Source: Streptomyces europaeiscabiei (GTDB taxonomy: Bacteria > Actinomycetota > Actinomycetes > Streptomycetales > Streptomycetaceae). From it: a DNA stretch of 64,000 nucleotides. The translations under genes were made by a program, and so were the position numbers. Below the pieces are notes generated by a model that was not told the origin of the DNA, ran no database searches, and saw only the letters and a program-made list of their open reading frames with translations. The stretch is taken from positions 3,104,001 to 3,168,000 of the forward strand of contig NZ_CP107841.1 in the NCBI RefSeq assembly GCF_036346855.1. Direction: 5' to 3'. This document shows, piece after piece, positions 1 through 64,000 of the stretch (its first letter is position 1; the number at the start of each line of letters is the position of its first letter).

Positions 1-1553
1 ATCAGCCGGGCGTGCAGGTCCTCCGCGCTCTCGCCGTCACCCGCCTCCTCCTCCAGCACTCTCATCCACTCCTGTCCGGGGGACTGGGGCATGACGTGCT
101 CGATGGTGAGCTGCGCCAAGGCGAAGTCCACCGGCTCGGGGTGGCCGTAGCTCTCCTCAAGGCGTTGCAGCACACGCCTGCGCTGATGCGGGAGGCCGTA
201 CCGGTAGAAGGGCGCCTCCCGGACCTTCGTACGCAGCTCCTCGTCGTCGGGCCAGAAGCGGTTCTCCGCGGAGAGCAGCTGATGCAGGCCGTCCGCGACC
301 GGAACGCCCTGCGGGAACTGTGCGGGGACGGCCTGGAAGATCCTGTTCAGGTTGTTCGGCGGCACCCGGCAGATCGTCCGGCGCACGAGGAAGCTCTCGA
401 TGTACTCCATGGCCCGTGCCGTCTCCGCGGCGTCCGCCTCCCCGCGTGCCCGACGGTCGAGCAGCAGCATCAGCGCGGGGTAGGCCACCACCGCCTGCCA
501 GTCCTGCAGCCGGATCAGGTGCCCTCGTACCAGCGGATCGGGTTCGTTCTTGGGGCGGACGATCCGGCGGAAGTGGGCGCTGCGGCGGTGGAGTTCCCTG
601 ATGTACGCCTCGATGTCGGCCTCGCTCACCTCCGGGCGCTCGAATCGCTGCTGCTGCGCGGCATAGAGGTCCTGGCGGCGGACCCGGTCGTCGCCGTCGA
701 GCACCAACTGCAGCCACATGAGCTGTTCCAGCTCGCCGTTGCTCAGACTGTCCTGCATGGGCAGCCAGTACGTTTCGTACACCTGCTCCCCGAGCGTCGG
801 CAGCCGCATGAACAGGTAGTTCCGCAGCAGATCCGCCTGACTGAGCTTCAGGCCGGTGTTGTTGAGGGACTCGAAGATGCGGTGGACGTTGTCGCCGCGT
901 TCGGCGGTCACCGAGACCAGCGTGAGACGGGACGTGATCGCCTGCTCGATGCGCAGCACATTCTGGAACGCTGTCGGATCGTGCGCTTCGACAACTTTGC
1001 GGCGGAAGAAGCGGTAGGCAGCGGCCACCCTGTCCCCCGCGCTCTGCTCCTCCTGGGCCACACGAATGTGCGCGGCGTACTGTGCACGGTCGGCCTGGGT
1101 CGGCAGCAGGCGGAAGTAATCGCTGCCGCGCTTGCGCTTGTTGATGAGGTACTCCTCATCAATGCGCTCCGCTTCCTCCGGCTGCGTGTCCGCGATGTGA
1201 TCACGGATCGCGGCCAACGCCAAGGAGAGCGTGGTCAACCGCTGCTGGCCGTCGACAACGAGCCAGCGGGGAAAGGTCGCTTCGTTCTGCGGGGAGGGCG
1301 CGAGCACGACCGAGCCGAGGAAGTGTGTGCTCGCCTCCGCACCGGACTCCAGTAGTTCGGCCTGTTCGAGGATGTCACTCCACAACTGCGCCAGTTGCTT
1401 CTCCGTCCAGGAGTAGGTCCGTTGGTAGAGAGGAACCTGGAACTGCTGGGCTCGTCCCTGCACAAGGTCGGCGAACAAAGTCTCTTTGGCCTGCATGACG
1501 TCTTGCGCTCTCCATCGCTTCACCTGGTTGGCACTTGAGGCAGAAGAACCCAT
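1..1553 (-). CDS. DUF262/DUF1524 (GmrSD-like) nuclease, C-terminus beyond window edge
   Basis: The protein starts MGSSASSANQVKRW behind a GGAGGG ribosome binding site 5 nt upstream. A second Met 19 codons in has a weaker site. The N-terminal DUF262 domain shows the LVVDGQQRLTTLSL signature (about residues 88-101) of the ParB-like NTPase fold seen in GmrS. The reading frame continues for about 515 codons to the window edge, where IEHVMPQS marks the start of a DUF1524 HNH nuclease domain (GmrD part). Single-chain GmrSD proteins are type IV restriction enzymes acting on modified DNA; many DUF262/DUF1524 proteins belong to defence islands. The modification recognised cannot be told from sequence. 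The C-terminus lies outside the window, so completeness is unknown. Confidence 0.85.
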   Translation of the reverse strand, partial: MGSSASSANQVKRWRAQDVMQAKETLFADLVQGRAQQFQVPLYQRTYSWTEKQLAQLWSDILEQAELLESGAEASTHFLGSVVLAPSPQNEATFPRWLVVDGQQRLTTLSLALAAIRDHIADTQPEEAERIDEEYLINKRKRGSDYFRLLPTQADRAQYAAHIRVAQEEQSAGDRVAAAYRFFRRKVVEAHDPTAFQNVLRIEQAITSRLTLVSVTAERGDNVHRIFESLNNTGLKLSQADLLRNYLFMRLPTLGEQVYETYWLPMQDSLSNGELEQLMWLQLVLDGDDRVRRQDLYAAQQQRFERPEVSEADIEAYIRELHRRSAHFRRIVRPKNEPDPLVRGHLIRLQDWQAVVAYPALMLLLDRRARGEADAAETARAMEYIESFLVRRTICRVPPNNLNRIFQAVPAQFPQGVPVADGLHQLLSAENRFWPDDEELRTKVREAPFYRYGLPHQRRRVLQRLEESYGHPEPVDFALAQLTIEHVMPQSPGQEWMRVLEEEAGDGESAEDLHARL

Positions 1554-1561
1554 AGTGCCCT

Positions 1562-1687
1562 CCGAACAACGGGCGCGGGTTCCTCATCGACTGGAGCGGT
1601 GACACGAAGCAAGACCCGTCCCTGGTTCGCCGCGGGTTCGAATGGGCCGCGCGGACCGACACGACGGCCAACGCCGAGGCCGCGTAA
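1562..1687 (+). pseudogene. orphan C-terminal coding fragment
   Basis: A stretch of about 40 codons ending in TAA reads like real protein (GRGFLIDWSGDTKQDPS, then WAARTDTTANAEAA) but has no start codon. It begins within the 5' end of the DUF262 gene on the other strand, just after an in-frame TAG. I do not recognise the family. The likely reading is a 3' remnant of a gene lost by recombination; chance coding potential in GC-rich DNA is the alternative. Confidence 0.25.
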
Positions 1688-1872
1688 TCCCGCCGGGCCA
1701 GGACCGCCCGATGCCTCGGCTCCAACACCATGCTCCAACGGCTGTCGCCAACGCCCAGCCCTGAGGCCTCGCCCGCCCCTCCGCTCCAGGGACTTTTCAG
1801 GGACTTTCAGCTCTGTCCGACGGACTTCCGAGGGACTTTTCGCCGCCTAACACGGCAAGCTCCTGAAAGATC

Positions 1873-1908
1873 GGAAAGGGCCTCCGTCGCAGATCAGAGG
1901 CCCTTTCC
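1873..1908 (-). terminator. hairpin terminator of rnpB
   Basis: Perfect 12-bp inverted repeat (GGAAAGGGCCTC / GAGGCCCTTTCC) with a 12-nt loop, about 20 nt beyond the mature 3' end of RNase P RNA. There is no long U-tract, which is common for Streptomyces terminators. Confidence 0.75.
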
Positions 1909-1928
1909 CAGGCAAAGCCGCAGGTGGC

Positions 1929-2350
1929 GGCAGACGAGTCGGGCTGTACGCCGGGTTCTGTCGCCCGGTCGCCTCGCGGCGGCCGGGGAGACGGCCATCC
2001 ATCTAGGGCCAGCGTTGCCACTGGCCTCGTGCGGTCTACCCGCGGACTCGGGCGGGCAGCCCTCGAACGTCCGCGCAGAGCCACCCTTCTTGCGAAGAGG
2101 CGGCCCCTCTTGACCTTGCTCCGGGTGGGGTTTACCTAGCTGCCCAGGTCGCCCTGGGCACTGGTGGTCTCTTACACCACCGTTTCACCCTTACCGAGGA
2201 CCGAGGTCCCCGGCGGTCTGTTTTCTGTGGCACTGTCCCGCGGGTCACCCCGGGTGGCCGTTAGCCATCACCCTGCCCTGTGGAGCCCGGACGTTCCTCG
2301 GGGAGGTCCGTGAGGACCTTCACGCGGCCGTCCGCCCGGCTCGTCTGCCG
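1929..2350 (-). ncRNA. rnpB: RNase P RNA (class A, actinobacterial)
   Basis: Read on the minus strand, this holds the conserved 5' block GAGGAACGTCCGGGCTCCAC, the block GACAGTGCCACAGAAAACAG, and the 3' block GACAGAACCCGGCGTACAGC. The ends pair as helix P1 (GGCAGACGAG with CTCGTCTGCC), which sets the limits to within a few bases. It is the catalytic RNA that trims the 5' leader of precursor tRNAs. The length of about 420 nt fits streptomycete RNase P RNA. Its 5' end overlaps the 3' end of the EamA reading frame by about 90 nt, so its promoter must lie inside that gene. A hairpin terminator follows. Confidence 0.95.
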
Positions 2351-3268
2351 TGTCGACCATGCTACCCGGCGCCCACCGGTCCTCTGTCCCGTCGATGCCG
2401 TCGATGCCGTCGAGGCCGTCGATGCCGTCGCCAGGAACGAGCCCGCCAGGATCAGGGCGAAGGACGCCAGGATTCCGGGTGTGAGGCGCTCGTCCAGGAA
2501 GAGCGCGCCCGCCGCTACCGCCACCGCCGGGTTGACGTACGTGAAGACCGTCGCCCGTGTCGGGCCCACCTCCCGGATCAGTTCCAGGAAGGCCACGAAG
2601 GCCAGGGCCGTGCAGATCACGCCCAGGGCGGCGAGGGAGACCAGGGCGGGCGTCGAGGGGAGGGTCGGTGGGCGGGTCAGGGCTGCCGCGGGGGCGTAGA
2701 CCAGGGCCGACAGGAGCAGGACCGGGGCTATCAGCTGGAGGGTGGGGACCTGCTTGAGGTGGCGGGCCATGATCAGAGGGGCCGTGGCATAGCCGATCAC
2801 CGTGATCAGGACCTCGGTGAGGGAGAGGACGTTGCCGCCGGTGAGGTGCGGGACGGTCAGGACCGCCACGCCCGCCAGGCCAAGGGCCAGGCCGGTAGTG
2901 CGGCGGGCTCCCAGCCGTTCCGTGTCGCCGAAGAAGCGGGCCAGGAGGATGCTCACGATCGGTACGCCCGCGATCAGGAGGCCGGCCGTGGAGCTGGAGA
3001 GGTGGCGTTCGGCGTCGGTCAACGTCCACCAGGGGCCGATGACCTCGATCACGGCGAAGGCGAGCATCGGGCGCCAGTGCTGCCTGACTACGGGGATCAG
3101 CCCTCCCTGGCGCATCGCGAAGGGGAGCAGGAGGGCCGCGCCCAGGGCACAGCGTACGAAGACGACCATGGACGGGGAGACCTCGTCCACCGCCACTTTG
3201 ATCATCAGGTAGGGGATGCCCCAGAGGACTCCCATCAGGGAGAAGAGGAACCAGCCGCGTGCAGTCAT
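2261..3268 (-). CDS. EamA-family (DMT superfamily) membrane exporter
   Basis: A 335-residue protein, MTARGWFLFSLMGVLWGIPY at the start, with about ten hydrophobic segments arranged as two EamA repeats, the usual drug/metabolite transporter fold. Substrate unknown; family members export amino acids or small metabolites. It lies 70 bp downstream of an AraC regulator on the same strand, so the two are probably co-transcribed. The C-terminus is odd: after the last membrane segment come TAST repeats from a short tandem DNA repeat near 2395-2430. The frame then runs about 90 nt into rnpB before meeting a stop, so the last 30 residues are encoded by the RNase P RNA gene. Confidence 0.85.
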   Translation of the reverse strand: MTARGWFLFSLMGVLWGIPYLMIKVAVDEVSPSMVVFVRCALGAALLLPFAMRQGGLIPVVRQHWRPMLAFAVIEVIGPWWTLTDAERHLSSSTAGLLIAGVPIVSILLARFFGDTERLGARRTTGLALGLAGVAVLTVPHLTGGNVLSLTEVLITVIGYATAPLIMARHLKQVPTLQLIAPVLLLSALVYAPAAALTRPPTLPSTPALVSLAALGVICTALAFVAFLELIREVGPTRATVFTYVNPAVAVAAGALFLDERLTPGILASFALILAGSFLATASTASTASTASTGQRTGGRRVAWSTRQTSRADGRVKVLTDLPEERPGSTGQGDG

Positions 3269-3338
3269 GGGGTGAGTTTCGAGGCATGGGCCGTCATCCG
3301 TCTTGAACGCTGTTGCGCGCCCACTGCCCCCGGCGCCT

Positions 3339-4169
3339 CTACGGCCGCACGCTCGTCCGGTACGCCGCCGGCGTCACCCCCAGCACCCGTCTGAACCAGC
3401 GCGTCATGTGTGCCTGGTCCGCGAACCCCACCTGCCCGGCGACCTCCGCCGGGCGGGCGCCGGTCTCCAGCAGCCCCCGGGCCCGGCTCACCCGGTGCTG
3501 GGCCAGCCAGGCGTACGGGGGCATGCCCATCGTCGTGCGGAAGGCTCGCAGGAGTTGGTAGCGGGAGAGGCCCAGGTCCGTGGCGAGGTCGGCGAGGGAG
3601 GGTGGGGCGAGGAGTTCGTCGGCCAGACGGTCGCGTACGGCGAGGGCGATCGTGCCGGCGCCGGGGACCGTGTCGGGGGCTGCGCGGGACGTCGAATGGC
3701 GGCGGGCCAGGGCCGTGAGCAGCCAGGGGAGGCGGGACTCGGCCTCCAGGGGGTCGGGGCAGGTGCTCAGCTCGGCGTGGGCGGAGCGCAGGGCGGCGGC
3801 GAGTTCGGGGTCGTGGACGAGGGGGTCGCGGAAGTGCGGGGTGCCGCCGAGGATGCCGTCGGTGAGGAGGGCCGGGGTCGGGTAGAGGGCGCGGTAGGCG
3901 TAGGTGCCGTAGGCCGACTCTCCGGTGTGGACCTCGCCGGGGGCCAGGACGACGATCGAGCCCTCCCCCACCCTGAGGCCACCGCCCCGGTAGTCGATGC
4001 ACGAGGCGCCGAGGACGCAGATGCCGATGCTGAATTCCTCGTGGGTGTGCGGGGCGTAGCGGTGGTGGTCGAAGCGGGCGGTGAGGAGGTCGAGGGGGCG
4101 GTCGGGGCGGCCGAGGGTGGCACGGGTCCACCGGGTCTGTCCGTGTCTTTCTTGTCCGCCGCCGCCCAT
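3339..4169 (-). CDS. AraC-family transcriptional regulator
   Basis: 276 residues from the Met in MGGGGQERHGQ; an upstream Met would add 24 low-complexity residues. The N-terminal part is an AraC-type cupin ligand-binding domain (HTHEEFSIGICV, then an LAPGEVHTGE motif). The C-terminal 100 residues hold the two helix-turn-helix motifs, the second in GFADQAHMTRWFRRVLGVTP. The regulator precedes the EamA exporter and most likely controls it in response to the exported compound. The stop is 70 bp from the EamA start with no terminator between. Confidence 0.88.
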   Translation of the reverse strand: MGGGGQERHGQTRWTRATLGRPDRPLDLLTARFDHHRYAPHTHEEFSIGICVLGASCIDYRGGGLRVGEGSIVVLAPGEVHTGESAYGTYAYRALYPTPALLTDGILGGTPHFRDPLVHDPELAAALRSAHAELSTCPDPLEAESRLPWLLTALARRHSTSRAAPDTVPGAGTIALAVRDRLADELLAPPSLADLATDLGLSRYQLLRAFRTTMGMPPYAWLAQHRVSRARGLLETGARPAEVAGQVGFADQAHMTRWFRRVLGVTPAAYRTSVRP

Positions 4170-4253
4170 CCTCGCGCACCCCTTTCCAAGGCTGTAAGGG
4201 GTGCAACACCTGGGAGTCCGGCTTTCATACCGCCGCCGCATGCCCCCCGGTAC

Positions 4254-4409
4254 TCAGAGAAAGTCCGCCGTGTCCAGGTCGAGCGGCTTGCCGAAGGCAC
4301 GCGTGCAGTGGTCGCGGTAGTCGTCCTTCTCCGGGCTGCTGAAGAGTGTGACCTGGGATGTGTCACGGTCGGCCAGCAGGTAGAGGGGGATGCCGCTGCG
4401 GGCAGTCAT
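4254..4409 (-). pseudogene. Uma2-like C-terminal remnant or small ORF
   Basis: A 51-residue frame begins MTARSGIPLYLLADRD behind a strong AGGAGGGG site. Its pattern (IPLYLLADRDTSQVTLFSS, then AFGKPLDLDTADFL) resembles the last 50 residues of Uma2-family PD-(D/E)XK proteins. Those usually have a proline-rich PEPF-like insert between the GKPL-like and LDT-like blocks, which is missing here. The nuclease core is absent. It may be a decayed Uma2 gene that kept a usable ribosome binding site, so it may still be translated. Confidence 0.5.
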
Positions 4410-4585
4410 GTCACGCCCCTCCTTCTTCGGTCGCTCGCCGGACTGGGACATCGGCTGATCACCTGGCCGTGAGGTCGGGAACCGTTCCCTCGATCGTGGC
4501 ACATGATCCCGGTCACCGTCAGTCGCCGCCAGTTACCGAATCCGTCGCTTGACCCTGCCGCAGCGTCAACGTTTCTACTGGTCGT

Positions 4586-5392
4586 ATGCGGATCGGAGAA
4601 CTCGCCGCGACTGTCGGGGTCACCCCGCGGGCCGTGCGGCATTACCACCACCTCGGGCTGTTGCCGGAGCCGGAACGGCGGGCGAACGGGTATCGGGACT
4701 ACACGTTGCGGCACGCGGTCGTGCTGGCGCGGATTCGGCGGTTGACGGAGTTGGGGCTCGGGCTGGCCGAGGTGCGGGACGTGCTCACGGACGATGCCGG
4801 GCGTGAACTCGTCGAGGTGCTCGGGGAGTTGGACGAGGATCTGGCTCGGCAGGAGACGGAGATCCGGGAGCGGCGGGGGCGGTTGCGTGTCCTGATGGAG
4901 GACGCGCGCACCGGGCGGTTGCCGGTCGAGGGGCCGGTGTCCCCGGAACTCGCCGCCCTCTTCGGGAAGTTCGGGCCGGCGCCGCAGTCACCGATGGCCG
5001 CCAGGGACCGGGAGGTGTTCGCGCTCCTGGAGACGACCGCTACGCCCGAGGTGCGGGCGGGAATGCTGGCCGGACTGGAGAGCATGATGGCGGTCCCCGG
5101 CGCGGTGGAGCGGGCGCACGAGGCGTACGCGCTGCTCGACGCGCTCGCCGACGCCGAGCCCGACGACCCCCGCGTGGCAGAGGCGGCTCGCGTGCTGGCC
5201 GGTCTCATCCCGCCGGAGATGGTCCCGCCGGGCACCGACATCGACCTCGACAGCAGCAACAGCGGCACTGGCGGCAACGGCACCGGCACCGGCACCGGCA
5301 GCTTCCTGCGCGCCTTCTACGCCGACTTCGCCCCGGCCCAGGCGGAGGCCATCCGCCGCTCGCTCCGGATACTGATGGAGGACCGCCCATGA
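4586..5392 (+). CDS. MerR-family transcriptional regulator
   Basis: 268 residues. The N-terminal winged helix-turn-helix is typical (MRIGELAATVGVTPRAVRHY, then LLPEPERRANGYRDY), followed by the long dimerisation helix to about residue 110. The C-terminal part has no Cys-rich metal site, so an organic ligand or another partner is more likely than a metal. A Ser/Gly/Thr-rich stretch (about 223-241) arises from a GGCACC-type repeat. The stop codon overlaps the ATG of the next gene (ATGA), so the two are translationally coupled and the membrane protein is the obvious target or partner. Confidence 0.88.
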   Translation: MRIGELAATVGVTPRAVRHYHHLGLLPEPERRANGYRDYTLRHAVVLARIRRLTELGLGLAEVRDVLTDDAGRELVEVLGELDEDLARQETEIRERRGRLRVLMEDARTGRLPVEGPVSPELAALFGKFGPAPQSPMAARDREVFALLETTATPEVRAGMLAGLESMMAVPGAVERAHEAYALLDALADAEPDDPRVAEAARVLAGLIPPEMVPPGTDIDLDSSNSGTGGNGTGTGTGSFLRAFYADFAPAQAEAIRRSLRILMEDRP

Positions 5393-6015
5393 GAAGCGCC
5401 CACCGGATCGCCCACTCTCTCGTACGTCATGAACTCCTTTTGCTGGGGAGTGTGTTGCGCTGGATCGCGCGTCGACCGCACGGGATCGGCGATGGAGGGC
5501 GGGCGTTCGGGTACGCGCGGGGGCAGGGGGCCATGATGTTCGGGTTCGGCTTCGTGTGTGTCGTCGAGACCGTGACCATGTCCGTCCTGCTGCACGACCA
5601 TCCGCTCGTGCACCAGGTCTTCCTCGTCCTCGACCTCTACACGATCCTCATCGTCGTCGGGCTCCACGCGGCCTCCGTGACCCGCCCCCACGTCCTCGCC
5701 GGCACGACCCTGCGCCTGCGCCGCTTCGCCACCGTGGATCTGTGCGTGCCGCTCACCGCTGTGGCGTCGGTGCGCCGTGAGCTGCGTACGACGCACGAGA
5801 AGCGGGACGGTGAGCTGAGCATGGAGGTCGGTTCCCAGACCACCGTCACCATCGAACTGGACGAGCCCGTCGCGTACTTGACCTTCTTCGGCCGTCGCAG
5901 GGAAGTACGCCTGGTGCGCTTCCACGCCGATGAGTCCGATCAGCTCGTACGCCTGCTGCGGGAGTTCACGCCGGAACGAACCGCACCTTCGCCACTCCCG
6001 GTTCCGCCTGCGTGA
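5389..6015 (+). CDS. integral membrane protein coupled to MerR regulator
   Basis: 208 residues with two hydrophobic segments (about 48-65 and 70-95) followed by a soluble, mostly beta domain of about 100 residues (RFATVDLCVPLTAVASVRRE onward). Its pattern resembles PH-like domains of small bacterial membrane proteins, but I cannot name the family. The ATG overlaps the MerR stop codon. The 3' end overlaps the ancestral end of the convergent RNB gene by about 50 nt. Confidence 0.75.
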   Translation: MRSAHRIAHSLVRHELLLLGSVLRWIARRPHGIGDGGRAFGYARGQGAMMFGFGFVCVVETVTMSVLLHDHPLVHQVFLVLDLYTILIVVGLHAASVTRPHVLAGTTLRLRRFATVDLCVPLTAVASVRRELRTTHEKRDGELSMEVGSQTTVTIELDEPVAYLTFFGRRREVRLVRFHADESDQLVRLLREFTPERTAPSPLPVPPA

Positions 6016-7434
6016 GCCGTACCGGAAGCCGCTCCCCCAGCGGCAGCCGGGGGTTCCCACCACGCGGCCGATGACCGCCGGAGACTCCAACTGCACGGTT
6101 CCGACGGTGGGTCGGTCCTCCTCCACGTCCACCACGCACCCCTCGAAGACCTCCCCCACGCGGTCCCTGAGCAGCGCCGCCTCGACGATGTCCACGCACT
6201 CGCCCTCCACGCGTCCGGCCCGCCGGGTGCCCTCGGCCATCTCGTCGGGCAGGGTGTCGAAGGCCGCCAGGACCCAGTCGGGGGTCGCGGTGCCGGTGGC
6301 CGCCGCGAGGCAGACCTCCGAGGCGTAGCGGTCCACGAGGCGGCGGAGCGGGGCCGTGCAGTGGGCGTAGGGGGCGGCGACGGCGGAGTGGGTGGTGATG
6401 TCGGGGAAGTGACCGTCGCGGAAGGGCGTGTAGTGCGCGCCACGCAGCAGGGTCGTGCACTCCAGGAGGAAGGCGGCGTGGCGGGGGTCGTGCGGGTCGA
6501 GGGAGCGGACGAGCTGCGCGTACGAGACGTGGTGCGGCCAGTCGATGCGCAGGGCCTTGGCGGTGCGGCGGAGGCGGCCCACCGCGCCGTCCGGGGCGGC
6601 GGGGAGGGTGCGCAGTACGCCGGTGCCGTGGGCGAGCATCAGTTCGGCGGCGGCCATTCCGGTGAGGAGGGAGATCTGGGCGTTCCAGCCGTCGGCGGGG
6701 AGGGGGACGCGGTACACCGGCTCATAGCTCTCGCCGCCGTCGCCCGGGGTGCCGTGCTCGATGATCTCCTGCTCGGGGATGTTGAGGGAGATGCCGCCCC
6801 GTTCGACTTCCAGGCGCTCGCGCAGTTCGCCGATCTCCTTGAGCAGGGCGAGGGGTTCCTCGGCGGTGCCCGCGTCGATCTGTTGCTGTACGCCGGCGTA
6901 GTTCAGCTTGGCACGGCTGCGTACGAGGGCTCGGCGGACGTCGACGGTCTCGGTGCGGCCGTCCGCGTCGAGGTCCAGTGTCCACAGGACCGCCGGGCAG
7001 GTGTGGTCCGGGAGGAGGCTGGCGGCGCCCTCGGAGAGGCAGGCGGGGTGGAGGGGGACCTTGCCGTCGGGGAAGTAGAGGGTCGTCACCCGGCGGTGGA
7101 CCTCTGCGTCGAGTGCGCCGCCGGGGGTGACGAAGGCGGCGACGTCGGCGATGGCGTACCGGACGCGGTAGCCGCCATGCCCTCCGTCGCCCGGCCGCCG
7201 CGACAGGTGCATCGCCTGGTCGAGGTCGGTGGAGGCGGGCGGGTCGATGGTGAAGAGGGGGATGTCCGTGGCGTCGTGCGACGGCAGGCGCGGTGACTTC
7301 GCGGCGTGCTCCGCCTCGACGAGGACCTGGAGGGGGAAGACGTCGGGGACACCGAGGTCCCCGCGCAGCGCGCGCAGGGCCGCCCGCAGGGGAGCGTCTG
7401 CGGCGCCCTTGACGCGGAGATGGCGGCTGGGCAT
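5966..7434 (-). CDS. RNB-domain exoribonuclease (RNase II/R family), 3' frameshift likely
   Basis: Starts MPSRHLRVKGAADAPL. The RNB catalytic core is clear: FTIDPPASTDLDQAMHL supplies the acidic metal-binding cluster and YRVRYAIADVAAFV follows. Later blocks include HPACLSEGAASLLP and APLRRLVDRYASEV. This 3'-to-5' exonuclease class degrades single-stranded RNA; the protein is shorter than RNase R and lacks an obvious S1 domain. Around 6056-6058 one base seems missing. Before it the frame encodes RVVG; in the frame after it comes NPRLPLGERLPVRLTQAEPG, ending VRFVPA and a TGA at 5966. Read without correction, the frame runs on to 5317 through the opposite-strand gene and would give about 705 residues instead of about 489. 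Confidence 0.85.
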
Positions 7435-7646
7435 GGGTCGAGCGTAGGGCGGGGCGGGCGGCACGGCACCCCGGCGGCACCCCGGCGGCGGCATCCTGGT
7501 CTGCCGCATACCAGGAGCGCCTTGCCCGGAAGCCCGCACGCCCATGTCCCCTGGCCCCGGCCCTGGCCTGGCCCTGGCAGGTCCTCCTCTCCCCACCCCG
7601 TACGCTTTTGCGGAGCCCCGAGACCCCCCGAGAACAAGGAGCGCCC

Positions 7647-8429
7647 GTGCTCGTCCTGCTGCCCCCGTCCGAAGGCAAGGCCCCCTCCGCGGGTGGCGCT
7701 CCGCTGAAGCTGGAGGGGCTTTCGCTGCCGATGCTCACCGGGGCGCGGGAGGCGGTGATCGGTGAGCTGGTGGAGTTGTGTGCCGGTGACCAGGACAAGG
7801 CGCGTGAGGTGCTCGGGCTGAGCGAGGGGCTGCGCGGGGAGGTCGCCAAGAACGCGGAGCTGCTGACGGCCGGGACACGCCCGGCCGGGCAGGTCTACAC
7901 GGGGGTGCTGTACGACGCCCTCGACCTGGCCACCCTGGAGACCGCGGCCAAGCAGCGGGCCGCTCGCTCGCTGCTGGTCTTCTCGGGGCTGTGGGGCGCG
8001 GTCCGCGTGACGGACCGTATCCCCTCCTACCGTTGCTCGATGGGCGTCAAGCTGCCGGGCGTCGGCGCGCTCGGCACGCACTGGCGTACGCCGATGGCGT
8101 CGGAGCTCCCCGAGGCCGCCGGCGACGGACTCGTCCTGGACCTGCGGTCCTCGGCGTACACGGCCGCATGGAAGCCGAAGGGCGAGGTGGCGGGGCGGAC
8201 CGCGACCGTACGGGTACTGCACGCCCCCACCCGGAAGGTCGTCAGCCACTTCAACAAGGCGACCAAGGGCCGCATCGTGCGGAGTCTGCTGTCGGCCGGG
8301 ATCGCGCCCAAGGGCCCGGCGGAGCTGGTGGAGGCCCTGCGGGACCTCGGATACGTGGTGGAGGTGGAGCCTGCGGCGGGGGCCGGGAAGGCGTGGACGT
8401 TGGACGTGCTGGTGAACGAGGTCCACTGA
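7647..8429 (+). CDS. yaaA: peroxide stress protein YaaA family
   Basis: 260 residues from a GTG with AAGGAG 5 nt upstream; the start gives MLVLLPPSEGK, the family's N-terminal signature. The SGLWGAVRVTDRIPSY block and HFNKATKGRIVRSLL block are also typical of the YaaA/UPF0246 family, which in E. coli limits intracellular iron damage during peroxide stress and binds DNA. Length fits. It starts about 210 bp from the divergent RNB gene. Confidence 0.92.
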   Translation: MLVLLPPSEGKAPSAGGAPLKLEGLSLPMLTGAREAVIGELVELCAGDQDKAREVLGLSEGLRGEVAKNAELLTAGTRPAGQVYTGVLYDALDLATLETAAKQRAARSLLVFSGLWGAVRVTDRIPSYRCSMGVKLPGVGALGTHWRTPMASELPEAAGDGLVLDLRSSAYTAAWKPKGEVAGRTATVRVLHAPTRKVVSHFNKATKGRIVRSLLSAGIAPKGPAELVEALRDLGYVVEVEPAAGAGKAWTLDVLVNEVH

Positions 8430-8465
8430 CCCTCCCCCGCTGCCCTCCCTCGCCCTCTGGTATTG

Positions 8466-8495
8466 CAGCATGCGCAACGCTCGTTGTGCATGCTG
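8466..8495. promoter_or_regulatory. 14-bp inverted repeat, operator before aldolase gene
   Basis: Arms CAGCATGCGCAACG and CGTTGTGCATGCTG, one mismatch, 2-bp centre, placed 24-54 bp before the aldolase start. Size and position suit a dimeric repressor; IclR-family sites often have similar TTGCGCAA-like cores, but the regulator is not known from the window. Confidence 0.7.
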
Positions 8496-8519
8496 TGACA
8501 CCCGGGCAGGATGACAGGC

Positions 8520-9185
8520 ATGCCCTCGTCGCCGCCCCCGTTGTCGTACGTCTCCGTCCTCGACCTGGCGCCCGTGCTGCCGGTGGTCGTCGTCGACGAC
8601 CCCGCCGACGCCGTGCCGCTCGCGCGGGCACTGGTCGCGGGCGGGCTGCCGGCGATCGAGGTGACCCTGCGGACGCCGGGCGCGCTGGACGCCGTACGGG
8701 CGATCGCCGCGGACGTTCCGGCGGCGGTGGTCGGGGTGGGCACGGTCGTCACCCCGGCGCAGGTGACGGAGGCCGTCGCGGCGGGCGGGCGCTTCCTGGT
8801 CAGTCCGGGGTGGACGGACGTACTGCTGAAGGCGATGCGGGCGTCCGGGGTGCCGTTCCTGCCGGGGGTGTCGACCGCGTCGGAGGTCGTGGCGCTCTTG
8901 GAGCGAGGGGTGCGGGAGATGAAGTTCTTCCCGGCGGAGGCGGCCGGCGGTACGGCGTATCTGAAGTCGCTGGCCGGGCCGCTCCCGCAGGCGCGCTTCT
9001 GCCCGACCGGGGGGATCGGCGCGGGCAACGCGCCGGAGTATCTGTCCCTCCCCAACGTCGGCTGTGTGGGTGGCACTTGGATGCTGCCGGAGGCTGCCGT
9101 GGCCGCGCGGGACTGGGGGCGGATCGAGGGGTTGGCGAGGGAGGCGGCGGGCCTCCTCCGCGAGCGGCTTTCAGCGCAGGTGTGA
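8520..9185 (+). CDS. eda: 2-keto-3-deoxy-6-phosphogluconate / 4-hydroxy-2-oxoglutarate aldolase
   Basis: 221 residues from the ATG at 8520, which has AGG 9 nt upstream; an ATG at 8511 is an alternative. A class I aldolase TIM barrel: the catalytic Glu lies in AIEVTLRT (about residue 47) and the Schiff-base Lys in REMKFFPAE (about 135), followed by FCPTGGIGAGN at the phosphate site. The enzyme splits KDPG to pyruvate and glyceraldehyde 3-phosphate, or acts on related 2-keto acids. No dehydratase or kinase partner is nearby, so the route (Entner-Doudoroff or a sugar-acid pathway) is open. The palindrome just upstream suggests inducible control. It ends 15 nt inside the convergent RNase H gene. 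Confidence 0.9.
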   Translation: MPSSPPPLSYVSVLDLAPVLPVVVVDDPADAVPLARALVAGGLPAIEVTLRTPGALDAVRAIAADVPAAVVGVGTVVTPAQVTEAVAAGGRFLVSPGWTDVLLKAMRASGVPFLPGVSTASEVVALLERGVREMKFFPAEAAGGTAYLKSLAGPLPQARFCPTGGIGAGNAPEYLSLPNVGCVGGTWMLPEAAVAARDWGRIEGLAREAAGLLRERLSAQV

Positions 9186-11006
9186 CGTGTCGTTGAGGAG
9201 GCGGAGGGTGGCGTTGCCGTCCGCGTAGTAGGCCAGGGCCGACAGGGACGCCGCCGAGAGTTCCATGCGGAACAGGGACTCCGGGGGTGCGCCGAGGGCC
9301 AGGCGTACGAGGGTCTTGATCGGCGTGACGTGGCTGACGAGCAGGACGGTACGGCCCCGGTGCGCCGCGACCAGCTCGTCGCGGGTGGCGGCGACGCGGT
9401 GGGCGACGGCCTCGAAGCTCTCGCCGCCGCCGGTGGGTTCGGCGTCAGGGGAGGTCAGCCAGGCGGTCATGTCGTCCGCGTACCGTTCCCGCACCTCGCC
9501 GAAGCTCAGCCCTTCCCACGCGCCGAAGTCCGTCTCCCGCAGCCCGTCCTCGACCGTCACCCCGAGCCCGAGCCGGGCCGCGACGATCCCCGCCGTCTCC
9601 CGGCAGCGGGCGAGCGGCGACGACACGATCTCCTGGATGGTCCCGCGGGCGGCCAGAGCGGCGGCGACCCGCTCCGCCTGGTAACGGCCGATGTCGGAGA
9701 GAGAAGGGTCCGACCCGCCGCTCCCCGAGAACCGCTTCTGCGCGGTGAGGGGGGTCTCCCCGTGGCGGAGCAGCACGAGGGTGGCGGGGGTTCCGAGATC
9801 GGGGGCGGTGGAAGCGACGTTCCTGGCGGCACGGCTGTCTGCGGCGGCTTTGGCCGACCGGGTGCCACCACCACCGGGCTCCGCCGCGCGGTCGGCCGGG
9901 GAAGGAACGGGGGCTGCGGACGAAACGGCAGGGGCGGTGGACGAGTCGGCGGGCGCACCGGACGAACCGCCAGGAACAGCGGACGAACCGCCAGGCGCAC
10001 CGAACGAACCGCCAGGAACAGCGGACGAACCGCCAGGCGCACCGAACAAACCGCCAGGGACAGCGGACGAACCGGCAAAGACAGTGGACGAGTCAGCAGG
10101 CGCACCGAACGAACCGGCAGGTTCAGCGGACGTACCGGTGGAAGACGTCGCGGCCCGAGGAGGCGCAGCCGAGAGCGGGGAGGCCCCCACAGCGTCGGCG
10201 GTGCCTGGCGGGCCAGCCGGAGCCTCACCAACGCCCGGCAGGACAGCCGCAACCACGGCATCACCCGGCGGGACAGCCGCAACCTCACCAACGCCCGGCA
10301 GGTCGGCGGAAGCGGCCGTGGCTTCGCCGGGAACGCCGGGAACGCCGGGAACATCGGGAACGCCGGGCGACAGAAGGGGGTTCGGGGCGGCTTCGGCGGC
10401 GGTCGCCGGGGGCGATGTCGCCGCGTGACCCTTGGCCTTGGTTTCGCCCCGCGCTCCCGCCAGCGCCGCCCGCGCCCGCGCGGCGCCGGCTGTCGCGTCC
10501 CCGGGCGGGCCCGACGGCTCCGGGGGCATGACCTTCGCCGTCCCGTCGGCCCGTGTGCCCAACTCGGCGGTGGACGCCGACGGCGACCACCGCTCCCCCC
10601 GCTTTCCCGCGTCCATCGCCTCGTTGGCGAGCCGGTCGGCGTGTTTGTTCTGCTCTCGTGGCATCCACTCGTACGTCACGCGACCGGGCGGGAAGACGCG
10701 CGCGGCCTCGGCGGCCAGCGGCTTCATGTCGGGGTGTTTGATTTTCCAACGGCCCGACAGCTGCTCGACGACGAGCTTGGAGTCCATACGGACCCGGACG
10801 GAGGCCTCCGGGTCCAGCTCGTACGCCGCCTTCAGGCCCGCGATGAGCCCGCGGTACTCGGCGACGTTGTTCGTGGCGACCCCGATGTACTCGGCGGCCT
10901 CCACCAACGTCTCGCCCGTCACCGCGTCCAGGACGACGGAACCGTAGCCCGCCGGCCCCGGGTTGCCCCGGGAACCGCCGTCGGCCTCGACGATGAACTC
11001 CCGCAC
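9171..11006 (-). CDS. bifunctional RNase HI / histidine phosphatase with expanded linker
   Basis: 611 residues. Residues 1-135 are an RNase HI domain with the four acidic active-site positions (D9 in VEADGG, E50 in NVAEYRGL, D75 in RMDSKL, D124 in KHADRLANEA). From about 410 there is a histidine phosphatase domain with the LLRHGE motif and a second His in LLVSHVTPIK. Such fusions are found across actinobacteria, where the phosphatase half can act like alpha-ribazole phosphatase. The linker of about 275 residues is very rich in Ala, Gly, Pro and Ser and holds imperfect heptads of the SSAVPGG / SFGAPGG type. Family members usually have a much shorter linker. It is the last gene of a Nif3 / zinc-ribbon / RNase H set on this strand. 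Confidence 0.92.
   Translation of the reverse strand: MREFIVEADGGSRGNPGPAGYGSVVLDAVTGETLVEAAEYIGVATNNVAEYRGLIAGLKAAYELDPEASVRVRMDSKLVVEQLSGRWKIKHPDMKPLAAEAARVFPPGRVTYEWMPREQNKHADRLANEAMDAGKRGERWSPSASTAELGTRADGTAKVMPPEPSGPPGDATAGAARARAALAGARGETKAKGHAATSPPATAAEAAPNPLLSPGVPDVPGVPGVPGEATAASADLPGVGEVAAVPPGDAVVAAVLPGVGEAPAGPPGTADAVGASPLSAAPPRAATSSTGTSAEPAGSFGAPADSSTVFAGSSAVPGGLFGAPGGSSAVPGGSFGAPGGSSAVPGGSSGAPADSSTAPAVSSAAPVPSPADRAAEPGGGGTRSAKAAADSRAARNVASTAPDLGTPATLVLLRHGETPLTAQKRFSGSGGSDPSLSDIGRYQAERVAAALAARGTIQEIVSSPLARCRETAGIVAARLGLGVTVEDGLRETDFGAWEGLSFGEVRERYADDMTAWLTSPDAEPTGGGESFEAVAHRVAATRDELVAAHRGRTVLLVSHVTPIKTLVRLALGAPPESLFRMELSAASLSALAYYADGNATLRLLNDTSHLR
9951..10080. repeat. 21-bp tandem repeat inside RNase H/phosphatase linker
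   Basis: About six imperfect 21-bp units with the shared core GACGAACCGCCAGG, encoding alternating SSAVPGG and SFGAPGG heptads in the linker. The unit is a multiple of three, so copy-number change keeps the frame. Confidence 0.8.
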
Positions 11007-11085
11007 GCCAGAAGCCCCTTACTACCCTTGCCGCGCCAACTGTCCGCTACTGCCTGCTGCCGCCTACGGCTTCCTACGGCTGCCT

Positions 11086-11829
11086 CTAGAGGCCCGACTC
11101 GGACGTACGGACCAGGATGCGGCCGCAGTTCTCGCAGCGGACGACCGTGTCGGGCGACGCCTTGCGGACGTCGTTGAAGTCGGTGATCGACAGCTCCTGG
11201 CGGCAGCCCTGGCAGGTGCGCTGGTACAGCTTGGCCGCGCCGACGCCGCCCTGCTGGTCGCGCAGCTTGTCGTAGAGCTTGAGGAGGTCCGCGGGGACCG
11301 AGCCCGAGATGACCTCGCGCTCCTTCGTCACCTTCGCCACCTCGGCGTCGATCTCCTCGAACGCGGCGTCCCGGCGCGCGGTCGCGTCGTCGACCTTCCC
11401 CTGGACGGCACCGACCCGCTCGGTCAGCTCGGCGACCCGCTCCTGCGTGGACTCCCGGCGCTCCATGACCTCCAGAACGATGTCCTCCAGGTCACCCTGG
11501 CGCTTGGCGAGGGAGGTGATCTCGCGCTGGAGGTTCTCCAGGTCCTTCGGGGAGGAGACGGCACCCGAGTCCAGGCGCTGCTGGTCGCGGACGGCGCGCT
11601 GACGCACCTGGTCCACGTCCTGCTCGGCCTTGGTCTGCTCGCGGGCGGTGTCGCTCTCCTCGGTCTGCGCGGCCACGAGCAGGTCGCGCAGCTGGGTGTG
11701 GTCCTTCGTCAGCGACTCGATCTCGGCGTGCTCGGGCAGCGACCTCCGCCGGTGCGCGAGCTGCTGCAGGCGTACGTCCAGGCCCTGGACGTCGAGGAGG
11801 CGGATCTGGTCGGCGGGCGCGGCGTTCAG
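11086..11829 (-). CDS. C4-type zinc-ribbon coiled-coil protein
   Basis: 247 residues if translation starts at the CTG at 11829, giving LNAAPADQIRLLDVQG; the first in-frame ATG is 51 codons later and would cut into the conserved N-terminal helix. Residues 30-170 are a long antiparallel coiled coil rich in Glu, Arg and Gln. The C-terminal domain carries two CxxC pairs (CQGCRQEL and CENCGRIL), a treble-clef type zinc ribbon. The family is widespread next to Nif3-like genes in actinobacteria and is thought to bind nucleic acid. The CTG overlaps the TGA of the Nif3 gene (CTGA), so coupling probably compensates for the weak start codon. Confidence 0.88.
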   Translation of the reverse strand: MNAAPADQIRLLDVQGLDVRLQQLAHRRRSLPEHAEIESLTKDHTQLRDLLVAAQTEESDTAREQTKAEQDVDQVRQRAVRDQQRLDSGAVSSPKDLENLQREITSLAKRQGDLEDIVLEVMERRESTQERVAELTERVGAVQGKVDDATARRDAAFEEIDAEVAKVTKEREVISGSVPADLLKLYDKLRDQQGGVGAAKLYQRTCQGCRQELSITDFNDVRKASPDTVVRCENCGRILVRTSESGL

Positions 11830-12755
11830 TTGGGGGCTCCCAGTGGGTCAGAAGAAGAAGAGTCGCGCGAAGCGCTCGTCGGAAGGGCGGTGGCGGGCGA
11901 CGGGTGGGAGGACGCCGCGTGGGCGGTCCAGGGGTCGGTGACCGTCTTGGAGACGTGGACGCGCAGGTCCCATCCCTCGCGGTCGGAGATCTCGTCGAGC
12001 TGGGCGGCTGCCAGCTCGCACCAGGGCCATTCGGTGGCCCAGTGCGCCGCGTCGAGCAGCGCGAGAGGTGTGTGGGTGCCTTCCGTGGTGCGGGCGACGG
12101 CCTCGGAGGCCGGGTGGTGGCGCAGGTCCGCGGTGAGGAAGGCGTCGACACCGGCCGCGCGTACGTCGTCGAAGAGGCTGTCGCCGGAGCCGCCGCTGAC
12201 GGCGACCGTGCGGACGAGCGCCTCGGGGTCACCGGCGACCCGGATGCCCTGCGCGGTGGCGGGCAGCCGCTCGGCGGCCCGCTCGGCCAGCTCCCGTACC
12301 GTCACCGGGTGGTCCAGCTCGCAGACCCGGCCGAGACCGCGCCGCCCGGTCGGGTCGGCGGGGTCCGGTACGAGGGGGCGTACGACCCTGAGGTCGAGCG
12401 CGCCGGCGAGGGCGTCGCTGACCCCGGGGTCGGCGGTGTCGGCGTTGGTGTGGGCGACGTGCAGCGCGATGTCGTTCTTGATGAGGGTGTGCACGACGCG
12501 GCCCTTGAAGGTGGAGGCCGCCACCGTGGTCGTACCGCGCAGATAGAGCGGATGGTGGGTGACCAGCAGATCGGCGCCCAGCCTCACCGCTTCCTCGACG
12601 ATCTCGCGCACCGGGTCGACGGCGAACAGTACCCGCGTGACCTCCTGGTCCGGGTCTCCGCACACCGTGCCGACCGCGTCCCACCCCTCGGCCCTCTCTG
12701 GCGGCCAGAGGGCGTCGAGCGCGGCGATGACTTCAGACAGACGGGGCACGTACAA
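11826..12755 (-). CDS. Nif3-like dinuclear metal centre protein
   Basis: 309 residues, LSEVIAALDALWPPERAEGW at the start. A TTG at 12755 or a GTG at 12749 could initiate; neither has a strong ribosome binding site. Metal ligands typical of the family are present: the LLVTHHPLY motif, HTNADTADPG, and near the C-terminus LALLDAAHWATEWP. The domain is annotated as a GTP cyclohydrolase 1 type 2 homolog, but its substrate is unsettled. The 3' end overlaps the CTG start of the zinc-ribbon gene. Confidence 0.88.
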   Translation of the reverse strand: MYVPRLSEVIAALDALWPPERAEGWDAVGTVCGDPDQEVTRVLFAVDPVREIVEEAVRLGADLLVTHHPLYLRGTTTVAASTFKGRVVHTLIKNDIALHVAHTNADTADPGVSDALAGALDLRVVRPLVPDPADPTGRRGLGRVCELDHPVTVRELAERAAERLPATAQGIRVAGDPEALVRTVAVSGGSGDSLFDDVRAAGVDAFLTADLRHHPASEAVARTTEGTHTPLALLDAAHWATEWPWCELAAAQLDEISDREGWDLRVHVSKTVTDPWTAHAASSHPSPATALPTSASRDSSSSDPLGAPN

Positions 12756-12943
12756 AGGCTACCCGCACTACTCCCGTCCCCGACCGGCCGCGGGTCACTT
12801 GACCAGCCGCCCTTCGGCCAGCACATCCATCGCCGTTCCCTCAGGTGAATCGCGGGACGTGCACCCTTATGTGTGAAGGGGGTCCGGGTTGTCCCATGTC
12901 TGTGCGTACGAAAACTAGCTTCGTCGCCGGAGGTGATCGAACG

Positions 12944-14323
12944 ATGACGGCCTGTACACCACCCTCACCCGCGACGGGCCACGGGAACGAGACGGGACGG
13001 ACGGGACGGGAGAACGACGGGAGGAGACCCGGCGCGGAAAGCGGCGGGAACGACACCACGGGCGGCGGCGAAGGCAGGGGCGGGAGCGAGGAGCCCCCGG
13101 CGCCCGGGTGTGTGATCACCGCCGACGGGACGTACGCGGCACGCCTCGCCCTCGACGGCGAGTCCTGGTTCCCCGAGCGCTGGACCCTGGACGGCCCCGA
13201 GCCGTACGCCGTGCCCCTGCCCGGCAACCAGCCGGAAGAGCCCGGCACGGAAGTGCTCCCCCTCACCGACGGCCGGGTCCTCATCCACCGGCTGGCCGCC
13301 GACCGGCACCTGTTCTCGCTCCTCTACCCGACCGGGCCCGGCACCGGTGAACTCCCGCTCGGCGCGGTCGAATGCGCCGATCCGGCGGCCGAGTTGCGGC
13401 TGTTGCCGCCCGCGCCGTCCGGGGAGCGGGCGTACGCCCTCGCCCTGGGCCGGAGCGCCACGACGGTGTGGCTGGTGGCGGGCGGAACGTTCGGCCCGGA
13501 GATGCTGGCGCAGGTGCCGGGACGGTGTTCGGGCGGGGTCTGGCTGGACGGGACGGGCCGGATGCTCGCCCTGGACCAGGAATGGGAGGGCCGGACGAAG
13601 TCGGTGGTGGTCGATCTGGAGCAGGGCGGCGCGGTCTCGCCGCTGCTGCAGATCGCGGACGACAGCAACGACCGGGTACTGCTCGCCGACCCCGACAGCG
13701 GACTGCTCCTGATCCGTTCGGACGCACCCTCCCCCGGCCAGGACCGGCTCGGCTGGGGCGTGTTGGGCAGTACGCTCCCGGTCCGTTTCCCGGAGTGCCT
13801 GCGGGTTCCCGACGGCCATCGCATCACCCCGTTCGCCATCCAGCCGGGCCAGATCCTGACCCCCGAGAGCTGCGGGGTCGCGCTGCGCGTGGACGGCCCC
13901 CGGGGCAGCTGGGTCGGCGTCTGGCGCCCGGCGGCGCGCCGGATCCTTCATCTGCGCGCCCCCGAGGGCTGGTTGGCGGGGGCGGGGCTGTGGAGCCGGG
14001 AGGGGGTGCTGCACCTGCCGTACGCGACGGGGGTGGTGCGGTGCGGGGTGGCTCGGGTGGGGGTGACCTGGGAACCGGAGGAGTCGGAAGAGCCACAGGA
14101 GGCGCAGGAGACACAGGAGGAAGCCCGGGAGGGTGCCCGGGAGAGGGGGCCGGGCTGCGAAGAGGCCCCGGGGCCGGAGGCCGCGGAGACGTCACCCCGG
14201 TCCGGGGCGTCGGGTGCGGAGCCCACCGGGGCGGGGCCGTCCGCGCCCGTTGTCGCTCGGCCCGTGCCGCTGCAGCAGGCGCCGCTGGAGGGGCGAGTGC
14301 CGGAGGAGGTGACCGTCGGGTGA
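12944..14323 (+). CDS. hypothetical protein, probable beta-propeller-like
   Basis: 459 residues; the ATG at 12944 sits 8 nt behind a perfect GGAGGTG. After a disordered Gly/Glu-rich N-terminus (about 1-55) the body is a regular series of beta strands with repeated LDG and GR..LAL turns, suggesting a propeller-like fold. The last 80 residues are Glu/Ala/Pro-rich and disordered. No signal peptide or membrane segment, no catalytic motif I recognise. Conserved hypothetical is the most that can be said. Confidence 0.75.
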   Translation: MTACTPPSPATGHGNETGRTGRENDGRRPGAESGGNDTTGGGEGRGGSEEPPAPGCVITADGTYAARLALDGESWFPERWTLDGPEPYAVPLPGNQPEEPGTEVLPLTDGRVLIHRLAADRHLFSLLYPTGPGTGELPLGAVECADPAAELRLLPPAPSGERAYALALGRSATTVWLVAGGTFGPEMLAQVPGRCSGGVWLDGTGRMLALDQEWEGRTKSVVVDLEQGGAVSPLLQIADDSNDRVLLADPDSGLLLIRSDAPSPGQDRLGWGVLGSTLPVRFPECLRVPDGHRITPFAIQPGQILTPESCGVALRVDGPRGSWVGVWRPAARRILHLRAPEGWLAGAGLWSREGVLHLPYATGVVRCGVARVGVTWEPEESEEPQEAQETQEEAREGARERGPGCEEAPGPEAAETSPRSGASGAEPTGAGPSAPVVARPVPLQQAPLEGRVPEEVTVG

Positions 14324-14454
14324 ACGTGATGTGCGGGCTGCGTGCGACATGGACGCGGCGTGGGCGACACGCCCTCGGGCGCCTTCGAAACATACCGGGC
14401 CGCTCGTTAAAATCACCCGCCGGTAAGAAGATCATTCGACGGGGAACACTTCCA

Positions 14455-14619
14455 ATGAGCGACGTGCACACATTCCAGCCACCCAAGGCCAACCCCCACG
14501 AGGCGGACGGCCACGGCAAACACCGGGGCCAGCTCTCGGCCCAAGAAGCCGAGAAGCCGAGCCCTCGCGGGCGCCACCGCAAGCCGGCCGAACACACGGA
14601 GTCGACGACGTCCGCCTGA
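14455..14619 (+). CDS. small hydrophilic protein, 54 residues
   Basis: Starts MSDVHTFQPPKANPHEADGH; the whole protein is charged, rich in His, Glu, Lys and Arg, with no hydrophobic segment and no Cys. A purine-rich stretch (GGGGAAC) lies 8-14 nt upstream of the ATG. An AT-rich element (GTTAAAAT) about 45 nt upstream could be a promoter -10. Codon use is normal for the genome. Function unknown. Confidence 0.55.
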   Translation: MSDVHTFQPPKANPHEADGHGKHRGQLSAQEAEKPSPRGRHRKPAEHTESTTSA

Positions 14620-14734
14620 ACGGCGACACGAATCCCCTCCGGTCACCTCTGGAGAAACGTCAATTCGACACCAGAACCGACCACCACGGCATCCGGCCCC
14701 GCTCGTCGTCGACGGGCGGGGCCGTCCCGTCCCG

Positions 14735-14785
14735 TTCCGGGTCCGGGTCCGGGTCCGGGTCCGGGGCCGGGTCCGGACCCGGGTC
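14735..14785. repeat. 6-bp tandem repeat (GGGTCC)
   Basis: Seven to eight near-perfect copies of GGGTCC in an intergenic stretch between the small ORF and the polymerase remnant. No gene covers it. Confidence 0.8.
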
Positions 14786-14939
14786 TGTAAGGGTCCGGCG
14801 AGAAGCCGACAGGTTCGCGGATTCCTGAGGGCCCAAGGCAGCGAACTGGCTGGCCACTTGAGGTCGAGACGGCGATCGTCCAGCCGGTTGAGGCAGCAGG
14901 GGCTCGTACGGCCTGTGCTCGGGAGGGTGTGGTGAAGGA

Positions 14940-15420
14940 GTGGTCTTCTTCCACATGAGGCTTCGCCTGGGCGAAGGGCTCGGGGAGCTCATGGAGGTGG
15001 GCGAGCGGTTTACCCCGCTCGCCCCGGTCGTTGCACCGTCGGTGGCCGTTGCCCAGGTAGGCGGCGCTCTGTGGCTGTTAGGTGTCGGCCCGGTCGGTCT
15101 GGCGCAGCGGCTGGGCTTCAGACTGCTGCTTTGTACAGCCTGGGCACGGTTGTGGGGATCGGCTCTTCCTGGGGCGTTGCGGCCATGGCGTCTTCGCGTG
15201 CGGGGGTGAGCGGCGTCTTTCACGTGTTGGCGTCCGACACCGCGGACGTCCTCGGCCACTTCCGGTCGGCGAGTTGTACGGGATCCGGCATTCCCAGGCC
15301 AAGACGCGAAGTGCCCTGGGAGTGCAGACGATCGGGCAACTGGCCGTGCTGCGTTGTGCGGCCACGCTGCGGTGGGGGAGAGCTGCGGCGGGCTCGGGAC
15401 CACCTGGACGGTTCATGACA
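14940..15420 (+). pseudogene. decayed Y-family DNA polymerase (ImuB/DinB-like)
   Basis: Three reading frames in succession give polymerase-like sequence. Frame 1 has GELMEVGERFTPLAP and VGGALWLLGVGPVGLAQRL; frame 2 has LYSLGTVVGIGSSWGVAAMA; frame 3 has PLPVGELYGIRHSQAKTRSA then LGVQTIGQLAVL. This order matches the palm/fingers and helix-hairpin part of Y-family translesion polymerases. The thumb and little-finger regions are missing and at least two frameshifts are present, so it cannot be functional. Confidence 0.7.
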
Positions 15421-15477
15421 CCGGCCGGTGGCGGCGACTTCAGCCCGCTTGGTGGATGGTCGGGCTCGCCGGGCGGT

Positions 15478-16476
15478 TCAGTGGTGCCGGGAGTGCGCGG
15501 TGAGGGCGTGGAGGTTGATGGTTCCGCGCTGCAGTTTTGCGTCGTGGGGTGCGTTGAATCCGGCGTTGGCGATGTACAGCTGGTTGCCGCGTACGGCGGT
15601 GGTGGTGGGGGAGGCGAGGCCGTCGTCGACGGTCAGGGCAGTCTCGTGGGTCCCGTTCGGGTGCACGACGCTGACCCGGTCAGTCGGGTCGTTCTGCGCG
15701 GCGAAGACGGTGTCTGAGTGGTTGTTGAGGAAGGAGAAGTCGTCGAAGTCGGGGAGCTTGTCGGCGACGGTCTGGATGGGGCCCGGGTCTTTGTGGGCGG
15801 TGACCGGGATCCTCAGCAGCGTGCCTTGGTTGAAGTTGCTCACCCACACAGCGCCCTTGTGGAAGCGGACGCCGTTCACGCCCAGCTTGAGGGACGTCTT
15901 GGGGTCGGGTGCGAGCTCCGGGCCGGTCAGCCAGACCCTCGCCGCCCCGCGGGAGACGGGCACGGCCCATACCGTGCCGTTGTAGCTGTCGGCGGCGTAG
16001 AGGGTACGGCCCGTCCGATCGATGGCCAGGCCGTTGGGCAGGCCGTCGGCGGGCAGGGCGGCCAGACGCTGGGGACGGCCGTGTGGGGGGAGTTTCCAGG
16101 TCCCGTTCCGGGAGGCGTCGTCGGAGTTCACGTTGTAGTAGACGGTGCCGTCGTTGCCGCGGGTGTTGCCGGTGATCTGATCGCCTTGGTGCCCGGTGAC
16201 GAGGGTGGTGCGCTGCCCGGATGCGGTGATGCGCACGAGCTTGGGCGGCTTGTTCGCGGGGGCGCCCAGTAGGGACACGGTCAGGGAGCCGTCCGGGTTG
16301 GCGGTGATGTTCTCGGGTGAGTCGCCGGAGGCGAAGTTGAACGCGGCCGCGGTCTTCACCTGGGTGATGACCGGCTGTGAACGGTCTGCTGCGGTGGCGG
16401 CGGACGCCGACGGCGTCGAGACGAGAACGGCCGCGAGAGCAGGGATCGCTGCGGCGTGAGTGACGCGAATGCGCAT
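15478..16476 (-). CDS. secreted SMP-30/NHL-type beta-propeller protein
   Basis: 332 residues from MRIRVTHAAAIPALAAVLVS, a signal peptide with a likely cleavage after ASA. The mature part is a six-bladed propeller of the SMP-30/gluconolactonase or NHL type, with repeated motifs such as GLAIDRTGRTLYAADSYNGT and GVNGVRFHKGAVWVSNF. These folds bind a metal and act as lactonases or as ligand scaffolds; catalytic acids cannot be assigned with confidence. It lies 144 bp downstream of an aldo/keto reductase on the same strand and may share its transcript. Confidence 0.82.
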   Translation of the reverse strand: MRIRVTHAAAIPALAAVLVSTPSASAATAADRSQPVITQVKTAAAFNFASGDSPENITANPDGSLTVSLLGAPANKPPKLVRITASGQRTTLVTGHQGDQITGNTRGNDGTVYYNVNSDDASRNGTWKLPPHGRPQRLAALPADGLPNGLAIDRTGRTLYAADSYNGTVWAVPVSRGAARVWLTGPELAPDPKTSLKLGVNGVRFHKGAVWVSNFNQGTLLRIPVTAHKDPGPIQTVADKLPDFDDFSFLNNHSDTVFAAQNDPTDRVSVVHPNGTHETALTVDDGLASPTTTAVRGNQLYIANAGFNAPHDAKLQRGTINLHALTAHSRHH

Positions 16477-16619
16477 GGTGTTGCTTCCTGTGCAAGCGGC
16501 TGGAGGACGACGGAGCGGTGCCGCACGTTCCTGGGCCGGATGGTTCCCCCGGCTGACCACCTGGCGGCGGGGAAACTGACTGCGGATGGGTGACCACGGG
16601 AGCGAGACGCGGCGCGGCA

Positions 16620-17480
16620 TCAGGTGTCGAACCGCACCCCGCCGAGCCACGTGACCTTTTCGGGGTCGTGGTGGTCGAAGATGTGGCTGCGGCCCGTGTT
16701 CAGGCCGGCGATGCGTGCCATCTCGTCGGCGGTGAGCTGGAAGTCGAAGACGTCGAGGTTTTCTGCCATGCGTTCGGGCCGCACCGACTTCGGGATCACG
16801 ACGATCTCGCGCTGGACGAGCCAGCGAAGGGCGATCTGGGCGACGGACTTGTCGTGGGCGCGGGCGATGTCGACGAGCACGGGGTTGTCGAAGAAGCCCT
16901 GGCCGCCTTCGGCGAGCGGCCCCCAGGACTCGTGCTGGACGCCGTGCTCACGCATCAGGTTCTGGTCGCCCACGCGCTGGAAGAACACGTGCGTCTCGAT
17001 CTGGTTGACCGCGGGGACGATCTCGTGGTGGGTGATGAGGTCGGCAAGCCGGTCGGGGTAGAAGTTGCTGACCCCGATCGCCCGGGTACGACCGGCCCGG
17101 TTGAGGTCCTCCATGGCCCGCCATGACCCGTAGTAGTCGCCGAAGGGCTGGTGGGTCAGGTAGAGGTCGAGGTAGTCGAGACCAAGGCGGTCGAGTGAGC
17201 GGTCGAAGGCGCGCTCGGCACTGTCCTGGCCGTAGTCCTGGACCCACAGTTTGGTGGTGACGAACAGCTCGTCGCGGGGGATGCCGCTGGCGGCGATGGC
17301 CCTGCCCACGGCGCGCTCGTTCTCGTACGCGGCGGCGGTGTCGAGCAGGCGGTAGCCGGCTTCGAGCGCGGCCTCCACCGCCTGCTGGGTCTGGTCTTCG
17401 GGGATTTGGAAGACGCCAAAGCCGAGAATCGGCATCTGAACGCCGTTGTTGAGGGAAACCTGGGGGATCTTGCCGGTCAT
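16620..17480 (-). CDS. aldo/keto reductase (2,5-diketo-gluconate reductase type)
   Basis: 286 residues. The catalytic tetrad is visible: D47 and Y52 in [10 protein letters not shown]77 in TTKLW, H110 in LYLTHQPF. The NADPH site is seen in [14 protein letters not shown] near the C-terminus. Reduces aldehydes and ketones; the exact substrate is not predictable. Start [17 protein letters not shown] is the normal family N-terminus. It follows another AKR and an MFS gene on the same strand, a set that suggests carbonyl detoxification. Confidence 0.9.
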
Positions 17481-17542
17481 GGCGGAGACCTTCGCTTTCT
17501 GGCTGTGTGTGTGGGGGCGTCGGCCGGGCAGCAGCCGTCTGC

Positions 17543-17695
17543 TCAGCGGTGCTTGATGCCGGCCTGGGCGGAAGGGGCGAGGGTGGGTTCGGTGACGGAG
17601 ACGTCGCCGAGGGCCTGGTCGACGGCCGCCAGCAGGTCGTCCGACAGCGTCACGCCGGAGGCGGCGGCGGTTCCGTGTTCCGTGTAAGTCCCTGG
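17543..17695 (-). pseudogene. C-terminal fragment of an aldo/keto reductase
   Basis: Directly after the stop codon of the upstream AKR, the same frame resumes with [20 protein letters not shown] and ends AGIKHR. This is how many AKR proteins of the 320-340 residue class end. The upstream gene already has its own complete C-terminus, so this is the tail of a second, lost copy, probably left by recombination between homologous genes. Confidence 0.6.
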
Positions 17696-18718
17696 TCAGC
17701 GTCGGCGGGCCGCCGGTTCCAGGGCGGGGTTGGCGAAGCTGCTGTCGGCCGGGTTGATGACCGTGCCGGGGGTGACGATGGCGTCGATGCGGTCCAGGAC
17801 CGCGGGGTCCAGGACCACGTCGGCCGCGGGCAGTTGCGTCTCCAGATGCTGGAGCGTGCGCGGGCCGATGAGGACCGAGACGACCGAGGGATGGTTGAGC
17901 GCGAACGCGATGGCCATCTCGATCAGCGTCACTCCGTTGTCCTCGGCCAGGTGGGCGAGGGCTTCGGCCGCCTCCAGCTTTCGCTGGTTGACCGGCAGGG
18001 ACATGTCGAAGCGGTCAGCGAGGCGCTGCCGGGCCGGTGACGGGGTGGGCAGGTCGGCGTCCTGGCGCCAGCGGCCCGAGAGCCAGCCACCGGCGAGCGG
18101 ACTGTAGGTGATCACTCCCATGCCGTGCCGGGCCGCGGTCGGCAGGACATCGGCCTCGATGCCTCGCACGAGCATGGAGTACGGGGCCTGTTCGCACACG
18201 AACCGCTCCAGGCACCTGTCGTGGGCGGCCCACTGGGCTTCGACGATCTGACTGCCGGGGAAGGTGGAGGAGCCGAGGTAGCGGACCTTGCCCTGGCGTA
18301 CCAGGTCCGTCAGGGCGCCCAAGGTCTCTTCGATGTCCGTGTCGAGTGAGGGCCGGTGCACCTGGTAGAGGTCGATGTAGTCGGTTCCCAGCCGGCGCAG
18401 CGAGTCCTCGACGGCCCGCATGATCCAGCGTCGGGAGTTGCCGCGCTGGTTGGGGTCGTCCCCCATGGGGTTGTGGAACTTGGTGGCCAGGACGATGTCG
18501 TCCCGGCGGCCCTTGATGGCCCGTCCGACGATCTCCTCGGACTCGCCGTGGGAGTAGACGTCGGCGGTGTCGATGAAGTTGATGCCGGCGTCCAGGGCGC
18601 GTTGGATGGTCCGGGTGGCCTCGTCGTGGTCGGGGTTGCCCCACGGGCCGAACATCATCGCGCCCAGGCACATTTCGCTGACGGACAGGCCGGTCCGGCC
18701 CAGCAGACGGTGCTCCAT
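17696..18718 (-). CDS. aldo/keto reductase (AKR, 340 residues)
   Basis: Start [20 protein letters not shown] with GGAG 6 nt upstream; a Met four codons earlier is less likely. D50 and Y55 ([14 protein letters not shown]), K80 (LATKFHNP) and H121 (YQVHRP) form the catalytic tetrad. The [12 protein letters not shown] block is typical of the larger AKR class related to YajO or voltage-channel beta subunits. Same strand as the MFS gene upstream (about 80 bp gap) and the smaller AKR downstream. Confidence 0.9.
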
Positions 18719-18801
18719 GGTGATCTCCATCTGTCTTGTACGGCTTGCTCGGATCGAGGTGTCGGATGCGCAAGGGGAGGGCCTGGCCTCCCCTTGCGGT
18801 G

Positions 18802-20055
18802 TCAGCTCCGCGCTGATTCCGTCTTGCGGTGGGAGGAGGCCAGCAGGCCCAGCGGCAGCAGGGCCGTGAGAGCGAAGGCGAAGCCGGTCAGCGACGGGCC
18901 CTTGAGGCCCAGGCTGGAGGTCAGGGCGATGCCGCCGAGCCAGGAGCCCGCGGCGATGCCGACCTGGAAGGCGGACGTGGCCAGGGCCATGGGCAGGGAC
19001 CGGCCGGCTCCGGCGATGCGGACGACCTCACCGACGACGATCGGGTTGTTGGCGAAGCCGGCTGCGCCGAGCAGCACGACCAGGACCACGGCCACGACGC
19101 TGTTGGTCGCCCACAGGGTGATGGCACCCAGGATCGCGGCCGTGACTGCGGTGGCCGGGATCAGCGTGGTGTAGGGCCGGCGGTCGCCGAGGCGTCCGCC
19201 GACCGTGGTGCCGGCCAGGGCGCCGATGCCGAAGCCGAGCATCGCCAGCGGTACCACGGCACTCGCGAGGTGGGCCCGCTCGGTCAGCAGCGGGGCGACG
19301 TAGCTGTAGGCGGCCATGATGCCGGCCTGGATGAGCGCGATGGCCAGGTAGACCAGCCACAGGCGCGGATGCTTGAGCGCGGCCGTCTCGGCGCGCAGAG
19401 ATGTGTCGGCGCGTGTGGTGTCGGCGGGCAGCCGGCGGGCCACCACCACGGCGGCGGCCACGGCGAGAGCGGCGAGCATCCAGAAGGGGGCCTGCCAGCC
19501 GCCCAGCTGGCCGGCTGCCGTACCGAGCGGGACGCCGACGATGTTGGCGAGGGTGATGCCGCCGACCATCACGCCCGTGGCACGGGTGCTGGCGGCCGGT
19601 CCCGCAGCCGCGGTCGCCACCACCGCGCCCACGGCCCAGAAGGTGCCGTTGCCCAGCGCGGCGGCAACCCGGCCGACGATCGCGAGCCCCAAGCTGGAGC
19701 TGAGCGCGCTGACGACGTGCCCCGCGGCGAAGACCAGCAGCGCGGCGACCAGGGCCGAGCGACGCGGCAGGCGCCGGGTCGCCAGGGACATCACGGGCGC
19801 GCCGATCATCATGCCGACGGCGAAGGCGGTGATCAGCGTCCCGGCGCTGGAGACGCTGACACCCAGGGCGCCGGAAATCTCCGGCAACAGGCCCGAGACG
19901 ACGAACTCGCTGGTGCCCATGATGAAGGTGATGGCACCCAGCAGCCACACCACCGGCGGCAGCTTGACCTTCCCGGCGGGCGCTGCCGTGCCGCCGTCAC
20001 CTGTGAGGAGTGCGGCGGCCGAGGGATCCGGCTTCGTGGACGAGGGGGAACTCAC
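18802..20055 (-). CDS. MFS efflux transporter (DHA1 type)
   Basis: 417 residues from a GTG with AAAGGA 7-8 nt upstream. Twelve hydrophobic segments follow a 35-residue soluble N-terminus. The first membrane helix contains FIMGTSEFVVSGLLPEISG, the signature of the AraJ/Cmx-type drug-H+ antiporters, and the loop 2-3 motif is RRLPRRSALV. Likely exports a toxic small molecule or sugar; heads a transcript with two AKR genes. Confidence 0.9.
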   Translation of the reverse strand: MSSPSSTKPDPSAAALLTGDGGTAAPAGKVKLPPVVWLLGAITFIMGTSEFVVSGLLPEISGALGVSVSSAGTLITAFAVGMMIGAPVMSLATRRLPRRSALVAALLVFAAGHVVSALSSSLGLAIVGRVAAALGNGTFWAVGAVVATAAAGPAASTRATGVMVGGITLANIVGVPLGTAAGQLGGWQAPFWMLAALAVAAAVVVARRLPADTTRADTSLRAETAALKHPRLWLVYLAIALIQAGIMAAYSYVAPLLTERAHLASAVVPLAMLGFGIGALAGTTVGGRLGDRRPYTTLIPATAVTAAILGAITLWATNSVVAVVLVVLLGAAGFANNPIVVGEVVRIAGAGRSLPMALATSAFQVGIAAGSWLGGIALTSSLGLKGPSLTGFAFALTALLPLGLLASSHRKTESARS

Positions 20056-20070
20056 TGACGATCCTTTCAA

Positions 20071-20720
20071 GAGAGCCGGCGCGGGCCCCGGTCATCCGGA
20101 GGCGTTCCGGTAAAGCGGCATGCGCGCCGTAGGTGGTGCGGGCGGAGCACTTCTGGCCCGCCGCAATCCACGAAACCAGCAGCCGAGCCCGGCAGACAGT
20201 CACGCTTGTGAGGGGTAACAGCAGAGACCCCCTCACGCCGAGAACGCGAGCGTGTACACCGCGAATCGGGGTAACGACTGCGGCACGGGAGGCAGGCCGT
20301 CCTCACCGATGCTCGCGCAGGTGGTCAGCACCGCCGCACGCCGGGCGGAGCAGATCGAGCCGGACCGCGACGGTGACGCCTCCTGCTACCTGCACGAGGC
20401 CGCCGCCCTGATCACCGACAGCGCCGGGCCGCGCCTGAACTGGGCTGCCCGCGCCCGTCACCCGCAGGGAGATCCACCTCGGTGCTGTACCCGGGCCTGC
20501 CCGAGAACAGGCTTACCGGAGCCCTCGGCGCGAGCAAGTCGACGCTGGCCCGTACCTGGCCGACCGCGCAGGTCCGCTCGCTCGATGATCTGCGCGGCGT
20601 CGTGGGTGACGACTTCCCTGCCCGTCCTGCGTGTCGTCCCTGCACCCCGCTCTACTCGACCGAGGGCTTGGACCATGGAGGAGAACCAGCTCGGCATGCT
20701 CGGCCTCATGCCGAACGCTG
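20071..20720. other. gene-free stretch with coding debris
   Basis: No intact gene. Short protein-like stretches are visible on the plus strand (DASCYLHEAAALITDSAGP near 20370-20435; then LGASKSTLARTWPTAQVRSL near 20530-20585) in different frames and without starts. These are probably remnants; I cannot assign families. Confidence 0.4.
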
Positions 20721-20726
20721 CCCGAC

Positions 20727-20758
20727 TTGCACCTGACGTTGGCGTCAGGTTTTAGCGT
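20727..20758 (+). promoter_or_regulatory. MerR-type promoter/operator of quinone oxidoreductase
   Basis: A -35-like TTGCAC, then a perfect 8-bp inverted repeat ACCTGACG-TTGG-CGTCAGGT, then TAGCGT as -10, spacer about 20 bp. The overlong spacer filled by a dyad is the hallmark of MerR-controlled promoters. About 100 bp before the oxidoreductase start. Confidence 0.75.
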
Positions 20759-20860
20759 GGTGGCTGTTGGCGCTCCGCGGCTCCCTGCGGACATCGCCTT
20801 TCTACGTCAGCGATCTTCCGCGTCTGCTGTGAGCAGGTGCGCCCGACAGCAGGAGTACTC

Positions 20861-21796
20861 ATGCGCGCAGCCGTTTACCGTTCGCTCGGCGGCCCGGACG
20901 TCGTCGAGGTCGCCGAAGTCGACAAGCCTGTACCGGGCCTGAGCGAGATTCGTATCAAGGTCCAGGCGGCCGGGCTCAATCCGACCGATGTGGCGGCTTG
21001 GAGCGGGGGCTTCTTCCCCGCTCCGCCGGAGGGGGTCGCCTATGGCCTCGGCTGGGATGTCGCCGGCATTGTCGACGCCGTCGGCCCGGGGATCCACTGG
21101 AAGCCCGGACAGAGCGTCATCGCGTTCAGCCACGGCTTGCCCCTGGGGCTGAACCGGGGCCAGGCCGAGTACATCGTGGTTCCTTCCCAGGCGATCGCCG
21201 CGGCGCCCGCCGGTGTCGACCCCGTCCACGCCGCCACCATCCCCCTCAACGGCCTGACCGCCGCCCAGTCCGTCGAACTGCTCGGCATCCAGGCGGGCCA
21301 GACCGTGCTCATCACCGGGGCGGAGGGAGCGGTCGGCGGCTACGCGGTGCAGCTGGCCAAGCGCCGGGGAGCCGTGGTCATCGCCAGTGACCTCTCGTCC
21401 GACGGCGAGTTCGCGACGAAGGTGGCGGGGGCCGACGTATACGTGCCGGCGTCGCAGCCGCTCGTCGAGACCGTCCGCACGGTGCGCCCCGAAGGAGTCG
21501 ACGCCGTTCTCGACACAGCCAGGCTGGGGCAGACCGCCATCGGTGCGGTGGCGGACGGCGGCAGGTTCGTGACCACACGGCTCGACGCCCTGCCTCAGAC
21601 CGAGCGAGGCATCCGGGTCCTCCTGACGCAGGTCGGCCCGGACGCGGCGACGCTTTCGACGCTGTCCGATCTGGCCGCGGCCGGACACCTGGCGCTGCGC
21701 GTGGCCGAGACCTACCCGCTGCAGGATGCCGCGCAGGCATACGCCCGCATGATCAAGGGCGGGCTCCAGGGGCGTGTCGTCCTCACCATGGACTGA
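20861..21796 (+). CDS. NADPH:quinone oxidoreductase (zeta-crystallin/MDR type)
   Basis: 311 residues; ATG at 20861 with AGGAG 6 nt upstream. N-terminal GroES-like fold (MRAAVYRSLGGPDVVEV, KVQAAGLNPTDVAAWSG), then a Rossmann domain with the nucleotide motif TGAEGAVGGYAVQLAKRRGA. No Cys cluster or His-Glu pair for zinc, as expected for quinone reductases. Reduces quinones or enones with NADPH. A MerR-type operator precedes it and two hairpins follow, so it is a single-gene transcript within the MerR regulon. Confidence 0.9.
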   Translation: MRAAVYRSLGGPDVVEVAEVDKPVPGLSEIRIKVQAAGLNPTDVAAWSGGFFPAPPEGVAYGLGWDVAGIVDAVGPGIHWKPGQSVIAFSHGLPLGLNRGQAEYIVVPSQAIAAAPAGVDPVHAATIPLNGLTAAQSVELLGIQAGQTVLITGAEGAVGGYAVQLAKRRGAVVIASDLSSDGEFATKVAGADVYVPASQPLVETVRTVRPEGVDAVLDTARLGQTAIGAVADGGRFVTTRLDALPQTERGIRVLLTQVGPDAATLSTLSDLAAAGHLALRVAETYPLQDAAQAYARMIKGGLQGRVVLTMD

Positions 21797-21822
21797 GCGC
21801 GACGCCCACCCTCTCGTACGAC

Positions 21823-21850
21823 GGCCTCTGTCCCGGCTGGGACAGAGGCC
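21823..21850 (+). terminator. terminator of quinone oxidoreductase
   Basis: Perfect 12-bp stem GGCCTCTGTCCC / GGGACAGAGGCC with a GGCT loop, 27 nt after the stop codon; no U-run. Confidence 0.8.
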
Positions 21851-21954
21851 GCCGCTGTCCGGTACCGGACGCACAGGCCGCGGCGAGGCCGTGCAGCCAG
21901 GCGGATGACGTTTCGCGCGCGGCGACCCCACCGAGGCGACGATGGGGTCGGTAG

Positions 21955-22010
21955 CTGAGGCGGTCTTGGCGCACACCACTGATGAGTGGTGTGCGCCAAG
22001 ACCGCCTCAG
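21955..22010. terminator. 26-bp perfect hairpin overlapping merR stop
   Basis: Arms of 26 bp without mismatch around a GATG loop. The right arm contains the stop codon of the convergent MerR gene. It can end transcription from both sides. Confidence 0.85.
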
Positions 22011-22405
22011 GCGGTACTGGCGGCGATGCCGCCGCGTACGGGGTGGCTGTGGTGCGGGTGGCTGGGGTCCGTCGCCACCTCGATGATCTCGTCGAGGCGG
22101 GCGCGCACTGCCGTCAGGTCGTTGATCTGGCGGTCGATGCGGGCCCGTTCGGTGATGAGGCTGTCGCTGAACCCGACGGGCGAGGGGCCCTCGTTCATGC
22201 ACCGCGGCAGGACCTCGCGAACAAGCCTGCTCGCCAGGCCGGCGGCGTACAACTGCTGGATCATCCTGACCCGGGCGACCGCGCCCTCCGGGTACTGACG
22301 CTGCCCCCCACCGGTACGGGTGGCACCGAGCAGCCCCTGCTCCTCGTAGTACCGCAGTGCCCGGACGCTCACCCCCGCCTGTTCGGCGACCTCTCCGATC
22401 CGCAT
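22007..22405 (-). CDS. MerR-family regulator of the local redox genes
   Basis: 132 residues; MRIGEVAEQAGVSVRALRYY starts 6 nt behind GGAGG. Winged helix-turn-helix plus dimer helix, short effector domain with one Cys (LPRCMNEGP). It resembles one-cysteine MerR regulators that answer electrophiles or thiol stress, but the ligand is unproven. Three operators of one design lie before the quinone oxidoreductase, before this gene and before the SDR/DJ-1 operon, making it the obvious controller of all three. Confidence 0.9.
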   Translation of the reverse strand: MRIGEVAEQAGVSVRALRYYEEQGLLGATRTGGGQRQYPEGAVARVRMIQQLYAAGLASRLVREVLPRCMNEGPSPVGFSDSLITERARIDRQINDLTAVRARLDEIIEVATDPSHPHHSHPVRGGIAASTA

Positions 22406-22439
22406 TGCTCCTCCTTGCCGGGTTGGCGTGGCGCCAGAG

Positions 22440-22471
22440 TTGCCCCTGACGTCAGTGTGAGGTTTCAGCGT
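22440..22471 (+). promoter_or_regulatory. MerR-type operator upstream of merR
   Basis: TTGCCC-CTGACGTCAGTGTGAGG-TTTCAGCGT follows the same plan as the sites at 20727 and 24495. It lies 35-66 bp upstream of merR but is oriented away from it; a dyad of this kind can still autoregulate merR. Confidence 0.65.
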
Positions 22472-22555
22472 AGCTGACGTCGTCATCACGGGCCCTTCTT
22501 CTTGTCCGGGCAGGAGCGTGCCGGATCACGGTGAAATCAGGTGGACATGCCGATC

Positions 22556-22587
22556 TGGCGCATGCCATCCGTGGATGGCATGCGCCA
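22556..22587 (-). terminator. hairpin after the SDR/DJ-1 operon
   Basis: Perfect 15-bp inverted repeat TGGCGCATGCCATCC / GGATGGCATGCGCCA with a 2-bp centre, 36 nt downstream of the DJ-1-like stop. Confidence 0.7.
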
Positions 22588-22622
22588 AGTCTGTGGTCCC
22601 GGCGGTGCCGGGAGGGTGAGGG

Positions 22623-23630
22623 TCAGTGGCTCGGCAGGAGGGTGCGCAGGCGTGCGGTGTGCTCGTCGATGGCCTGGGGGCCGTTGCTGGTGAGCAGGCG
22701 GACGCCTTCCTCCCAGATGACCTTGATGGCGGTCGGGTTGGTAGTCGTCTCCACCTTGTAGCCGGCGTTCCTGAGGGCTTCGTCGATGAAGTAGCCCATC
22801 CGCACCTTCTTGCCGGGGATCTTGAGGTAGCCGTTGCTGAGGACGAAGAGTTCGGCGGACTTGGCGACCGTGGTCACCCGCACACCGTTGAAGGCGTGGT
22901 CGAGGTCGGTGATGACGGTGCCGTCGGTGCTCACCCGGTACTTGGCCGAGGCCATGGCGATGGGGGCGTGGCAGATCAGCGAGATCAGCACCTGGTTCTC
23001 GCGCAGGGTGTGCAGGAGTTCGCCGAGCCAGGGGTTGTCGACGAAGTCGACCATGGGGGCGTGGCCGCCGGGCATGTGCACGAAGTCGAACGCGCTCAGG
23101 TCGAAGGTGTCCTCGGGGTCGCGGTGTCTGTGCACGAGTTGCTCGATGGACAGGTAGCTGTGCTCCGGCAGGTCCTGCATCGACTTGATCAGGTCGTCAC
23201 GCAGCACCACGACCTCTTTGTCGCTGCCTGGCAGCGACTCGGAGACGGGCAGGCGGCCCAGGTAGCGGCGGGCGAGGGCGAGTTCGCTGTCCCGGCGGGC
23301 GACGAGTCCTGGCCGTTTGGCACGGAAGGTGTCGACATCGAAGCGGAACGCCTGTGCCGCGGTGGCGGAGACCGTTGCGGAGCTGAACTTGGCGCCGGCG
23401 TGCATCGACAGGGCCAGGCCGTTGATCTCGAGCTGCGGGACGAGCCCGCCGGGGGTGGCGAAGGTGAAGTCGTACTCGTCGCCGAATTCCATGAGGATCT
23501 GCGCCAGTTCGACCAGATAGAACCCGGTGGAGACGCCGGGGTGGTCTGCCGGTGCGGTGAGCGGGAGAAGAGCAGCCGACGGGACGACGATCAGTGCCTT
23601 GGGCCTGGACGAGGAGGTGGGGGCGTTCAT
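22623..23630 (-). CDS. DJ-1/PfpI-family protein (class I glutamine amidotransferase fold)
   Basis: 335 residues from MNAPTSSSRPKALIVV. The nucleophile elbow is ISLICHAPIAMA, with C220 and H221 as in Hsp31-type DJ-1 proteins; VHMPGGHAPMVDF upstream forms the other side of the site. Long members of this family act as glyoxalase III, deglycase or chaperone. Size and the AGYKVETTTNPTAIKVIWEE tail fit. It is the second gene of the SDR operon driven by a MerR-type promoter, pointing to defence against reactive carbonyls or quinones. Confidence 0.88.
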   Translation of the reverse strand: MNAPTSSSRPKALIVVPSAALLPLTAPADHPGVSTGFYLVELAQILMEFGDEYDFTFATPGGLVPQLEINGLALSMHAGAKFSSATVSATAAQAFRFDVDTFRAKRPGLVARRDSELALARRYLGRLPVSESLPGSDKEVVVLRDDLIKSMQDLPEHSYLSIEQLVHRHRDPEDTFDLSAFDFVHMPGGHAPMVDFVDNPWLGELLHTLRENQVLISLICHAPIAMASAKYRVSTDGTVITDLDHAFNGVRVTTVAKSAELFVLSNGYLKIPGKKVRMGYFIDEALRNAGYKVETTTNPTAIKVIWEEGVRLLTSNGPQAIDEHTARLRTLLPSH

Positions 23631-23721
23631 GGCGGGCCTTCTTTCATGCTGCGAGCTGGGGGAATGGAGGGCGCGCTTATCGGTCACGGACCGTCGCGCC
23701 GTGGTGGGCGATCCTGGGATG

Positions 23722-24432
23722 TCAGGCGGCGGTCGCGGCCGGTGTGTAGACCACGGCGGGGTCCAGAGCCAGGTTGGCCTTGGCCCGCGCGGACAGCGCG
23801 TCGGCGATGACCTCGGACTGCTTGGCCTCGACCCCGTCGAGTGCGGCCCTGACAACGTCGGCCGGATCGTTCTTCTCGAACGGCTGACCTTTAGCCATGT
23901 CGGTGTCGGTGGGTCCCAGATACAGGCCGGTGACCAGGGTGTTCTGCCGCGAGAGTTCCAGGCGGACACTGTTGGTCAGGCTCCACGCGGCGGCCTTGGC
24001 CGCGCTGTAGGCGCCCCAGTGCTCGGAGGGGACCCAGGATGCGACCGACAGGACGTTGACGATCGCCCCGCCGCCGCCCGCCTTCAGGATCGGGGCGAAG
24101 GCACGGATCATGTGCAACGGTCCGTAGTAGGCGGTGTCCATTTCCAGTTCGATCTGGTCCAGGTCCCCGTTGACCAGGTCATTGATGGTGATGATGCCGG
24201 CGTTGTTGACCAGCAGCGTCACGTCCGAGGCGGCTTCCGCCACGGCGGCGACGGAAGCCGGGTCGGTGATGTCGAGTGCCAGCACCTCCGCTCCGGGCAG
24301 ATCAACGCTCTCGGGGTTGCGTGCGGTGGCGTACACCTTCGTCGCTCCCCGCTCCAGCAGCTGGGTGACGAAGTGGCGGCCGAGGCCGCGGCTCGCACCG
24401 GTGACAAGGGCGACGGAGCTGGCGATGTGCAT
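23722..24432 (-). CDS. short-chain dehydrogenase/reductase
   Basis: 236 residues. Rossmann motif TGASRGLGR near the N-terminus, NNAG at LLVNNAGIITIND, catalytic Ser in NVLSVASWVPS and the YSAAK tetrad motif. A classical SDR, NAD(P)H-dependent; substrate unknown. First gene of the operon with the DJ-1-like gene (91 bp gap). The MerR-type promoter is 60-95 bp upstream. Confidence 0.9.
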   Translation of the reverse strand: MHIASSVALVTGASRGLGRHFVTQLLERGATKVYATARNPESVDLPGAEVLALDITDPASVAAVAEAASDVTLLVNNAGIITINDLVNGDLDQIELEMDTAYYGPLHMIRAFAPILKAGGGGAIVNVLSVASWVPSEHWGAYSAAKAAAWSLTNSVRLELSRQNTLVTGLYLGPTDTDMAKGQPFEKNDPADVVRAALDGVEAKQSEVIADALSARAKANLALDPAVVYTPAATAA

Positions 24433-24494
24433 GGGGGTGGTCCTTCACGTAGGTATGCATCGTCGGCAGCGCCCTGATGGGCCCGACAACAGCC

Positions 24495-24526
24495 ACGCTA
24501 GAACCTCACGCTAACGTCAGGTGCAA
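24495..24526 (-). promoter_or_regulatory. MerR-type promoter/operator of the SDR/DJ-1 operon
   Basis: On the minus strand: TTGCAC as -35, CCTGACGTTAGCGTGAGG as dyad, TAGCGT as -10. Nearly identical to the site at 20727, extending past the -10 into GG and CTGTTG. Confidence 0.75.
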
Positions 24527-24544
24527 GTCTTTTCAGGGTGAGAC

Positions 24545-24893
24545 GAGAAGGCAGACGCCGCTGCCTCACGGTGATCCCCGCGCCGTCGCGCGGGCGGGCG
24601 GCGGCCGACCAGCAGCACCAGGCCGGAGTCGGGCCGGGTGGCTTCAAAGCCTGGCCTGGGTGCGGGATTCGGAATGCTTGTCCGCCCCCGGCTTACGGTG
24701 AACTCCCCTGCGGCACGGACGCGACGGCGGCGCGGGGCGTGTAGAGCTGGGGCGCGAAGGTGTTTTCCTCCCAGCCGCATGTCCGTCGATCCCCGCTGCC
24801 CAGCCTCTCCTCCAGCCCTTCGCGCTGTCGACTGCGGTCTTAATCGTCGTTCGCGGGCGATTCTTCTCGAGGCTCGCGAGCCGCAGGATCACC
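24545..24893. other. intergenic, nothing recognised
   Basis: About 350 bp between the SDR promoter and the TetR gene. No start/ribosome-site pair and no motif found on either strand. Confidence 0.5.
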
Positions 24894-25523
24894 TCATGTT
24901 GCGGCATGCCGGGCGTCGGTGGGGTGGTGGGTGACGAGGAGTTGCCAGGTCAGTTCGGCCATCTCGTTCGGTGTGCGGGGGCTGTCGCGTTGGAGCCAGT
25001 CGGTGGCCACACCGAGGAGTGCCCCGGCGGTGAATGCGGCGGGTACGTCGTGGGGGATGTCGGTCGTCGAGACGCTGTCCGGCGCAGCGCCGGCGTTGAG
25101 GCGCACGGTGACGTGGACGTTGGCGGAGATGCGGCTGCGGATGTGGTCGATGACGCGGGCGCTGCCCTGTGGTCCCAGGAGGCTGCGGTAGAGGCCGGCG
25201 TGTTCGGCGAGGTTCTCGAAGAACGCGACGAGTGATCGGGCGGGTTCCGCATCCGGGGCCGCCGGAGCGGGGTCGAGGGCGGGGAGGGACTCGATGAGGG
25301 TGTCGATCGTCGCGGTGCAGGCGGCCTCGGCCAGTTCGTGCACGTCCCGGTAGTGGTCGTAGAAGGTCGTGCGGTTCACCCCGGCCTGTTCCGCCACGTC
25401 CGCGACGCTGATCTGCCCCAGGTCCTGCTCCTCGACGAGCTTGATCAGTGCTCCCTGCAGGGCTGCGTGAGTACGCCGTACGCGGCGGTCGCCTGCCGGT
25501 GCGTTCCGTCGGGACGTGGTCAT
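24894..25523 (-). CDS. TetR-family transcriptional regulator
   Basis: 209 residues from MTTSRRNAPAGDRRVRRTHA. The DNA-binding domain (about 15-65) contains ISVADVAEQAGVNRTTFYDH. The C-terminal ligand domain is of the TetR_C type seen with repressors of dehydrogenases. Divergent from an SDR gene; a pair of palindromes starts 18 bp upstream of its start codon, so it probably represses itself and the SDR. Confidence 0.9.
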   Translation of the reverse strand: MTTSRRNAPAGDRRVRRTHAALQGALIKLVEEQDLGQISVADVAEQAGVNRTTFYDHYRDVHELAEAACTATIDTLIESLPALDPAPAAPDAEPARSLVAFFENLAEHAGLYRSLLGPQGSARVIDHIRSRISANVHVTVRLNAGAAPDSVSTTDIPHDVPAAFTAGALLGVATDWLQRDSPRTPNEMAELTWQLLVTHHPTDARHAAT

Positions 25524-25541
25524 GGCCCACACTCTACCTAA

Positions 25542-25573
25542 CCGACAAGTGTTGGTTTTCCGACGAGTGTCGG
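25542..25573. promoter_or_regulatory. tandem TetR operators
   Basis: Two 14-bp dyads in a row, CCGACAAGTGTTGG and CCGACGAGTGTCGG, separated by TTTT; the second is a perfect 5-bp-arm palindrome. Located between the TetR start and the divergent SDR. Confidence 0.75.
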
Positions 25574-25927
25574 ATACTGTGTTATCTGAAGTAGAGCTTC
25601 CGGTCGAATGACGAACCCCCATGGAGCTCACCGTGGACGAAGCCAAGTGGGCGCCAGGCAGTGCGCCCTGATCGCCCCGACGTCTTTGATCACCGGGAAG
25701 AGGGAGACATCGTCGTACTGCTGACCGAGGCTCCCGGGGGACTGGAGGAGGCAGCCCTTGGTACCGCAGGACTGATCTGCCCCGCCGGGTTCCACCCGCA
25801 AGGGGCTGAGAGCGCGGACGACGGTCCCCAGTTCGAGATTGCGGGTCGACATCAGACCCGCAAATCCCCCACGAGGCGTTACCAGCAGACGATCGCTGCG
25901 GCGCCGGAACAGACAAGGAGTAGTGCA

Positions 25928-26701
25928 ATGCAGGGACTCAACACAAAGCGCATCGTCGTCGCCGGAGGTGCCTCCGGGATCGGCGCGGCCACCGCCGAGC
26001 GGCTCGCGGCCGAGGGCGCGGCGGTCGTGGTCGGTGACATCAATATCGACGCGGCCGAGGCCACCGCCAAGCGCATCACCAGTACGGGCGCAACGGCTTT
26101 CGCCGTCGAGTTCGATCTCGCCGATGAGCGTTCGGTTCGTGCGCTCGTCGACACCGCCGTCTCCCAACTCGGCGGCGTCGACGGCCTCTACAACGTCGCC
26201 GCCGACGTCTCGGCGGAGACCTTGGGCCGTGACGGCGATCTGCTCGACATGGACCCGGCCGTATGGCGGCGCACCCTGGAAGTGAACCTGATCGGCTTCG
26301 CGCTCACCAGCCGCGCTGTCCTTCCCCTCCTGCTGGAACAGGGCGGTGGTGCCATCGTCAACACCTCCTCCCTCGCGGCGCACGTGGGCGACCACCAGCG
26401 CGCGGCGTACCAGACAAGCAAGGCGGGGATCAACGCACTCACCCGTCACATCGCCTCCCGCTGGGGCAAGCAGGGCATCCGCTGCAATTGCGTGTCTCCC
26501 GGAGTCGTCTTGACCGAATCCGCGCAGACGATGGCTCTGAGTCCGGAGGCGCTGGAATTCACCCGCATGACGCTTCCCAGCCCCCGCTTCGGCAAGCCGG
26601 AAGACCTGGCCGGCATCGTGGCGTTCCTCCTGTCCGACGACGGCGAGTGGATCAACGGGCAGGTCTGGTCGGTCAACGGCGGCGCGATGCTCCGCGAGTA
26701 G
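25928..26701 (+). CDS. short-chain dehydrogenase/reductase
   Basis: 257 residues; ATG at 25928 with AAGGAG 7 nt before it. Cofactor motif GGASGIGAATAERL with an acidic residue at VVVGDINIDAA, implying NAD(H) preference. Catalytic motif YQTSKAG. NVAAD stands where most have NAAG. C-terminus GQVWSVNGGAM is typical of the FabG-like group. About 400 bp separate it from the divergent TetR gene that probably regulates it. Confidence 0.9.
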   Translation: MQGLNTKRIVVAGGASGIGAATAERLAAEGAAVVVGDINIDAAEATAKRITSTGATAFAVEFDLADERSVRALVDTAVSQLGGVDGLYNVAADVSAETLGRDGDLLDMDPAVWRRTLEVNLIGFALTSRAVLPLLLEQGGGAIVNTSSLAAHVGDHQRAAYQTSKAGINALTRHIASRWGKQGIRCNCVSPGVVLTESAQTMALSPEALEFTRMTLPSPRFGKPEDLAGIVAFLLSDDGEWINGQVWSVNGGAMLRE

Positions 26702-26702
26702 C

Positions 26703-26810
26703 GACCACGAAGTCCTGCGAGTCCTTGGGCCTGCTCGCGGTTTTGATCGTGAGGTTGAGACAGGTCTTGGCCCAGTCGACGAGGGTGCCGGCGCAGGCGC
26801 GGTCGGGTAC
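26703..26810 (-). pseudogene. transposase C-terminal remnant (IS5-like)
   Basis: The minus strand reads LVDWAKTCLNLTIKTASRPK and then DSQDFVV, matching the part of IS5-group DDE transposases just before the RRWVVERT block. No start, no catalytic residues, only about 36 codons. Confidence 0.45.
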
Positions 26811-27066
26811 AAGTAGTTGCGCTCGAAGTCCGCGCAGTCTGCGGTCGCCGTCTCCAGGCCGCCCGCGCTCGTGTCGACCAGGTGGGCCGCAAAGACGGCG
26901 CGGCCCTCAGCCTCCAACGCGTCCAGCTCGTGGTCTTCGTGCTGTACGTGATGTCACGGACCCGGGAAACGCCGTCGGCTACGTCCAGACAGGGTTCGAG
27001 GGCATCTCGAACCCGGCTCAGTCCGTCGGCAACTTCTTCACCTGGCTCGCTGACCAGGCTGAGTAG
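26811..27066. other. two short coding fragments of unknown origin
   Basis: Minus strand about 26811-26940 reads EAEGRAVFAAHLVDTSAGGL, then ADCADFERNYLY. Plus strand about 26953-27066 reads DPGNAVGYVQTGFEGISNPA and ends FFTWLADQAE, TAG. Neither has a start codon. Both look like gene ends stranded by rearrangement; families not recognised. Confidence 0.35.
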
Positions 27067-27099
27067 CCCCCCACCCCTTACTCCCCTCCTGGAGCTCAT

Positions 27100-27393
27100 A
27101 TGATCCGCCACCTGATCCTCTTCAAGCTCAACGAGGGCGTCGAGCGCGATGACCCGCGGGTCATGAAGGGTGTGGACGCCCTCCGCGCGCTCGACGGCAG
27201 CATCAAGGAGATCCGCTCCTGCGAGCTCGGCTGGAACTTCACCGACCGCCCCATCGCCTACGACTTCGCGGCCAACTTCGCGTTCGACGACGTGGACGCG
27301 CTGCACACGTACTTCGACCACCCGGGCCACCAGGCGGGCGTGGCGCTGTGGCGCGAGATCGCCACGTGGATCATCGCCGACTACGAATTCTGA
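27100..27393 (+). CDS. Dabb (stress-responsive A/B barrel) family protein
   Basis: 97 residues, MIRHLILFKLNEGVERDD at the start, GGAG 8 nt upstream. The sequence fits the dimeric alpha-beta barrel fold, with the HPGHQAGVALWREI helix near the end. Members range from stress proteins to polyketide cyclases; nothing nearby supports a specific role. A terminator with a U-run follows. Confidence 0.9.
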   Translation: MIRHLILFKLNEGVERDDPRVMKGVDALRALDGSIKEIRSCELGWNFTDRPIAYDFAANFAFDDVDALHTYFDHPGHQAGVALWREIATWIIADYEF

Positions 27394-27434
27394 GCCGTCC
27401 GCCGAACTCTCGAAGGGTACGGCCGCGCCTTCCC

Positions 27435-27464
27435 GCCCCGCTCTCGCACGGTGCGGGGCTTTTT
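27435..27464 (+). terminator. intrinsic terminator after Dabb gene
   Basis: GCCCCGC / GCGGGGC stem with an 11-nt loop followed by TTTTT, a classical rho-independent signal, 42 nt after the stop. Confidence 0.85.
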
Positions 27465-27605
27465 ACACCGCTGCGCCTCCTGTCTTGAACTCTCGCTTAA
27501 TAGCCGGAGCTGACGTGACGCCGGGTGCGACGAGCGTGAGATGCAGCGGACCGAACGGCCTGAGGGCGGTGCCGGGGCGGGGAGTCCCGCAGGTGCCGAC
27601 CGGGA

Positions 27606-28484
27606 TCAGTGCTCGGTGTCGGCCTCAGAGACGGCCGCGTCCCGGTTCTGGCTCGCTGCCCAGCTGGCCAGCAGCTTCAGGGCGTCCGCGGCCAGGGTGC
27701 CGGGCTCGGCGCTGTACACGGTGATGGACAGCCCCTCGTCGCCGGGCAGGGCCAGCGACTCGTGCACCAGCTCCATCACGCCCACCGCCGGATGGTGGAA
27801 CCGCTTGGTTCCCTCGGTGAAGACGTGCACGTCATGCGCGCCCCACATGGTGCGGAACACGTCGCTGCGGGTGGACAGCTCACCGATCAGGTTCGACAGC
27901 TCCCGGTCGTAGGGGTTCTTGGCGACCTCGACCCGCAGCACCCCGACCCCGTCGCGGGCCACGCGTTCCCAGTCGGGGAACAGCCGGGCGGCGCGGGGGT
28001 CGAGGAAGACGAACCGGCAGGTGTTGACCGGCTCCGCCTCGAACACCTCGCTGAACAAAGCGCGGGCGAGCGGATTGGCCGCCAGGATGTCCATGCGGTT
28101 GTTGCGCACGTACGCCGGCTGATCGTGCAGGCCCTCGACGATGCGCAGCACACTGGGCCGCACGGTCGCCTTCTTCGGGCGGCGTCGGACCCGGGCCCCA
28201 CTGGTGTTGGCCGCCCGCGCCAGGGCGTAGAGGTGATCCCGCTCGGTGTCGTCCAGCCGCAGCGCCTGGGCGAGGGCGTCCAGGACGCTGTCGGAGACCC
28301 CGGTGAGATTGCCGCGCTCCAGACGCGTGTAGTACTCGACGCTCATCCCGGCCAGCATCGCGACCTCACCGCGGCGCAGCCCGGGCACCCGCCGCTGTCC
28401 GTACACCGGCATGCCCGCCTGCTCCGGCGTGATCTTGGCGCGGCGGGACGTGAGGAATGCGCCGACTTCAGCCCGGTTGTCCAT
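27606..28484 (-). CDS. XRE-family regulator with MmyB-like ligand domain
   Basis: 292 residues. N-terminal helix-turn-helix with the VPGLRRGEVAMLAGMSVEYY signature; from about residue 105 the MmyB-like PAS-type domain (DQPAYVRNNRMDILAANPLA). These regulators are thought to bind fatty-acid-like ligands and often repress a neighbouring reductase; here no partner lies upstream within 500 bp. Confidence 0.9.
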   Translation of the reverse strand: MDNRAEVGAFLTSRRAKITPEQAGMPVYGQRRVPGLRRGEVAMLAGMSVEYYTRLERGNLTGVSDSVLDALAQALRLDDTERDHLYALARAANTSGARVRRRPKKATVRPSVLRIVEGLHDQPAYVRNNRMDILAANPLARALFSEVFEAEPVNTCRFVFLDPRAARLFPDWERVARDGVGVLRVEVAKNPYDRELSNLIGELSTRSDVFRTMWGAHDVHVFTEGTKRFHHPAVGVMELVHESLALPGDEGLSITVYSAEPGTLAADALKLLASWAASQNRDAAVSEADTEH

Positions 28485-29056
28485 GGAACCCAGCGTAGGA
28501 AAACAAAGCGATCAGTGGGGGTCCCTGTCAGTACCCCTCACCGCAGGGTCTCCCACAGCAGGGCCGGAGGCGATCCCTTGGGGATTGCCCCACTCCCAGG
28601 ATCCCGGCCGGGCCGCACCGTAGCGGCCAGTGCAACACACCGTCCGCACACCGGCCCTCATGCCACGCGACTTGCGTCTGGCTCGGTCCGGCTGGCGGAA
28701 CGTAGTCAGCCCCGGCCACCGCTTCCCCGCCGGGGGCCCGGCACTCGCTTCGGGGTGCGCCGATCACTTGCGTGGCCGACCGTGTAAACGTACGCGGCGA
28801 CCGCCAGGGTGTGCCCGTAGCGCAGATTGCCCAGAATCGTGTCATCACCTTGGGCAAGAACAAGGGCCAGAGCCCCTCGGCCGCCGCTCGGCTCACTCGC
28901 CGAGGCCGCAGGCACGCGAGCGGAGTGTGCAGTTCCTGCAGACAGACAGCAGGATCCGCTGCTCAAGTACCGGCACCGCAGGACGGCCGGGCCGTGCTCA
29001 ACTAGCGTCCCAAGTGGGAGTGCCCAAGTTCCTCACATTCCTACAGCTCGTGCTGC
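28485..29056. other. intergenic, no gene supported
   Basis: About 570 bp. A minus-strand stretch near 28780-28860 reads DDTILGNLRYGHTLAVAAYV and could be an old transposase or membrane-protein remnant, but it has no start and no clear family. Otherwise nothing is seen. Confidence 0.35.
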
Positions 29057-31354
29057 TCAGGACGTGATCGGGTCGTGTTGGCTGCGGTGCGGGTGTGCGG
29101 CGTGGATGTACTTCATGGCGGTGCGGGGAGAGAGGCCGAAGAGGCGGATGAGGTGGAGGGGGTCGTCGGTGTGCTGGGCCTCGTAGGATGCGGTCCACCC
29201 GCAGGCGGCCGGCCTGGTGGCCGTGGGCGCGCAGGGGCTTGTTGATCGCCTGGATCGATACCGGGGGCTGGCTGTCGTCGGTGGCGGTATGGGCGGTGAC
29301 CAGCAGGTAGGGGTTGGTGGTGGTGGGCCAGCGTCGGTGGCGTTCGGCGAGCCACTGCCGTGCCAGGCGGTAGGTGAGTTCGTCCAGGTAGATGGTGTGG
29401 ACGGGCTTGACGGTGCGGCGCGCGAGGAGGGTGGCGCGGCTGTGGTCGAGGTCGTCGAGCAGCAGATGGCGCTGGTCGTGGGTGCTCAGAGCGTGCACGG
29501 CGGCGAGCACGAAGCTGAGCCGGTCGCGGGCGTGGGGGAGGCGGTCGAGAGCACCACGCAGCATGTCGTCGGCCAGCGGTCGCGGCAACACGACGGCGGT
29601 GGTCAGGGAGACAGTGCGGGCAGGGTCGCGGAAGATGAGCTTTTCGCGTTTGAGGGCCCGAAACAGTGAGCGCAGGGCAGTGGCCCGGGACTTGGCGGCT
29701 TCTGCCTGGACCGGTTCGAGGGCCTGCTCGATGTGGGTACGGGTGACGGCTCGCAGGTCGGTGACGCCGTCCTCGTACCAGGTGCGCAGCGGGGGCGCAG
29801 GTAGGAGCAGACGGTCGACGGGGCGAGCGGCCGGCTGGGGCGTGGAGCCGTGCCGCACAGGACGTCGATCCACCGGTTGAGCGGGCCGCGGTACGGGGCG
29901 GGAGCGGTGTCAGCGAGGTGCCGGGCCCGGGCCAGGGTCGCATCCGAGTGCTGGTCGGGGGCGAGGCGTCCGGTCAGGCGCAGGTAGTGGACGACGCGGG
30001 CGCCGTGGAAGTGCTTGCGGCGGGCGATCAGCCGCACGTCCTCCTCCGGCAGCGGGGCGTCGGCTCCGAGGTGGGCGAGCAGGACGCGCAGGGTGCGGAT
30101 GCTCCCGTTCATGCGGCCGGCGTCCCAGCCGCGACTCTTGATGTGGGCGACGAACCCGTTCAGCAGGATCCGGGCGGCCGGGGTCAGGGCCGGGAGATGT
30201 CGTTCGTCCAGGCGGGTCCAGTCGCGCGGCAGGTGGAAGAGCTCCAGCTGGCCCGGCAGCGCGAGATGTTCGGAAACAGGGCGGGCGGCCCGCGAGGCAC
30301 GGATGGCTTCACGGCGCTTGCGCTGAAGACGGCGGCGCCCGTAGAGGCCGCCTTTCCTGCTGCGTGGAGCAAGGGGACCGCCGAACCAGAGCTGGTCGCC
30401 GCCGTCCAGACGGATGCCGTCGAGGTCGTAGTCGGTCTCCGCGACGGTGAGCACGCATCGCCGGCAGTGGTCGTCGCGCAACGGCAGCCACCGGCCGCAC
30501 CGGTGGCACGGGGCAGCCTGGAGGCCGGCGCCCCAGTCCAGGCAGGGCGCGCACCGCTGGTCCCGCTCGTTCGTCCAGGCCAGGCACTCGCGACAGCTGC
30601 CCAGGCCGGCGGACATCCAAGAGGGCACCAGCCGCGGCCGCGGCGGTGCGAGCAGCCCGGCCCGCTTCAGGGCCTCGTGCAGGGTCGGCGCCATCTGCGG
30701 GAGATCCGCGAGCGTCTCGGGGTGTACCAGGCGCTCATCCGGGGGCCGGGCGGCCAGCGCGAGCCGGGCGCCCTCCTGCGTGTGGAAGTGCCAGGTCTGC
30801 CCGACGCGGCGTTCGGCGGCCATCTCCTGGAGCACCGCCTGGACTTCGGGGAAGTCGGGGATTGTCCGGCCGCGGATGCGCTTGCCGTGGGCGCGGGTAA
30901 AGGTCCTGGGCCAGGGCGCGAACAGCCCGAGCTGGCCGGGGACTTCCTCCACGCACACCACGGGGTCGTCAAGGGCTGGCGGTACCCGGCCGCGGGCCCA
31001 CGGCGCGAGCCTCTGCCGCCGGCCCGAGGCGGCGCGGTTGCGCAGCGGGTTGCTGTTCAGCGCCAGACCTTCGATGCGCACGGCCAGTTGCAGCGGCCGC
31101 CCGGCAGGCAGGGCGCGCCGTTCGAACTCGGCATGCACCCACGCCGGGTCCTGACCGAGCCGGACCGCGATCCGGCATCCCCGGCAGGTGCCGTCAGCGC
31201 CGACGATCCCCGGCCAGCCGCACCGACGGCAAACCGCCTCCCGCAGCCCTCCCGCAACCCTCTGGTAAGAGCCGCTACGGCACTCGCAGCACATGCCGGA
31301 ACCCGTGATGGCGCCCCAGGCCGCACACAGGCCGCACGAGCCAGGACTGTTCAC
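29057..31354 (-). pseudogene. large zinc-ribbon integrase-like protein, frameshifted
   Basis: Starts at a GTG 15 nt after the XRE stop. The N-terminal half carries at least four CxxC zinc-ribbon pairs (CGLCAAWG/CCECRSG, CRRCGWPG/CRGCR, CRECLAW/CAPCLDW, CHRCGRW/CRRC). The C-terminal half resembles the core-binding and catalytic parts of tyrosine recombinases (RAVTRTHIEQALEPVQAEAA, ALRSLFRALKREKLIFRDPA). Two frameshifts break it: one near 29800-29815, and one near 29190 where two bases seem lost. The ancestral frame would end RTAMKYIHAAHPHRSQHDP at the TGA at 29057. The ancestral protein would have had about 765 residues. It is the third gene of a recombinase trio. Confidence 0.75.
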
Positions 31355-31368
31355 CCGTGCCACCCGGC

Positions 31369-31716
31369 TCAGTTCGGCGGCAGGCGCCGCACGGCGCCCT
31401 TGCCGCCGCTCTGCTTCGGCACCGGCCGCTGGCCGCTGCCCGCACCCGAGCCCTGGCCGACCGCCCGCTGCCCCTCCTGCTCCCCGGATTCGCTGCCAGC
31501 GAGCGGCTCGGCCTCCATCAGATCGGCGACCGTGCACTTCAACGCAGCGCAGATCATGTCGAGATCATCCAGCCGCACGGTCACCGGCCGGGCCGACCAC
31601 AGCGCGCACACCTTGCTCAGCGACGGGGTGAACCCGACCGCCTCGAACGCGGTCTTCAGGTCACTGGGCCGCCAGATGTCCTGCCTGGCCGCCACCCAGC
31701 GCAGATTCCACTTCAC
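31369..31716 (-). CDS. XRE/Cro-type helix-turn-helix protein of recombinase trio
   Basis: 115 residues; MKWNLRWVAARQDIWRPSDL at the start, then KVCALWSARPVTVRLDDLDM and ICAALKCTVADLMEAE, a Cro/C1-like helix-turn-helix of the YozG type. The C-terminal 40 residues are disordered, Gly/Gln/Ser-rich. Its ATG is 4 nt after the stop of the tyrosine recombinase, so the two are coupled. It probably regulates or assists recombination by the element. Confidence 0.85.
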   Translation of the reverse strand: MKWNLRWVAARQDIWRPSDLKTAFEAVGFTPSLSKVCALWSARPVTVRLDDLDMICAALKCTVADLMEAEPLAGSESGEQEGQRAVGQGSGAGSGQRPVPKQSGGKGAVRRLPPN

Positions 31717-31720
31717 GCCG

Positions 31721-32887
31721 TCACGTCTCCCCGCTCAGCCGGCGCACCGCGCGCCGGGACGACTCCAGACTGGCCCGCTCCGGGTCCGCTTTCGCACTCG
31801 CCAGATAACCGACCGTCGTGGTCGGCCAGGTATGCCCCAGCAGCACTTGAACGTCCCAAAGCGGCATCCCCGACTCGTAGTTGTGCGTCGCGCAGACGTG
31901 CCGCAGCAGATGCGGGAACAGCACCGTCACCGTGCCCTTCAGATGGGCAAGCGACGCCGCCCGCAGCGACCGGCGGAAGGTGTCGGCGCAGACCGGCGGC
32001 GCAACCGCTACCTCGGCACCGAGCGCGGACGGCAGCCGCTCGGAAGGAAACAGCGGAGCGTACGGATCCAGCGCATCGTCCGGGAACAGGCCCCGGACCT
32101 CCTCGATGTACCACCACAGCAGCTCGCGGCCCTCCGCGAACATGAACGCCTCGCGCTCGCGCGGGCCCGACCCGCGCGAGCCCTTGCCCTTGACGAGGAA
32201 GCGGCCCCACTGGCCGTTGTCCCAGTACAGGTCACCCAGCCTCACCAGGCACAACTCGGTTGCCCGCACCCCGGAGATGTAGGCGGTCTTGGCCATCACG
32301 TAGTTGCGGACCGCGACCGGATACTTGCGCGCCGAGCCCAGTTCCTGGCGCCACGCGGCGAAGAACGCCGTCATCTCCGCGCGTGAGGGCGGGATCCGCA
32401 GCCCGAAGTCCCCGCGGTGCCGGGGCCGGTTGAAGGCATCGATCGGTGACTCCACCACTGTCCCGAACCGCCGCCGGATCTCCCCGGCGTATCGCTGTTC
32501 GAGGAACGCGAAGTACAGGTCGATGCTGGTGATCTTCTTACGGACCGTGGTGTGACCGCGCTTGCCCGCCCCGGCGAAGTACTGGTCCAGTTGGCGCGGC
32601 GACAGCTCCCAGGGCAGAGCGTCGTAGAAGGTGCACACCTCGATCACGGGCTGTACCAGACGGTTCAGCGTCGTCGGCGCGAGCCCCGCTACATCCCGCG
32701 CCCAGCAGTACTCCGCGAGCGTGTCCTGGTAGAGCGCCTGCTCCGCCTCCCGCGACGACGGGTGAACACCGCGACGCTGAAGGGTCAGGACGTCGGCCAG
32801 GCCCTCCTCCTGCCCGGGAGGCTGGCCTGGCGAGCCGCGCCCGCTGATCAGCGAGAAGCGGCGAGTATCGGAATCCGCCACGGACAC
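31721..32887 (-). CDS. tyrosine recombinase/integrase
   Basis: 388 residues, GTG start. N-terminal SAM-like core-binding domain (about 50-165) and a catalytic domain with the Arg in AYISGVRATELCLVRLGDL, the HLLRH box (FPHLLRHVCATH), the LLGH motif and a final Tyr in TVGYLAS. All residues needed for DNA cleavage and rejoining are present, so this member of the trio looks intact. It heads a three-gene operon with the XRE gene and the decayed zinc-ribbon integrase. No attachment sites could be identified by eye. Confidence 0.9.
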   Translation of the reverse strand: MSVADSDTRRFSLISGRGSPGQPPGQEEGLADVLTLQRRGVHPSSREAEQALYQDTLAEYCWARDVAGLAPTTLNRLVQPVIEVCTFYDALPWELSPRQLDQYFAGAGKRGHTTVRKKITSIDLYFAFLEQRYAGEIRRRFGTVVESPIDAFNRPRHRGDFGLRIPPSRAEMTAFFAAWRQELGSARKYPVAVRNYVMAKTAYISGVRATELCLVRLGDLYWDNGQWGRFLVKGKGSRGSGPREREAFMFAEGRELLWWYIEEVRGLFPDDALDPYAPLFPSERLPSALGAEVAVAPPVCADTFRRSLRAASLAHLKGTVTVLFPHLLRHVCATHNYESGMPLWDVQVLLGHTWPTTTVGYLASAKADPERASLESSRRAVRRLSGET

Positions 32888-33085
32888 GCAAATTACGGAA
32901 GTAACGCCCGGAATCTGCGAGTTACTGGCAGAACTTCACCCTTTCGAGTGGACGTGACTCCCGATTCGCCAGCCAGCGTGAACAGGTCGAACGCCCGGTA
33001 GCCGGATGAGGTCGAACCCGTCGGTACTCCAGTTTCCCACCTGGTGCCGGGCGTCGCGACGGGGCGGACGTTGCCTGCCGCGGCA

Positions 33086-34057
33086 CTAGACCTCGGCTGC
33101 CCCCCGCCCGTGCCGCAGCCCCAGCACCTCCGCCGCCGCGAACGTCTCCCCCTCCGGCCGGTCGGCGTAGTGCGGCGTGAGCAGCCCGTCCAGTTCGTCG
33201 TACGTGAACGCGTCCTGCTTGGTGTCGAACTTGGCCTGCACGCGCGGCCGTTCGACGATCGCGACCATGCCGCCGTGCACGACGAAGAGCTGGCCGTTGA
33301 CCTGTGCGGCGGCGGGTGAGGCCAGGTAGCCGACGAGGGGGGCGACGTGCTCGGGGGCGAGGGGGTCGAGACCGGTCCCGTCACCGGCCGCCGCCCCCGG
33401 CAGGCCCGCGAAGACGTCCTCGGTCATCCGGGTGCGGGCGCGCGGGCAGATGACGTTCGCGGTGACGCCGTACTTGGCGAGCGCGAGGGCCGTGGAGGTG
33501 GTCAGCCCGACGATTCCGCCCTTCGCGGCAGCGTAGTTGGGCTGACCGGCGGAACCGGCGAGGAAGGCCTCGGAGGAGGTGTTCACGACGCGCCCGTACA
33601 CCGGCCCGCCCTCGCCCGACTTCGCCCGTGCCCGCCAGTGGGCGGAGGCGAACCGGATCGTGTTGAAGTGCCCCTTGAGGTGCACCCGCACGACCGAGTC
33701 CCACTCCTCCTCGGACATGGAGAAGACCATGCGGTCGCGCAGGATGCCCGCGTTGTTGACGAGGATGTCCAGCCTGCCGAAGCGGGCGACCGCCAACGTG
33801 ACCAGTTCCCGGGCCTGTTCGTGGTCGGACACGTCACCGATGTGCGCCACCGCGCGGCCGCCCGCCGCGCGGATCGACGCCGCGACCTCCTCGGCGGGCC
33901 CGGTGGACACCTCACCGGAACCGTCCCGCCCCGGCCGGCCGTAGTCGTTGACGACGACGGCCGCGCCCAGCCGGGCCAGCTCCAACGCCTCGGCCCGGCC
34001 GAGCCCGCGGCCCGCGCCGGTGACGATCGCGGACAGTCCTTCAAGCGGCAATGCCAT
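33086..34057 (-). CDS. SDR, 17-beta-HSD4/peroxisomal multifunctional type
   Basis: 323 residues from MALPLEGLSAIVTGAGRGLG. SDR motifs: TGAGRGLGRAE, NNAGILRDRM, Ser in VNTSSEAFLAG, YAAAKGG. The long insertion VNDYGRPGRDGSGEV and the C-terminal extension of about 60 residues match the 3-hydroxyacyl-CoA dehydrogenase half of multifunctional beta-oxidation proteins. Downstream of a Zn-ADH and a MaoC hydratase on the same strand, which would supply the hydratase step. A KstR-type site lies before the first gene of this set. Confidence 0.9.
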   Translation of the reverse strand: MALPLEGLSAIVTGAGRGLGRAEALELARLGAAVVVNDYGRPGRDGSGEVSTGPAEEVAASIRAAGGRAVAHIGDVSDHEQARELVTLAVARFGRLDILVNNAGILRDRMVFSMSEEEWDSVVRVHLKGHFNTIRFASAHWRARAKSGEGGPVYGRVVNTSSEAFLAGSAGQPNYAAAKGGIVGLTTSTALALAKYGVTANVICPRARTRMTEDVFAGLPGAAAGDGTGLDPLAPEHVAPLVGYLASPAAAQVNGQLFVVHGGMVAIVERPRVQAKFDTKQDAFTYDELDGLLTPHYADRPEGETFAAAEVLGLRHGRGAAEV

Positions 34058-34092
34058 TCCCGAGCCCTTCCCCTCTCGCACCCGCGTGGTGG

Positions 34093-35169
34093 TCAGATCT
34101 CGATGCAGGTCCGGAGGGCCACCCCGGTGCGCATCTGGTCCAGTGCCTCGTTGATGTCGGCGAGGGGCACCCGGTGGGTGATCAGGCCCGCCAGGTCGAT
34201 GCGGCCGGCCCGCCACAGGGCGATCGTCCGCTCGTAGGAGCGCAGGACGTCTCCACCGCCGTACATGGACGGCAGGATCCGCTTCTCGTCGAAGAACAGC
34301 TCGAACATGCTGAGCTGGAGGAAGTCGTCCAGCGCGCCCGCGCCGACCACGACGAGCGTGCCGCCGCGCCGGGTGGCCTCGTACGCCGTGCGGGCGGTGG
34401 TCGAGCGGCCGACGACCTCGAAGACGTAGTCGAAGCCCTCACCACCGGTGACGGACTGCTTGGCGTCGGCCAGCTCCTCCGGCGAAATCGCCTTGGTGGC
34501 ACCGAACTTGAGGGCCGCCTCGCGCCGCGAGACCACCGGGTCGACGGCGACGATCTCGGCGGCGCCCTTGAGCCGGGCCCCCTGGATCGCCGAGATGCCG
34601 ACGCCTCCGCAGCCGATGACCGCGACCGACGAACCGGCCTCCACGTCGGCGGTGTTGAGGGCCGCGCCCAGCCCGGTGGTGACTCCGCAGCCGATGAGGG
34701 CGGCGATGTCGAAGGGCACGTCGTCCGGAATCGGCACCGCGCAGCCGGCGTCGACGACGACCTCCTCGGCGAAGGTGCCGGTGCCGGCGAAGCCGAAGAC
34801 GTCCCCGGCGGGCCGCCTGAAGTTGGGCGTTCCGGCGTTGAGGAATCCGGCGAGACAGAGCTGCGTCTGACCGCGCTTGCAGGCGGGACAGGTGCCGCAG
34901 GCCGGGAGCCAGCACACGACGACCCGGTCGCCGGGCTTCAAGTGGCTCACGCCTTCCCCGACTTCGACTATCTCGCCCGCCCCCTCGTGCCCGGGCACGA
35001 ACGGTCCGGGCTGCGGCAGCACCCCGGCCATCGCGGACAGGTCCGAGTGGCACAGCCCCGTGGCCCGCACCCGGATCCTCACCCGTCCCGGCCCGAAGCC
35101 CACCGCCTCGATGTCGTCGAGCACGTCGAGCTTGTCCTGGCCGATCTCGTGCAGTACGGCTGCGCGCAT
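34093..35169 (-). CDS. zinc-dependent alcohol dehydrogenase
   Basis: 358 residues. Catalytic zinc ligands in GLCHSDLSAM and GHEGAGEIVEVGEGV; structural zinc Cys cluster in ACGTCPACKRGQTQLC; cofactor motif GCGGVGISAIQGA, then VAVDPV giving NAD preference. Class III-like or aryl/long-chain alcohol ADH group (Rv0162c/AdhD-like). It sits between SDR (35 bp downstream) and MaoC (about 180 bp upstream) in what looks like one transcriptional unit for acyl or sterol side-chain catabolism. Confidence 0.92.
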   Translation of the reverse strand: MRAAVLHEIGQDKLDVLDDIEAVGFGPGRVRIRVRATGLCHSDLSAMAGVLPQPGPFVPGHEGAGEIVEVGEGVSHLKPGDRVVVCWLPACGTCPACKRGQTQLCLAGFLNAGTPNFRRPAGDVFGFAGTGTFAEEVVVDAGCAVPIPDDVPFDIAALIGCGVTTGLGAALNTADVEAGSSVAVIGCGGVGISAIQGARLKGAAEIVAVDPVVSRREAALKFGATKAISPEELADAKQSVTGGEGFDYVFEVVGRSTTARTAYEATRRGGTLVVVGAGALDDFLQLSMFELFFDEKRILPSMYGGGDVLRSYERTIALWRAGRIDLAGLITHRVPLADINEALDQMRTGVALRTCIEI

Positions 35170-35223
35170 GGTGCGGCTCCCCTCAGGAGTACCTGACCTA
35201 CGGTTGTGCTGAGCTGGTCTTTC

Positions 35224-35355
35224 GTCGGCGCGTTCGGTGACTTGCTCGTCGGCATGTTCGGTGACTTGCTCGTCGGCGCGTTCGGTGGCTCGTTCCTCGG
35301 CACGTTCGGTGACTCGTTTTTCGGTTCATTCCTCGGCGCGTTCGTCCGCTCATTC
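35224..35355. repeat. 24-bp tandem repeat between MaoC and ADH genes
   Basis: Four full units (core TTCGGTGACTTGCTC), a half unit of 12 bp, and a further diverged unit running into the MaoC stop. It fills the MaoC-ADH gap. Multiples of 3 leave long open frames on both strands, but neither has a proper start. Confidence 0.85.
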
Positions 35356-36210
35356 GTGCTCGACGAGGGTGTCCGCCAGTACCGGCGCGTCGTCCCGCTC
35401 GACGGCGGTCACCGCCACCCGCACCGAGCGGTCGTCCGGCCGCCACATCCGGATGCGGAGGGTCTCGCCGGGGAAGACGACGCCCGCGAAGCGCGTGCCG
35501 TACGAGCGGACGCGGGCGACGTCCCCGCCGAGCACCGTGTCCACCACGGCCTTCAACGTCATCCCATAGGTGCACAGCCCGTGCAGGATCGGCCGGTCGA
35601 ACCCGGCGCGCCCGGCGAACTCCGGGTCGGCGTGCAGCGGGTTCCAGTCACCGGAGAGGCGGTAGAGCAGCGCCTGGTCCTCGCGGACGACCCGCTCGAC
35701 CTCCTTGTCGGGCGCATGCGTCAGCGGTTCCTGCCGGGCGGACGGCCCGCGCTCACCGCCCCAGCCGCCCTCTCCCCGTACGAAGATCTGCGCCTCGTTC
35801 GCCCACAACGGACCCTCGACGTCGGCGACTTCGGTCCGCATGACCAGGACGGCCGCCTTGCCCTTGTCGTACACCGCCGCCACGCGTGAGGTCGCGGTCG
35901 CCCGCCCCTCGACCGGGATCGGCCGGTGGAGCTCGACGCGCTGGCCGCCGTGCAGGACCTTGGCGAGGTCGACGTCGACGCCGGGTGCGTTGAGGCCGCC
36001 GATGACGTCCGGTGAACCTGCGCCCGCGACGGTCGCGAAGCTCGGCAGAACGTGCAGCCGGGACTCCAGCGTGTAGCGCAGCTCGTCGGGGTCGGTCGCG
36101 GGGATACCGGCGCCGATACCGAGGTGGTAGAGCAGGACGTCCTTACGACTCCACGCGATCTCGGCGGAACGGGGCTCGGCCGCGAGCGCCTTGGCTGCGT
36201 CGATGGGCAT
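35350..36210 (-). CDS. MaoC-family (R)-specific enoyl-CoA hydratase 2
   Basis: 286 residues from MPIDAAKALAAEPRSAEIAW. Double hot-dog fold: the N-terminal half lacks catalytic residues, the C-terminal half has the hydratase-2 motif YRLSGDWNPLHADPEFA with the catalytic Asp and His, then RPILHGLCTYGMT. Hydrates trans-2-enoyl-CoA. Together with the SDR three genes on, it rebuilds the two activities of multifunctional enzyme type 2, which acts on branched acyl or sterol side chains. First gene of the set; two palindromic operators lie 170-245 bp upstream. Confidence 0.92.
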   Translation of the reverse strand: MPIDAAKALAAEPRSAEIAWSRKDVLLYHLGIGAGIPATDPDELRYTLESRLHVLPSFATVAGAGSPDVIGGLNAPGVDVDLAKVLHGGQRVELHRPIPVEGRATATSRVAAVYDKGKAAVLVMRTEVADVEGPLWANEAQIFVRGEGGWGGERGPSARQEPLTHAPDKEVERVVREDQALLYRLSGDWNPLHADPEFAGRAGFDRPILHGLCTYGMTLKAVVDTVLGGDVARVRSYGTRFAGVVFPGETLRIRMWRPDDRSVRVAVTAVERDDAPVLADTLVEHE

Positions 36211-36377
36211 GGGGCTCCTGTGTGCGGTGGGGACGGAGAACGAAGGGCTGACAGTGGAAGGCGGGTGGCGGAGGCGGGTGGCGGAAGGCGGGTGGCTTGC
36301 GTTGAGAAACCTCGGTACGACCGTCCGCACCAGCGGTCGCACCGAGGTCGTCACGGCCGACCCGGAACCCGCCCACC

Positions 36378-36391
36378 TAGAACGCGTTCCA
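36378..36391. promoter_or_regulatory. KstR-type operator upstream of MaoC operon
   Basis: TAGAACGCGTTCCA matches the KstR consensus T-N2-AAC-N2-GTT-N2-A at every fixed position. Same pattern occurs at 50387 and 55821. Confidence 0.75.
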
Positions 36392-36439
36392 GTCCGGCGA
36401 CCCTCTGTATAGCCGAGCCACGTGCACTTGTGAAGACTC

Positions 36440-36454
36440 CTGACAGTGCGTCAG
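36440..36454. promoter_or_regulatory. CTGAC-N5-GTCAG palindrome upstream of MaoC operon
   Basis: CTGACAGTGCGTCAG; shared plan with 45364-45378 and 55727-55741. Likely site of a second regulator. Confidence 0.6.
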
Positions 36455-36530
36455 ATGCGCGTGGCGGACAGAAGTGGGACTGGGAAACGGGACGGGCAGC
36501 ACGTTGTCCGGCTGCGGGCACGTGGGGGCT

Positions 36531-36632
36531 TGTCGCGCGGTTCCCCGCACCCCTGAGAAGCAGGGGCCGCGCCCCGCGCTTCTCAGCCCGCAGGGGCCGT
36601 GTCTTTCAGGGGCGCGGGGAACTGCGCGAGCA
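36531..36632. repeat. dispersed intergenic palindromic repeat, copy 1
   Basis: Outer arms CGCGGTTCCCCGCACCCCTG and CAGGGGCGCGGGGAACTGCG enclose a second inverted repeat (TGAGAAG / CTTCTCA). Two further copies lie at 39297 and 46813. Not coding. Confidence 0.85.
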
Positions 36633-36693
36633 ACCACACCACCCACACCCGACCGAATCGCCGCCTTCGCCCTACTCTTGGGCCGTGAGCGAG

Positions 36694-37326
36694 ATGCCCC
36701 GGGATCACCGGACCGCCAAGTCCATCAGGGTGCTGCTCGCCGAGGATCAGCGGATGACGCGGGGCGCGTTGGCGTTGCTGCTGGGTATGGAGGCGGACAT
36801 CCGGGTCGTGGCACAGGTCGGGGCGGGGGACGCGATCGTGGACGCGGCGCTGACCCATCGGCCGGATGTCGCGCTGCTGGACATCGAGCTGCCCGGGATG
36901 AGCGGTCTGGACGCCGCCGCCGAGCTGCGGGACCAGGCGCCCGACTGCCGGGTGTTGATCCTCACCACTTCCGGCCGGCCCGGGTACCTCCGCCGGGTCA
37001 TGGACGCCGGCGCCGCCGGGTTCCTGGTCAAGGACGGGCCCGTGGAGGAGCTGGCCCAGGCGATCCGCCGGGTGCTGACCGGTGAGACCGTCGTCGATCC
37101 GGCCCTCGCCGCGGCCGGGCTGAGCGCCGGGCCGAACCCACTCACCGCCCACGAACGCGACACCCTCAACGCCTCCGCCGACGGCGCCACCGTCGCCGAT
37201 GTCGCCGCCCGGCTGCATCTCTCCGAGTCCACCGTCCGCAACCACCTCGCCTCCGCCATCGGCAAGACCGGCACTCGCAACCGCATGGAGGCGATGCGGG
37301 AGGCCCGGCGACAGGGGTGGCTGTAG
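36694..37326 (+). CDS. NarL/FixJ-type response regulator
   Basis: 210 residues from the ATG; a GTG three codons earlier is possible. Receiver domain with AEDQ (acidic pocket), phospho-acceptor D63 in ALLDIELPG, Thr in LTTSGRPGY and Lys in FLVKDGPVEE. C-terminal LuxR-type helix-turn-helix NASADGATVADVAARLHLSE, then STVRNHLASAIGKTG. No sensor kinase is adjacent, so its partner lies elsewhere; it resembles DesR-type regulators. The 5' flank carries the dispersed repeat. Confidence 0.9.
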   Translation: MPRDHRTAKSIRVLLAEDQRMTRGALALLLGMEADIRVVAQVGAGDAIVDAALTHRPDVALLDIELPGMSGLDAAAELRDQAPDCRVLILTTSGRPGYLRRVMDAGAAGFLVKDGPVEELAQAIRRVLTGETVVDPALAAAGLSAGPNPLTAHERDTLNASADGATVADVAARLHLSESTVRNHLASAIGKTGTRNRMEAMREARRQGWL

Positions 37327-37473
37327 TCCCGCGCCGCCCGGCAGGGCCGCCGGCCGCGGGGCGACCCCTCGTCCCGAGCCTGCTTCCGATCCCCCATGAG
37401 CACCTCCTAGATGGTTCTGACAGTCCACGAGGGCCCGGATCCGTTGCCTCGCCCACAAAAAACCCTCCGAACC

Positions 37474-37486
37474 TGACGACACGTCA
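37474..37486. promoter_or_regulatory. weak copy of the TGACG-N3-CGTCA palindrome
   Basis: TGACGACACGTCA, 114 bp before the MFS start; outermost base pair of the longer motif not conserved. Confidence 0.4.
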
Positions 37487-37599
37487 CTTCCTCATGGGCG
37501 AGTCAAGTTTTCCTTAGTCACTCAAAACAACGGAATAGTTGCCCAGGCGTACAAGGTTCAGACAGCACGTACCCTCACCCGGCCAGGAGGCCCCGCTCA

Positions 37600-39186
37600 A
37601 TGACGCAGCCGCACACACCACCGACGGCCGATCGGCCCGCCCAGGGAGCCACAGGGGCCACACCCGCCTCCGGAGCGATGGTCCCGGTGCTGGCCTTCGC
37701 GGGAATCGTCGTCGCGGTGATGCAGACCCTGCTGGTCCCGGTGATCAAGGACCTCCCGCAGCTGCTGGACACCTCTCCCAGCAACGCGACCTGGGTACTG
37801 ACCTCCACCCTGCTGTCCGGCGCCGTGGCCACCCCGATCATGGGCCGTCTCGGCGACCTCTACGGCAAGCGCCGCATGCTGCTCGCCAGCCTGTCCGTGA
37901 TGGTGGTCGGCGCGCTGATCAGCGCTTTCACCAGCGCGCTCCTCCCGATGATCGTCGGCCGTACCCTCCAGGGCTTCGCCATGGGCGCGATCCCGCTGGG
38001 CATCGGCCTGATGCGCGACGAACTGCCCCGCGAACGCCTCGGCTCCGCCATGGCCCTGATGAGCTCGTCCATAGGCGTCGGCGGTGGACTCGCGCTGCCG
38101 CTCGCCGCCGCGGTCGCGCAGAACACCGACTGGCACGCCCTCTTCTTCGGTGCCGCCGGCCTCGGCGTCCTCGCCATCGTGCTGACCCTCGTCGCCGTAC
38201 CGGAGACGAAGATGCGCGCGCAGGGCACCTTCGACCATCTCGGCGCGCTCGGCCTCTCCGCCGGCCTCATCCTCTTCCTCCTGCCGATCACCAAGGGCAG
38301 CGACTGGGGCTGGACCTCCGCGACCACGCTCGGCCTGTTCGCCGCGTCCGCCCTGGTCCTGCTCCTCTGGGGTGTCCTGGAGCTGCGTATCCCCGCCCCG
38401 CTGGTGGACCTGCGCACCACCGCCCGCCGCGAGGTCCTCCTCACCAACCTCGCCTCGATCATGGTCGGCGTCTCCTTCTACGTCGTCTCCCTCGTCCTGC
38501 CGCAACTCCTCCAGCTGCCGTCCTCCACCGGCTACGGCCTCGGCCAGTCGATGATCGTCGCGGGTCTGTGCGTGGCGCCGCTCGGCCTGACGATGATGTT
38601 CACCGCGCCGGTCTACGCCCGGATCTCCGCCAAGTACGGCCCCAGGAGCACCCTCATCCTGGGCCTGCTCATCATCGCGGTCGGCTACGGCGCCGGGCTC
38701 GGCCTGATGAGCGCCGCCTGGCAGACCGTGGTCGTGTCGGTGGTCCTGGGCGCGGGTATCGGTCTCGCCTACTCCTCGCTACCGGCGCTGATCATCGGCG
38801 CCGTCGACCCGTCGGAGACGGGCGCGGCGACCGGGCTCAACACGCTCATGCGTTCGGTCGGTACGTCCGTGTCGAGCGCCGTCATCGGCATGGTGCTGGC
38901 CAACACCGCGAACCATGTCGGCGGCGTCGCGATCCCGACCATGCACGGCTTCCGCGTCTCCTTCCTCATCGCCACGGCCGCGGTCGGCGTGGGCATCCTC
39001 GTGGCCGTCTTCCTCCCGAGCCGCCGCCCCGCGCAGGGGCTGACGCTCCGTGCGAGCAGCGAGGGCGGGACCGGGGGGATCGAGGGGACCAGGGGGATCG
39101 AGGAGATTGACAAGGCCGGTGAGACGGACGGCGTCGACGCGACCGACGCGACCTCCAGGGAGGACAGGGCAGCGGTCGCCCGCTAG
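37600..39186 (+). CDS. MFS transporter, DHA2 (14-TMS) type
   Basis: 528 residues, ATG 7-8 nt after AGGAGGCC. Fourteen hydrophobic segments; motif A in MGRLGDLYGKRRMLL; motif C-like region GVGGGLALPLAAAV. Family exports drugs or secondary metabolites by proton antiport. A soluble, acidic C-terminal tail of about 45 residues contains GGIEGTRGIEEI-like short repeats. The gene stands alone; a response regulator ends 270 bp upstream. Confidence 0.92.
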   Translation: MTQPHTPPTADRPAQGATGATPASGAMVPVLAFAGIVVAVMQTLLVPVIKDLPQLLDTSPSNATWVLTSTLLSGAVATPIMGRLGDLYGKRRMLLASLSVMVVGALISAFTSALLPMIVGRTLQGFAMGAIPLGIGLMRDELPRERLGSAMALMSSSIGVGGGLALPLAAAVAQNTDWHALFFGAAGLGVLAIVLTLVAVPETKMRAQGTFDHLGALGLSAGLILFLLPITKGSDWGWTSATTLGLFAASALVLLLWGVLELRIPAPLVDLRTTARREVLLTNLASIMVGVSFYVVSLVLPQLLQLPSSTGYGLGQSMIVAGLCVAPLGLTMMFTAPVYARISAKYGPRSTLILGLLIIAVGYGAGLGLMSAAWQTVVVSVVLGAGIGLAYSSLPALIIGAVDPSETGAATGLNTLMRSVGTSVSSAVIGMVLANTANHVGGVAIPTMHGFRVSFLIATAAVGVGILVAVFLPSRRPAQGLTLRASSEGGTGGIEGTRGIEEIDKAGETDGVDATDATSREDRAAVAR

Positions 39187-39220
39187 GCCGAGCGCACGGC
39201 GTGACACCCGCCCGCCCGCG

Positions 39221-39247
39221 CGCTCGCTCGCTCGCTCGCTCGCTCGC
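39221..39247. repeat. CGCT microsatellite
   Basis: Six exact CGCT units plus CGC, 34 nt after the MFS stop codon, preceded by CCCG-type repeats. Confidence 0.9.
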
Positions 39248-39296
39248 CGAGAGTGGCACGTGCCCTCGCCCCTCATCCGCGGGTCCGGTGAGGGCT

Positions 39297-39424
39297 GGTC
39301 GCGCAGTTCCCCGCGCCCCTGAAAAGCAGGGGCTGCGCCCCGTGCTTTCCGGCGCGCGGGGCCGTGCCTTTCAGGCCCGCAGGGGCCAGGTCTTTTAGGG
39401 GCGCGGGGAACTGCGCGGCCAGCC
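39297..39424. repeat. dispersed intergenic palindromic repeat, copy 2
   Basis: Outer arms GCGCAGTTCCCCGCGCCCCT and AGGGGCGCGGGGAACTGCGC around nested GGGGCTGCGCCCC-like stems. The flank CCGACCGAATC is shared with copy 1. Confidence 0.85.
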
Positions 39425-39529
39425 CCCGCCGGACCCGCACCCGCCATCCGACCGAATCCCCCGAACCCTCCCGCCGATCACCGCATGGCAGCATGGGGAT
39501 CCAGCGCGTACGACGACACGGAGGACCCC

Positions 39530-40213
39530 ATGTCCGCGGCCCCCAACCCGAACCCGGCCACGCCCGCTCCCGCGCCCAAGCCGGAGATTCTCGGCTCCTT
39601 CGAGTCGGCCAAGGGTTTCATGCCGGTGGGTGAGGGGCTGGCGCTGTACGCGGCGGCGGTGGAGGCGGGGCGGCTGGGGCTGCCGTTGCTGGAGGTGGGG
39701 ACGTACTGCGGTCGGTCGACGATCCTGCTGGCCGACGCCGCCCGTGAGGCGGGGGTCACGGCGATCACGGTCGACCACCACCGGGGCAGCGAGGAGCAGC
39801 AGCCGGGCTGGAAGTACCACGACGAGTCCACCGTCGACCCCGAGGTGGGCCGTATGGACACGCTCCCCACCTTCCGCCGTACCCTCCACCGGGCGGGTCT
39901 GGAGGACCACGTCGTCGCGGTCGTCGGCCGTTCCCCGCAGGTCGCCGCCTTCTGGGGCACCCCCCTCGGCCTCGTCTTCGTCGACGGCGGCCACACCGAC
40001 GAGCACGCCGGCGCCGACTACGAGGGCTGGGCCCCGCATGTCGCCCCGGACGGTCTCCTCGTCATCCACGACGTCTTCCCGGACCCCGAGGACGAGTTCA
40101 CCGGGCAGGCCCCGTACCGGGTCTACCTCCGCGCCCTGGCCTCCGGCGCCTTCACGGAGGTCTCGGCGACGGACTCCCTGCGGGTGCTGCGGCGCACCGG
40201 GACGGGAATCTGA
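39530..40213 (+). CDS. class I SAM-dependent methyltransferase
   Basis: 227 residues from MSAAPNPNPATPAPAPKPEI, GGAGG 5 nt upstream. SAM motif I is LLEVGTYCGRSTILLADAA; acidic motif ITVDHHRGSEEQQ; later LGLVFVDGGHTDEHAGADYE, a catechol O-methyltransferase-like metal region; then LLVIHDVFPDPEDEF. The substrate is unknown. Its last 60 bp are part of a 139-bp tandem duplication. Confidence 0.88.
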   Translation: MSAAPNPNPATPAPAPKPEILGSFESAKGFMPVGEGLALYAAAVEAGRLGLPLLEVGTYCGRSTILLADAAREAGVTAITVDHHRGSEEQQPGWKYHDESTVDPEVGRMDTLPTFRRTLHRAGLEDHVVAVVGRSPQVAAFWGTPLGLVFVDGGHTDEHAGADYEGWAPHVAPDGLLVIHDVFPDPEDEFTGQAPYRVYLRALASGAFTEVSATDSLRVLRRTGTGI

Positions 40214-40428
40214 CCCACACCTCCCCGATACCTGAGCGGCCCCGTAATACCTACGCCACCTCTATGCCGTGGTCCTGGACCAGTTCCTCTTCACGGAGGT
40301 CTCGGCGACGGACTCCCTGCGGGTGCTGCGGCGCACCGGGACGGGGATCTGACCCACACCTCCCCGATACCTGAGCGGCCCCGTAATACCTACGCCACCT
40401 CTATGCCGTGGTCCTGGACCAGTTCCTC
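40151..40428. repeat. 139-bp tandem duplication at convergent gene ends
   Basis: 40151-40289 and 40290-40428 are identical except for one base (GGGAATC against GGGGATC). Each unit contains the 3' end of the methyltransferase gene and, on the other strand, the 3' end of the Mrr/TerD gene including its stop codon. Confidence 0.95.
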
Positions 40429-42525
40429 CAGGCCGCCCCGGTACCCCTTGCCACCGACGACGAAGTCCCAGTCGCCGTTGGCGCGGCGGCGGAAGGAGCC
40501 GAGGGTGAGGGCCGTTTCGTCGGCGCGGCCGTCGGACACCTCCAGGCGGCCCTGTTCGGCTCGGGAGGGGTCCAGGAGGCGGATGCCGGCGTCGGTGAAG
40601 CCGGAGAGGTCGGCGTCGGGGTTCACGGCCGGGTCGATCGCCGCCACGAGGACGAGGCGGTCGGCCTCCGCCGGCAGTGTGTCGAAGGAGACCTGGATCG
40701 CGGCCTTGTCGGGTGCGGTCGGCGGGACGGCACGGACCGTGCCGTCGGGGGTGCGGAGGTTGTTGTAGAACACGAAGTGGTCGTCGCTGAGGACCCGGTT
40801 GCCGTGGCAGACGAGCGCGCAGACGTCCAGGGCGACACCGCCGGTCCAGTACATGCCGAGCACGCTGTGGTCGTCCGTGGCCGGAGCCGGGTCCGCCCCG
40901 TTCGAGGTGTCCGCCGCGGTCCGCTGGGCGGGCAGCACCACGGTGGGGTCGGTCGAGGACACGGGAGCGGCAGCGGGGCGCTCGCCCGTCCCCAGGCGGC
41001 CCCGTAGCCCGTGCCGGTGGAGCAGGTCGACGAGTTCGCGGCCCGAGACCAGCTCCAGCGGCTTGCCGTTGGCGAAGGTGTGCGAGCCCGGTCCGAACTT
41101 GGACGTCGTCACCAGGACACCCTTGTTGGCGCCGGCGTCCTGGACCGTGCCGTAGAGGTCGCGGACGGCGGTCGGCGGGACGGTGTTGCGGTAGCGCTTG
41201 ACCTGCACGACGATCTTGCCGCCCCGGATCGGGGCCGGGTCCAGGGCGTCGACGTCCACCCCGCCGTCGCCCGAGCGCTGGGTGGTGACGGCCTGCATAC
41301 CCATGGCCCGGAAGAGTTCCGCGACGAGTGACTCGAAGGCGAGGGGGTCCATCTCCAGCAGGTCGGGCTCGTCCTCGCCGCCATGGGTGACGACGCCGTT
41401 GCCCACGTCGTCGGGCCTGCGCCCGGGGCGGACGGGGGTGCGCTGGTCCGGCCGGGCGGAGAGCTGGCCCCGGAGTCCGTCCGTCAGGCAGTCCACGGCG
41501 CTCACCTGCTCCAGGTGCAGGCCGGCGAAGACCGACCGGGGCACCATGACGGTCGCCAGGAAGATCTGGGCGCGGCGGCCGGTCGCCGGATCGTGGTCGT
41601 CCACGAACCCGTTCAGGACCACCGACTCCAGCGCGCCGAACTCGTCGGCGGCGAAGAGGTCGTGGAGCACCAGGAGGGCGCACTGCGCGAGGACGTCCCG
41701 GTACAGGGCCCGCCGCTGGGTGACCGGGCGCGGGCGCTCCTTGTCCTGGTCGACACTCGGCATGTAGACGACGGTCTTCGCCTCGGGGACGACGTCGTAC
41801 CTGGGCAGCTCCCAGTCCAGGACCAGTTGCCGGGCCGCCGAGTCGTAGGCGGCGGAAACGCCCCGGGGGAAGCCCTCGGGCCAGGCGGGCGAGGCGTAGA
41901 GGGCGGCGGAGAAGTAGTCGACGGCGGCCTCCGGGTCGCCGTCGCGCAGTGCCGTCGCCATCTGCGCGAGCCCGGCGTTGTGCCGCCGGATCTCCGCCCG
42001 CTGCCCTTGCGCCCACTGCTCGTACTGCCGTTGGTACTGGGCCAGTTGGCGCTGGCGCTGGGTCTCGGCTGCCTGTGCCGCGTGCCAGTCGTGCTCGAAT
42101 CGGGCGCGCGCCTCGGCCTGCGCCTGCGCACGGCGCTGTGCGGTCCAACCACCCTGCGCCTGATAGTGGTTGGGGTCCGGCATGGGCACCGGCTGGGCGA
42201 GCGGCCCCGGCGAGAACGGCTCCAGCCGCTCGGTGCGGGTGAGGGAGGCGGACCGGAACGCCGGGGCCCGGCAGCCGGCCACCAACAGCCCCTCCAGCGC
42301 CTGGACCTGCGCGTCCAGCTCCTCCGTACGCCGCCGCGCCTCGGCCTCGCGCTGCTGGCGGTACGCCGCCTGCTGCTCCCGCTGGCTGCGCGCCACCTCC
42401 CGTTGGTACGCGCGCTGCTGTCGCTCGTACTCGCGCTGCTGCCGGGCCTGTTCCTCCGACTGACGCTGCTGCTGGCGTTGTGCCTCGGCCCAGATCCCGG
42501 CCAACCCGTTGGAGCGACGACTCAT
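40390..42525 (-). CDS. Mrr-type restriction endonuclease fused to TerD domain
   Basis: 711 residues from MSRRSNGLAGIWAEAQRQQQ. Residues 15-90 are a Gln/Arg/Glu-rich coiled coil, with a second at about 140-200. A middle region of about 200 residues is unassigned. At about 400-520 is a PD-(D/E)XK nuclease of the Mrr_cat type: FESLVAELFRAMGMQAVTTQ, the catalytic Asp in SGDGGVDVDALDP, QVKRY as the (E/Q)xK motif, then TTSKFGPGSHTFANGKP. The C-terminal 180 residues are a TerD domain (GMYWTGGVALDVCALVCHGN, then DHFVFYNNLRTPDGTVRAV), ending in its calcium-binding type loops. TerD proteins act in tellurite/stress and membrane-linked defence systems; the fusion would tie DNA cleavage to that sensing module. 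It stands alone, convergent with the methyltransferase. Confidence 0.88.
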   Translation of the reverse strand: MSRRSNGLAGIWAEAQRQQQRQSEEQARQQREYERQQRAYQREVARSQREQQAAYRQQREAEARRRTEELDAQVQALEGLLVAGCRAPAFRSASLTRTERLEPFSPGPLAQPVPMPDPNHYQAQGGWTAQRRAQAQAEARARFEHDWHAAQAAETQRQRQLAQYQRQYEQWAQGQRAEIRRHNAGLAQMATALRDGDPEAAVDYFSAALYASPAWPEGFPRGVSAAYDSAARQLVLDWELPRYDVVPEAKTVVYMPSVDQDKERPRPVTQRRALYRDVLAQCALLVLHDLFAADEFGALESVVLNGFVDDHDPATGRRAQIFLATVMVPRSVFAGLHLEQVSAVDCLTDGLRGQLSARPDQRTPVRPGRRPDDVGNGVVTHGGEDEPDLLEMDPLAFESLVAELFRAMGMQAVTTQRSGDGGVDVDALDPAPIRGGKIVVQVKRYRNTVPPTAVRDLYGTVQDAGANKGVLVTTSKFGPGSHTFANGKPLELVSGRELVDLLHRHGLRGRLGTGERPAAAPVSSTDPTVVLPAQRTAADTSNGADPAPATDDHSVLGMYWTGGVALDVCALVCHGNRVLSDDHFVFYNNLRTPDGTVRAVPPTAPDKAAIQVSFDTLPAEADRLVLVAAIDPAVNPDADLSGFTDAGIRLLDPSRAEQGRLEVSDGRADETALTLGSFRRRANGDWDFVVGGKGYRGGLEELVQDHGIEVA

Positions 42526-43022
42526 ACGCTGCAAGCCCTCCCACCGGAGCTCCACCGCCCTCGCGACGAAGCCCCGCCCCCACAACCAGACGTAACCGGA
42601 CGACTTTATCCCGCGACGGCGCCTACGCCTACCGCTGGTCAGCGCCCTGCCCACCGAGGGCCGCGTTCCGGCGGACGGCGCGCGGCCGCCGGGTCGCCCG
42701 GCCGCACGGCCCGGTCCGGACGAGCAGGTGGACGAGCAGGTGGACGACGGCCGCCACGACGACGATCACGGCGGCGGCCGGGCGGTGGCTCGCTGGGAGA
42801 GCGGGCGCGGATGCATCGCGTACGCGGGCCGCTGCGACGACGGGCCTTCAGGGGGCTCCCCGGAGCAGGAGGCGGCCGGCCACGGGCTGACGAGCGGTAC
42901 CCGGGACGGGGCGCGGGTCGGGAACGCGGGCGGGACGGCCGCACGCCCCGGAGCATGGCATCGGCCGCCACGCGAGGCGGGGGCGGCCGGTCCGCCGGGG
43001 CCCGACCCGTAAGGTGGCAGGC
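42526..43022. other. divergent promoter region, no gene supported
   Basis: About 500 bp between the Mrr/TerD gene and the amidase. The minus strand near 42640-42780 encodes a hydrophobic stretch (VIVVVAAVVHLLVHLLVRTG) partly from a GACGAGCAGGTG repeat, but no ATG or ribosome binding site goes with it. Promoters for both genes must be here; none is clear by eye. Confidence 0.4.
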
Positions 43023-44018
43023 GTGTCGTACGTAGGCCCGGACTTCGATCCGCCCCAGCCCCGCCGTTCCGCACTTCGCCGTCCGCTGACCGTGGCGGTG
43101 GCCGCGGTCGTGGTGGGGGCGGTGGCCGGGTGGGGTGTCTGGCAGGCCGTCGGGGACTCCGGGGGCGGGGACGACGGATCGGGCAGCGTGGCGGGCCCGC
43201 AGACCCGGTCGGCGGGCACTCCGCCGACGTCCCCCGACCCGTCCGGCGGGCCGACCGCCTCCGACGACGGGAAGGACGGCAAAGACGGGAAGGACGGCGA
43301 GAAGGCGAGCCCCTCCGGTTCCTCCTCCGCGCCCGCCGCCACCGGCCCCCTCAAGGGCAAGGTCGTCGTCATCGACCCGGGTCACAACCCCGGCAACTTC
43401 CAGCACACGACCGAGATCAACCGCAAGGTGAACATCGGGACGAACGCCAAGGAGTGCGACACGACGGGGACGACCACCAACGACGGCTACCTGGAAGCCG
43501 AGTTCACGCTGGACGTCTCCCGGCGGCTGCGGACACTCCTCGAACAGGAGGGCGCCACGGTGAAGTTCACCCAGGACGACGACCGGCCCTGGGGCCCGTG
43601 CATCGACGAGCGGGCACGGATCGGCAACGAGGCGAAGGCGGACGCGGTGGTGTCGATCCACGCGGACGGCTCCGGCGCCGGCAACCGCGGCTTCCATGTG
43701 ATCCTGCCTGGTTCGGTGAACGAGGGCGCAGCCGACACCCGGCCCATCGTCGCCCCCTCACGCGACCTCGGCGAGCGCATCACCGGCTTCTTCGTCCGCG
43801 CCACCGGCAGTGCCCCCTCCAACTACGTCGGCGACGGCACCGGCATCGTCACCCGCACCGACCTCGGCGGCCTCAACCTCTCCACCGTCCCCAAGGTGTT
43901 CATCGAGTGCGGCAACATGCGTGACAGCAAGGACGCGGCCCAGCTCACCAGCGGAGCCTGGCGCCAGAAAGCGGCCCGGGGAATCTCGGACGGCATCACG
44001 AGCTTCCTCGAAAATTGA
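43023..44018 (+). CDS. N-acetylmuramoyl-L-alanine amidase (Amidase_3)
   Basis: 331 residues; GTG at 43023 with AAGG upstream, start MSYVGPDFDPPQPRRS. One membrane anchor (about 24-45), then a Ser/Gly/Asp-rich linker with GKDGKDG repeats, then the catalytic domain from about 112: zinc ligands in VVVIDPGHNPG, Glu in GYLEAEFTLDV, His in DAVVSIHADGSG, and the catalytic Glu in PKVFIECGNMRD. Cleaves the amide bond between MurNAc and the stem peptide outside the membrane. Confidence 0.93.
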   Translation: MSYVGPDFDPPQPRRSALRRPLTVAVAAVVVGAVAGWGVWQAVGDSGGGDDGSGSVAGPQTRSAGTPPTSPDPSGGPTASDDGKDGKDGKDGEKASPSGSSSAPAATGPLKGKVVVIDPGHNPGNFQHTTEINRKVNIGTNAKECDTTGTTTNDGYLEAEFTLDVSRRLRTLLEQEGATVKFTQDDDRPWGPCIDERARIGNEAKADAVVSIHADGSGAGNRGFHVILPGSVNEGAADTRPIVAPSRDLGERITGFFVRATGSAPSNYVGDGTGIVTRTDLGGLNLSTVPKVFIECGNMRDSKDAAQLTSGAWRQKAARGISDGITSFLEN

Positions 44019-44081
44019 ACAACTCCCCCCTTCGGGGAACTCGGGCCGCTATCCCGAAGTACCACGGAATGAAGTGCGGGC

Positions 44082-44231
44082 GGTCTCAATCTGTCAACGG
44101 TTCCCGCCGTGTTCGTCGTGTGCGCCACGATGCGCGATATCCATGACCAGGCACCGTTGACCAGCGGTGCCTGGCGGCAGAAAGCGGCGCGGGGGGACTC
44201 TGAGGAAATCGTGAGTTTCCTGCGAGGGTAG
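44082..44231 (+). pseudogene. C-terminal remnant of a second amidase copy
   Basis: Encodes GGLNLSTVPAVFVVCATMRD followed by LTSGAWRQKAARG and ends VSFLRG, TAG. It parallels the last 50 residues of the intact amidase just upstream (GGLNLSTVPKVFIECGNMRD). The catalytic Glu is replaced (VVC for IEC). A decayed tandem duplicate. Confidence 0.75.
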
Positions 44232-44400
44232 CGGGCGGATCGTGATCATCGAGATGATCCCGGCGGACACCCAAGTCGGTCGGACGATAGGGTCGTCCTT
44301 ACGATGAGGGGCCACCCCCGCGCATCCCACCACGGCCTGACGGCGACATGGTGACGGCGACGCCTCCACCGATGACGAGACGACTGACGAAGGACCTGAA

Positions 44401-45237
44401 GTGAATATCCGCTCCCTCACCAGAGGCGACGGCGTCGTGATCGGAGCAGCGGTATTGCTGTTCATCGCGTCGTTCCTCGACACGTTCGACGGCTCCGGCG
44501 ACAACACACCCAATGCCTGGGACAACCTCGGCTTGGTGATGAGCATGTACGTCGGCGGCATCATCGGTGCGGTGCTGATCGTCATCGCCCGTGCGCTGCC
44601 TCAGCCGCCCAAGGTCGTCGGCCTCGACCTGGGCCAGCTCGGGGTGGCTCTGACGATCTTCGCCGCCTGGACCTCGTTCTGGTCGATCATCGACCCGTTC
44701 GGAGCGATGGAGGAGCTCTTCGGCACCTTCGGAGGCTCGGAGCCCGACTCCGGCGCCGGTCTCATCCTCGGTCTGATCGCCGCGCTGCTCCTGGCCGCCG
44801 CGGCCGTCGCCACCCCCCTCGTCCCCGCCCTCAAGGTCGCTCTGGTCGGCGCCCCGCGTCCGATCGCCCCGCAGCCGTACGGCGCCCAGCCGCCCGGTGG
44901 TTACGGCTACCCGGGTGCCGGTACGCAGGCCCCCTTCGGTGCGGGTCAGCCGGGACCCGGCCAGCCGCAGCCGGGTCCGGGGGCGCCGTTCGGTGGCGCT
45001 CCGCAGCAGCAGGCGGCGGCCCCGCAGCCGCCTGCCGGTGACTTCTCGCCGTTCTGGTTCGCGGTGCCGGTGGCCCGTCCGCTGTTCGCCGAGGACGGTT
45101 CGCAGTCGACGATCGCCGAACTGGCGCCGGGCACCTGGTACCTGGCGGTCGAGCAGCGCGGCCCCAACCTGGTGGCCCAGACCCAGGACGGCCGCCGTGG
45201 CGTCCTGCAGGACACCAGCGGCATCCAGCGCGGCTGA
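44401..45237 (+). CDS. membrane protein with Pro/Gln-rich linker
   Basis: 278 residues, GTG start with AAGGA 7 nt upstream. Four hydrophobic segments in the first 160 residues, a flexible Pro/Gly/Gln-rich linker (about 165-215) and a C-terminal beta-rich domain of about 60 residues (FWFAVPVARPLFAEDGSQST, then WYLAVEQRGPNLVAQT). The layout is like the DUF5336-type proteins of actinobacteria. Role unknown. A strong terminator follows. Confidence 0.8.
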   Translation: MNIRSLTRGDGVVIGAAVLLFIASFLDTFDGSGDNTPNAWDNLGLVMSMYVGGIIGAVLIVIARALPQPPKVVGLDLGQLGVALTIFAAWTSFWSIIDPFGAMEELFGTFGGSEPDSGAGLILGLIAALLLAAAAVATPLVPALKVALVGAPRPIAPQPYGAQPPGGYGYPGAGTQAPFGAGQPGPGQPQPGPGAPFGGAPQQQAAAPQPPAGDFSPFWFAVPVARPLFAEDGSQSTIAELAPGTWYLAVEQRGPNLVAQTQDGRRGVLQDTSGIQRG

Positions 45238-45303
45238 TCACCCTCCGTACGAAGCCGCACAAAGCGGCACGAAGCCGTATCGAGCCGCACAGAGCCTCAC
45301 GAC

Positions 45304-45333
45304 CGGCCCCTCGCTCTTCCGAGCGGGGGGCCG
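45304..45333 (+). terminator. terminator after membrane-protein gene
   Basis: CGGCCCCTCGCTC / GAGCGGGGGGCCG stem (one mismatch), TTCC loop, followed by TTGT. Confidence 0.85.
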
Positions 45334-45363
45334 TTGTCGTACAGTCGCTCCCGCCCCGAACAG

Positions 45364-45378
45364 CTGACGCACCGTCAG
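45364..45378. promoter_or_regulatory. CTGACGCACCGTCAG palindrome over the RBS of the LLM gene
   Basis: Perfect 6-bp arms with a 3-bp centre; its right edge overlaps the AGGAGG ribosome binding site, 12 nt before the ATG. A bound protein here would block expression. Confidence 0.7.
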
Positions 45379-45389
45379 GAGGCAGGCGT

Positions 45390-46400
45390 ATGCGGCTCGG
45401 TCTGGCACTCGGCTACTGGGGGCGCGGCCCCTCCGCGGACCACGTCCCGCTCGCCCAGGAGGCGGAGCGGCTCGGCTACGACTCGGTGTGGACCGCCGAG
45501 TCCTGGGGCTCGGACGCCTTCACACCGCTCACCTGGATCGCCGCGCACACCTCAAGGATCAAGCTGGGCACGGCTGTTGCGCAGATGGCCGCCCGGTCGC
45601 CCACCACCACCGCGATGCACGCCCTGACCCTGGACCACCTCTCCGGGGGGCGCGCCCTCCTCGGTCTCGGGCTCTCCGGGCCGCAGGTCGTCGAGGGCTG
45701 GTACGGGCGCCCGTTCCCGAGGTCCCCGCTGACCGCGACCAGGGAGTACGTCGACGTCGTACGCCAAGTCCTCAGGCGCGCGGCCCCCGTCGAGCTGGCG
45801 GGACGCTTCCACCCCCTCCCGTACGACGGCCCGGACGGCACCGGCATCGGGAAGGCGCTGAAGTCCATCACCCACCCCCTCCGTGCGGACCTGCCCGTAC
45901 TGCTCGGTGCCGAAGGGCCGAAGAACATCGCGCAGACGGCCCGGATCGCGGACGGCTGGCTGCCGTTGTACTGGTCGCCGACGCGGACCGACGTCTACGA
46001 GGCGTCGCTGACCGAGGTGCCCGACGACTACCTCATCGCGCCCATGGCACGGGCGAAGGTCTGCGACGACGTCGCCGAGGGGCTGCTGCCCGTGAAGGCC
46101 ATGCTGGGCTTCTACATCGGCGGGATGGGGCACGCCAAGCGCAACTTCCACGCCGACCTCATGGCCCGCATGGGGTACGCGGAGGAGGCCCGGCACATCC
46201 AACGGCTCTTCCTCGACGGGCGGCGCGAGGAGGCCGTACTCGCCGTGCCGGACGCCTTCGCCGACGAGATCTCGCTGGTCGGGCCGCGCGAACGGATCGC
46301 GGAGCGGCTGGAGTTGTGGCGGAAGGGGCCGGTGACGGACCTGCTGGTGCTCGCCCCTGACCCGCACACGTTGCGAGTGCTGGCGGAGCTCAACTCCTGA
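45390..46400 (+). CDS. F420-dependent LLM-class oxidoreductase
   Basis: 336 residues. Luciferase-like TIM barrel with RLGLALGYWGRGPSADHVPL at strand 1, SVWTAESWGSDAFTPLTWIA, LGTAVAQMAARSP and LGLGLSGPQVVEGWYG, the pattern of F420-dependent LLM enzymes. Such enzymes reduce or oxidise diverse substrates, and this subgroup is frequent in lipid and steroid catabolic regulons. The operator over its ribosome binding site is shared with the MaoC and ALDH operons. Confidence 0.9.
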   Translation: MRLGLALGYWGRGPSADHVPLAQEAERLGYDSVWTAESWGSDAFTPLTWIAAHTSRIKLGTAVAQMAARSPTTTAMHALTLDHLSGGRALLGLGLSGPQVVEGWYGRPFPRSPLTATREYVDVVRQVLRRAAPVELAGRFHPLPYDGPDGTGIGKALKSITHPLRADLPVLLGAEGPKNIAQTARIADGWLPLYWSPTRTDVYEASLTEVPDDYLIAPMARAKVCDDVAEGLLPVKAMLGFYIGGMGHAKRNFHADLMARMGYAEEARHIQRLFLDGRREEAVLAVPDAFADEISLVGPRERIAERLELWRKGPVTDLLVLAPDPHTLRVLAELNS

Positions 46401-46445
46401 GGACACTTGAGGTTTCATCGAAGCCGGGCGGGCAACCCGTACGGC

Positions 46446-46733
46446 ATGTCTCGAAACAGCGGCTCCAACCAGGCCGGCCGGGTCATAGCCATCGTCGCCG
46501 ACATCATGGCCTTCATCCTCGGCCTGTGGATCCTGATGTACCTGTTGGATGCGAACGGCACGAACGACTTCGTGCAGTTCATCCATGACGCGGCCCGCTG
46601 GCTCGCCGGCTGGTCGCACGACCTGTTCACCTTCGACGAGCAGTGGGCGCGGGTAGTGGCCGGCTACGGCCTGGCGGCCGTCGTGTACCTGTTCGTGGGG
46701 CATGCGATAGCGAACCGGATGCACCGGCACTGA
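46446..46733 (+). CDS. small membrane protein, two helices
   Basis: 95 residues from MSRNSGSNQAGRVIAIVADI; hydrophobic helices at about 12-32 and 70-88, with an amphipathic loop between (FIHDAARWLAGWSHDLFTFD). Starts 45 bp after the LLM oxidoreductase and may share its transcript. Conserved small membrane proteins of this type are common in streptomycetes; function unknown. Confidence 0.8.
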   Translation: MSRNSGSNQAGRVIAIVADIMAFILGLWILMYLLDANGTNDFVQFIHDAARWLAGWSHDLFTFDEQWARVVAGYGLAAVVYLFVGHAIANRMHRH

Positions 46734-46812
46734 GCGTGGTCGCTCCGCTGGGTTGGGCCGTCGCACCCCATGGCTCGGGGGTGCGGGTGTGTGGGCGGGT
46801 GCGGGTGGTTCG

Positions 46813-46925
46813 TGGTTGCTCGCGCAGTTCCCCGCGCCCCCGAAGGACACCGGCCTGCGGGCCGAAGAGCCCGGGGCGCAGCCCCCGGCTCTTCAGGGGC
46901 GCGGGGAACTGCGCGAGAAGCCCCA
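46813..46925. repeat. dispersed intergenic palindromic repeat, copy 3
   Basis: Outer arms CGCGCAGTTCCCCGCGCCCC and GGGGCGCGGGGAACTGCGCG, inner stems GAAGAGCC / GGCTCTTC and GGGGC / GCCCC. Sits between convergent genes, where it may also act as a bidirectional terminator. Confidence 0.85.
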
Positions 46926-46956
46926 CCGGGCCGCAGCCGACCACGCACCCCTCGGC

Positions 46957-48036
46957 TCAGCAGCACTCCGAGTCGTCGAAGTCGTCCAGGCCACGCGGCA
47001 ACCGCTCACCGCCGAACACCGCGCACGTCGCCTCGTCGCCGCCCAGCGCGGCCACGGCCAGCAACAGGGACCCCGCGGTCCAGGAGGTCAGTTCCTCGGG
47101 CCAGACGGCGTGGTCCTCGAAGACGTAACCCGTCCAGTACAGGCCCGAGTCGGCGTCGCGGAGGTGCTGGATGGACTGGAGGATGTCCAGGGCACGGTCG
47201 GACTCGCCCATCGCCCAGAGGGCCAGGGCGAGTTCGGCCGACTCACCGCCGGTCACCCACGGGTTGGGGACCACGCAGCGGACGCCGAAGCCGGGCACGA
47301 CGAAACGGTCCCAGCCCTCCTCGACACGGGACTTGGCCTCGATGCCGGTGAGCGCGCCGCCGAGCACGGGGTAGTACCAGTCCATCGAGTAGCGGTTCTT
47401 GTCGAGGAACCGCTCGGGGTGCCGGCGTATCGCGTGCCGGAGCGCGCCGACCGCCAGTTCCCAGTCGGGCTGCGGTTCTTCGCGCTGTTCGGCGATGGCG
47501 AGCGCACAGCGCAGCGCGTGGTGGATCGACGAACTGCCCGTCAGTAGCGCGTCGTTCACCGGCGTGCCGTCGTCCTCGCGCTTCCAGCCGATCTGGCCGC
47601 CGGGCTGCTGGAGCCGCAGGACGCATTCGATCGCCGCGTAGACGGCCGGCCACATGCGGTCGAGGAAGGTGTCGTCGCCGGTGGCCAGGTAGTGGTGCCA
47701 GACGCCGACGGCTATGTACGCGACGAAGTTGGTCTCCCGGCCGCGGTCGGTGACGTCGTCGGCGTCCCCGTCGGCGTACGCGGCGTACCAGGAGCCGTCG
47801 CCGTTCTGGTGCCGGCGCAGCCATTCGTAGGCGCGCTCGGCGGCCTCGTGCTCGCCGGCCGCGTCCAGGGCCATGGCCGCCTCGGTGTGGTCCCACGGGT
47901 CGAGGTGGTGCCCGCGGAACCAGGGGATGGCACCGTCCGCGCGCTGCACCGCGAGGATGCCGCGCACCGTGGCGGCGGCCTCCTCTGCGGTGAGGACCCC
48001 GGGCAGGACCAGGTGTTCTGTCCGGGGAGTCGTCAC
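46957..48036 (-). CDS. prenyltransferase-like alpha/alpha-toroid protein
   Basis: 359 residues; GTG start overlapping the methyltransferase stop (GTGA). The helical repeat pattern with QRADGAIPWFRGHHLDPWDH, then EWLRRHQNGDGSWYAAYADG and LQQPGGQIGWKREDDGTPVN, fits the (alpha/alpha)6 barrels of prenyltransferase/squalene-cyclase or glycoside hydrolase type. No DxDD cyclase motif is seen. C-terminus DDFDDSECC ends in two cysteines. Acts after or with the glycosyltransferase and methyltransferase in the same operon. Confidence 0.78.
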   Translation of the reverse strand: MTTPRTEHLVLPGVLTAEEAAATVRGILAVQRADGAIPWFRGHHLDPWDHTEAAMALDAAGEHEAAERAYEWLRRHQNGDGSWYAAYADGDADDVTDRGRETNFVAYIAVGVWHHYLATGDDTFLDRMWPAVYAAIECVLRLQQPGGQIGWKREDDGTPVNDALLTGSSSIHHALRCALAIAEQREEPQPDWELAVGALRHAIRRHPERFLDKNRYSMDWYYPVLGGALTGIEAKSRVEEGWDRFVVPGFGVRCVVPNPWVTGGESAELALALWAMGESDRALDILQSIQHLRDADSGLYWTGYVFEDHAVWPEELTSWTAGSLLLAVAALGGDEATCAVFGGERLPRGLDDFDDSECC

Positions 48037-48779
48037 TTGACGTCCGCCGAGGCCGCGGCGACGGGCAGGTGCGGCTTGGTCGCGTACGCCACGAAGCTCT
48101 TGCCGATCAGCGGGTTCAGCGCCTCCTCGGCGACCCGGGTGGCCAGCGGCTTCTTCATGATGTCCCAGACCAGCAGCTTGTGGTACGCCCGCACCGGCAG
48201 CGCCTTGTCGTTGTCGACGCCGAACGCGCACTTCAGCCACCAGTACGGCGAGTGCAGGGCGTGCGCGTGGTGGGTGCCGTACGGCTTGAGGCCCGCCTCG
48301 CGGATCTTGGCCAGGAGTTCGTCCGCCTTGTAGATGCGGATGTGGCCGCCCTCGACCTCGTGGTACGCGTCGGAGAGCGCCCAGCAGACCTTCTCGGGGC
48401 CGTAGCGCGGGACGGTGATGGCTATACGGCCACCGGGCCTCAGCACCCGGACCATCTCGGCGAGTACGCCCTTGTCGTCGGGGATGTGCTCCATCACCTC
48501 GGAGATGATGACGACGTCGAAGGACTCGTCGGGGAAGGGCAGCGCGAGGGCGTCGCCCTCCATGGCCGTAGCGGTGGCGCCCTCGGGGGCCTCGCCCGCC
48601 TCCTTCATCGCCGCGAACCACTTGGCGACCTCGCGGATTTCCTCGGCGTTCTGGTCGAGGGCCACGACCTGGGCGCCGCGCCGGTAGCACTCGAACGCGT
48701 GCCGGCCCGCTCCACAGCCGAGATCCAGGACACGGTCCCCCGGTGCGAGCGGGAACCGGGAGAAATCGACGGTCAGCAC
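48033..48779 (-). CDS. class I SAM-dependent methyltransferase
   Basis: 248 residues; GTG overlaps the end of the glycosyltransferase gene by 7 nt. SAM motif I is RVLDLGCGAGRHAFECYRRG; then VVALDQNAEEI, EGDALALPFPDESFDVVIIS and LRPGGRIAITVPRYGPEKV, the UbiE/Methyltransf_11 type. Probably methylates the product made by its two operon partners. Confidence 0.9.
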   Translation of the reverse strand: MLTVDFSRFPLAPGDRVLDLGCGAGRHAFECYRRGAQVVALDQNAEEIREVAKWFAAMKEAGEAPEGATATAMEGDALALPFPDESFDVVIISEVMEHIPDDKGVLAEMVRVLRPGGRIAITVPRYGPEKVCWALSDAYHEVEGGHIRIYKADELLAKIREAGLKPYGTHHAHALHSPYWWLKCAFGVDNDKALPVRAYHKLLVWDIMKKPLATRVAEEALNPLIGKSFVAYATKPHLPVAAASADVK

Positions 48780-50332
48780 GTGGCCCTGCTTTCGCGGTTG
48801 GCGCTTTCGCGGTTGGTCTCGACTGCTTCGTCGACAACTTCGACAGCCTCGTGGGCTTCGGCAGCCTCGTGGGCTTCGACGGCCTCGTGGGCTTCGACGG
48901 CCTCGTGGGCTTCGACAGCCTCGTGGGCTTCGACGGCTTCGACGAGTTCGGCGGCTTCGGCGGTGTGCTCCGCCGCCGGTACGGCGCTCGCGGCGGCCCC
49001 CGCCGGACGGCCCTCGGCGCGGGCGATCGCCTCGCGGTAGTGGGCGACCGTGCCCTCGGCGGCGCGGGCCCAGGTGAACCGGGTGAGGACCCGCTCGCGT
49101 CCCGCGCGGCCGAGCCGCCGCCGGAGTTCCGGGTCGTCGAGGAGCCGGCTCAGTCCGGCGGCCAGGGCACCCGGGTCGCCCGGGGGCACCGCGAGGCAGG
49201 TCTCGCCGTCGCGTCCGGCGACCTCCGGTATGGCCCCGCCGGTGGTGGCGACCAGCGGCGTACCGGTGGCCATGGCCTCGGCGGCCGGCAGCGAGAACCC
49301 CTCGTACAGCGAGGGCACACAGGCGACTTCGGCCGAGCGGACCAGGTCGACCAGCTCGGCGTCCGAGATGCCCTTGACGAACTCGACGGCGCCTTCGAGG
49401 CCGAACCGCTCGACGGCCTGGGCGACCGGGCCCTCGGCGGGCCGCTTGCCGACGACGACCAGATGGGCCGCGGGGTGCTCGGCGCGCACCTTGGCGAGCG
49501 CCTCGACGAGGAAGACGAGCCCCTTGAGCGGCACGTCCGCGCTTGAGGTGGTGACGATCCGGCCCGGCACCTGCGCCACGGCCGGATTCGGCGAGAAGAG
49601 GTCGGTGTCGGCGCCGATGTGCACGACGTGCATACGGTCGTCGCGGACGCCGAGGTGGTCGACGATCTCCTGGCGGGAGGTACCGGAGACGGTGAGCACG
49701 GACGGCAGCCGCCGCGCGACCCGCTTCTGCATGCGCGTGAACGCGTACCAGCGGCGCACCGACATCCGTCGCTGCCATCCCTCGGCCGCGTCCAGCTCCA
49801 ACTGCCGGTCGACGGTGATGGGGTGGTGGATGGTGGTGACGAGGGGCGCGCCCACGTTCCCCAACAGCCCGTACCCGAGGGTCTGGTTGTCGTGGACGAT
49901 GTCGAACTCGCCGCGCCGGGCGCGCAGATGGCGGCGGGCGCGGAGCGAGAAGGTCAACGGCTCCGGAAACCCGCCGGTCCACATCGTCGCCACTTCGAGG
50001 GCGTCGACCCAGTCGCGGTACTCGTCCCGCTTCGGGGTGCGGAAGGGGTCGGGCTGCCGGTAGAGGTCGAGGCTGGGCAGCTCGGTGAGGGAGATGCCGC
50101 CCGGACCGTCGACGGGCACGGCGTCCTCGTCGAGCACGGGGTACGGCTGGGAACCGATCACCTCGACCCGGTGGCCGAGGCGCGCCAGCTCGCGTGAGAG
50201 GTGCCGTACGTAGACGCCCTGCCCCCCGCAGAACGGGTTCCCCTTATAAGTGAGGAGCGCGATGTTGAGCGGTCGCTCGCCGTCCGCAGCGAGGTCACGT
50301 CGGGACCCCGCCTGACTGGCCTCCGCGGTCAC
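48773..50332 (-). CDS. GT4-family glycosyltransferase
   Basis: 519 residues from a GTG (MTAEASQAGSRRDLAADGER). N-terminal Rossmann domain with LLTYKGNPFCGGQGVYVRHL and DIVHDNQTLGYGLL; C-terminal donor domain with SSADVPLKGLVFLVEALAKV and the EX7E-like PSLYEGFSLPAAEAMATGTP. Retaining GT-B enzyme using a nucleotide sugar; acceptor unknown. The last 70 residues are an expanded EAVEAHEA repeat that adds nothing to the fold. Head of a three-gene operon with overlapping ends; a KstR-type site lies 55 bp upstream. Confidence 0.92.
   Translation of the reverse strand: MTAEASQAGSRRDLAADGERPLNIALLTYKGNPFCGGQGVYVRHLSRELARLGHRVEVIGSQPYPVLDEDAVPVDGPGGISLTELPSLDLYRQPDPFRTPKRDEYRDWVDALEVATMWTGGFPEPLTFSLRARRHLRARRGEFDIVHDNQTLGYGLLGNVGAPLVTTIHHPITVDRQLELDAAEGWQRRMSVRRWYAFTRMQKRVARRLPSVLTVSGTSRQEIVDHLGVRDDRMHVVHIGADTDLFSPNPAVAQVPGRIVTTSSADVPLKGLVFLVEALAKVRAEHPAAHLVVVGKRPAEGPVAQAVERFGLEGAVEFVKGISDAELVDLVRSAEVACVPSLYEGFSLPAAEAMATGTPLVATTGGAIPEVAGRDGETCLAVPPGDPGALAAGLSRLLDDPELRRRLGRAGRERVLTRFTWARAAEGTVAHYREAIARAEGRPAGAAASAVPAAEHTAEAAELVEAVEAHEAVEAHEAVEAHEAVEAHEAAEAHEAVEVVDEAVETNRESANRESRATC
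48846..48935. repeat. 18-bp tandem repeat in glycosyltransferase tail
   Basis: Five units of GCCTCGTGGGCTTCGACG (two with one or two changes), encoding EAHEAV-type hexapeptides on the minus strand. Confidence 0.92.
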
Positions 50333-50386
50333 TCCTGGCCCCCTTCTCACTGCGATTTCCCGTGAGATTACGACGAGACGGTAATC

Positions 50387-50400
50387 TAGAACAAGTTTCA
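50387..50400. promoter_or_regulatory. KstR-type operator between GT operon and kstR-like gene
   Basis: TAGAACAAGTTTCA fits T-N2-AAC-N2-GTT-N2-A at all fixed positions, 150 bp upstream of the KstR-like gene and 55 bp upstream of the glycosyltransferase. Confidence 0.75.
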
Positions 50401-50549
50401 GAGTTGATCGTTCAAGAGGCTCTGAATCTACCGGCTGGTAGAACCGCTGTGAGAGGTGGATCGGGTGATTCACGCCACGGCCCGCGCCCTGGCATGCTAT
50501 TTGATCTCATACCCTCACCGACCGTCACGACCGTCACGGAACGAGACCC

Positions 50550-51188
50550 ATGCCTGCGGAAGTCAAGGTGGAAGCCGGCGCCGGGCGACCGGACTCACCG
50601 CCCCTCACGGAGCGGCAGGAGGCCCGTCGGCGCCGCATCCTGCATGCGAGCGCCCAGCTTGCCAGCCGGGGCGGTTTCGACGCCGTACAGATGCGTGAGG
50701 TCGCCGAGTCCTCGCAGGTCGCCCTGGGGACGCTCTACCGCTACTTCCCCTCCAAGATCCATCTGCTGGTCGCCACCATGCAGGACCAGCTGGAACACAT
50801 GCACGGCACGCTCCGCAAGAAGCCCCCGAGCGGCACGACGGCGGCCGAGCGCGTCGCCGAGACCCTGATGCGCGCCTTCCGCGCCCTGCAGCGCGAGCCC
50901 CACCTCGCCGACGCCATGGTCCGCGCCCTCACCTTCGCCGACCGCAGCGTCAGCCCCGAGGTCGACCAGGTCTCGCACCAGACCACCGCGATCATCCTCG
51001 ACGCCATGGGCCTGGAGAACCCGAGTGCGGAGCAACTGTCGGCGGTCCGCGTCATCGAACACACCTGGCACTCGGCCCTCATCACCTGGCTCTCCGGCCG
51101 CGCCTCGATCGCCCAGGTGAAGATCGACATCGAGACGGTGTGCCGCCTGATCGACCTGACGGCGCCGGACCGGCGGCCGCAGACGTAG
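50550..51188 (+). CDS. kstR: KstR-like TetR-family regulator
   Basis: 212 residues from MPAEVKVEAGAGRPDSP. The helix-turn-helix region GGFDAVQMREVAESSQVALG then TLYRYFPSKIHLLVA is very close to mycobacterial KstR, the repressor of cholesterol-catabolism genes (GGYEAVQMRAVADRADVAVG in that protein, from memory). The C-terminal domain keeps the ADAMVRALTFADRSVSPEVD block. Sites fitting the KstR consensus occur three times in this window, one of them at its own upstream region. In mycobacteria the ligand is a steroid CoA-thioester intermediate; the ligand here is not known. Confidence 0.88.
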   Translation: MPAEVKVEAGAGRPDSPPLTERQEARRRRILHASAQLASRGGFDAVQMREVAESSQVALGTLYRYFPSKIHLLVATMQDQLEHMHGTLRKKPPSGTTAAERVAETLMRAFRALQREPHLADAMVRALTFADRSVSPEVDQVSHQTTAIILDAMGLENPSAEQLSAVRVIEHTWHSALITWLSGRASIAQVKIDIETVCRLIDLTAPDRRPQT

Positions 51189-51276
51189 GACGCGGGCACG
51201 ACAATGACCCGCGGGCACGGAAACACGACAATGACCCGCGGACACTGAAAACAGGACCCGCGGGCACGGAAAAGAC

Positions 51277-51390
51277 CTACGAGACGGGTTCCCTGCGCCG
51301 GTACAGCTTGTCGGCCCAGGTGCCGAGGGTCACCGTCAGGTCCTGTCCTGCAACCTTCCGGCCTCTCAGCCCGACCGTCGACGTCGGCAT
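51277..51390 (-). CDS. possible small ORF or gene-end fragment, 37 residues
   Basis: MPTSTVGLRGRKVAGQDL, then TLGTWADKLYRRREPVS and TAG. Codon pattern looks coding, also upstream of the Met, but there is no ribosome binding site, so it may be the tail of a lost gene. Downstream on the plus strand, 51190-51270 has repeats of GACCCGCGGGCAC. Confidence 0.3.
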   Translation of the reverse strand: MPTSTVGLRGRKVAGQDLTVTLGTWADKLYRRREPVS

Positions 51391-51541
51391 CGGCGGATCT
51401 GCTACCTCGCGCCACTGTCGGCTACTCCGGTCGGCTCCCTCACTCGCCTCGTAGGCTGATTTCTACGATAGAACACCCATGCGGGAGCACAACCCCCTTA
51501 AGGGTATTTTTTTCGAGCAATTCGGACGGCGGTAGATCGCC

Positions 51542-51676
51542 CTAACCCACGGCTTCCAGACCGCTCCAGCTCCGCCCGACCGCCTTCTCCCCCGCCCACT
51601 GGTCGAGCAGCCTGCGGGTCTCGCCCTCCGGGGCCGCCACGAAGACACGCTGGGCGCCCGCGTGGGTGGTCCGGGG
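51542..51676 (-). pseudogene. C-terminal gene fragment after TPR gene
   Basis: In frame after the TPR stop, reads THAGAQRVFVAAPEGETRRL, then LDQWAGEKAVGRSWSGLEAV and a stop. No usable start at the right place. Probably the end of a gene that once followed the TPR gene. Confidence 0.4.
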
Positions 51677-51930
51677 CTACTTGTGGAGGGTGCCCTCGCT
51701 GCAGCAGGCGCAGTGTGTCGTCAGGCTGCCGGCGGGCTCCGCGCCGAAGTCGTGATCGGCGAAGAGGGTGGTGAGGGCCTCCAGGTCGGCGGGGTCGCCG
51801 GCCGCGACCGTCACCTGGAAGGTGGGCAGGTCGGACGGCTCGAAGAGGAGCAGTTCGTCGAAGACGGGGAAGGTCGTGCCGTCGACGACGCGTTCGCCGT
51901 TGGGCTGGCCGTTCATGGAGGACGATCTCG
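51677..51930 (-). pseudogene. TPR-type protein, 3' part beyond IS insertion
   Basis: Encodes the C-terminal portion GERVVDGTTFPVFDELLLFE, ending HCACCSEGTLHK, of a protein whose N-terminal portion lies at 53394-53870. The bases just after the insertion read E-I-V-L-H, continuing the interrupted RRYR; an extra A at the following GAAC (CAT GAAC GGC) shifts the frame again. The Cys-x-Cys-Cys end suggests metal binding in the intact protein. Confidence 0.75.
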
Positions 51931-53393
51931 CCTTGACATGCTCCTCGCCCTGAAGGGCGAGGATTCTGGCCTTCCTTGACTGGTTGCCGTGCCGCTACGC
52001 GGCACGGTTTCCGGTGCGGAATCCGTGGCTTCCTGTTTCTTCGCGCTGTGCCGGGATCGCTCCCGGTCCTACCGGCGCTCCGCAGGCCGATACCGCCAGT
52101 CCGGCGGCCGTCTTCACGTTGATCGCGGCGTTGTGGTCCCGGTCGTGGACGGTGCCGCAGGCGGCACAGGTCCATTCCCGGACGTTCAGCGGTTTGGGCC
52201 CGTCCACGGCGCCGCAGGCCGAGCAGGTCTGGGAGGTCGGAGTGAACCGGCCGATCTTCACCAGGGTGCGGCCGTACCGTCTCGCTTTGTACTCCAGCAT
52301 GTGCACGAACGACGACCAACCCGCGTCATGGACGGACTTGGCCAGGCGGGTGCGTGCCAGTCCAGCCACCGACAGGTCCTCCACAGCGATCTCTTGGTTC
52401 TCGGAGATCAGCTTCGTGGAGAGCTGGTGGTGGAACTCTCGGCGGGCGTCGGCGACCTTGGCGTGAGCGCGGGCGACCTTCAGGCGGGCTCTGGCCCGGT
52501 TCTTCGATCCCTTCTGCTTGCGGGACAGCTCCCTTTGGGCCTTCTTCAGCTTCTTCTCCGCGCGCCGCAGAAAGCGCGGAGAGTCGATCTTCGTGCCGTC
52601 GGACAGGACAGCGAAATGCGTGAGGCCGAGATCGATGCCGATGGTGCGGTCGGTTTCGGGCATCCGTGCCGCGTCGGCGTCCGGGTCGGTATCGATGACG
52701 AAGGAGGCGAAAAACCTGCCGGCCGCGTCCTTGACGACGGTGACCGAGGAGGGCGTGGCGGGCAGCGCGCGGGACCACTTCACCTTCACCGCGCCGATCT
52801 TCGGCAGGTTCAGGCGTCCCTTGCCGGTGATGGACCAGCGGGCGTTGGCGGTGAACCGGATCGACTGCCGGGCGTCCTTGCGGGACTTGAACCGGGGCGG
52901 GCCCAGTTTCGGTCCCTTCCGGGCACCCTTGAGGGAGGCGAAGAAGTTCCTGTAGGCGGTCTCGGCATCCCGCAGGGACTGCTGGAGGACGACTGCGGAG
53001 ACCCGGCCCAGCCAGGCGCGCTGCGGCGTCCGTTTCGCCTCCGTGATCAGGCGTGTGGACAGCTGACCGGCCGTCGGGAACGGCTGCCCGGCATCACGGG
53101 CCTCCTCACGGGCACGCACGGCGTCGTTGAACACGACGCGGGCGCACCCGAACGCCCTGGCCAGCGCGGCCTGCTGAGCGGCGTCGGGGTACAACCTGAA
53201 GGCGTACCGGAGCTGCATGACGATCACACTAGGCACGTCGAACCCACGCCGCTATCGGGAACATGCGAACGATCCGTCACCGTCCCGAAGCAGGGTCCGG
53301 CTCCGCCGGAACGACACCGCGACGCTCCGCGTCGCGACCACGCGATTCGCTTCACCTCCGGCCTGAAGGCCGGAGCACTACGAATGATGTCCG
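51931..53393 (-). mobile_element. IS200/IS605-type (tnpB-only) insertion element
   Basis: About 1.46 kb containing tnpB and no tnpA. Both ends have the subterminal hairpins of the group: left (minus-strand 5') CTCCGGCCTTCAGGCCGGAG at 53357-53376; right CCTCGCCCTTCAGGGCGAGG at about 51942-51961, followed by AGCATGTCAA, a typical right-end sequence. No terminal inverted repeats or target duplication, as expected for this single-strand transposition mechanism. It splits a TPR gene after the codons for RRY. Limits are good to a few bases. Confidence 0.85.
51995..53218 (-). CDS. tnpB: TnpB RNA-guided nuclease of IS605-group element
   Basis: 407 residues from MQLRYAFRLYPDAAQQAALA; two upstream codons could also start. 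RuvC acids are in place: Asp in TIGIDLGLTHFAVLSDG, Glu in AVEDLSVAGLART, Asp in DRDHNAAINVKTA. The zinc finger has two CxxC pairs (TCSACGAV and CAACGTVH). With all catalytic residues present it should be active as an omegaRNA-guided DNA nuclease that helps the element persist. The guide RNA would come from the 3' end of the gene and the right end (about 51931-52150). No TnpA, so it depends on a transposase elsewhere. Confidence 0.9.
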   Translation of the reverse strand: MQLRYAFRLYPDAAQQAALARAFGCARVVFNDAVRAREEARDAGQPFPTAGQLSTRLITEAKRTPQRAWLGRVSAVVLQQSLRDAETAYRNFFASLKGARKGPKLGPPRFKSRKDARQSIRFTANARWSITGKGRLNLPKIGAVKVKWSRALPATPSSVTVVKDAAGRFFASFVIDTDPDADAARMPETDRTIGIDLGLTHFAVLSDGTKIDSPRFLRRAEKKLKKAQRELSRKQKGSKNRARARLKVARAHAKVADARREFHHQLSTKLISENQEIAVEDLSVAGLARTRLAKSVHDAGWSSFVHMLEYKARRYGRTLVKIGRFTPTSQTCSACGAVDGPKPLNVREWTCAACGTVHDRDHNAAINVKTAAGLAVSACGAPVGPGAIPAQREETGSHGFRTGNRAA

Positions 53394-53870
53394 GTAGCGG
53401 CGGCCGCCGGTCACGGGGACGTTCACCACCCGGCCGCGCGTCGGGCACAGCCGGTCGATCCACACCACCTCGCGTCGGCCGTCGGTGTCCAGGCGCACGC
53501 AGGCCTGGCCGAAGCGGCCGTCGATCTCCCCCTCGCCGTCGGGCAGCTCGATACCGAAGCCGGTCCAGGCGTCGCGGGCGGTGGCCCAGTCGCGGCGGAT
53601 CGTGGCGGCGATGCCGAGGTTCCAGTACGCGGGGTCGCCCTCGCCACGCGGTGCGCGGGCGGCGGCCTGGATCCCGAGTTCGTACGCCTTGTCCCAGTTG
53701 CGCAGGAACTTGTGGCCGAGCGCGGCGTCGTACCACCACTCCGCGCTCGGCTTCTCGTCCGGGAAATGAGCGAGCACCTGCTCGTAGAGGTCGGCGGCGC
53801 GCTGCCACTCCTCGGCGTCCCAGGCCGCGTACGCCTGGTTGATCAGCTCCTTGGCCTCGGACTTGCGCAC
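53394..53870 (-). pseudogene. TPR-type protein, 5' part, interrupted by IS
   Basis: Starts MRKSEAKELINQAYAAWDAE; TPR-like helices to about residue 105 (WQRAADLYEQVLAHFPDEKP, WDKAYELGIQAAARAPRGEG, YWNLGIAATIRRDWATARDA), then CPTRGRVVNVPVTGGRRYR. The frame continues 14 codons into the IS before a stop at 53352, so a truncated protein of 172 residues could be made. The rest of the gene is at 51677-51930. Confidence 0.8.
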
Positions 53871-53934
53871 GCTTCCCCGCCCCGACTTCCCGATCGTTCC
53901 TGTGCCGACCTCAGAGCGTAGGCCACCACACCCC

Positions 53935-54168
53935 CTAGTCCTCCGGCGGGAACACCGGATCCCCGCTGCCCAGCAGGGTGATCGCGATCGCCTCCACCGG
54001 GCAGCCCTCGGCCGCCTTCAGGATGCGTTCGCCCGCGTCGGTGTCGGGGGTGGCGGGGTGGGACTGCATGGCCGAGTCGAGGCGGAAGGCTTCCGGGGCG
54101 AGGTGGGTGCACTGGGCCGAGCCGATGCAGAGGGAACGGTCGACCTCCACGTGCCAGCGGTCGCCCAT
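53935..54168 (-). CDS. 3Fe-4S/4Fe-4S ferredoxin
   Basis: 77 residues from MGDRWHVEVDRSLCIGSAQC, GGAGG 7 nt upstream overlapping the ALDH end. Cys pattern CIGSAQC ... EGCPVEAI with a non-Cys residue at the second ligand position, as in single-cluster [3Fe-4S] ferredoxins that serve cytochrome P450s. Only 2 nt separate it from the ALDH stop. No P450 is in the window. Confidence 0.9.
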   Translation of the reverse strand: MGDRWHVEVDRSLCIGSAQCTHLAPEAFRLDSAMQSHPATPDTDAGERILKAAEGCPVEAIAITLLGSGDPVFPPED

Positions 54169-54170
54169 GC

Positions 54171-55682
54171 CTACGCCTCCCCGGCCGCGGATCCGTCCGT
54201 CGTCCCCGTCCCACCGGCGGCGGCGGGCGGCTCGTATCCGGCCGGGAGATGGATCATCTTGTGCTCCAGGTACTCGCCGTAGCCCTCGGGGCCGAACTCC
54301 CGGCCCAGGCCGGAGTTCTTGTAACCGCCGAAGGGGCCGAGCATGTCGAGGCTGAAGGTGTTGACGGAGTAGGTGCCGGTGCGGACCTGGCGGGCGATGT
54401 CGACGCCGTGTTCGTCGTCGGCGGTCCAGACGCTGCCGCTGAGGCCGTAGTCGGAGTCGTTGGCGATGCGTACGGCCTCGGCCTCGTCGCCGTACGGGAG
54501 GAGGCAGATCACCGGGCCGAAGATCTCCTCTCGGGCGATGCGCATGGAGTTGTCGACGTCGCCGAACAGGGTCGGTTCCACGTACCAGCCGCGTTCCAGG
54601 CCCGCCGGGCGGCCGCCGCCGGTGAGGATCTTGGCGCCCTCCTCCTGGCCGATGCGGATGTAGTCGAGGCTGCGGCGTTGCTGGCGGGCGGCGACGAGGG
54701 GGCCTAGTTCGGTGGCCGGGTCGAGGGGGTCGCCGATCTTGAGCGCGGAGGCGTAGGCCGCGAAGGCCTCGGCGAACTCGTCGTAGCGGCTGCGCGGGAC
54801 GAGGATGCGGGTCTGGGCGACACAGGCCTGCCCGTTGATCATCCAGGCGAAGGGGGCGATGCCGTTGACGGCCGTCTGCGCGTCCGCGTCCGGCAGGATC
54901 ACGGCCGCCGACTTGCCGCCCAGCTCCAGGGTGACGCGGGTGAGGTTGCGGGCGGCGACCTCCATGACGCGTTTGCCGGCGGCGACCGAGCCGGTGAAGG
55001 AGACCTTGTCGACGCCCGGGTGCCCGACCAGGTACTCGCTGACCTCGCGGTCGGCGGGGAGGATGGACAGGACCCCTTCGGGCAGGCCCGCCTCGGCGGC
55101 GATCTCCGCCAGCAGGTAGGCGTCCAGCGGGGTTTCGGGCGACACCTTCAGGATGGCCGGGCAGCCCGTGAGGAGGGCGGGGGCGAGCTTCGCGGCGGCG
55201 GTGAACTGCGGGACGTTCCAGGGGACGACCGCCGCGACCACCCCGACCGGCTCCCGCCGCACGAGGATCCTGCCGAGTACGCCGTCCCGCCGCTCCTCGT
55301 ACGTGAACGCGCGCGCCGTCGTGATCGCCGCGTCCCACACCAGCATCGACGCGAGCGCCTGCACCATCACGCTGGAGGTGAACGGGGTGCCGTTCTCGGA
55401 GCTGATGATCCGGGCGAACTCCTCGTGGCGTACGGCGAAGGCGTCCTTGATCCGGGCGACGACCTCGATCCGTTCGTCGAGGGTCATGCGTGGCCAGGGG
55501 CCGTGGTCGAAGGCGTGGCGCGCGGCTGCCACGGCCCGGTCGACGTCCGCGCGCGAGGCGTGCGGGACGCGGCCGATGACCTCCTCCGTGTGCGGTGAGA
55601 CCACCTCGATGACGTCCGTGCCCAGGGGGTCGGTCAACTCCCCGCCGATGAACAGCTGTCCGTGTTCCACGAGTTCGGTCAT
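54171..55682 (-). CDS. aldehyde dehydrogenase
   Basis: 503 residues from MTELVEHGQLFIGGELTDPL. NAD-binding region VVPWNVPQF, catalytic Glu (E253) in LELGGKSA, catalytic Cys (C287) in NGQACVAQTR, EIFGPV block later. Converts aldehydes to carboxylates. C-terminal 20 residues are Gly/Ala-rich. Operon with a ferredoxin; divergent from a metallo-beta-lactamase-fold gene across a 213-bp region that holds both recurring operators, implying membership of the KstR-linked regulon. Confidence 0.93.
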   Translation of the reverse strand: MTELVEHGQLFIGGELTDPLGTDVIEVVSPHTEEVIGRVPHASRADVDRAVAAARHAFDHGPWPRMTLDERIEVVARIKDAFAVRHEEFARIISSENGTPFTSSVMVQALASMLVWDAAITTARAFTYEERRDGVLGRILVRREPVGVVAAVVPWNVPQFTAAAKLAPALLTGCPAILKVSPETPLDAYLLAEIAAEAGLPEGVLSILPADREVSEYLVGHPGVDKVSFTGSVAAGKRVMEVAARNLTRVTLELGGKSAAVILPDADAQTAVNGIAPFAWMINGQACVAQTRILVPRSRYDEFAEAFAAYASALKIGDPLDPATELGPLVAARQQRRSLDYIRIGQEEGAKILTGGGRPAGLERGWYVEPTLFGDVDNSMRIAREEIFGPVICLLPYGDEAEAVRIANDSDYGLSGSVWTADDEHGVDIARQVRTGTYSVNTFSLDMLGPFGGYKNSGLGREFGPEGYGEYLEHKMIHLPAGYEPPAAAGGTGTTDGSAAGEA

Positions 55683-55725
55683 GGCCGACTGCCTCCCGGA
55701 GCCAGTTCTCTTCGCCGGCAAGTTC

Positions 55726-55742
55726 TCTGACGATGCATCAGA
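55726..55742. promoter_or_regulatory. CTGACG-N3-CATCAG palindrome before ALDH operon
   Basis: TCTGACGATGCATCAGA, 44 bp upstream of the ALDH start; counterpart of 36440 and 45364. A further dyad GGGAACTG-N4-CAGTTCCC follows at 55754-55773. Confidence 0.6.
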
Positions 55743-55820
55743 TTTATTGGGACAGGGAACTGATACCAGTTCCCGTGAGAGGAGTCCACGGAGCGCACAC
55801 CGGATCATCCGGACTCCCGG

Positions 55821-55834
55821 TGGAACTCGTTCTA
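55821..55834. promoter_or_regulatory. KstR-type operator between ALDH and MBL genes
   Basis: TGGAACTCGTTCTA matches T-N2-AAC-N2-GTT-N2-A at every fixed position; lies 62 bp before the MBL-fold start and 139 bp before the ALDH start. Confidence 0.75.
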
Positions 55835-55895
55835 GTTATAGTGACCGGAGCGCGGTGATCGGGTCATCAACGGGGCATCGACGACAGGGGAACGC

Positions 55896-56924
55896 ATGAC
55901 ACACGTGCACGATCACGGCGGAGGCGTACGGTCCGTCGAGGTCCCCATCCCGGACAACCCGCTCGGCCACACCCTCGTGTACGTCGTCGACACCGACCGC
56001 GGACCGGTCCTGGTCGACACCGGCTGGGACGACCCGGCGTCGTGGGACACGCTCGCCGCGGGCCTGACGGCGTGCGGTACGTCGGTCGCGGAGATCCACG
56101 GGGTCGTGATCACGCACCACCACCCCGACCACCACGGACTGTCGGGCGCGGTGCGGGAGGCGTCCGGCGCGTGGATCGCGATGCACGCGGCGGACACGGC
56201 GATCGTCCGGCGCACCCGCGGGACCGGCCCGGACCGCTGGTTCACGTACATGACGGACAAGCTCACGGCCGCGGGCGCACCCGAGGAACACCTCGCCCCG
56301 CTGCGCGCGCCCCGCCGCCCACGCGCCCTGCCGGGCTTCTCCCCCGCGCTCCCCGACCGCGAGATCGTCCCCGGTGAACTCCTCGACCTCCCCGGCCGTC
56401 GCGTCCGCGCGATCTGGACGCCGGGCCACACACCCGGCCATGTCTGCCTCCACCTGGAGGAGGCCCACCCGGCCCAACTCCCGGGCCACGGACGCCTGTT
56501 CTCCGGCGACCACCTCCTCCCCGAGATCAGCCCGCACATCGGCCTCTACGAGGACCCGGACGACGACACCGTCACCGACCCGCTCGGCGACTACCTCGAC
56601 TCCCTGGAACGCGTCGGGCGCCTCGGCCCCGCCGAGGTGCTTCCCGCCCATCAGTACACGTTCACCGACTCCGCCGCCCGCGTACGGGAGTTGCTGGCCC
56701 ACCACGAGTCCCGGCTCACCGGCCTGCTCGCCCTCCTCGCCTCGCCCCTCACCCCCTGGCAACTCGCCGAGCGCATGGAGTGGAACCGCCCCTGGTCCCA
56801 GATCCCCTTCGCCTCCCGCAACATCGCGGTCTCCGAGGCGGAGGCCCATCTGCGGCGACTGGTGAAGCTGGGGCGGGCGGAGGCGGTGACGGGGAGCGAT
56901 CCGGTGACGTATGTGGCGGTGTGA
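55896..56924 (+). CDS. metallo-beta-lactamase-fold hydrolase
   Basis: 342 residues from MTHVHDHGGGVRSVEVPIPD. Metal motif THHHPDHHGLSG (HxHxDH), further ligands in TPGHTPGHVCLHLEE, FSGDHLLPEISPHIG and LPAHQYTF. The C-terminal 80 residues form a small helical domain like LACTB2-type enzymes. A thioester or lactone hydrolase role would suit the acyl-CoA/steroid context, but it is inferred only. Confidence 0.92.
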   Translation: MTHVHDHGGGVRSVEVPIPDNPLGHTLVYVVDTDRGPVLVDTGWDDPASWDTLAAGLTACGTSVAEIHGVVITHHHPDHHGLSGAVREASGAWIAMHAADTAIVRRTRGTGPDRWFTYMTDKLTAAGAPEEHLAPLRAPRRPRALPGFSPALPDREIVPGELLDLPGRRVRAIWTPGHTPGHVCLHLEEAHPAQLPGHGRLFSGDHLLPEISPHIGLYEDPDDDTVTDPLGDYLDSLERVGRLGPAEVLPAHQYTFTDSAARVRELLAHHESRLTGLLALLASPLTPWQLAERMEWNRPWSQIPFASRNIAVSEAEAHLRRLVKLGRAEAVTGSDPVTYVAV

Positions 56925-57014
56925 GGGGCGTTCGCGGGGGCCGGCGTCCCAGGGCGGCGGGGACATCGGGGGCCGTGGCGTGGGCGGTGCGCAGGCACCC
57001 GCCTCGCCGGGCCC

Positions 57015-57096
57015 TGAGGCCGTCCGCGCCTTGAGGCCGTCCGTACCTTGAGGCCCGCGCCTTGAGGCCGTCCGCGCCTTTATGCCGTCCGCGCCC
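57015..57096. repeat. 17-bp tandem repeat
   Basis: About five imperfect units of TGAGGCCGTCCGCGCCT after the MBL-fold gene; non-coding. Confidence 0.8.
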
Positions 57097-57147
57097 AGGC
57101 CGCTGTGCCCAGGCCGTCGTGCCGCCCCCGAGGACGGCGTGTCCTCA

Positions 57148-57959
57148 CTACGCCGTCGCCGGAACCGCGAGGGAGCGGATCAACTTCTCCGCGGCTACCA
57201 CGAGTTCCACTTCACGCGCGGTCATCGTCGGGTTGGCCGCGCGGCGCCGTCCCGCCTCGATGAGTCCCTCTTCCGTCAGGGCGGAGGGGCCGTCGGACTG
57301 GTGGGCGAGGAGGGAGACGAGCATGGTGCGGGCCATCTCCGTACGGAAGTCGGCGGTGTCGACGGCGACTTGGGCGAGGATCATCGCGGAGATACCCCAG
57401 TCGAGACCGGGCGGCCCCTCCTCGGCGTTGCTCCAGTCGATGACCTGGGGGCCGTGGGTCGTGAGGATGACGTTCTCGGGGTGCAGGTCCAGGTGAAGGA
57501 CGCGGGGTGTGGGCGCTGCGGACGACGCCCGGCGAGTGGGGGGCGACGCGGCGGCGGTGGGGCTGAGGGAGTGGCCGGGCGGGTGGTCGCAGGGCGGGGA
57601 GACGTCTTGGCTGCCGGGCAGGGAGATGTCTTGGTCGCGGGGTGGGGAGACGTCCTGGCTGCGGGGCACGGAGATGTCTTGGCCACGGGGCGTGCATATC
57701 GCTTGGTTGCGAGGCGGGAGAGCGTGCAGGGCGTGCAGGAGGCGTGCCAGGGTGGCGCCGACCTGCGCCGGGTCGAGCAGGCCGGTGGCGACCGCCTCCA
57801 GCATCGTCGGGCCGGACAGCCGCTCCAGCACCATCTCCGCACGGGTCGCCGAGCGCACGCGCGGGACGGGATACCCGTGGGCCCGTACGTGCTCGGGCGA
57901 CCCCGGCAAGGGCGCGGCAAGTCGGACTGCCCTGTACGCAATCGTGACCGGCTCGCGTC
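57148..57959 (-). pseudogene. aminoglycoside phosphotransferase-like, N-terminus missing
   Basis: C-terminal two thirds of an APH/choline kinase fold: the catalytic loop is RVLHLDLHPENVILTTHGPQ (HxDxxxxN), then VIDWSNAEEGPPGLDW. The N-terminal ATP-binding lobe is missing: the frame opens only about 40 codons before the first recognisable motif (MVLERLSGPTMLEAVA), just after a stop at 57958. A 24-bp tandem repeat has expanded between HALHALPPR and the catalytic loop. A TTG at 57909 could start a 253-residue product, but it could not bind ATP normally. Confidence 0.7.
57599..57718. repeat. 24-bp tandem repeat in APH-like remnant
   Basis: Five imperfect units (GAGACGTCTTGGCTGCCGGG-type), encoding RGQDISVP / RSQDVSPP octapeptides. 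Confidence 0.85.
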
Positions 57960-58126
57960 ACCGGCGGCCCGTCGGTGTACGGCACCGGGCAGCAGTCGCC
58001 AGACCGAGGGCCCAGAGCCACCAGGCGTTCTGGTTGTCCTTCAGCCATCGCACCGCCCGCCCGGCCTCGGCGTCCCGCCCGCCGACCGCGGCGAGCGCCT
58101 GTACCGCGGCGGTCGTGCTGTTGGTG
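57958..58126 (-). pseudogene. prenyltransferase/squalene-oxidase-repeat C-terminal fragment
   Basis: Minus strand reads NSTTAAVQALAAVGGRDAEA, RAVRWLKDNQNA, then WWLWALGLATAARCRTPTGR and a stop. The first part matches the QW-type toroid repeat (AVQALAA...W.. NQN), the end looks like a membrane tail with basic residues. Only the last 55 codons survive. It overlaps the start of the EcfA fragment. Confidence 0.5.
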
Positions 58127-58533
58127 ACGATCGCCCTCATGGGCCGCAACGGCGCCGGCAAGTCCACACTCCTCTCCGCGCTGGTCGGACTGGTGGAACC
58201 GGCGGCCGGTTCGGTGCGCGTGGGCGGGCTGACGCCACACCGCACGGCGCCGAAGGATCTCGTACGCCGAGTCGGCCTCGTACCACAGGAGCCCCGCGAC
58301 CTCCTGTACACCGACACCGTCGCGGCGGAGTGCGCGGCGGCCGACCGGGACGCGGGGGCGGAGCCGGGCACGTGCCGGGGGCTCGCCTCCGGACTGCTGC
58401 CCGGGATCGGGGACGACACGCACCCCCCGCGACCTGCCGGAGGGGCAGCGGCTGGCCCTCGCGCTCGCGGTCGTCCTCACGGCCCGCCCGCCGCTGCTCC
58501 TCCTCGACGAACCGACCCGGGGCCTCGACTACC
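58120..58533 (+). pseudogene. ECF-type ABC ATPase fragment
   Basis: Walker A in ALMGRNGAGKSTLLSAL, Q-loop region [17 protein letters not shown], then after a one-base insertion at about 58425-58431 the [15 protein letters not shown] signature region and Walker [14 protein letters not shown]. Sequence stops being ATPase-like right after the D-loop. The N-terminal strands are missing as well. Confidence 0.7.
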
Positions 58534-59053
58534 GATGTTCTTCCTCATGGTGCTCAGCGGACGCGTCCTCGGCCCCGGCTTCGGCTTCACCCTGGGCGCG
58601 GTGACGATGTTCTCGTCCGCGCTGCTCACGGGCGGCGTGGGGCCGTGGATGCCGTTCCAGATGCTGTCGATGGGATGGTTCGCGATGGGCGCCGGCCTGC
58701 TGCCGGGCGCGCACCGCCTGCGCGGCCGTACCGAGCTGGTCCTGCTCGCCGCCTACGGCTTCGTCGCCGCCTTCGCCTACGGCACGGTCATGAACCTCTA
58801 CGGCTGGCCCTTCATCGACACGCTCGCCTCGAACATCGCCTTCGACGAGTCGGCGGCCCCGGCGGCGAACCTCGCCCGTTTCGTGGCGTACTGCCTGGCC
58901 ACGTCCCTCGGCTGGGACCTGGGCCGTGCGGTGGTCACCGTCGTCCTGCCCCTGACCCTGACCCTCGGCACCCCGGTCCTGAAGGCACTGCGCCGGGCCA
59001 CCCGCAGGGCCGCCTTCGAGAGCGCGGTCACATTCACCCCGCCCACCCGATGA
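58534..59053 (+). pseudogene. ECF transporter S component fragment
   Basis: Joined directly to the ATPase fragment: [40 protein letters not shown], then four more hydrophobic segments and a basic C-terminus ending AVTFTPPTR. This is the C-terminal part of an S component (substrate-binding membrane protein) and lacks its own start, so a deletion fused the two genes. Confidence 0.65.
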
Positions 59054-59401
59054 CCTCGGCGTGAGGCCGCACCCACCGTCCGTCACGTGAGCCGTGAACC
59101 ACCCCATAGGGTCCACGTCACATACGAACCGGGTTCGTAGATCGAAGTGCATGGCATGCACATGACTTCATGCCCTCCGACCTGCGCATTGAGAGCCACG
59201 TCACAGAAGGCACCTTCGGCGTACATACGACCACAACTAGCAAAAGGGGTCATTGCGGACGTCCGCTCGGGCTGTTTCTCTGGATGTGTCGCAACGGCGC
59301 CGACGAGCCCACCCGGGCCTCGGCGCCGACGTACGCCCCCACCGCACAGCACGTGGTGAAGGCATGCCGCGACGGCCATGTCCCCGAAGAAAAGGATCCC
59401 C
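59054..59401 (+). other. long 5' leader region of the transglycosylase-like gene
   Basis: About 350 bp without a gene. A GGCGCCGA / TCGGCGCC stem with an inner GCCC / GGGC stem (59296-59327) lies 75 nt before the start. Related streptomycete cell-wall lytic genes are often preceded by c-di-AMP (ydaO-type) riboswitches. I could not match the conserved core by eye, so this stays open. Confidence 0.35.
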
Positions 59402-59812
59402 GTGACCGTCTCCGTTCTCCGCCGCATCGCCTCCCCGAAGAAGGCCCTCGCCGGTGTCACCCTGGCCGCTGCCGCCACCGGTGCCCTGCTCGCCGCCGCG
59501 CCCGCCCAGGCCGCGTCGGACGCCTCTCAGGCCCAGGCTGTCGCGAAGAAGATGATCGCGGACTCGGCCCAGTACAAGTGCTTCTCCAACATCGTCGACC
59601 ACGAGAGCGACTGGAACATCAAGGCGACGAACTCGTCCTCCGGCGCCTACGGCCTGGTCCAGGCCCTGCCCGGCTCGAAGATGTCCTCCGCGGGCTCCGA
59701 CTGGAAGACCAACGCCGCCACCCAGATCAAGTGGGGCGTGGACTACATGAAGGACCGCTACGGCAGCCCCTGTGGCGCGTGGAACTTCTGGCAGGCCAAC
59801 AACTGGTACTGA
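59402..59812 (+). CDS. secreted transglycosylase-like (SLT) protein
   Basis: 136 residues from GTG with AAAAGGA 5 nt upstream. Signal peptide ALAGVTLAAAATGALLAAAP with AQA cleavage. The mature domain starts SDASQAQAVAKKMIADSAQY; catalytic Glu in VDHESDWNIKATNSSSGAYG, the lysozyme-like motif; GLVQALPGSKMSSAGSDWKT and YMKDRYGSPCGAWNFWQANN complete the fold. Two Cys may pair. Cuts or remodels peptidoglycan; small stand-alone SLT proteins like this are common in streptomycetes. A strong terminator follows. Confidence 0.9.
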   Translation: MTVSVLRRIASPKKALAGVTLAAAATGALLAAAPAQAASDASQAQAVAKKMIADSAQYKCFSNIVDHESDWNIKATNSSSGAYGLVQALPGSKMSSAGSDWKTNAATQIKWGVDYMKDRYGSPCGAWNFWQANNWY

Positions 59813-59897
59813 TCCAGCACGACCCGCACCACCAGCGCGAGCTGCACGGCTGACACGGTCGAAACAACCGACACAACCGACACAGCCGACCCAGACC

Positions 59898-59935
59898 GAA
59901 GGCGGCGGCCCCCGATCCCCGGGGCCGCCGCCTTC
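59898..59935 (+). terminator. terminator of the SLT gene
   Basis: Perfect 15-bp stem GAAGGCGGCGGCCCC / GGGGCCGCCGCCTTC, 8-nt loop. Confidence 0.9.
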
Positions 59936-60151
59936 GCCGTCTCCTCTTTCCCTGTTTCCCGCATCCCCGCCCTGGATCAGTCCGCTCGGGCGGGGGCGTG
60001 TGCGTGCTGGACGCAGGCGCGGCAATGCTCCGGGCGCGGCCCGGGCGGGCAGCGCTTCGCCCTCCTGGGTACGCGATCGGCCTGAAAGCTCGCGTCCGAT
60101 GCTGCGCGAGTACGACGAGCAGAAGGCCAAAGCCCCGGCGACACTTGGGGC

Positions 60152-60718
60152 GTGAGCGGGGCATCGCGGCCGACCGTCCAGGACTGGCTGGACAACGCGG
60201 CCGGGGCCGACCTCGCGGACATCCTGGCGCAGGGTATGGACGACCTGCCCGAAGGGCTCCAGGACCGTACCGGCGCCGAACACCACTGGCACATCACCGC
60301 CGCGTGCTGGATCGCCCGCGCACAAGGACTGATAGGTACCGCCTCGGCCTTGGAACTGGTGGGCTCGCATGTTGCGGTGTCGCGTATTCGCGAGCCGCTC
60401 GACGTGCCGGACACGGTGAGTGATCGCTTGGGGATCGTGGCGGCCGCGGGCCCTGCTCGATCGCGAGGACTCACAGGTCGGTGCGGCCGTTCGCTTTCGC
60501 CAGAAGCCGGAAATCGGTGCCAGCCCGGCACTGTCCCCGTGCTCAGCGTGCCGTCCGGGTCGGCAGCTTCGTGGTGGAAGCCCGAGCAGCAGGAAGCCGC
60601 CCGGGAAGGCACGTGGGAAGCCTTCGCGGGCAGCTCTGCCCAGCCTACGGGCCCGTCGCGAGCCGAGCCCCTGATTTCGATCAGGCGCTTGCGATCACCT
60701 TGTCCACCATCCAGGTGA
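60152..60718 (+). CDS. hypothetical protein, C-terminal part doubtful
   Basis: GTG overlapping the stop of an upstream fragment (MLREYDEQKAKAPATLGA, GTGA). The first 90 residues look genuine (SRPTVQDWLDNAAGADLADI, HHWHITAACWIARAQGLIGT, HVAVSRIREPLD). The rest is low-complexity and probably read-through after a frameshift. The HVAVSRI block recurs near 61446 (HVEVSRIQRLGPLFDY), which ends at a stop 10 residues later and suggests where this gene once ended. Not recognised further. Confidence 0.45.
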   Translation: MSGASRPTVQDWLDNAAGADLADILAQGMDDLPEGLQDRTGAEHHWHITAACWIARAQGLIGTASALELVGSHVAVSRIREPLDVPDTVSDRLGIVAAAGPARSRGLTGRCGRSLSPEAGNRCQPGTVPVLSVPSGSAASWWKPEQQEAAREGTWEAFAGSSAQPTGPSRAEPLISIRRLRSPCPPSR

Positions 60719-60739
60719 AGCTATCTCGCCCGGGATTTT

Positions 60740-61054
60740 CTACTGCTTGAAAGGCGGGCGCGGACCACTGCACATCGTCACACAGTGCCAGGTCTGGCTC
60801 TCCCACTTCCACGCGCAGCAGTATTCGGAGTTGGAAGCCCGCTGAGATTCGCGGTCCACGAACTTGCTGATGATCTCACCGTTCTGGACCCGACTGACCT
60901 TCACCTGCTTTTCAAGGTCGACCTCAAGTACCAACTCGGCCGCCGCGAATTGAACGTAGTATTGCTCCGCAGCGCCAGGGTACTTGTCGAACACCTCTTG
61001 AAGGTCCCTGAAGAACTCGACGTCCTTCTCGGGACCTACGGTGACGTCCGCCAT
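60740..61054 (-). CDS. small protein with Cys/Trp-rich C-terminus
   Basis: 104 residues from MADVTVGPEKDVEFFRDLQE, GGGAG 8 nt upstream. Residues 1-75 are soluble, acidic, helical (VFDKYPGAAEQYYVQFAAAE, LVLEVDLEKQVKVSRVQNGE). The last 25 (EYCCAWKWESQTWHCVTMCS then GPRPPFKQ) hold four Cys and three Trp in a compact segment. The leader-plus-Cys-rich-core layout recalls ribosomal peptide precursors, for example nitrile-hydratase-like leaders, yet no modifying enzyme lies in the window. Codon use is less GC-biased than its neighbours, hinting at transfer. Confidence 0.65.
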   Translation of the reverse strand: MADVTVGPEKDVEFFRDLQEVFDKYPGAAEQYYVQFAAAELVLEVDLEKQVKVSRVQNGEIISKFVDRESQRASNSEYCCAWKWESQTWHCVTMCSGPRPPFKQ

Positions 61055-61334
61055 GATCGGCTCCCACTCACTAAGACCGCTCACCGGGAGAATCCGATGA
61101 AGCGCCTACCAGTCGGTGGCGCTTTATCATTACCCACCAGTCACGTTGATGCCACTCGGATACGGCAGGGGGCGCGGAAGGTCCTCGGATTTTGCGGCTG
61201 GTGACAGCGTCGCGCCACCGGCCGCCGGACGTGTGTCAGCCGCCTCTGACAGCGGCGGTGTGCTCGTAGGGGAGCGCGGTTGCCCATGCGGGAAGGATGC
61301 GGAGATCCCGCCTGGTCCGGCAGCGGTGAGTCAC

Positions 61335-61497
61335 GCTGTGGGGTGACGTCCCTGGCCGGAGCTGGGGCCCTGGCGGCGAAGGTGTGCTGGCTGCTCAGCG
61401 AACCGGAACCAAGATCGACCACGACCTCGGGAGACTGGTAAGCCCGCATGTTGAGGTGTCGCGTATTCAGCGGCTGGGGCCGCTCTTTGATTACTGA
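61335..61497 (+). pseudogene. C-terminal fragment related to the ORF at 60152
   Basis: After a TGA the frame reads GGEGVLAAQRTGTKIDHDLG and ends SPHVEVSRIQRLGPLFDY, TGA. No start codon with ribosome site. A 23-bp stretch (61446-61468) is identical in 22 positions with 60367-60389. On the minus strand a frame beginning MRAYQSPEVVVDLGSG starts inside this repeat at 61449; it has no good ribosome binding site. Confidence 0.4.
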
Positions 61498-61967
61498 CTG
61501 TCGACGGTGACGGTGGTCCAGCGCGAGTCAATGTGGCCCAGCCATGCGTCTTGGTCGTCCGCCAGTGGTTGCTCCAGAGGAAGGGCGAGGAACCGGCAGG
61601 CGAAGACAAGGCCAGCGTCCTCTCCGTCGCCCTTGACGTGGTGGTTCCACGCATCGCGGGTTTCTGCTGATGCCTGCAGAAAGAAGAATGTGGTTCGTCG
61701 CGGCTGACCGGTGTCGGGATGTGGCTTGTTCTCCACGGCAATCTGTCGGACGACCGTGGCTGTCAGCAGACCGGTTTCCTCGGCGACCTCTCGAAGGACC
61801 GCCTCTTCCAGTTCTTCGCCTGATCTGACTCCCCCCGCAGGAACTTGGGTGCCGGCCTCGGGCATACCGATGTGGTCGAAGACCAGAACTTCGGGGACGG
61901 CGCGGTTCCGGATGACGTATGCGGCGACACGGATTCTGGGTCGGGTCATCCCGGCATTGTCAGTCAT
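61491..61967 (-). CDS. NUDIX hydrolase
   Basis: 158 residues; a Met 6 codons in is the other possible start. The NUDIX box (about 45-67) reads GGVRSGEELEEAVLREVAEE then TGL, complete with REVAEE metal ligands. Hydrolyses nucleoside-diphosphate-linked compounds; specificity unknown. C-terminus contains WNHHVKGDGEDAGLVFACRF, like MutT-type proteins of about 150 residues. Starts next to the decayed integrase. Confidence 0.9.
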   Translation of the reverse strand: MTDNAGMTRPRIRVAAYVIRNRAVPEVLVFDHIGMPEAGTQVPAGGVRSGEELEEAVLREVAEETGLLTATVVRQIAVENKPHPDTGQPRRTTFFFLQASAETRDAWNHHVKGDGEDAGLVFACRFLALPLEQPLADDQDAWLGHIDSRWTTVTVDSQ

Positions 61968-62690
61968 CTGCGCCGTTCATGGTCACCGGGGGCGTATCGG
62001 CTCCAGGTGCCTCCGGCTTCGGTGACCAGGCGGGTGGCCGTCTTGTCGTGGTGACCGAGGGCCTTCGCGATGACGGGGGCCGGGGCTTGAAGGACGAGTT
62101 GGCGGATCGCGGAGGTCCGGCCGCGCTGCGGCGGCGCCGATCTCTCGCAGGTGGACCGGTGGCCAGGCCCTGCAGGAGGCGGACGACGTTGGGGTTGCGG
62201 AGCCAGATCAGCCGACTCCTGGGCCGGTCCATCTCCAGCAGGGCAGTGACCAACGGTTGCAGCGAAACCCCGCCTGTTGCCCTGCTCCGCAGGAGCTTCG
62301 ATTTTCCCCCGCCCTGAAGGACGGGGCATCCTCGAAGGAGATCAGGTGAAGGAGCGACACGGCCGGTGCCGTCGTCGAGGAGTCGGCCGAGGGCGGCGGC
62401 GAGGGTGCAGCGTTCGCAGAGGCGCCCGCCGAGCAAGGACCCTTCGAAGCCCGCAGCGGTCGCAGAAGAAGTCGCGGGTGATGCCCGCGCAGTCGCGGCA
62501 GACCGGTGCACCGGCATCGCTTCGGCCCGGCAACAGTCGGTCAGTTCGGCAGCCGGGGCAGCAACCGCGGACGCGCATTGCGCGTTCGTAGCAGGTTCGG
62601 CAGATCGGACCGTCTGACCACTCGGCGGACTTCGCCGCCCGACGCCCGCAGCGTGCGCAGGTCCGGACGTGCCACCGCTCGTGCGAGGGA
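61968..62690 (-). pseudogene. decayed zinc-ribbon integrase-like gene
   Basis: Fragments in several frames: zinc ribbons RTCARCGRRAAKSAEWSDGP, CRTCYERAMRVRGCCPGC and VCRDCAGITRDFFCDRCG; then GSLLGGRLCERCTLAAALGR; then TALLEMDRPRSRLIWLRNPN; and at the end QAPAPVIAKALGHHDKTATR, LVTEAGGTWSRYAPGDHERR. Order and motifs fit the same broad class of zinc-ribbon integrase proteins as at 29057-31354. Large internal losses and frameshifts make it inactive. An IS605-like hairpin sits in the middle. Confidence 0.65.
62307..62326. mobile_element. IS605-type end hairpin, remnant
   Basis: CCCCGCCCTGAAGGACGGGG (one mismatch), followed by CATCCTCGAAGGAGATCAG. The sequence strongly resembles subterminal hairpins of IS200/IS605 elements. 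No tnpA or tnpB remains; it interrupts the decayed integrase. Confidence 0.5.
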
Positions 62691-62765
62691 TTCCATGATG
62701 TGCCTTGCGGGAGGGCGGCCGCACGGACCTGGACGGTTGCGCGGGAGGAGGAGGCGACTGTTGCC

Positions 62766-63185
62766 TCACGGCGCCGGTACGGCGCCGATCTGCTGCATGA
62801 GCCCGAGGAGATCGGGCTGACCCCGCTCTTTGACGATGCGTCCATCGGCCAGGTAGTAGAAGTTCATGGCCTGGACCGCGATCTTGTTGCCGGTGGCAGG
62901 GATGCCGAAGAACTCGCCTTCGTGAGTGCCGCGCATGGTGAACCGTGCGGCCACCGTGCTGCCTTCGGTGATGCTCTCCTCCAGAGTCCACCGGACGTCG
63001 GGGAATGCGCTGCGCATCATCGCGATGATCTCCAGGTAGCCCTCGGGGCCCCGCAGCGGTTCAGCGTGACTGGGTGCGTGGAACACCGCGTCGGGGTCGA
63101 TGACCTCCCGGGCAAGGTCCTCGTCGGCTGTGTTGATGAACTCGACGAAGCGCTTCATCACTGATTCAACGGATTCCGGTGACAT
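62766..63185 (-). CDS. SnoaL-like/NTF2-fold protein
   Basis: 139 residues from MSPESVESVMKRFVEFINTA. The SnoaL pattern is clear: DPDAVFHAPSHAEPLRGPEG, IAMMRSAFPDVRWTLEESI, RFTMRGTHEGEFFGIPATGN, then FYYLADGRIVKERGQPDLLG. Family members cyclise polyketides or hydrolyse epoxides; stand-alone copies of this type are often of unknown use. Divergent from a PadR regulator with two operators between. Confidence 0.9.
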   Translation of the reverse strand: MSPESVESVMKRFVEFINTADEDLAREVIDPDAVFHAPSHAEPLRGPEGYLEIIAMMRSAFPDVRWTLEESITEGSTVAARFTMRGTHEGEFFGIPATGNKIAVQAMNFYYLADGRIVKERGQPDLLGLMQQIGAVPAP

Positions 63186-63249
63186 CTGCCTCTGCCTCTC
63201 TGCCTGCGTGGTGGTGTTCGAAGCGAACGGCAGGACCATGACGACAGTA

Positions 63250-63281
63250 ACATCGAATCGATGTGAACATCGTTTCGATGT
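63250..63281. promoter_or_regulatory. tandem palindromic operators of the PadR regulator
   Basis: ACATCGAATCGATGT and ACATCGTTTCGATGT, both perfect palindromes around 1- and 3-bp centres, separated by 2 bp. They lie 14 bp before the PadR start and cover the divergent SnoaL promoter. Confidence 0.85.
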
Positions 63282-63295
63282 GTCATCCTGGAGGG

Positions 63296-63874
63296 ATGCT
63301 GGAACTCTCCATACTCGGCTTCCTGGCCGCAGGCCCCCTTCCCGGACACGAGCTGCGCCGCCGCGTCACGCACCTCACCGGATACAGCCGACCGGTCAGC
63401 GACGGCACCCTCTACCCGGCGATCAACCGCCTGACCAAGGCCGGACTGATTCAGCGGCGACCCGCGCCGGAAGCAGGAGGCGGCCGGTATGTGCTGAACC
63501 TGACCGACACGGGCCGCGAGGACATGCTCCGGCGGCTGCGCGAGCCGGCCGAGCACGAACTCACCGACTTCCCCCGCTGGTTCACGATCCTGGCCTTCCT
63601 CTCCCTGCTCCCGGACGTGGCCGACCAGCACGCGGTGCTCAGGCGCCGGCTCGCCTTCCTGGAGGAATCGGCGAGCTTCTTCTACGACGGAGACAAGCCG
63701 CTGCGCGCCGAGGAGGTCGCAGACCCCTACCGGCGCGGCATGCTGCTCACCGCCCGCGCCACCAGCCAGGCCGAACGAACCTGGATCCGCGAGTCCCTCG
63801 GCCAGGGCACCCCCGAGCCCGGCCCCACGCGCGACCCACACGCCTCCTCCCCGCTCGACGCATCGGCGAGCTGA
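63296..63874 (+). CDS. PadR-family transcriptional regulator
   Basis: 192 residues; ATG at 63296 directly behind GGAGGG. PadR winged helix: MLELSILGFLAAGPLPGHEL, then SDGTLYPAINRLTKAGLIQR and GRYVLNLTDTGREDMLRRL. The C-terminal half is the helical PadR-2 type dimerisation domain. It most likely represses both the SnoaL gene and itself with the quinone reductase that follows 22 bp after its stop. Confidence 0.92.
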   Translation: MLELSILGFLAAGPLPGHELRRRVTHLTGYSRPVSDGTLYPAINRLTKAGLIQRRPAPEAGGGRYVLNLTDTGREDMLRRLREPAEHELTDFPRWFTILAFLSLLPDVADQHAVLRRRLAFLEESASFFYDGDKPLRAEEVADPYRRGMLLTARATSQAERTWIRESLGQGTPEPGPTRDPHASSPLDASAS

Positions 63875-63896
63875 CAGACAACGAAAGGCGCCCCCC

Positions 63897-64000
63897 ATGC
63901 TTGCTTCCTGGTACGACGCACAAGGCAAGGCCACCGAGGTACTGCAGGTCGGTGAACTGCCTGACCCCACCCCCGGCCCTGGCGAGGTCCGGGTCCGCGT
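63897..64000 (+). CDS. quinone oxidoreductase/MDR protein, 5' part only
   Basis: Starts MLASWYDAQGKATEVLQVGE, then LPDPTPGPGEVRVR, the N-terminal strand pair of NADPH:quinone reductases. GAAAGG 9-14 nt upstream of the ATG. Runs off the window edge. Follows the PadR gene and is a likely target. Confidence 0.85.
   Translation, partial: MLASWYDAQGKATEVLQVGELPDPTPGPGEVRVR

Follow-up and report, generated by a model that had tools for sequence, protein, structure and literature searches.

A probable small, dispersed KstR-type regulon in Streptomyces, predicted to serve beta-oxidation of steroid-like side chains

The kstR locus and its operators

The window (the whole stretch of DNA analysed, 64 kb) carries the gene of a KstR-like TetR repressor and three exact matches to the strict consensus T-N2-AAC-N2-GTT-N2-A, all of them intergenic according to the gene predictions (Table 1). 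Both the sites and the regulator had been proposed by a sequence-only reading of this DNA, and both are borne out: by chance the window would hold 0.08 strict sites on average, and three were reached in none of 100 dinucleotide shuffles.

Table 1. Genes and regulatory features of the window
Feature	Position	Strand	Basis
SDR, (3R)-hydroxyacyl-CoA dehydrogenase type, 323 aa	33086..34057	-	PRK07792 (NCBIfam) 492 bits, over the 414 cut-off
Zinc alcohol dehydrogenase (ADH), 358 aa	34093..35169	-	TIGR03989 302 bits, below the 440 cut-off
MaoC / MFE-2 hydratase-type enoyl-CoA hydratase, 286 aa	35350..36210	-	Pfam on longer ORF
Operator upstream of MaoC/ADH/SDR operon, TAGAACGCGTTCCA	36378..36391	.	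strict consensus match
Candidate sigma70-type promoter, MaoC operon	36406..36434	-	TTCACA (36429-36434), 17 bp, TATACA (36406-36411); by eye
359-aa protein	46957..48036	-	weak match to oligosaccharide amylase model
Class I SAM methyltransferase, 248 aa	48033..48779	-	beside kstR in 78/80 named loci
GT4-type glycosyltransferase (GT), 519 aa	48773..50332	-	Pfam on longer ORF
Operator between kstR and GT operon, TAGAACAAGTTTCA	50387..50400	.	strict consensus match, genus-wide conservation
KstR-like TetR repressor	50550..51188	+	212 aa from ATG; alternative start GTG 50568
Single-cluster ferredoxin, 77 aa	53935..54168	-	Fer4_13/Fer4_15
Aldehyde dehydrogenase (ALDH), 503 aa	54171..55682	-	Pfam Aldedh on longer ORF
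Operator between ALDH-ferredoxin and MBL-fold gene, TGGAACTCGTTCTA	55821..55834	.	strict consensus match
MBL-fold hydrolase, Strvi_7410 family	55896..56924	+	NCBIfam NF053820 670 bits, over the 525 cut-off

The regulator has the Pfam domains TetR_N and TetR_C_20 and is the sole KstR-family match of its genome at E 1e-10. Among solved structures, its five best relatives, three of them labelled KstR, reach E 1.4e-38 or better; the next follows at 3e-8. Aligned with KstR it is 41% identical (75/182), with 30 of 46 residues shared in the HTH stretch. The NCBIfam KstR model gives 200 bits, short of its 280-bit equivalog cut-off, and the protein is therefore filed as KstR-like and not as a KstR equivalog. 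Its own promoter holds an operator of the form TNNAACNNGTTNNA.

Hydratase, dehydrogenase, ALDH and ferredoxin genes stand behind the operators, as the earlier reading had it; the thioesterase role that it allowed for the MBL-fold protein found no support in any analysis. The best solved relative of the MaoC protein is the MFE-2 protein 1s9c (183 bits), and that of the SDR protein is 7lg9 (304 bits), which we take to be mycobacterial ChsB1/Hsd4A. Relatives of the 359-aa protein are labelled prenyltransferase/squalene oxidase repeat; its structure model, mostly helical with a mean pLDDT of 48, is too poor for use.

Site counts and conservation of the promoters

Over the whole genome (10.95 Mb) the bare consensus occurs 39 times, against 19 for the reversed pattern. 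The excess over the control is only about two-fold, so that roughly half of the bare-consensus sites may be noise. Beyond the window 36 sites remain, 20 within predicted genes and 16 intergenic; 14 of the 16, that is all except two dehydrogenase promoters described below, have no steroid-type gene among their annotated neighbours (genes near site L033 left out). The site at 8199111, near an AidB-type dehydrogenase, was rejected since it lies downstream of that gene. A one-mismatch scan of the genome was uninformative (235 sites vs 201 in the control). Fewer sites fit the palindromic sub-form T[AG]GAAC-N2-GTTC[CT]A: four vs one in the reversed control here, and 50 vs 15 summed over 15 scanned genomes. 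Two of the four lie in the window; the 50387 site is a variant form, kept throughout the genus. Tight sites in genomes G012, G008, G002 and G009 lie within predicted genes and were left uncounted; G009 has no KstR match.

The convincing test of the sites is conservation upstream of orthologues, not the count of the bare consensus. The operator between kstR and the GT gene is conserved in 80/80 named Streptomyces loci, in 38 of the 39 KstR-bearing sampled genomes (29/30 and 9/9) and in a further 15/15 Streptomyces loci from the class sample; KstR itself is missing from 2/41 genus genomes and from 2/19 Streptomyces genomes of the class sample. The distance from operator to GT start is 54-56 bp in 78 of the 80 named loci, and that to kstR varies. 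The spacing bears out the suggestion that the GT operon belongs to the regulon; beside kstR the named loci carry GT in 80/80, the methyltransferase in 78/80 and the 359-aa protein in 78/80. Among the best 30 MaoC loci, 29 have the strict site upstream of the orthologue. Conservation is weak at the ALDH/MBL site, which is strict in 23/72 named and 7/30 sampled loci and is found in 56/72 named loci when relaxed to a half-site plus core.

Chance fits to a loose palindrome, as the two-fold excess and the 20 intragenic sites might suggest, have next to no probability as an explanation of the window sites, given the shuffles and the genus-wide footprints at the same promoters, with no further strict match in 150 footprinted loci (582 kb). 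In our view chance is refuted for the kstR/GT and MaoC sites, and the ALDH/MBL site alone could be weak. It is also very improbable that a different TetR regulator uses the sites. The regulator does fall below the equivalog cut-off, and its binding is a prediction; against this stand the single KstR-family match in the genome, the own-promoter site in 38/39 genomes and the largely conserved HTH.

Acyl-CoA dehydrogenase promoters and predicted steroid ring genes

The sole two T[AG]GAAC-N2-GTTC[CT]A sites outside the window lie 42-44 bp ahead of two unlinked acyl-CoA dehydrogenase genes, here called alpha and beta. The best solved match of alpha is 4x28_A (458 bits, 208/391 identical residues); steroid enzymes score 458 and 429 bits with it, vs 157 for the next family. 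Beta matches 6wy8_A (157 bits) and 4x28_D (136 bits) best. We take PDB 4x28 to be FadE26/FadE27, and among solved structures the two proteins are closest to the subunit types of ChsE4-ChsE5 (FadE26-FadE27) and Tcur3483/Tcur3481. Strict sites precede alpha in 28 and beta in 23 of the best 30 loci per gene, and are missing at two and seven, respectively. In 41 genomes, 32 have both genes, one has alpha only and eight have neither (p 9e-8, shared ancestry ignored); the alpha matches in G007 and G031 are partial genes.

Three of 15 sampled genomes have a strict site ahead of a fadE34-like dehydrogenase gene, 11 bp from its start. The double-domain make-up of FadE34 shows in the G011 protein, to which those of G003 and G014 are 65% and 59% identical. 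A thiolase is preceded by a strict site in 1/15. No steroid-CoA ligase, P450 or thiolase was found behind the five promoters or among the annotated neighbours of the other intergenic sites. Cholesterol oxidase was rejected as a target: in G010 and G011, the strict matches close to GMC/cholesterol-oxidase genes fall in signal-peptide codons. A one-off site about 28 bp ahead of the annotated start of the G011 cholesterol-oxidase gene is a lead only.

The genome holds an ipdABC/KstR2-like cluster at 2.70-2.71 Mb, with thiolase and SDR genes. Its IpdA-like protein scores 332 bits with solved IpdA (next family 85) and its KstR2-like protein 190-210 bits with solved KstR2 (next 81); IpdB-like is named by position, and IpdC-like, assigned without a solved IpdC, is 81-82% identical to a G011 gene 9 kb from KshA. 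The IpdE2 equivalog cut-off of 450 bits is not reached (146 bits), and the 39.8-kb C/D-ring cluster contains neither a strict KstR-type site nor CAAG-N2-CTTG, the KstR2 core motif of mycobacteria. The IpdC-like gene had been searched as a presumed marker of ring degraders and was expected in two genomes; its presence in 33 of 41 changed our reading of the regulon. The 33 are those with alpha, and the other eight have neither gene (p 1e-8, shared ancestry ignored).

KshA, the A/B-ring oxygenase, is a marker of the 9,10-seco route. Matches to KshA_C of about 300 bits occur in 2/41 sampled genomes, the present genome not among them; its best family match has 91 bits (Pfam cut-off 23.3; 95 bits vs solved KshA), so that a steroid substrate is a prediction. 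A rival reading is that the operators are truly KstR-type and the regulon serves other bulky acyl-CoA (branched fatty acids, terpenoid/hopanoid side chains), with re-purposed fadE26/27-like enzymes. We regard this as rather unlikely. Besides the rarity of KshA_C, it could draw on the GT operon, which KstR also holds and which is retained in dehydrogenase-less genomes, on a 2016 survey that, in the part available, scored 55/57 Streptomyces genomes as lacking steroid catabolism, and on yeast co-cultures in which, according to excerpts, S. lividans TK24 altered sterols little, unlike S. platensis. Against it speak the steroid enzymes as best relatives of both subunits, the complete co-occurrence of the alpha and IpdC-like genes and the KstR2-like and IpdA-like genes of the genome. 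Moreover, as excerpts of a 2026 paper report, sterols are lost in yeast-Streptomyces co-culture, to varying extents. The same paper reports induction of choD and a cyp125.

Six sampled genomes devoid of the dehydrogenase genes (G002, G016, G026, G027, G028 and G030) retain KstR, and thus steroid breakdown is not its sole role. All six keep the kstR/GT site; MaoC is present in G002 (with site), G016 (without site) and G026. Conceivably KstR primarily controls the GT/methyltransferase operon, for a glycoside of the cell surface or of lipid, whereas the catabolic promoters came later and can be lost. The wider retention of the kstR/GT operator (38/39 KstR-bearing genomes vs alpha in 33/41) and its near-constant spacing to GT favour this, as does the adjacency of GT to kstR beyond the genus, which seven of the 13 best-scoring loci show (site strict in one, with one mismatch in six). 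Yet in 5 of the same 13 a fadE34-like gene adjoins kstR, with four strict sites and one that is one mismatch off; the catabolic link is thus also old, and both arrangements are possibly ancestral. A GT-first origin seems doubtful to us.

Comparison with known regulons and predicted steroid programme

The comparison draws on excerpts of published work (PMC1995591, PMC3388012, PMC4810484, PMC5380842, PMC6678751, PMC4761994, PMC13170338). In the portion available, the 2007 KstR paper counts fadE26, fadE27, fadE34 and ltp thiolases as members of the regulon. It also names SCO2319 of S. coelicolor, at 32% identity and without synteny, as a possible orthologue of KstR, giving there no motif, target or function for it. 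From genus-wide conservation, not from a direct comparison, we infer that the kstR of the window is the SCO2319 orthologue. SCO2319 is named in no second paper in open-access PMC, where no paper on the present regulon was found either; the main text of the 2026 yeast-sterol paper contains neither "KstR" nor the word "regulator". A 2012 paper, in the part available, dates KstR and its sites to the ancestor of Mycobacterium and Rhodococcus.

The Streptomyces system resembles that of KstR (Rv3574) in mycobacteria and rhodococci in its TetR family repressor, the 14-bp palindrome TAGAAC-N2-GTTCTA, the own-promoter site and the fadE26/fadE27-, Hsd4A- and MaoC-type targets, joined in some relatives by fadE34- and thiolase-type ones. 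It differs in that five supported sites are dispersed over 10.9 Mb in place of a large cluster (KstR regulons of 83 and 74 genes are reported in the excerpts), in its unlinked dehydrogenase subunits, in the GT operon that stands in place of the divergent fadE34 (80/80 named, 9/9 and 15/15 further loci), and in that no A/B-ring or mce gene was identified among its targets. With ChsE4-ChsE5, a pair with its own 2015 paper, and Tcur3483-Tcur3481 it shares co-occurring alpha and beta subunit types, both under KstR-type sites, whereas here the genes are apparently monocistronic and 4.6 Mb apart, and beta is only distantly similar (136-157 bits). The C/D-ring cluster has the KstR2-like, IpdA-, IpdB- and IpdC-like, thiolase and SDR genes of the KstR2/ipdABC (HIP) regulon together, without its core motif and with IpdE2 below cut-off.

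The gene set, which had been called different and compact, is compact and not really different once the two dehydrogenase promoters are added: with fadE26/fadE27-like genes, an Hsd4A-like SDR and MaoC, it resembles a part of the side-chain genes under mycobacterial KstR, in dispersed form. We consider it probable that this is a small, dispersed KstR-type regulon for beta-oxidation of steroid-like side chains, of which the window would hold the repressor and three of five promoters. Points against it are the missed equivalog cut-off, the KstR-bearing genomes devoid of the dehydrogenases, the genomes that lack KstR itself, the poor strict conservation of the ALDH/MBL site, the alpha and beta loci with no strict site, the absence of a steroid-CoA ligase, P450 or thiolase behind the five promoters, the low KshA_C score, the C/D-ring cluster free of strict sites, the small sterol changes with S. 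lividans TK24 and the published dating of KstR to the ancestor of Mycobacterium and Rhodococcus.

As long as inducer is absent, the KstR-like protein (SCO2319 type) would occupy T-N-GAAC-N2-GTTC-N-A as a dimer and exclude RNA polymerase. By eye, the operator may lie within the 17-bp gap between a TTCC-type -35 and a TANNNT -10 box at both dehydrogenase promoters, and directly downstream of the -10 box at the MaoC promoter. By analogy with mycobacterial KstR, whose ligand is a steroid-26-oyl-CoA according to the available part of a review, the repressor would come off the DNA upon binding an oxidised sterol side chain in the form of its CoA thioester. ADH, ALDH and the ferredoxin, as a putative oxygenase partner, would take alcohol through aldehyde to acid; a heterotetramer-type acyl-CoA dehydrogenase from the two unlinked genes would carry out alpha-beta dehydrogenation, followed by hydration by MaoC and dehydrogenation by the SDR. 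KstR would control its own gene and the divergent GT/methyltransferase operon, with the steroid C/D rings left to the predicted KstR2-like cluster elsewhere in the genome.

More tentatively, most Streptomyces might run a two-repressor (KstR-like and KstR2-like) steroid programme of side-chain and C/D-ring modules with no standard A/B-ring oxygenase. Such strains would use an unrecognised route of A/B-ring opening, or would live on steroids that other organisms have partly broken down, such as sterols from attacked fungi, and the same repressor would tie in a GT operon that is kept after catabolic loss. The regulon would thus raise a clear question: by what route the A and B rings are opened, or whether they are opened at all.

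A conserved KstR-type regulon would give a set of five promoters for reporters. A steroid regulon spread over single-gene promoters also suggests that cluster-based surveys could miss regulons of this kind. Streptomyces are seldom credited with steroid use, and here they hold a relative of the cholesterol switch of the tuberculosis bacterium. With the C/D-ring gene co-occurring in 33 of 41 sampled genomes, the use of yeast sterols by these bacteria would gain a candidate regulator and a predicted pathway.

Candidate operators and their regulator

The strict pattern T-N2-AAC-N2-GTT-N2-A matches the window exactly three times, where 0.08 matches are expected, and according to the gene picks all three are intergenic; these are the very sites proposed as KstR-type operators in the sequence-only reading (see table). 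Genome-wide (10.95 Mb), the strict pattern gives 39 sites and the reversed pattern, taken as a control, 19; of the 36 strict sites outside the window, 20 fall within predicted genes. Given these counts, the bare consensus is a weak predictor. The tight palindrome T[AG]GAAC-N2-GTTC[CT]A is found four times in the own genome, against once for its control; over the 15 genomes scanned, the totals are 50 and 15.

The regulator encoded at 50550 contains the domains TetR_N and TetR_C_20. Its five best solved relatives match with E-values of 1.4e-38 or better, the next one at 3e-8, and three of the five are labelled KstR. The printed alignment with KstR has 75 identities over 182 positions, and 30 over 46 across the helix-turn-helix. 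The KstR reading was right in kind; we use the name KstR-like, since the protein misses the NCBIfam KstR cut-off (200 versus 280 bits). A search of the own genome at E 1e-10 revealed no second family member. Among regulators from named species, the closest is 99% identical and belongs to S. europaeiscabiei. SCO2319 was named a possible KstR orthologue, without synteny, in the available portion of the 2007 KstR paper. The stretch separating the regulator from the ALDH-ferredoxin genes encodes, at 51995-53227 (-), an OrfB/TnpB protein of the IS605 type that carries a Cas12f1-like TNB domain.

Candidate operators, candidate target genes and the cluster at 2.70-2.71 Mb
Feature	Position	Details
Site 36378	window 36378	about 168 bp upstream of the MaoC start (gene picks)
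Site 50387	window 50387	upstream of the glycosyltransferase (about 55 bp from its start) and of the regulator (about 150 bp) (gene picks)
Site 55821	window 55821	flanked by the ALDH and MBL genes, which are divergent (gene picks)
Acyl-CoA dehydrogenase alpha gene	C1:713396-714571	appears monocistronic
Acyl-CoA dehydrogenase beta gene	C1:5307240-5308436	appears monocistronic
IpdA-like gene	own genome, cluster at 2.70-2.71 Mb	332 bits
IpdB-like gene	own genome, cluster at 2.70-2.71 Mb	named by position
KstR2-like gene	own genome, cluster at 2.70-2.71 Mb	190-210 bits
Thiolase, SDR and dehydrogenase genes	own genome, cluster at 2.70-2.71 Mb	

Conservation of the footprints

Among the best 80 of 529 regulator relatives, which gave the named Streptomyces loci, the site between kstR and the glycosyltransferase operon always reads TAGAACAAGTT[TACG]CA, and in 78 loci it lies 54-56 bp from the glycosyltransferase start. 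The genus sample comprises 41 genomes, the own one and 40 others. KstR is present in 39 of them, and the strict kstR site in all but one of the 39 (38/39; 29/30 and 9/9), the exception being a single mismatch off. The class sample has KstR in 17 of 19 Streptomyces genomes, and the site is found in all 15 KstR-bearing ones new to the analysis. When the best 30 matching loci of each gene are considered, the strict site precedes MaoC in 29, the alpha gene in 28, the beta gene in 23 and MBL/ALDH in seven; no further strict match occurs in the 150 footprinted loci (582 kb), those of KstR included. The spacer letters of the operator are mostly specific to the promoter and kept across relatives. The sites are in all likelihood operators.

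Of the 72 named ALDH/MBL intergenic regions, 23 have the strict site and 56 a half-site plus core. A second, distinct palindrome, GGGAACTGATACCAGTTCCC, is located at 55755-55774 upstream of the ALDH gene, and GAACTG-N4-CAGTTC is present in 39 of the 72 such regions of relatives; a different regulator of the ALDH-ferredoxin genes may use it as its operator.

The suggestion that the glycosyltransferase operon might belong to the regulon gained support. The glycosyltransferase accompanies kstR in every Streptomyces locus checked for it (80/80, 9/9 and 15/15), including, within the nine, four of the six genomes without the dehydrogenase genes. Outside the genus, the 13 best-scoring loci (41-47% identity) have the glycosyltransferase next to kstR in seven cases (one strict site, six with one mismatch) and a fadE34-like gene in five (four strict, one with one mismatch); the one locus with neither neighbour has no site.

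Genes of the candidate regulon

The remaining two tight sites of the own genome are located 44 and 42 bp upstream of two acyl-CoA dehydrogenase genes, alpha and beta respectively. At both promoters, as judged by eye, the 17-bp gap between TTCC-N2 and TANNNT is filled by the operator, and at the MaoC promoter (TTCACA-17-TATACA) the operator follows immediately 3'. Among solved structures, the alpha protein scores 458 bits with 4x28_A, with 208 identities over 391 aligned residues, and 429 with Tcur3483, the next family being at 157; the beta protein matches Tcur3481 at 157 bits and 4x28_D at 136, the next family being at 82. We take PDB entry 4x28 to be ChsE4-ChsE5 (FadE26/FadE27). ChsE4-ChsE5 is described as a steroid side-chain dehydrogenase pair in the accessible part of a review. 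Judging from these matches, the two genes are predicted to encode both partners, alpha and beta, of dehydrogenases acting on steroid side chains. In the window operon, the closest solved relative of the SDR is 7lg9 (304 bits), and that of the MaoC protein is MFE-2. A phage-integrase family protein (31721-32881, -) is encoded immediately 3' of this operon, and an Mrr-type restriction endonuclease domain fused to a C-terminal TerD domain at 40390-42525 (-).

Scanning of 15 genomes with the tight pattern revealed additional members in relatives. A fadE34-like dehydrogenase is preceded by a strict site 11 bp from its start in G003, G014 and G011; the first two proteins share 65% and 59% identity with their G011 counterpart, in which both dehydrogenase halves are visible. 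In G010, a strict site precedes a lipid-transfer-type thiolase by 11 or 23 bp, the start being uncertain. This thiolase gene (locus L343) adjoins an MFS transporter gene, the orthologue (85% identical) of window 37687-39186, beside which the gene picks include no thiolase. Cholesterol oxidase genes were rejected as targets, their apparent sites being coding coincidences, and the tight sites examined in G012, G008, G002 and G009 lie inside genes. In locus L041 of the own genome, a consensus site that differs in letter type, TGCAACTAGTTGCA, occurs at 4001, 57 bp upstream of a gene (1929-3944, -) whose protein combines an old-yellow-enzyme domain with a pyridine-nucleotide reductase domain, a make-up known from dienoyl-CoA reductases.

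Candidate ring-degradation genes and possible history of the regulon

By E cut-off searches of the genus sample, the alpha gene is found in 33 of 41 genomes (two partial), beta in 32, MaoC in 36 and MBL in 30. An IpdC-like protein, with the query taken from one KshA-bearing genome, is present in exactly the 33 alpha-bearing genomes and in none of the eight others (p 1e-8, a value that ignores shared ancestry). KshA_C proteins near 300 bits, in contrast, occur in only two of 41; seven more genomes exceed the Pfam cut-off at 53-97 bits, among them the own genome, whose protein (91 bits) scores 95 bits against solved KshA. Therefore, most genomes of the sample have side-chain and C/D-ring genes and few have the standard A/B-ring oxygenase, the A/B part being judged by KshA. 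The 91-bit match of the own genome, a Rieske protein (L286:9120-10193, -), has a two-component system and a gene of the beta-lactamase fold as neighbours.

The IpdC-like gene of the own genome lies within the cluster at 2.70-2.71 Mb, and no KstR-type site was found in the surrounding 39.8 kb. Intergenic short palindromes, e.g. CCTAACAAACGTTAGG, occur in this region (L329/L330, C1:2686200-2726000), which includes the KstR2-like regulator and the ipdABC-like genes, and may be operators of that regulator in Streptomyces.

We found no description of a KstR regulon in Streptomyces in the open-access literature. Steroid pathways were scored absent in 55 of 57 Streptomyces genomes in the accessible part of a 2016 survey, and MOODA accumulation by a HIP-grown streptomycete was reported in 1977, as quoted in an excerpt of a later paper. 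The portion available of a 2026 paper describes metabolism of yeast sterols that is nearly complete in S. platensis and slight in S. lividans TK24, and induction of choD and cyp125A13 in S. lavendulae; the term 'KstR' is absent from its main text. S. platensis NRRL 8035 is reported to use sterols efficiently, and S. lividans TK24 is closely related to S. coelicolor M145. A 2012 comparison, in its accessible part, traced KstR and its sites back to the ancestor of Mycobacterium and Rhodococcus; the footprints seen here suggest that the repressor-operator pair is older. The best reading of the regulon is a dispersed module for steroid side chains to which a glycosyltransferase operon has been added.
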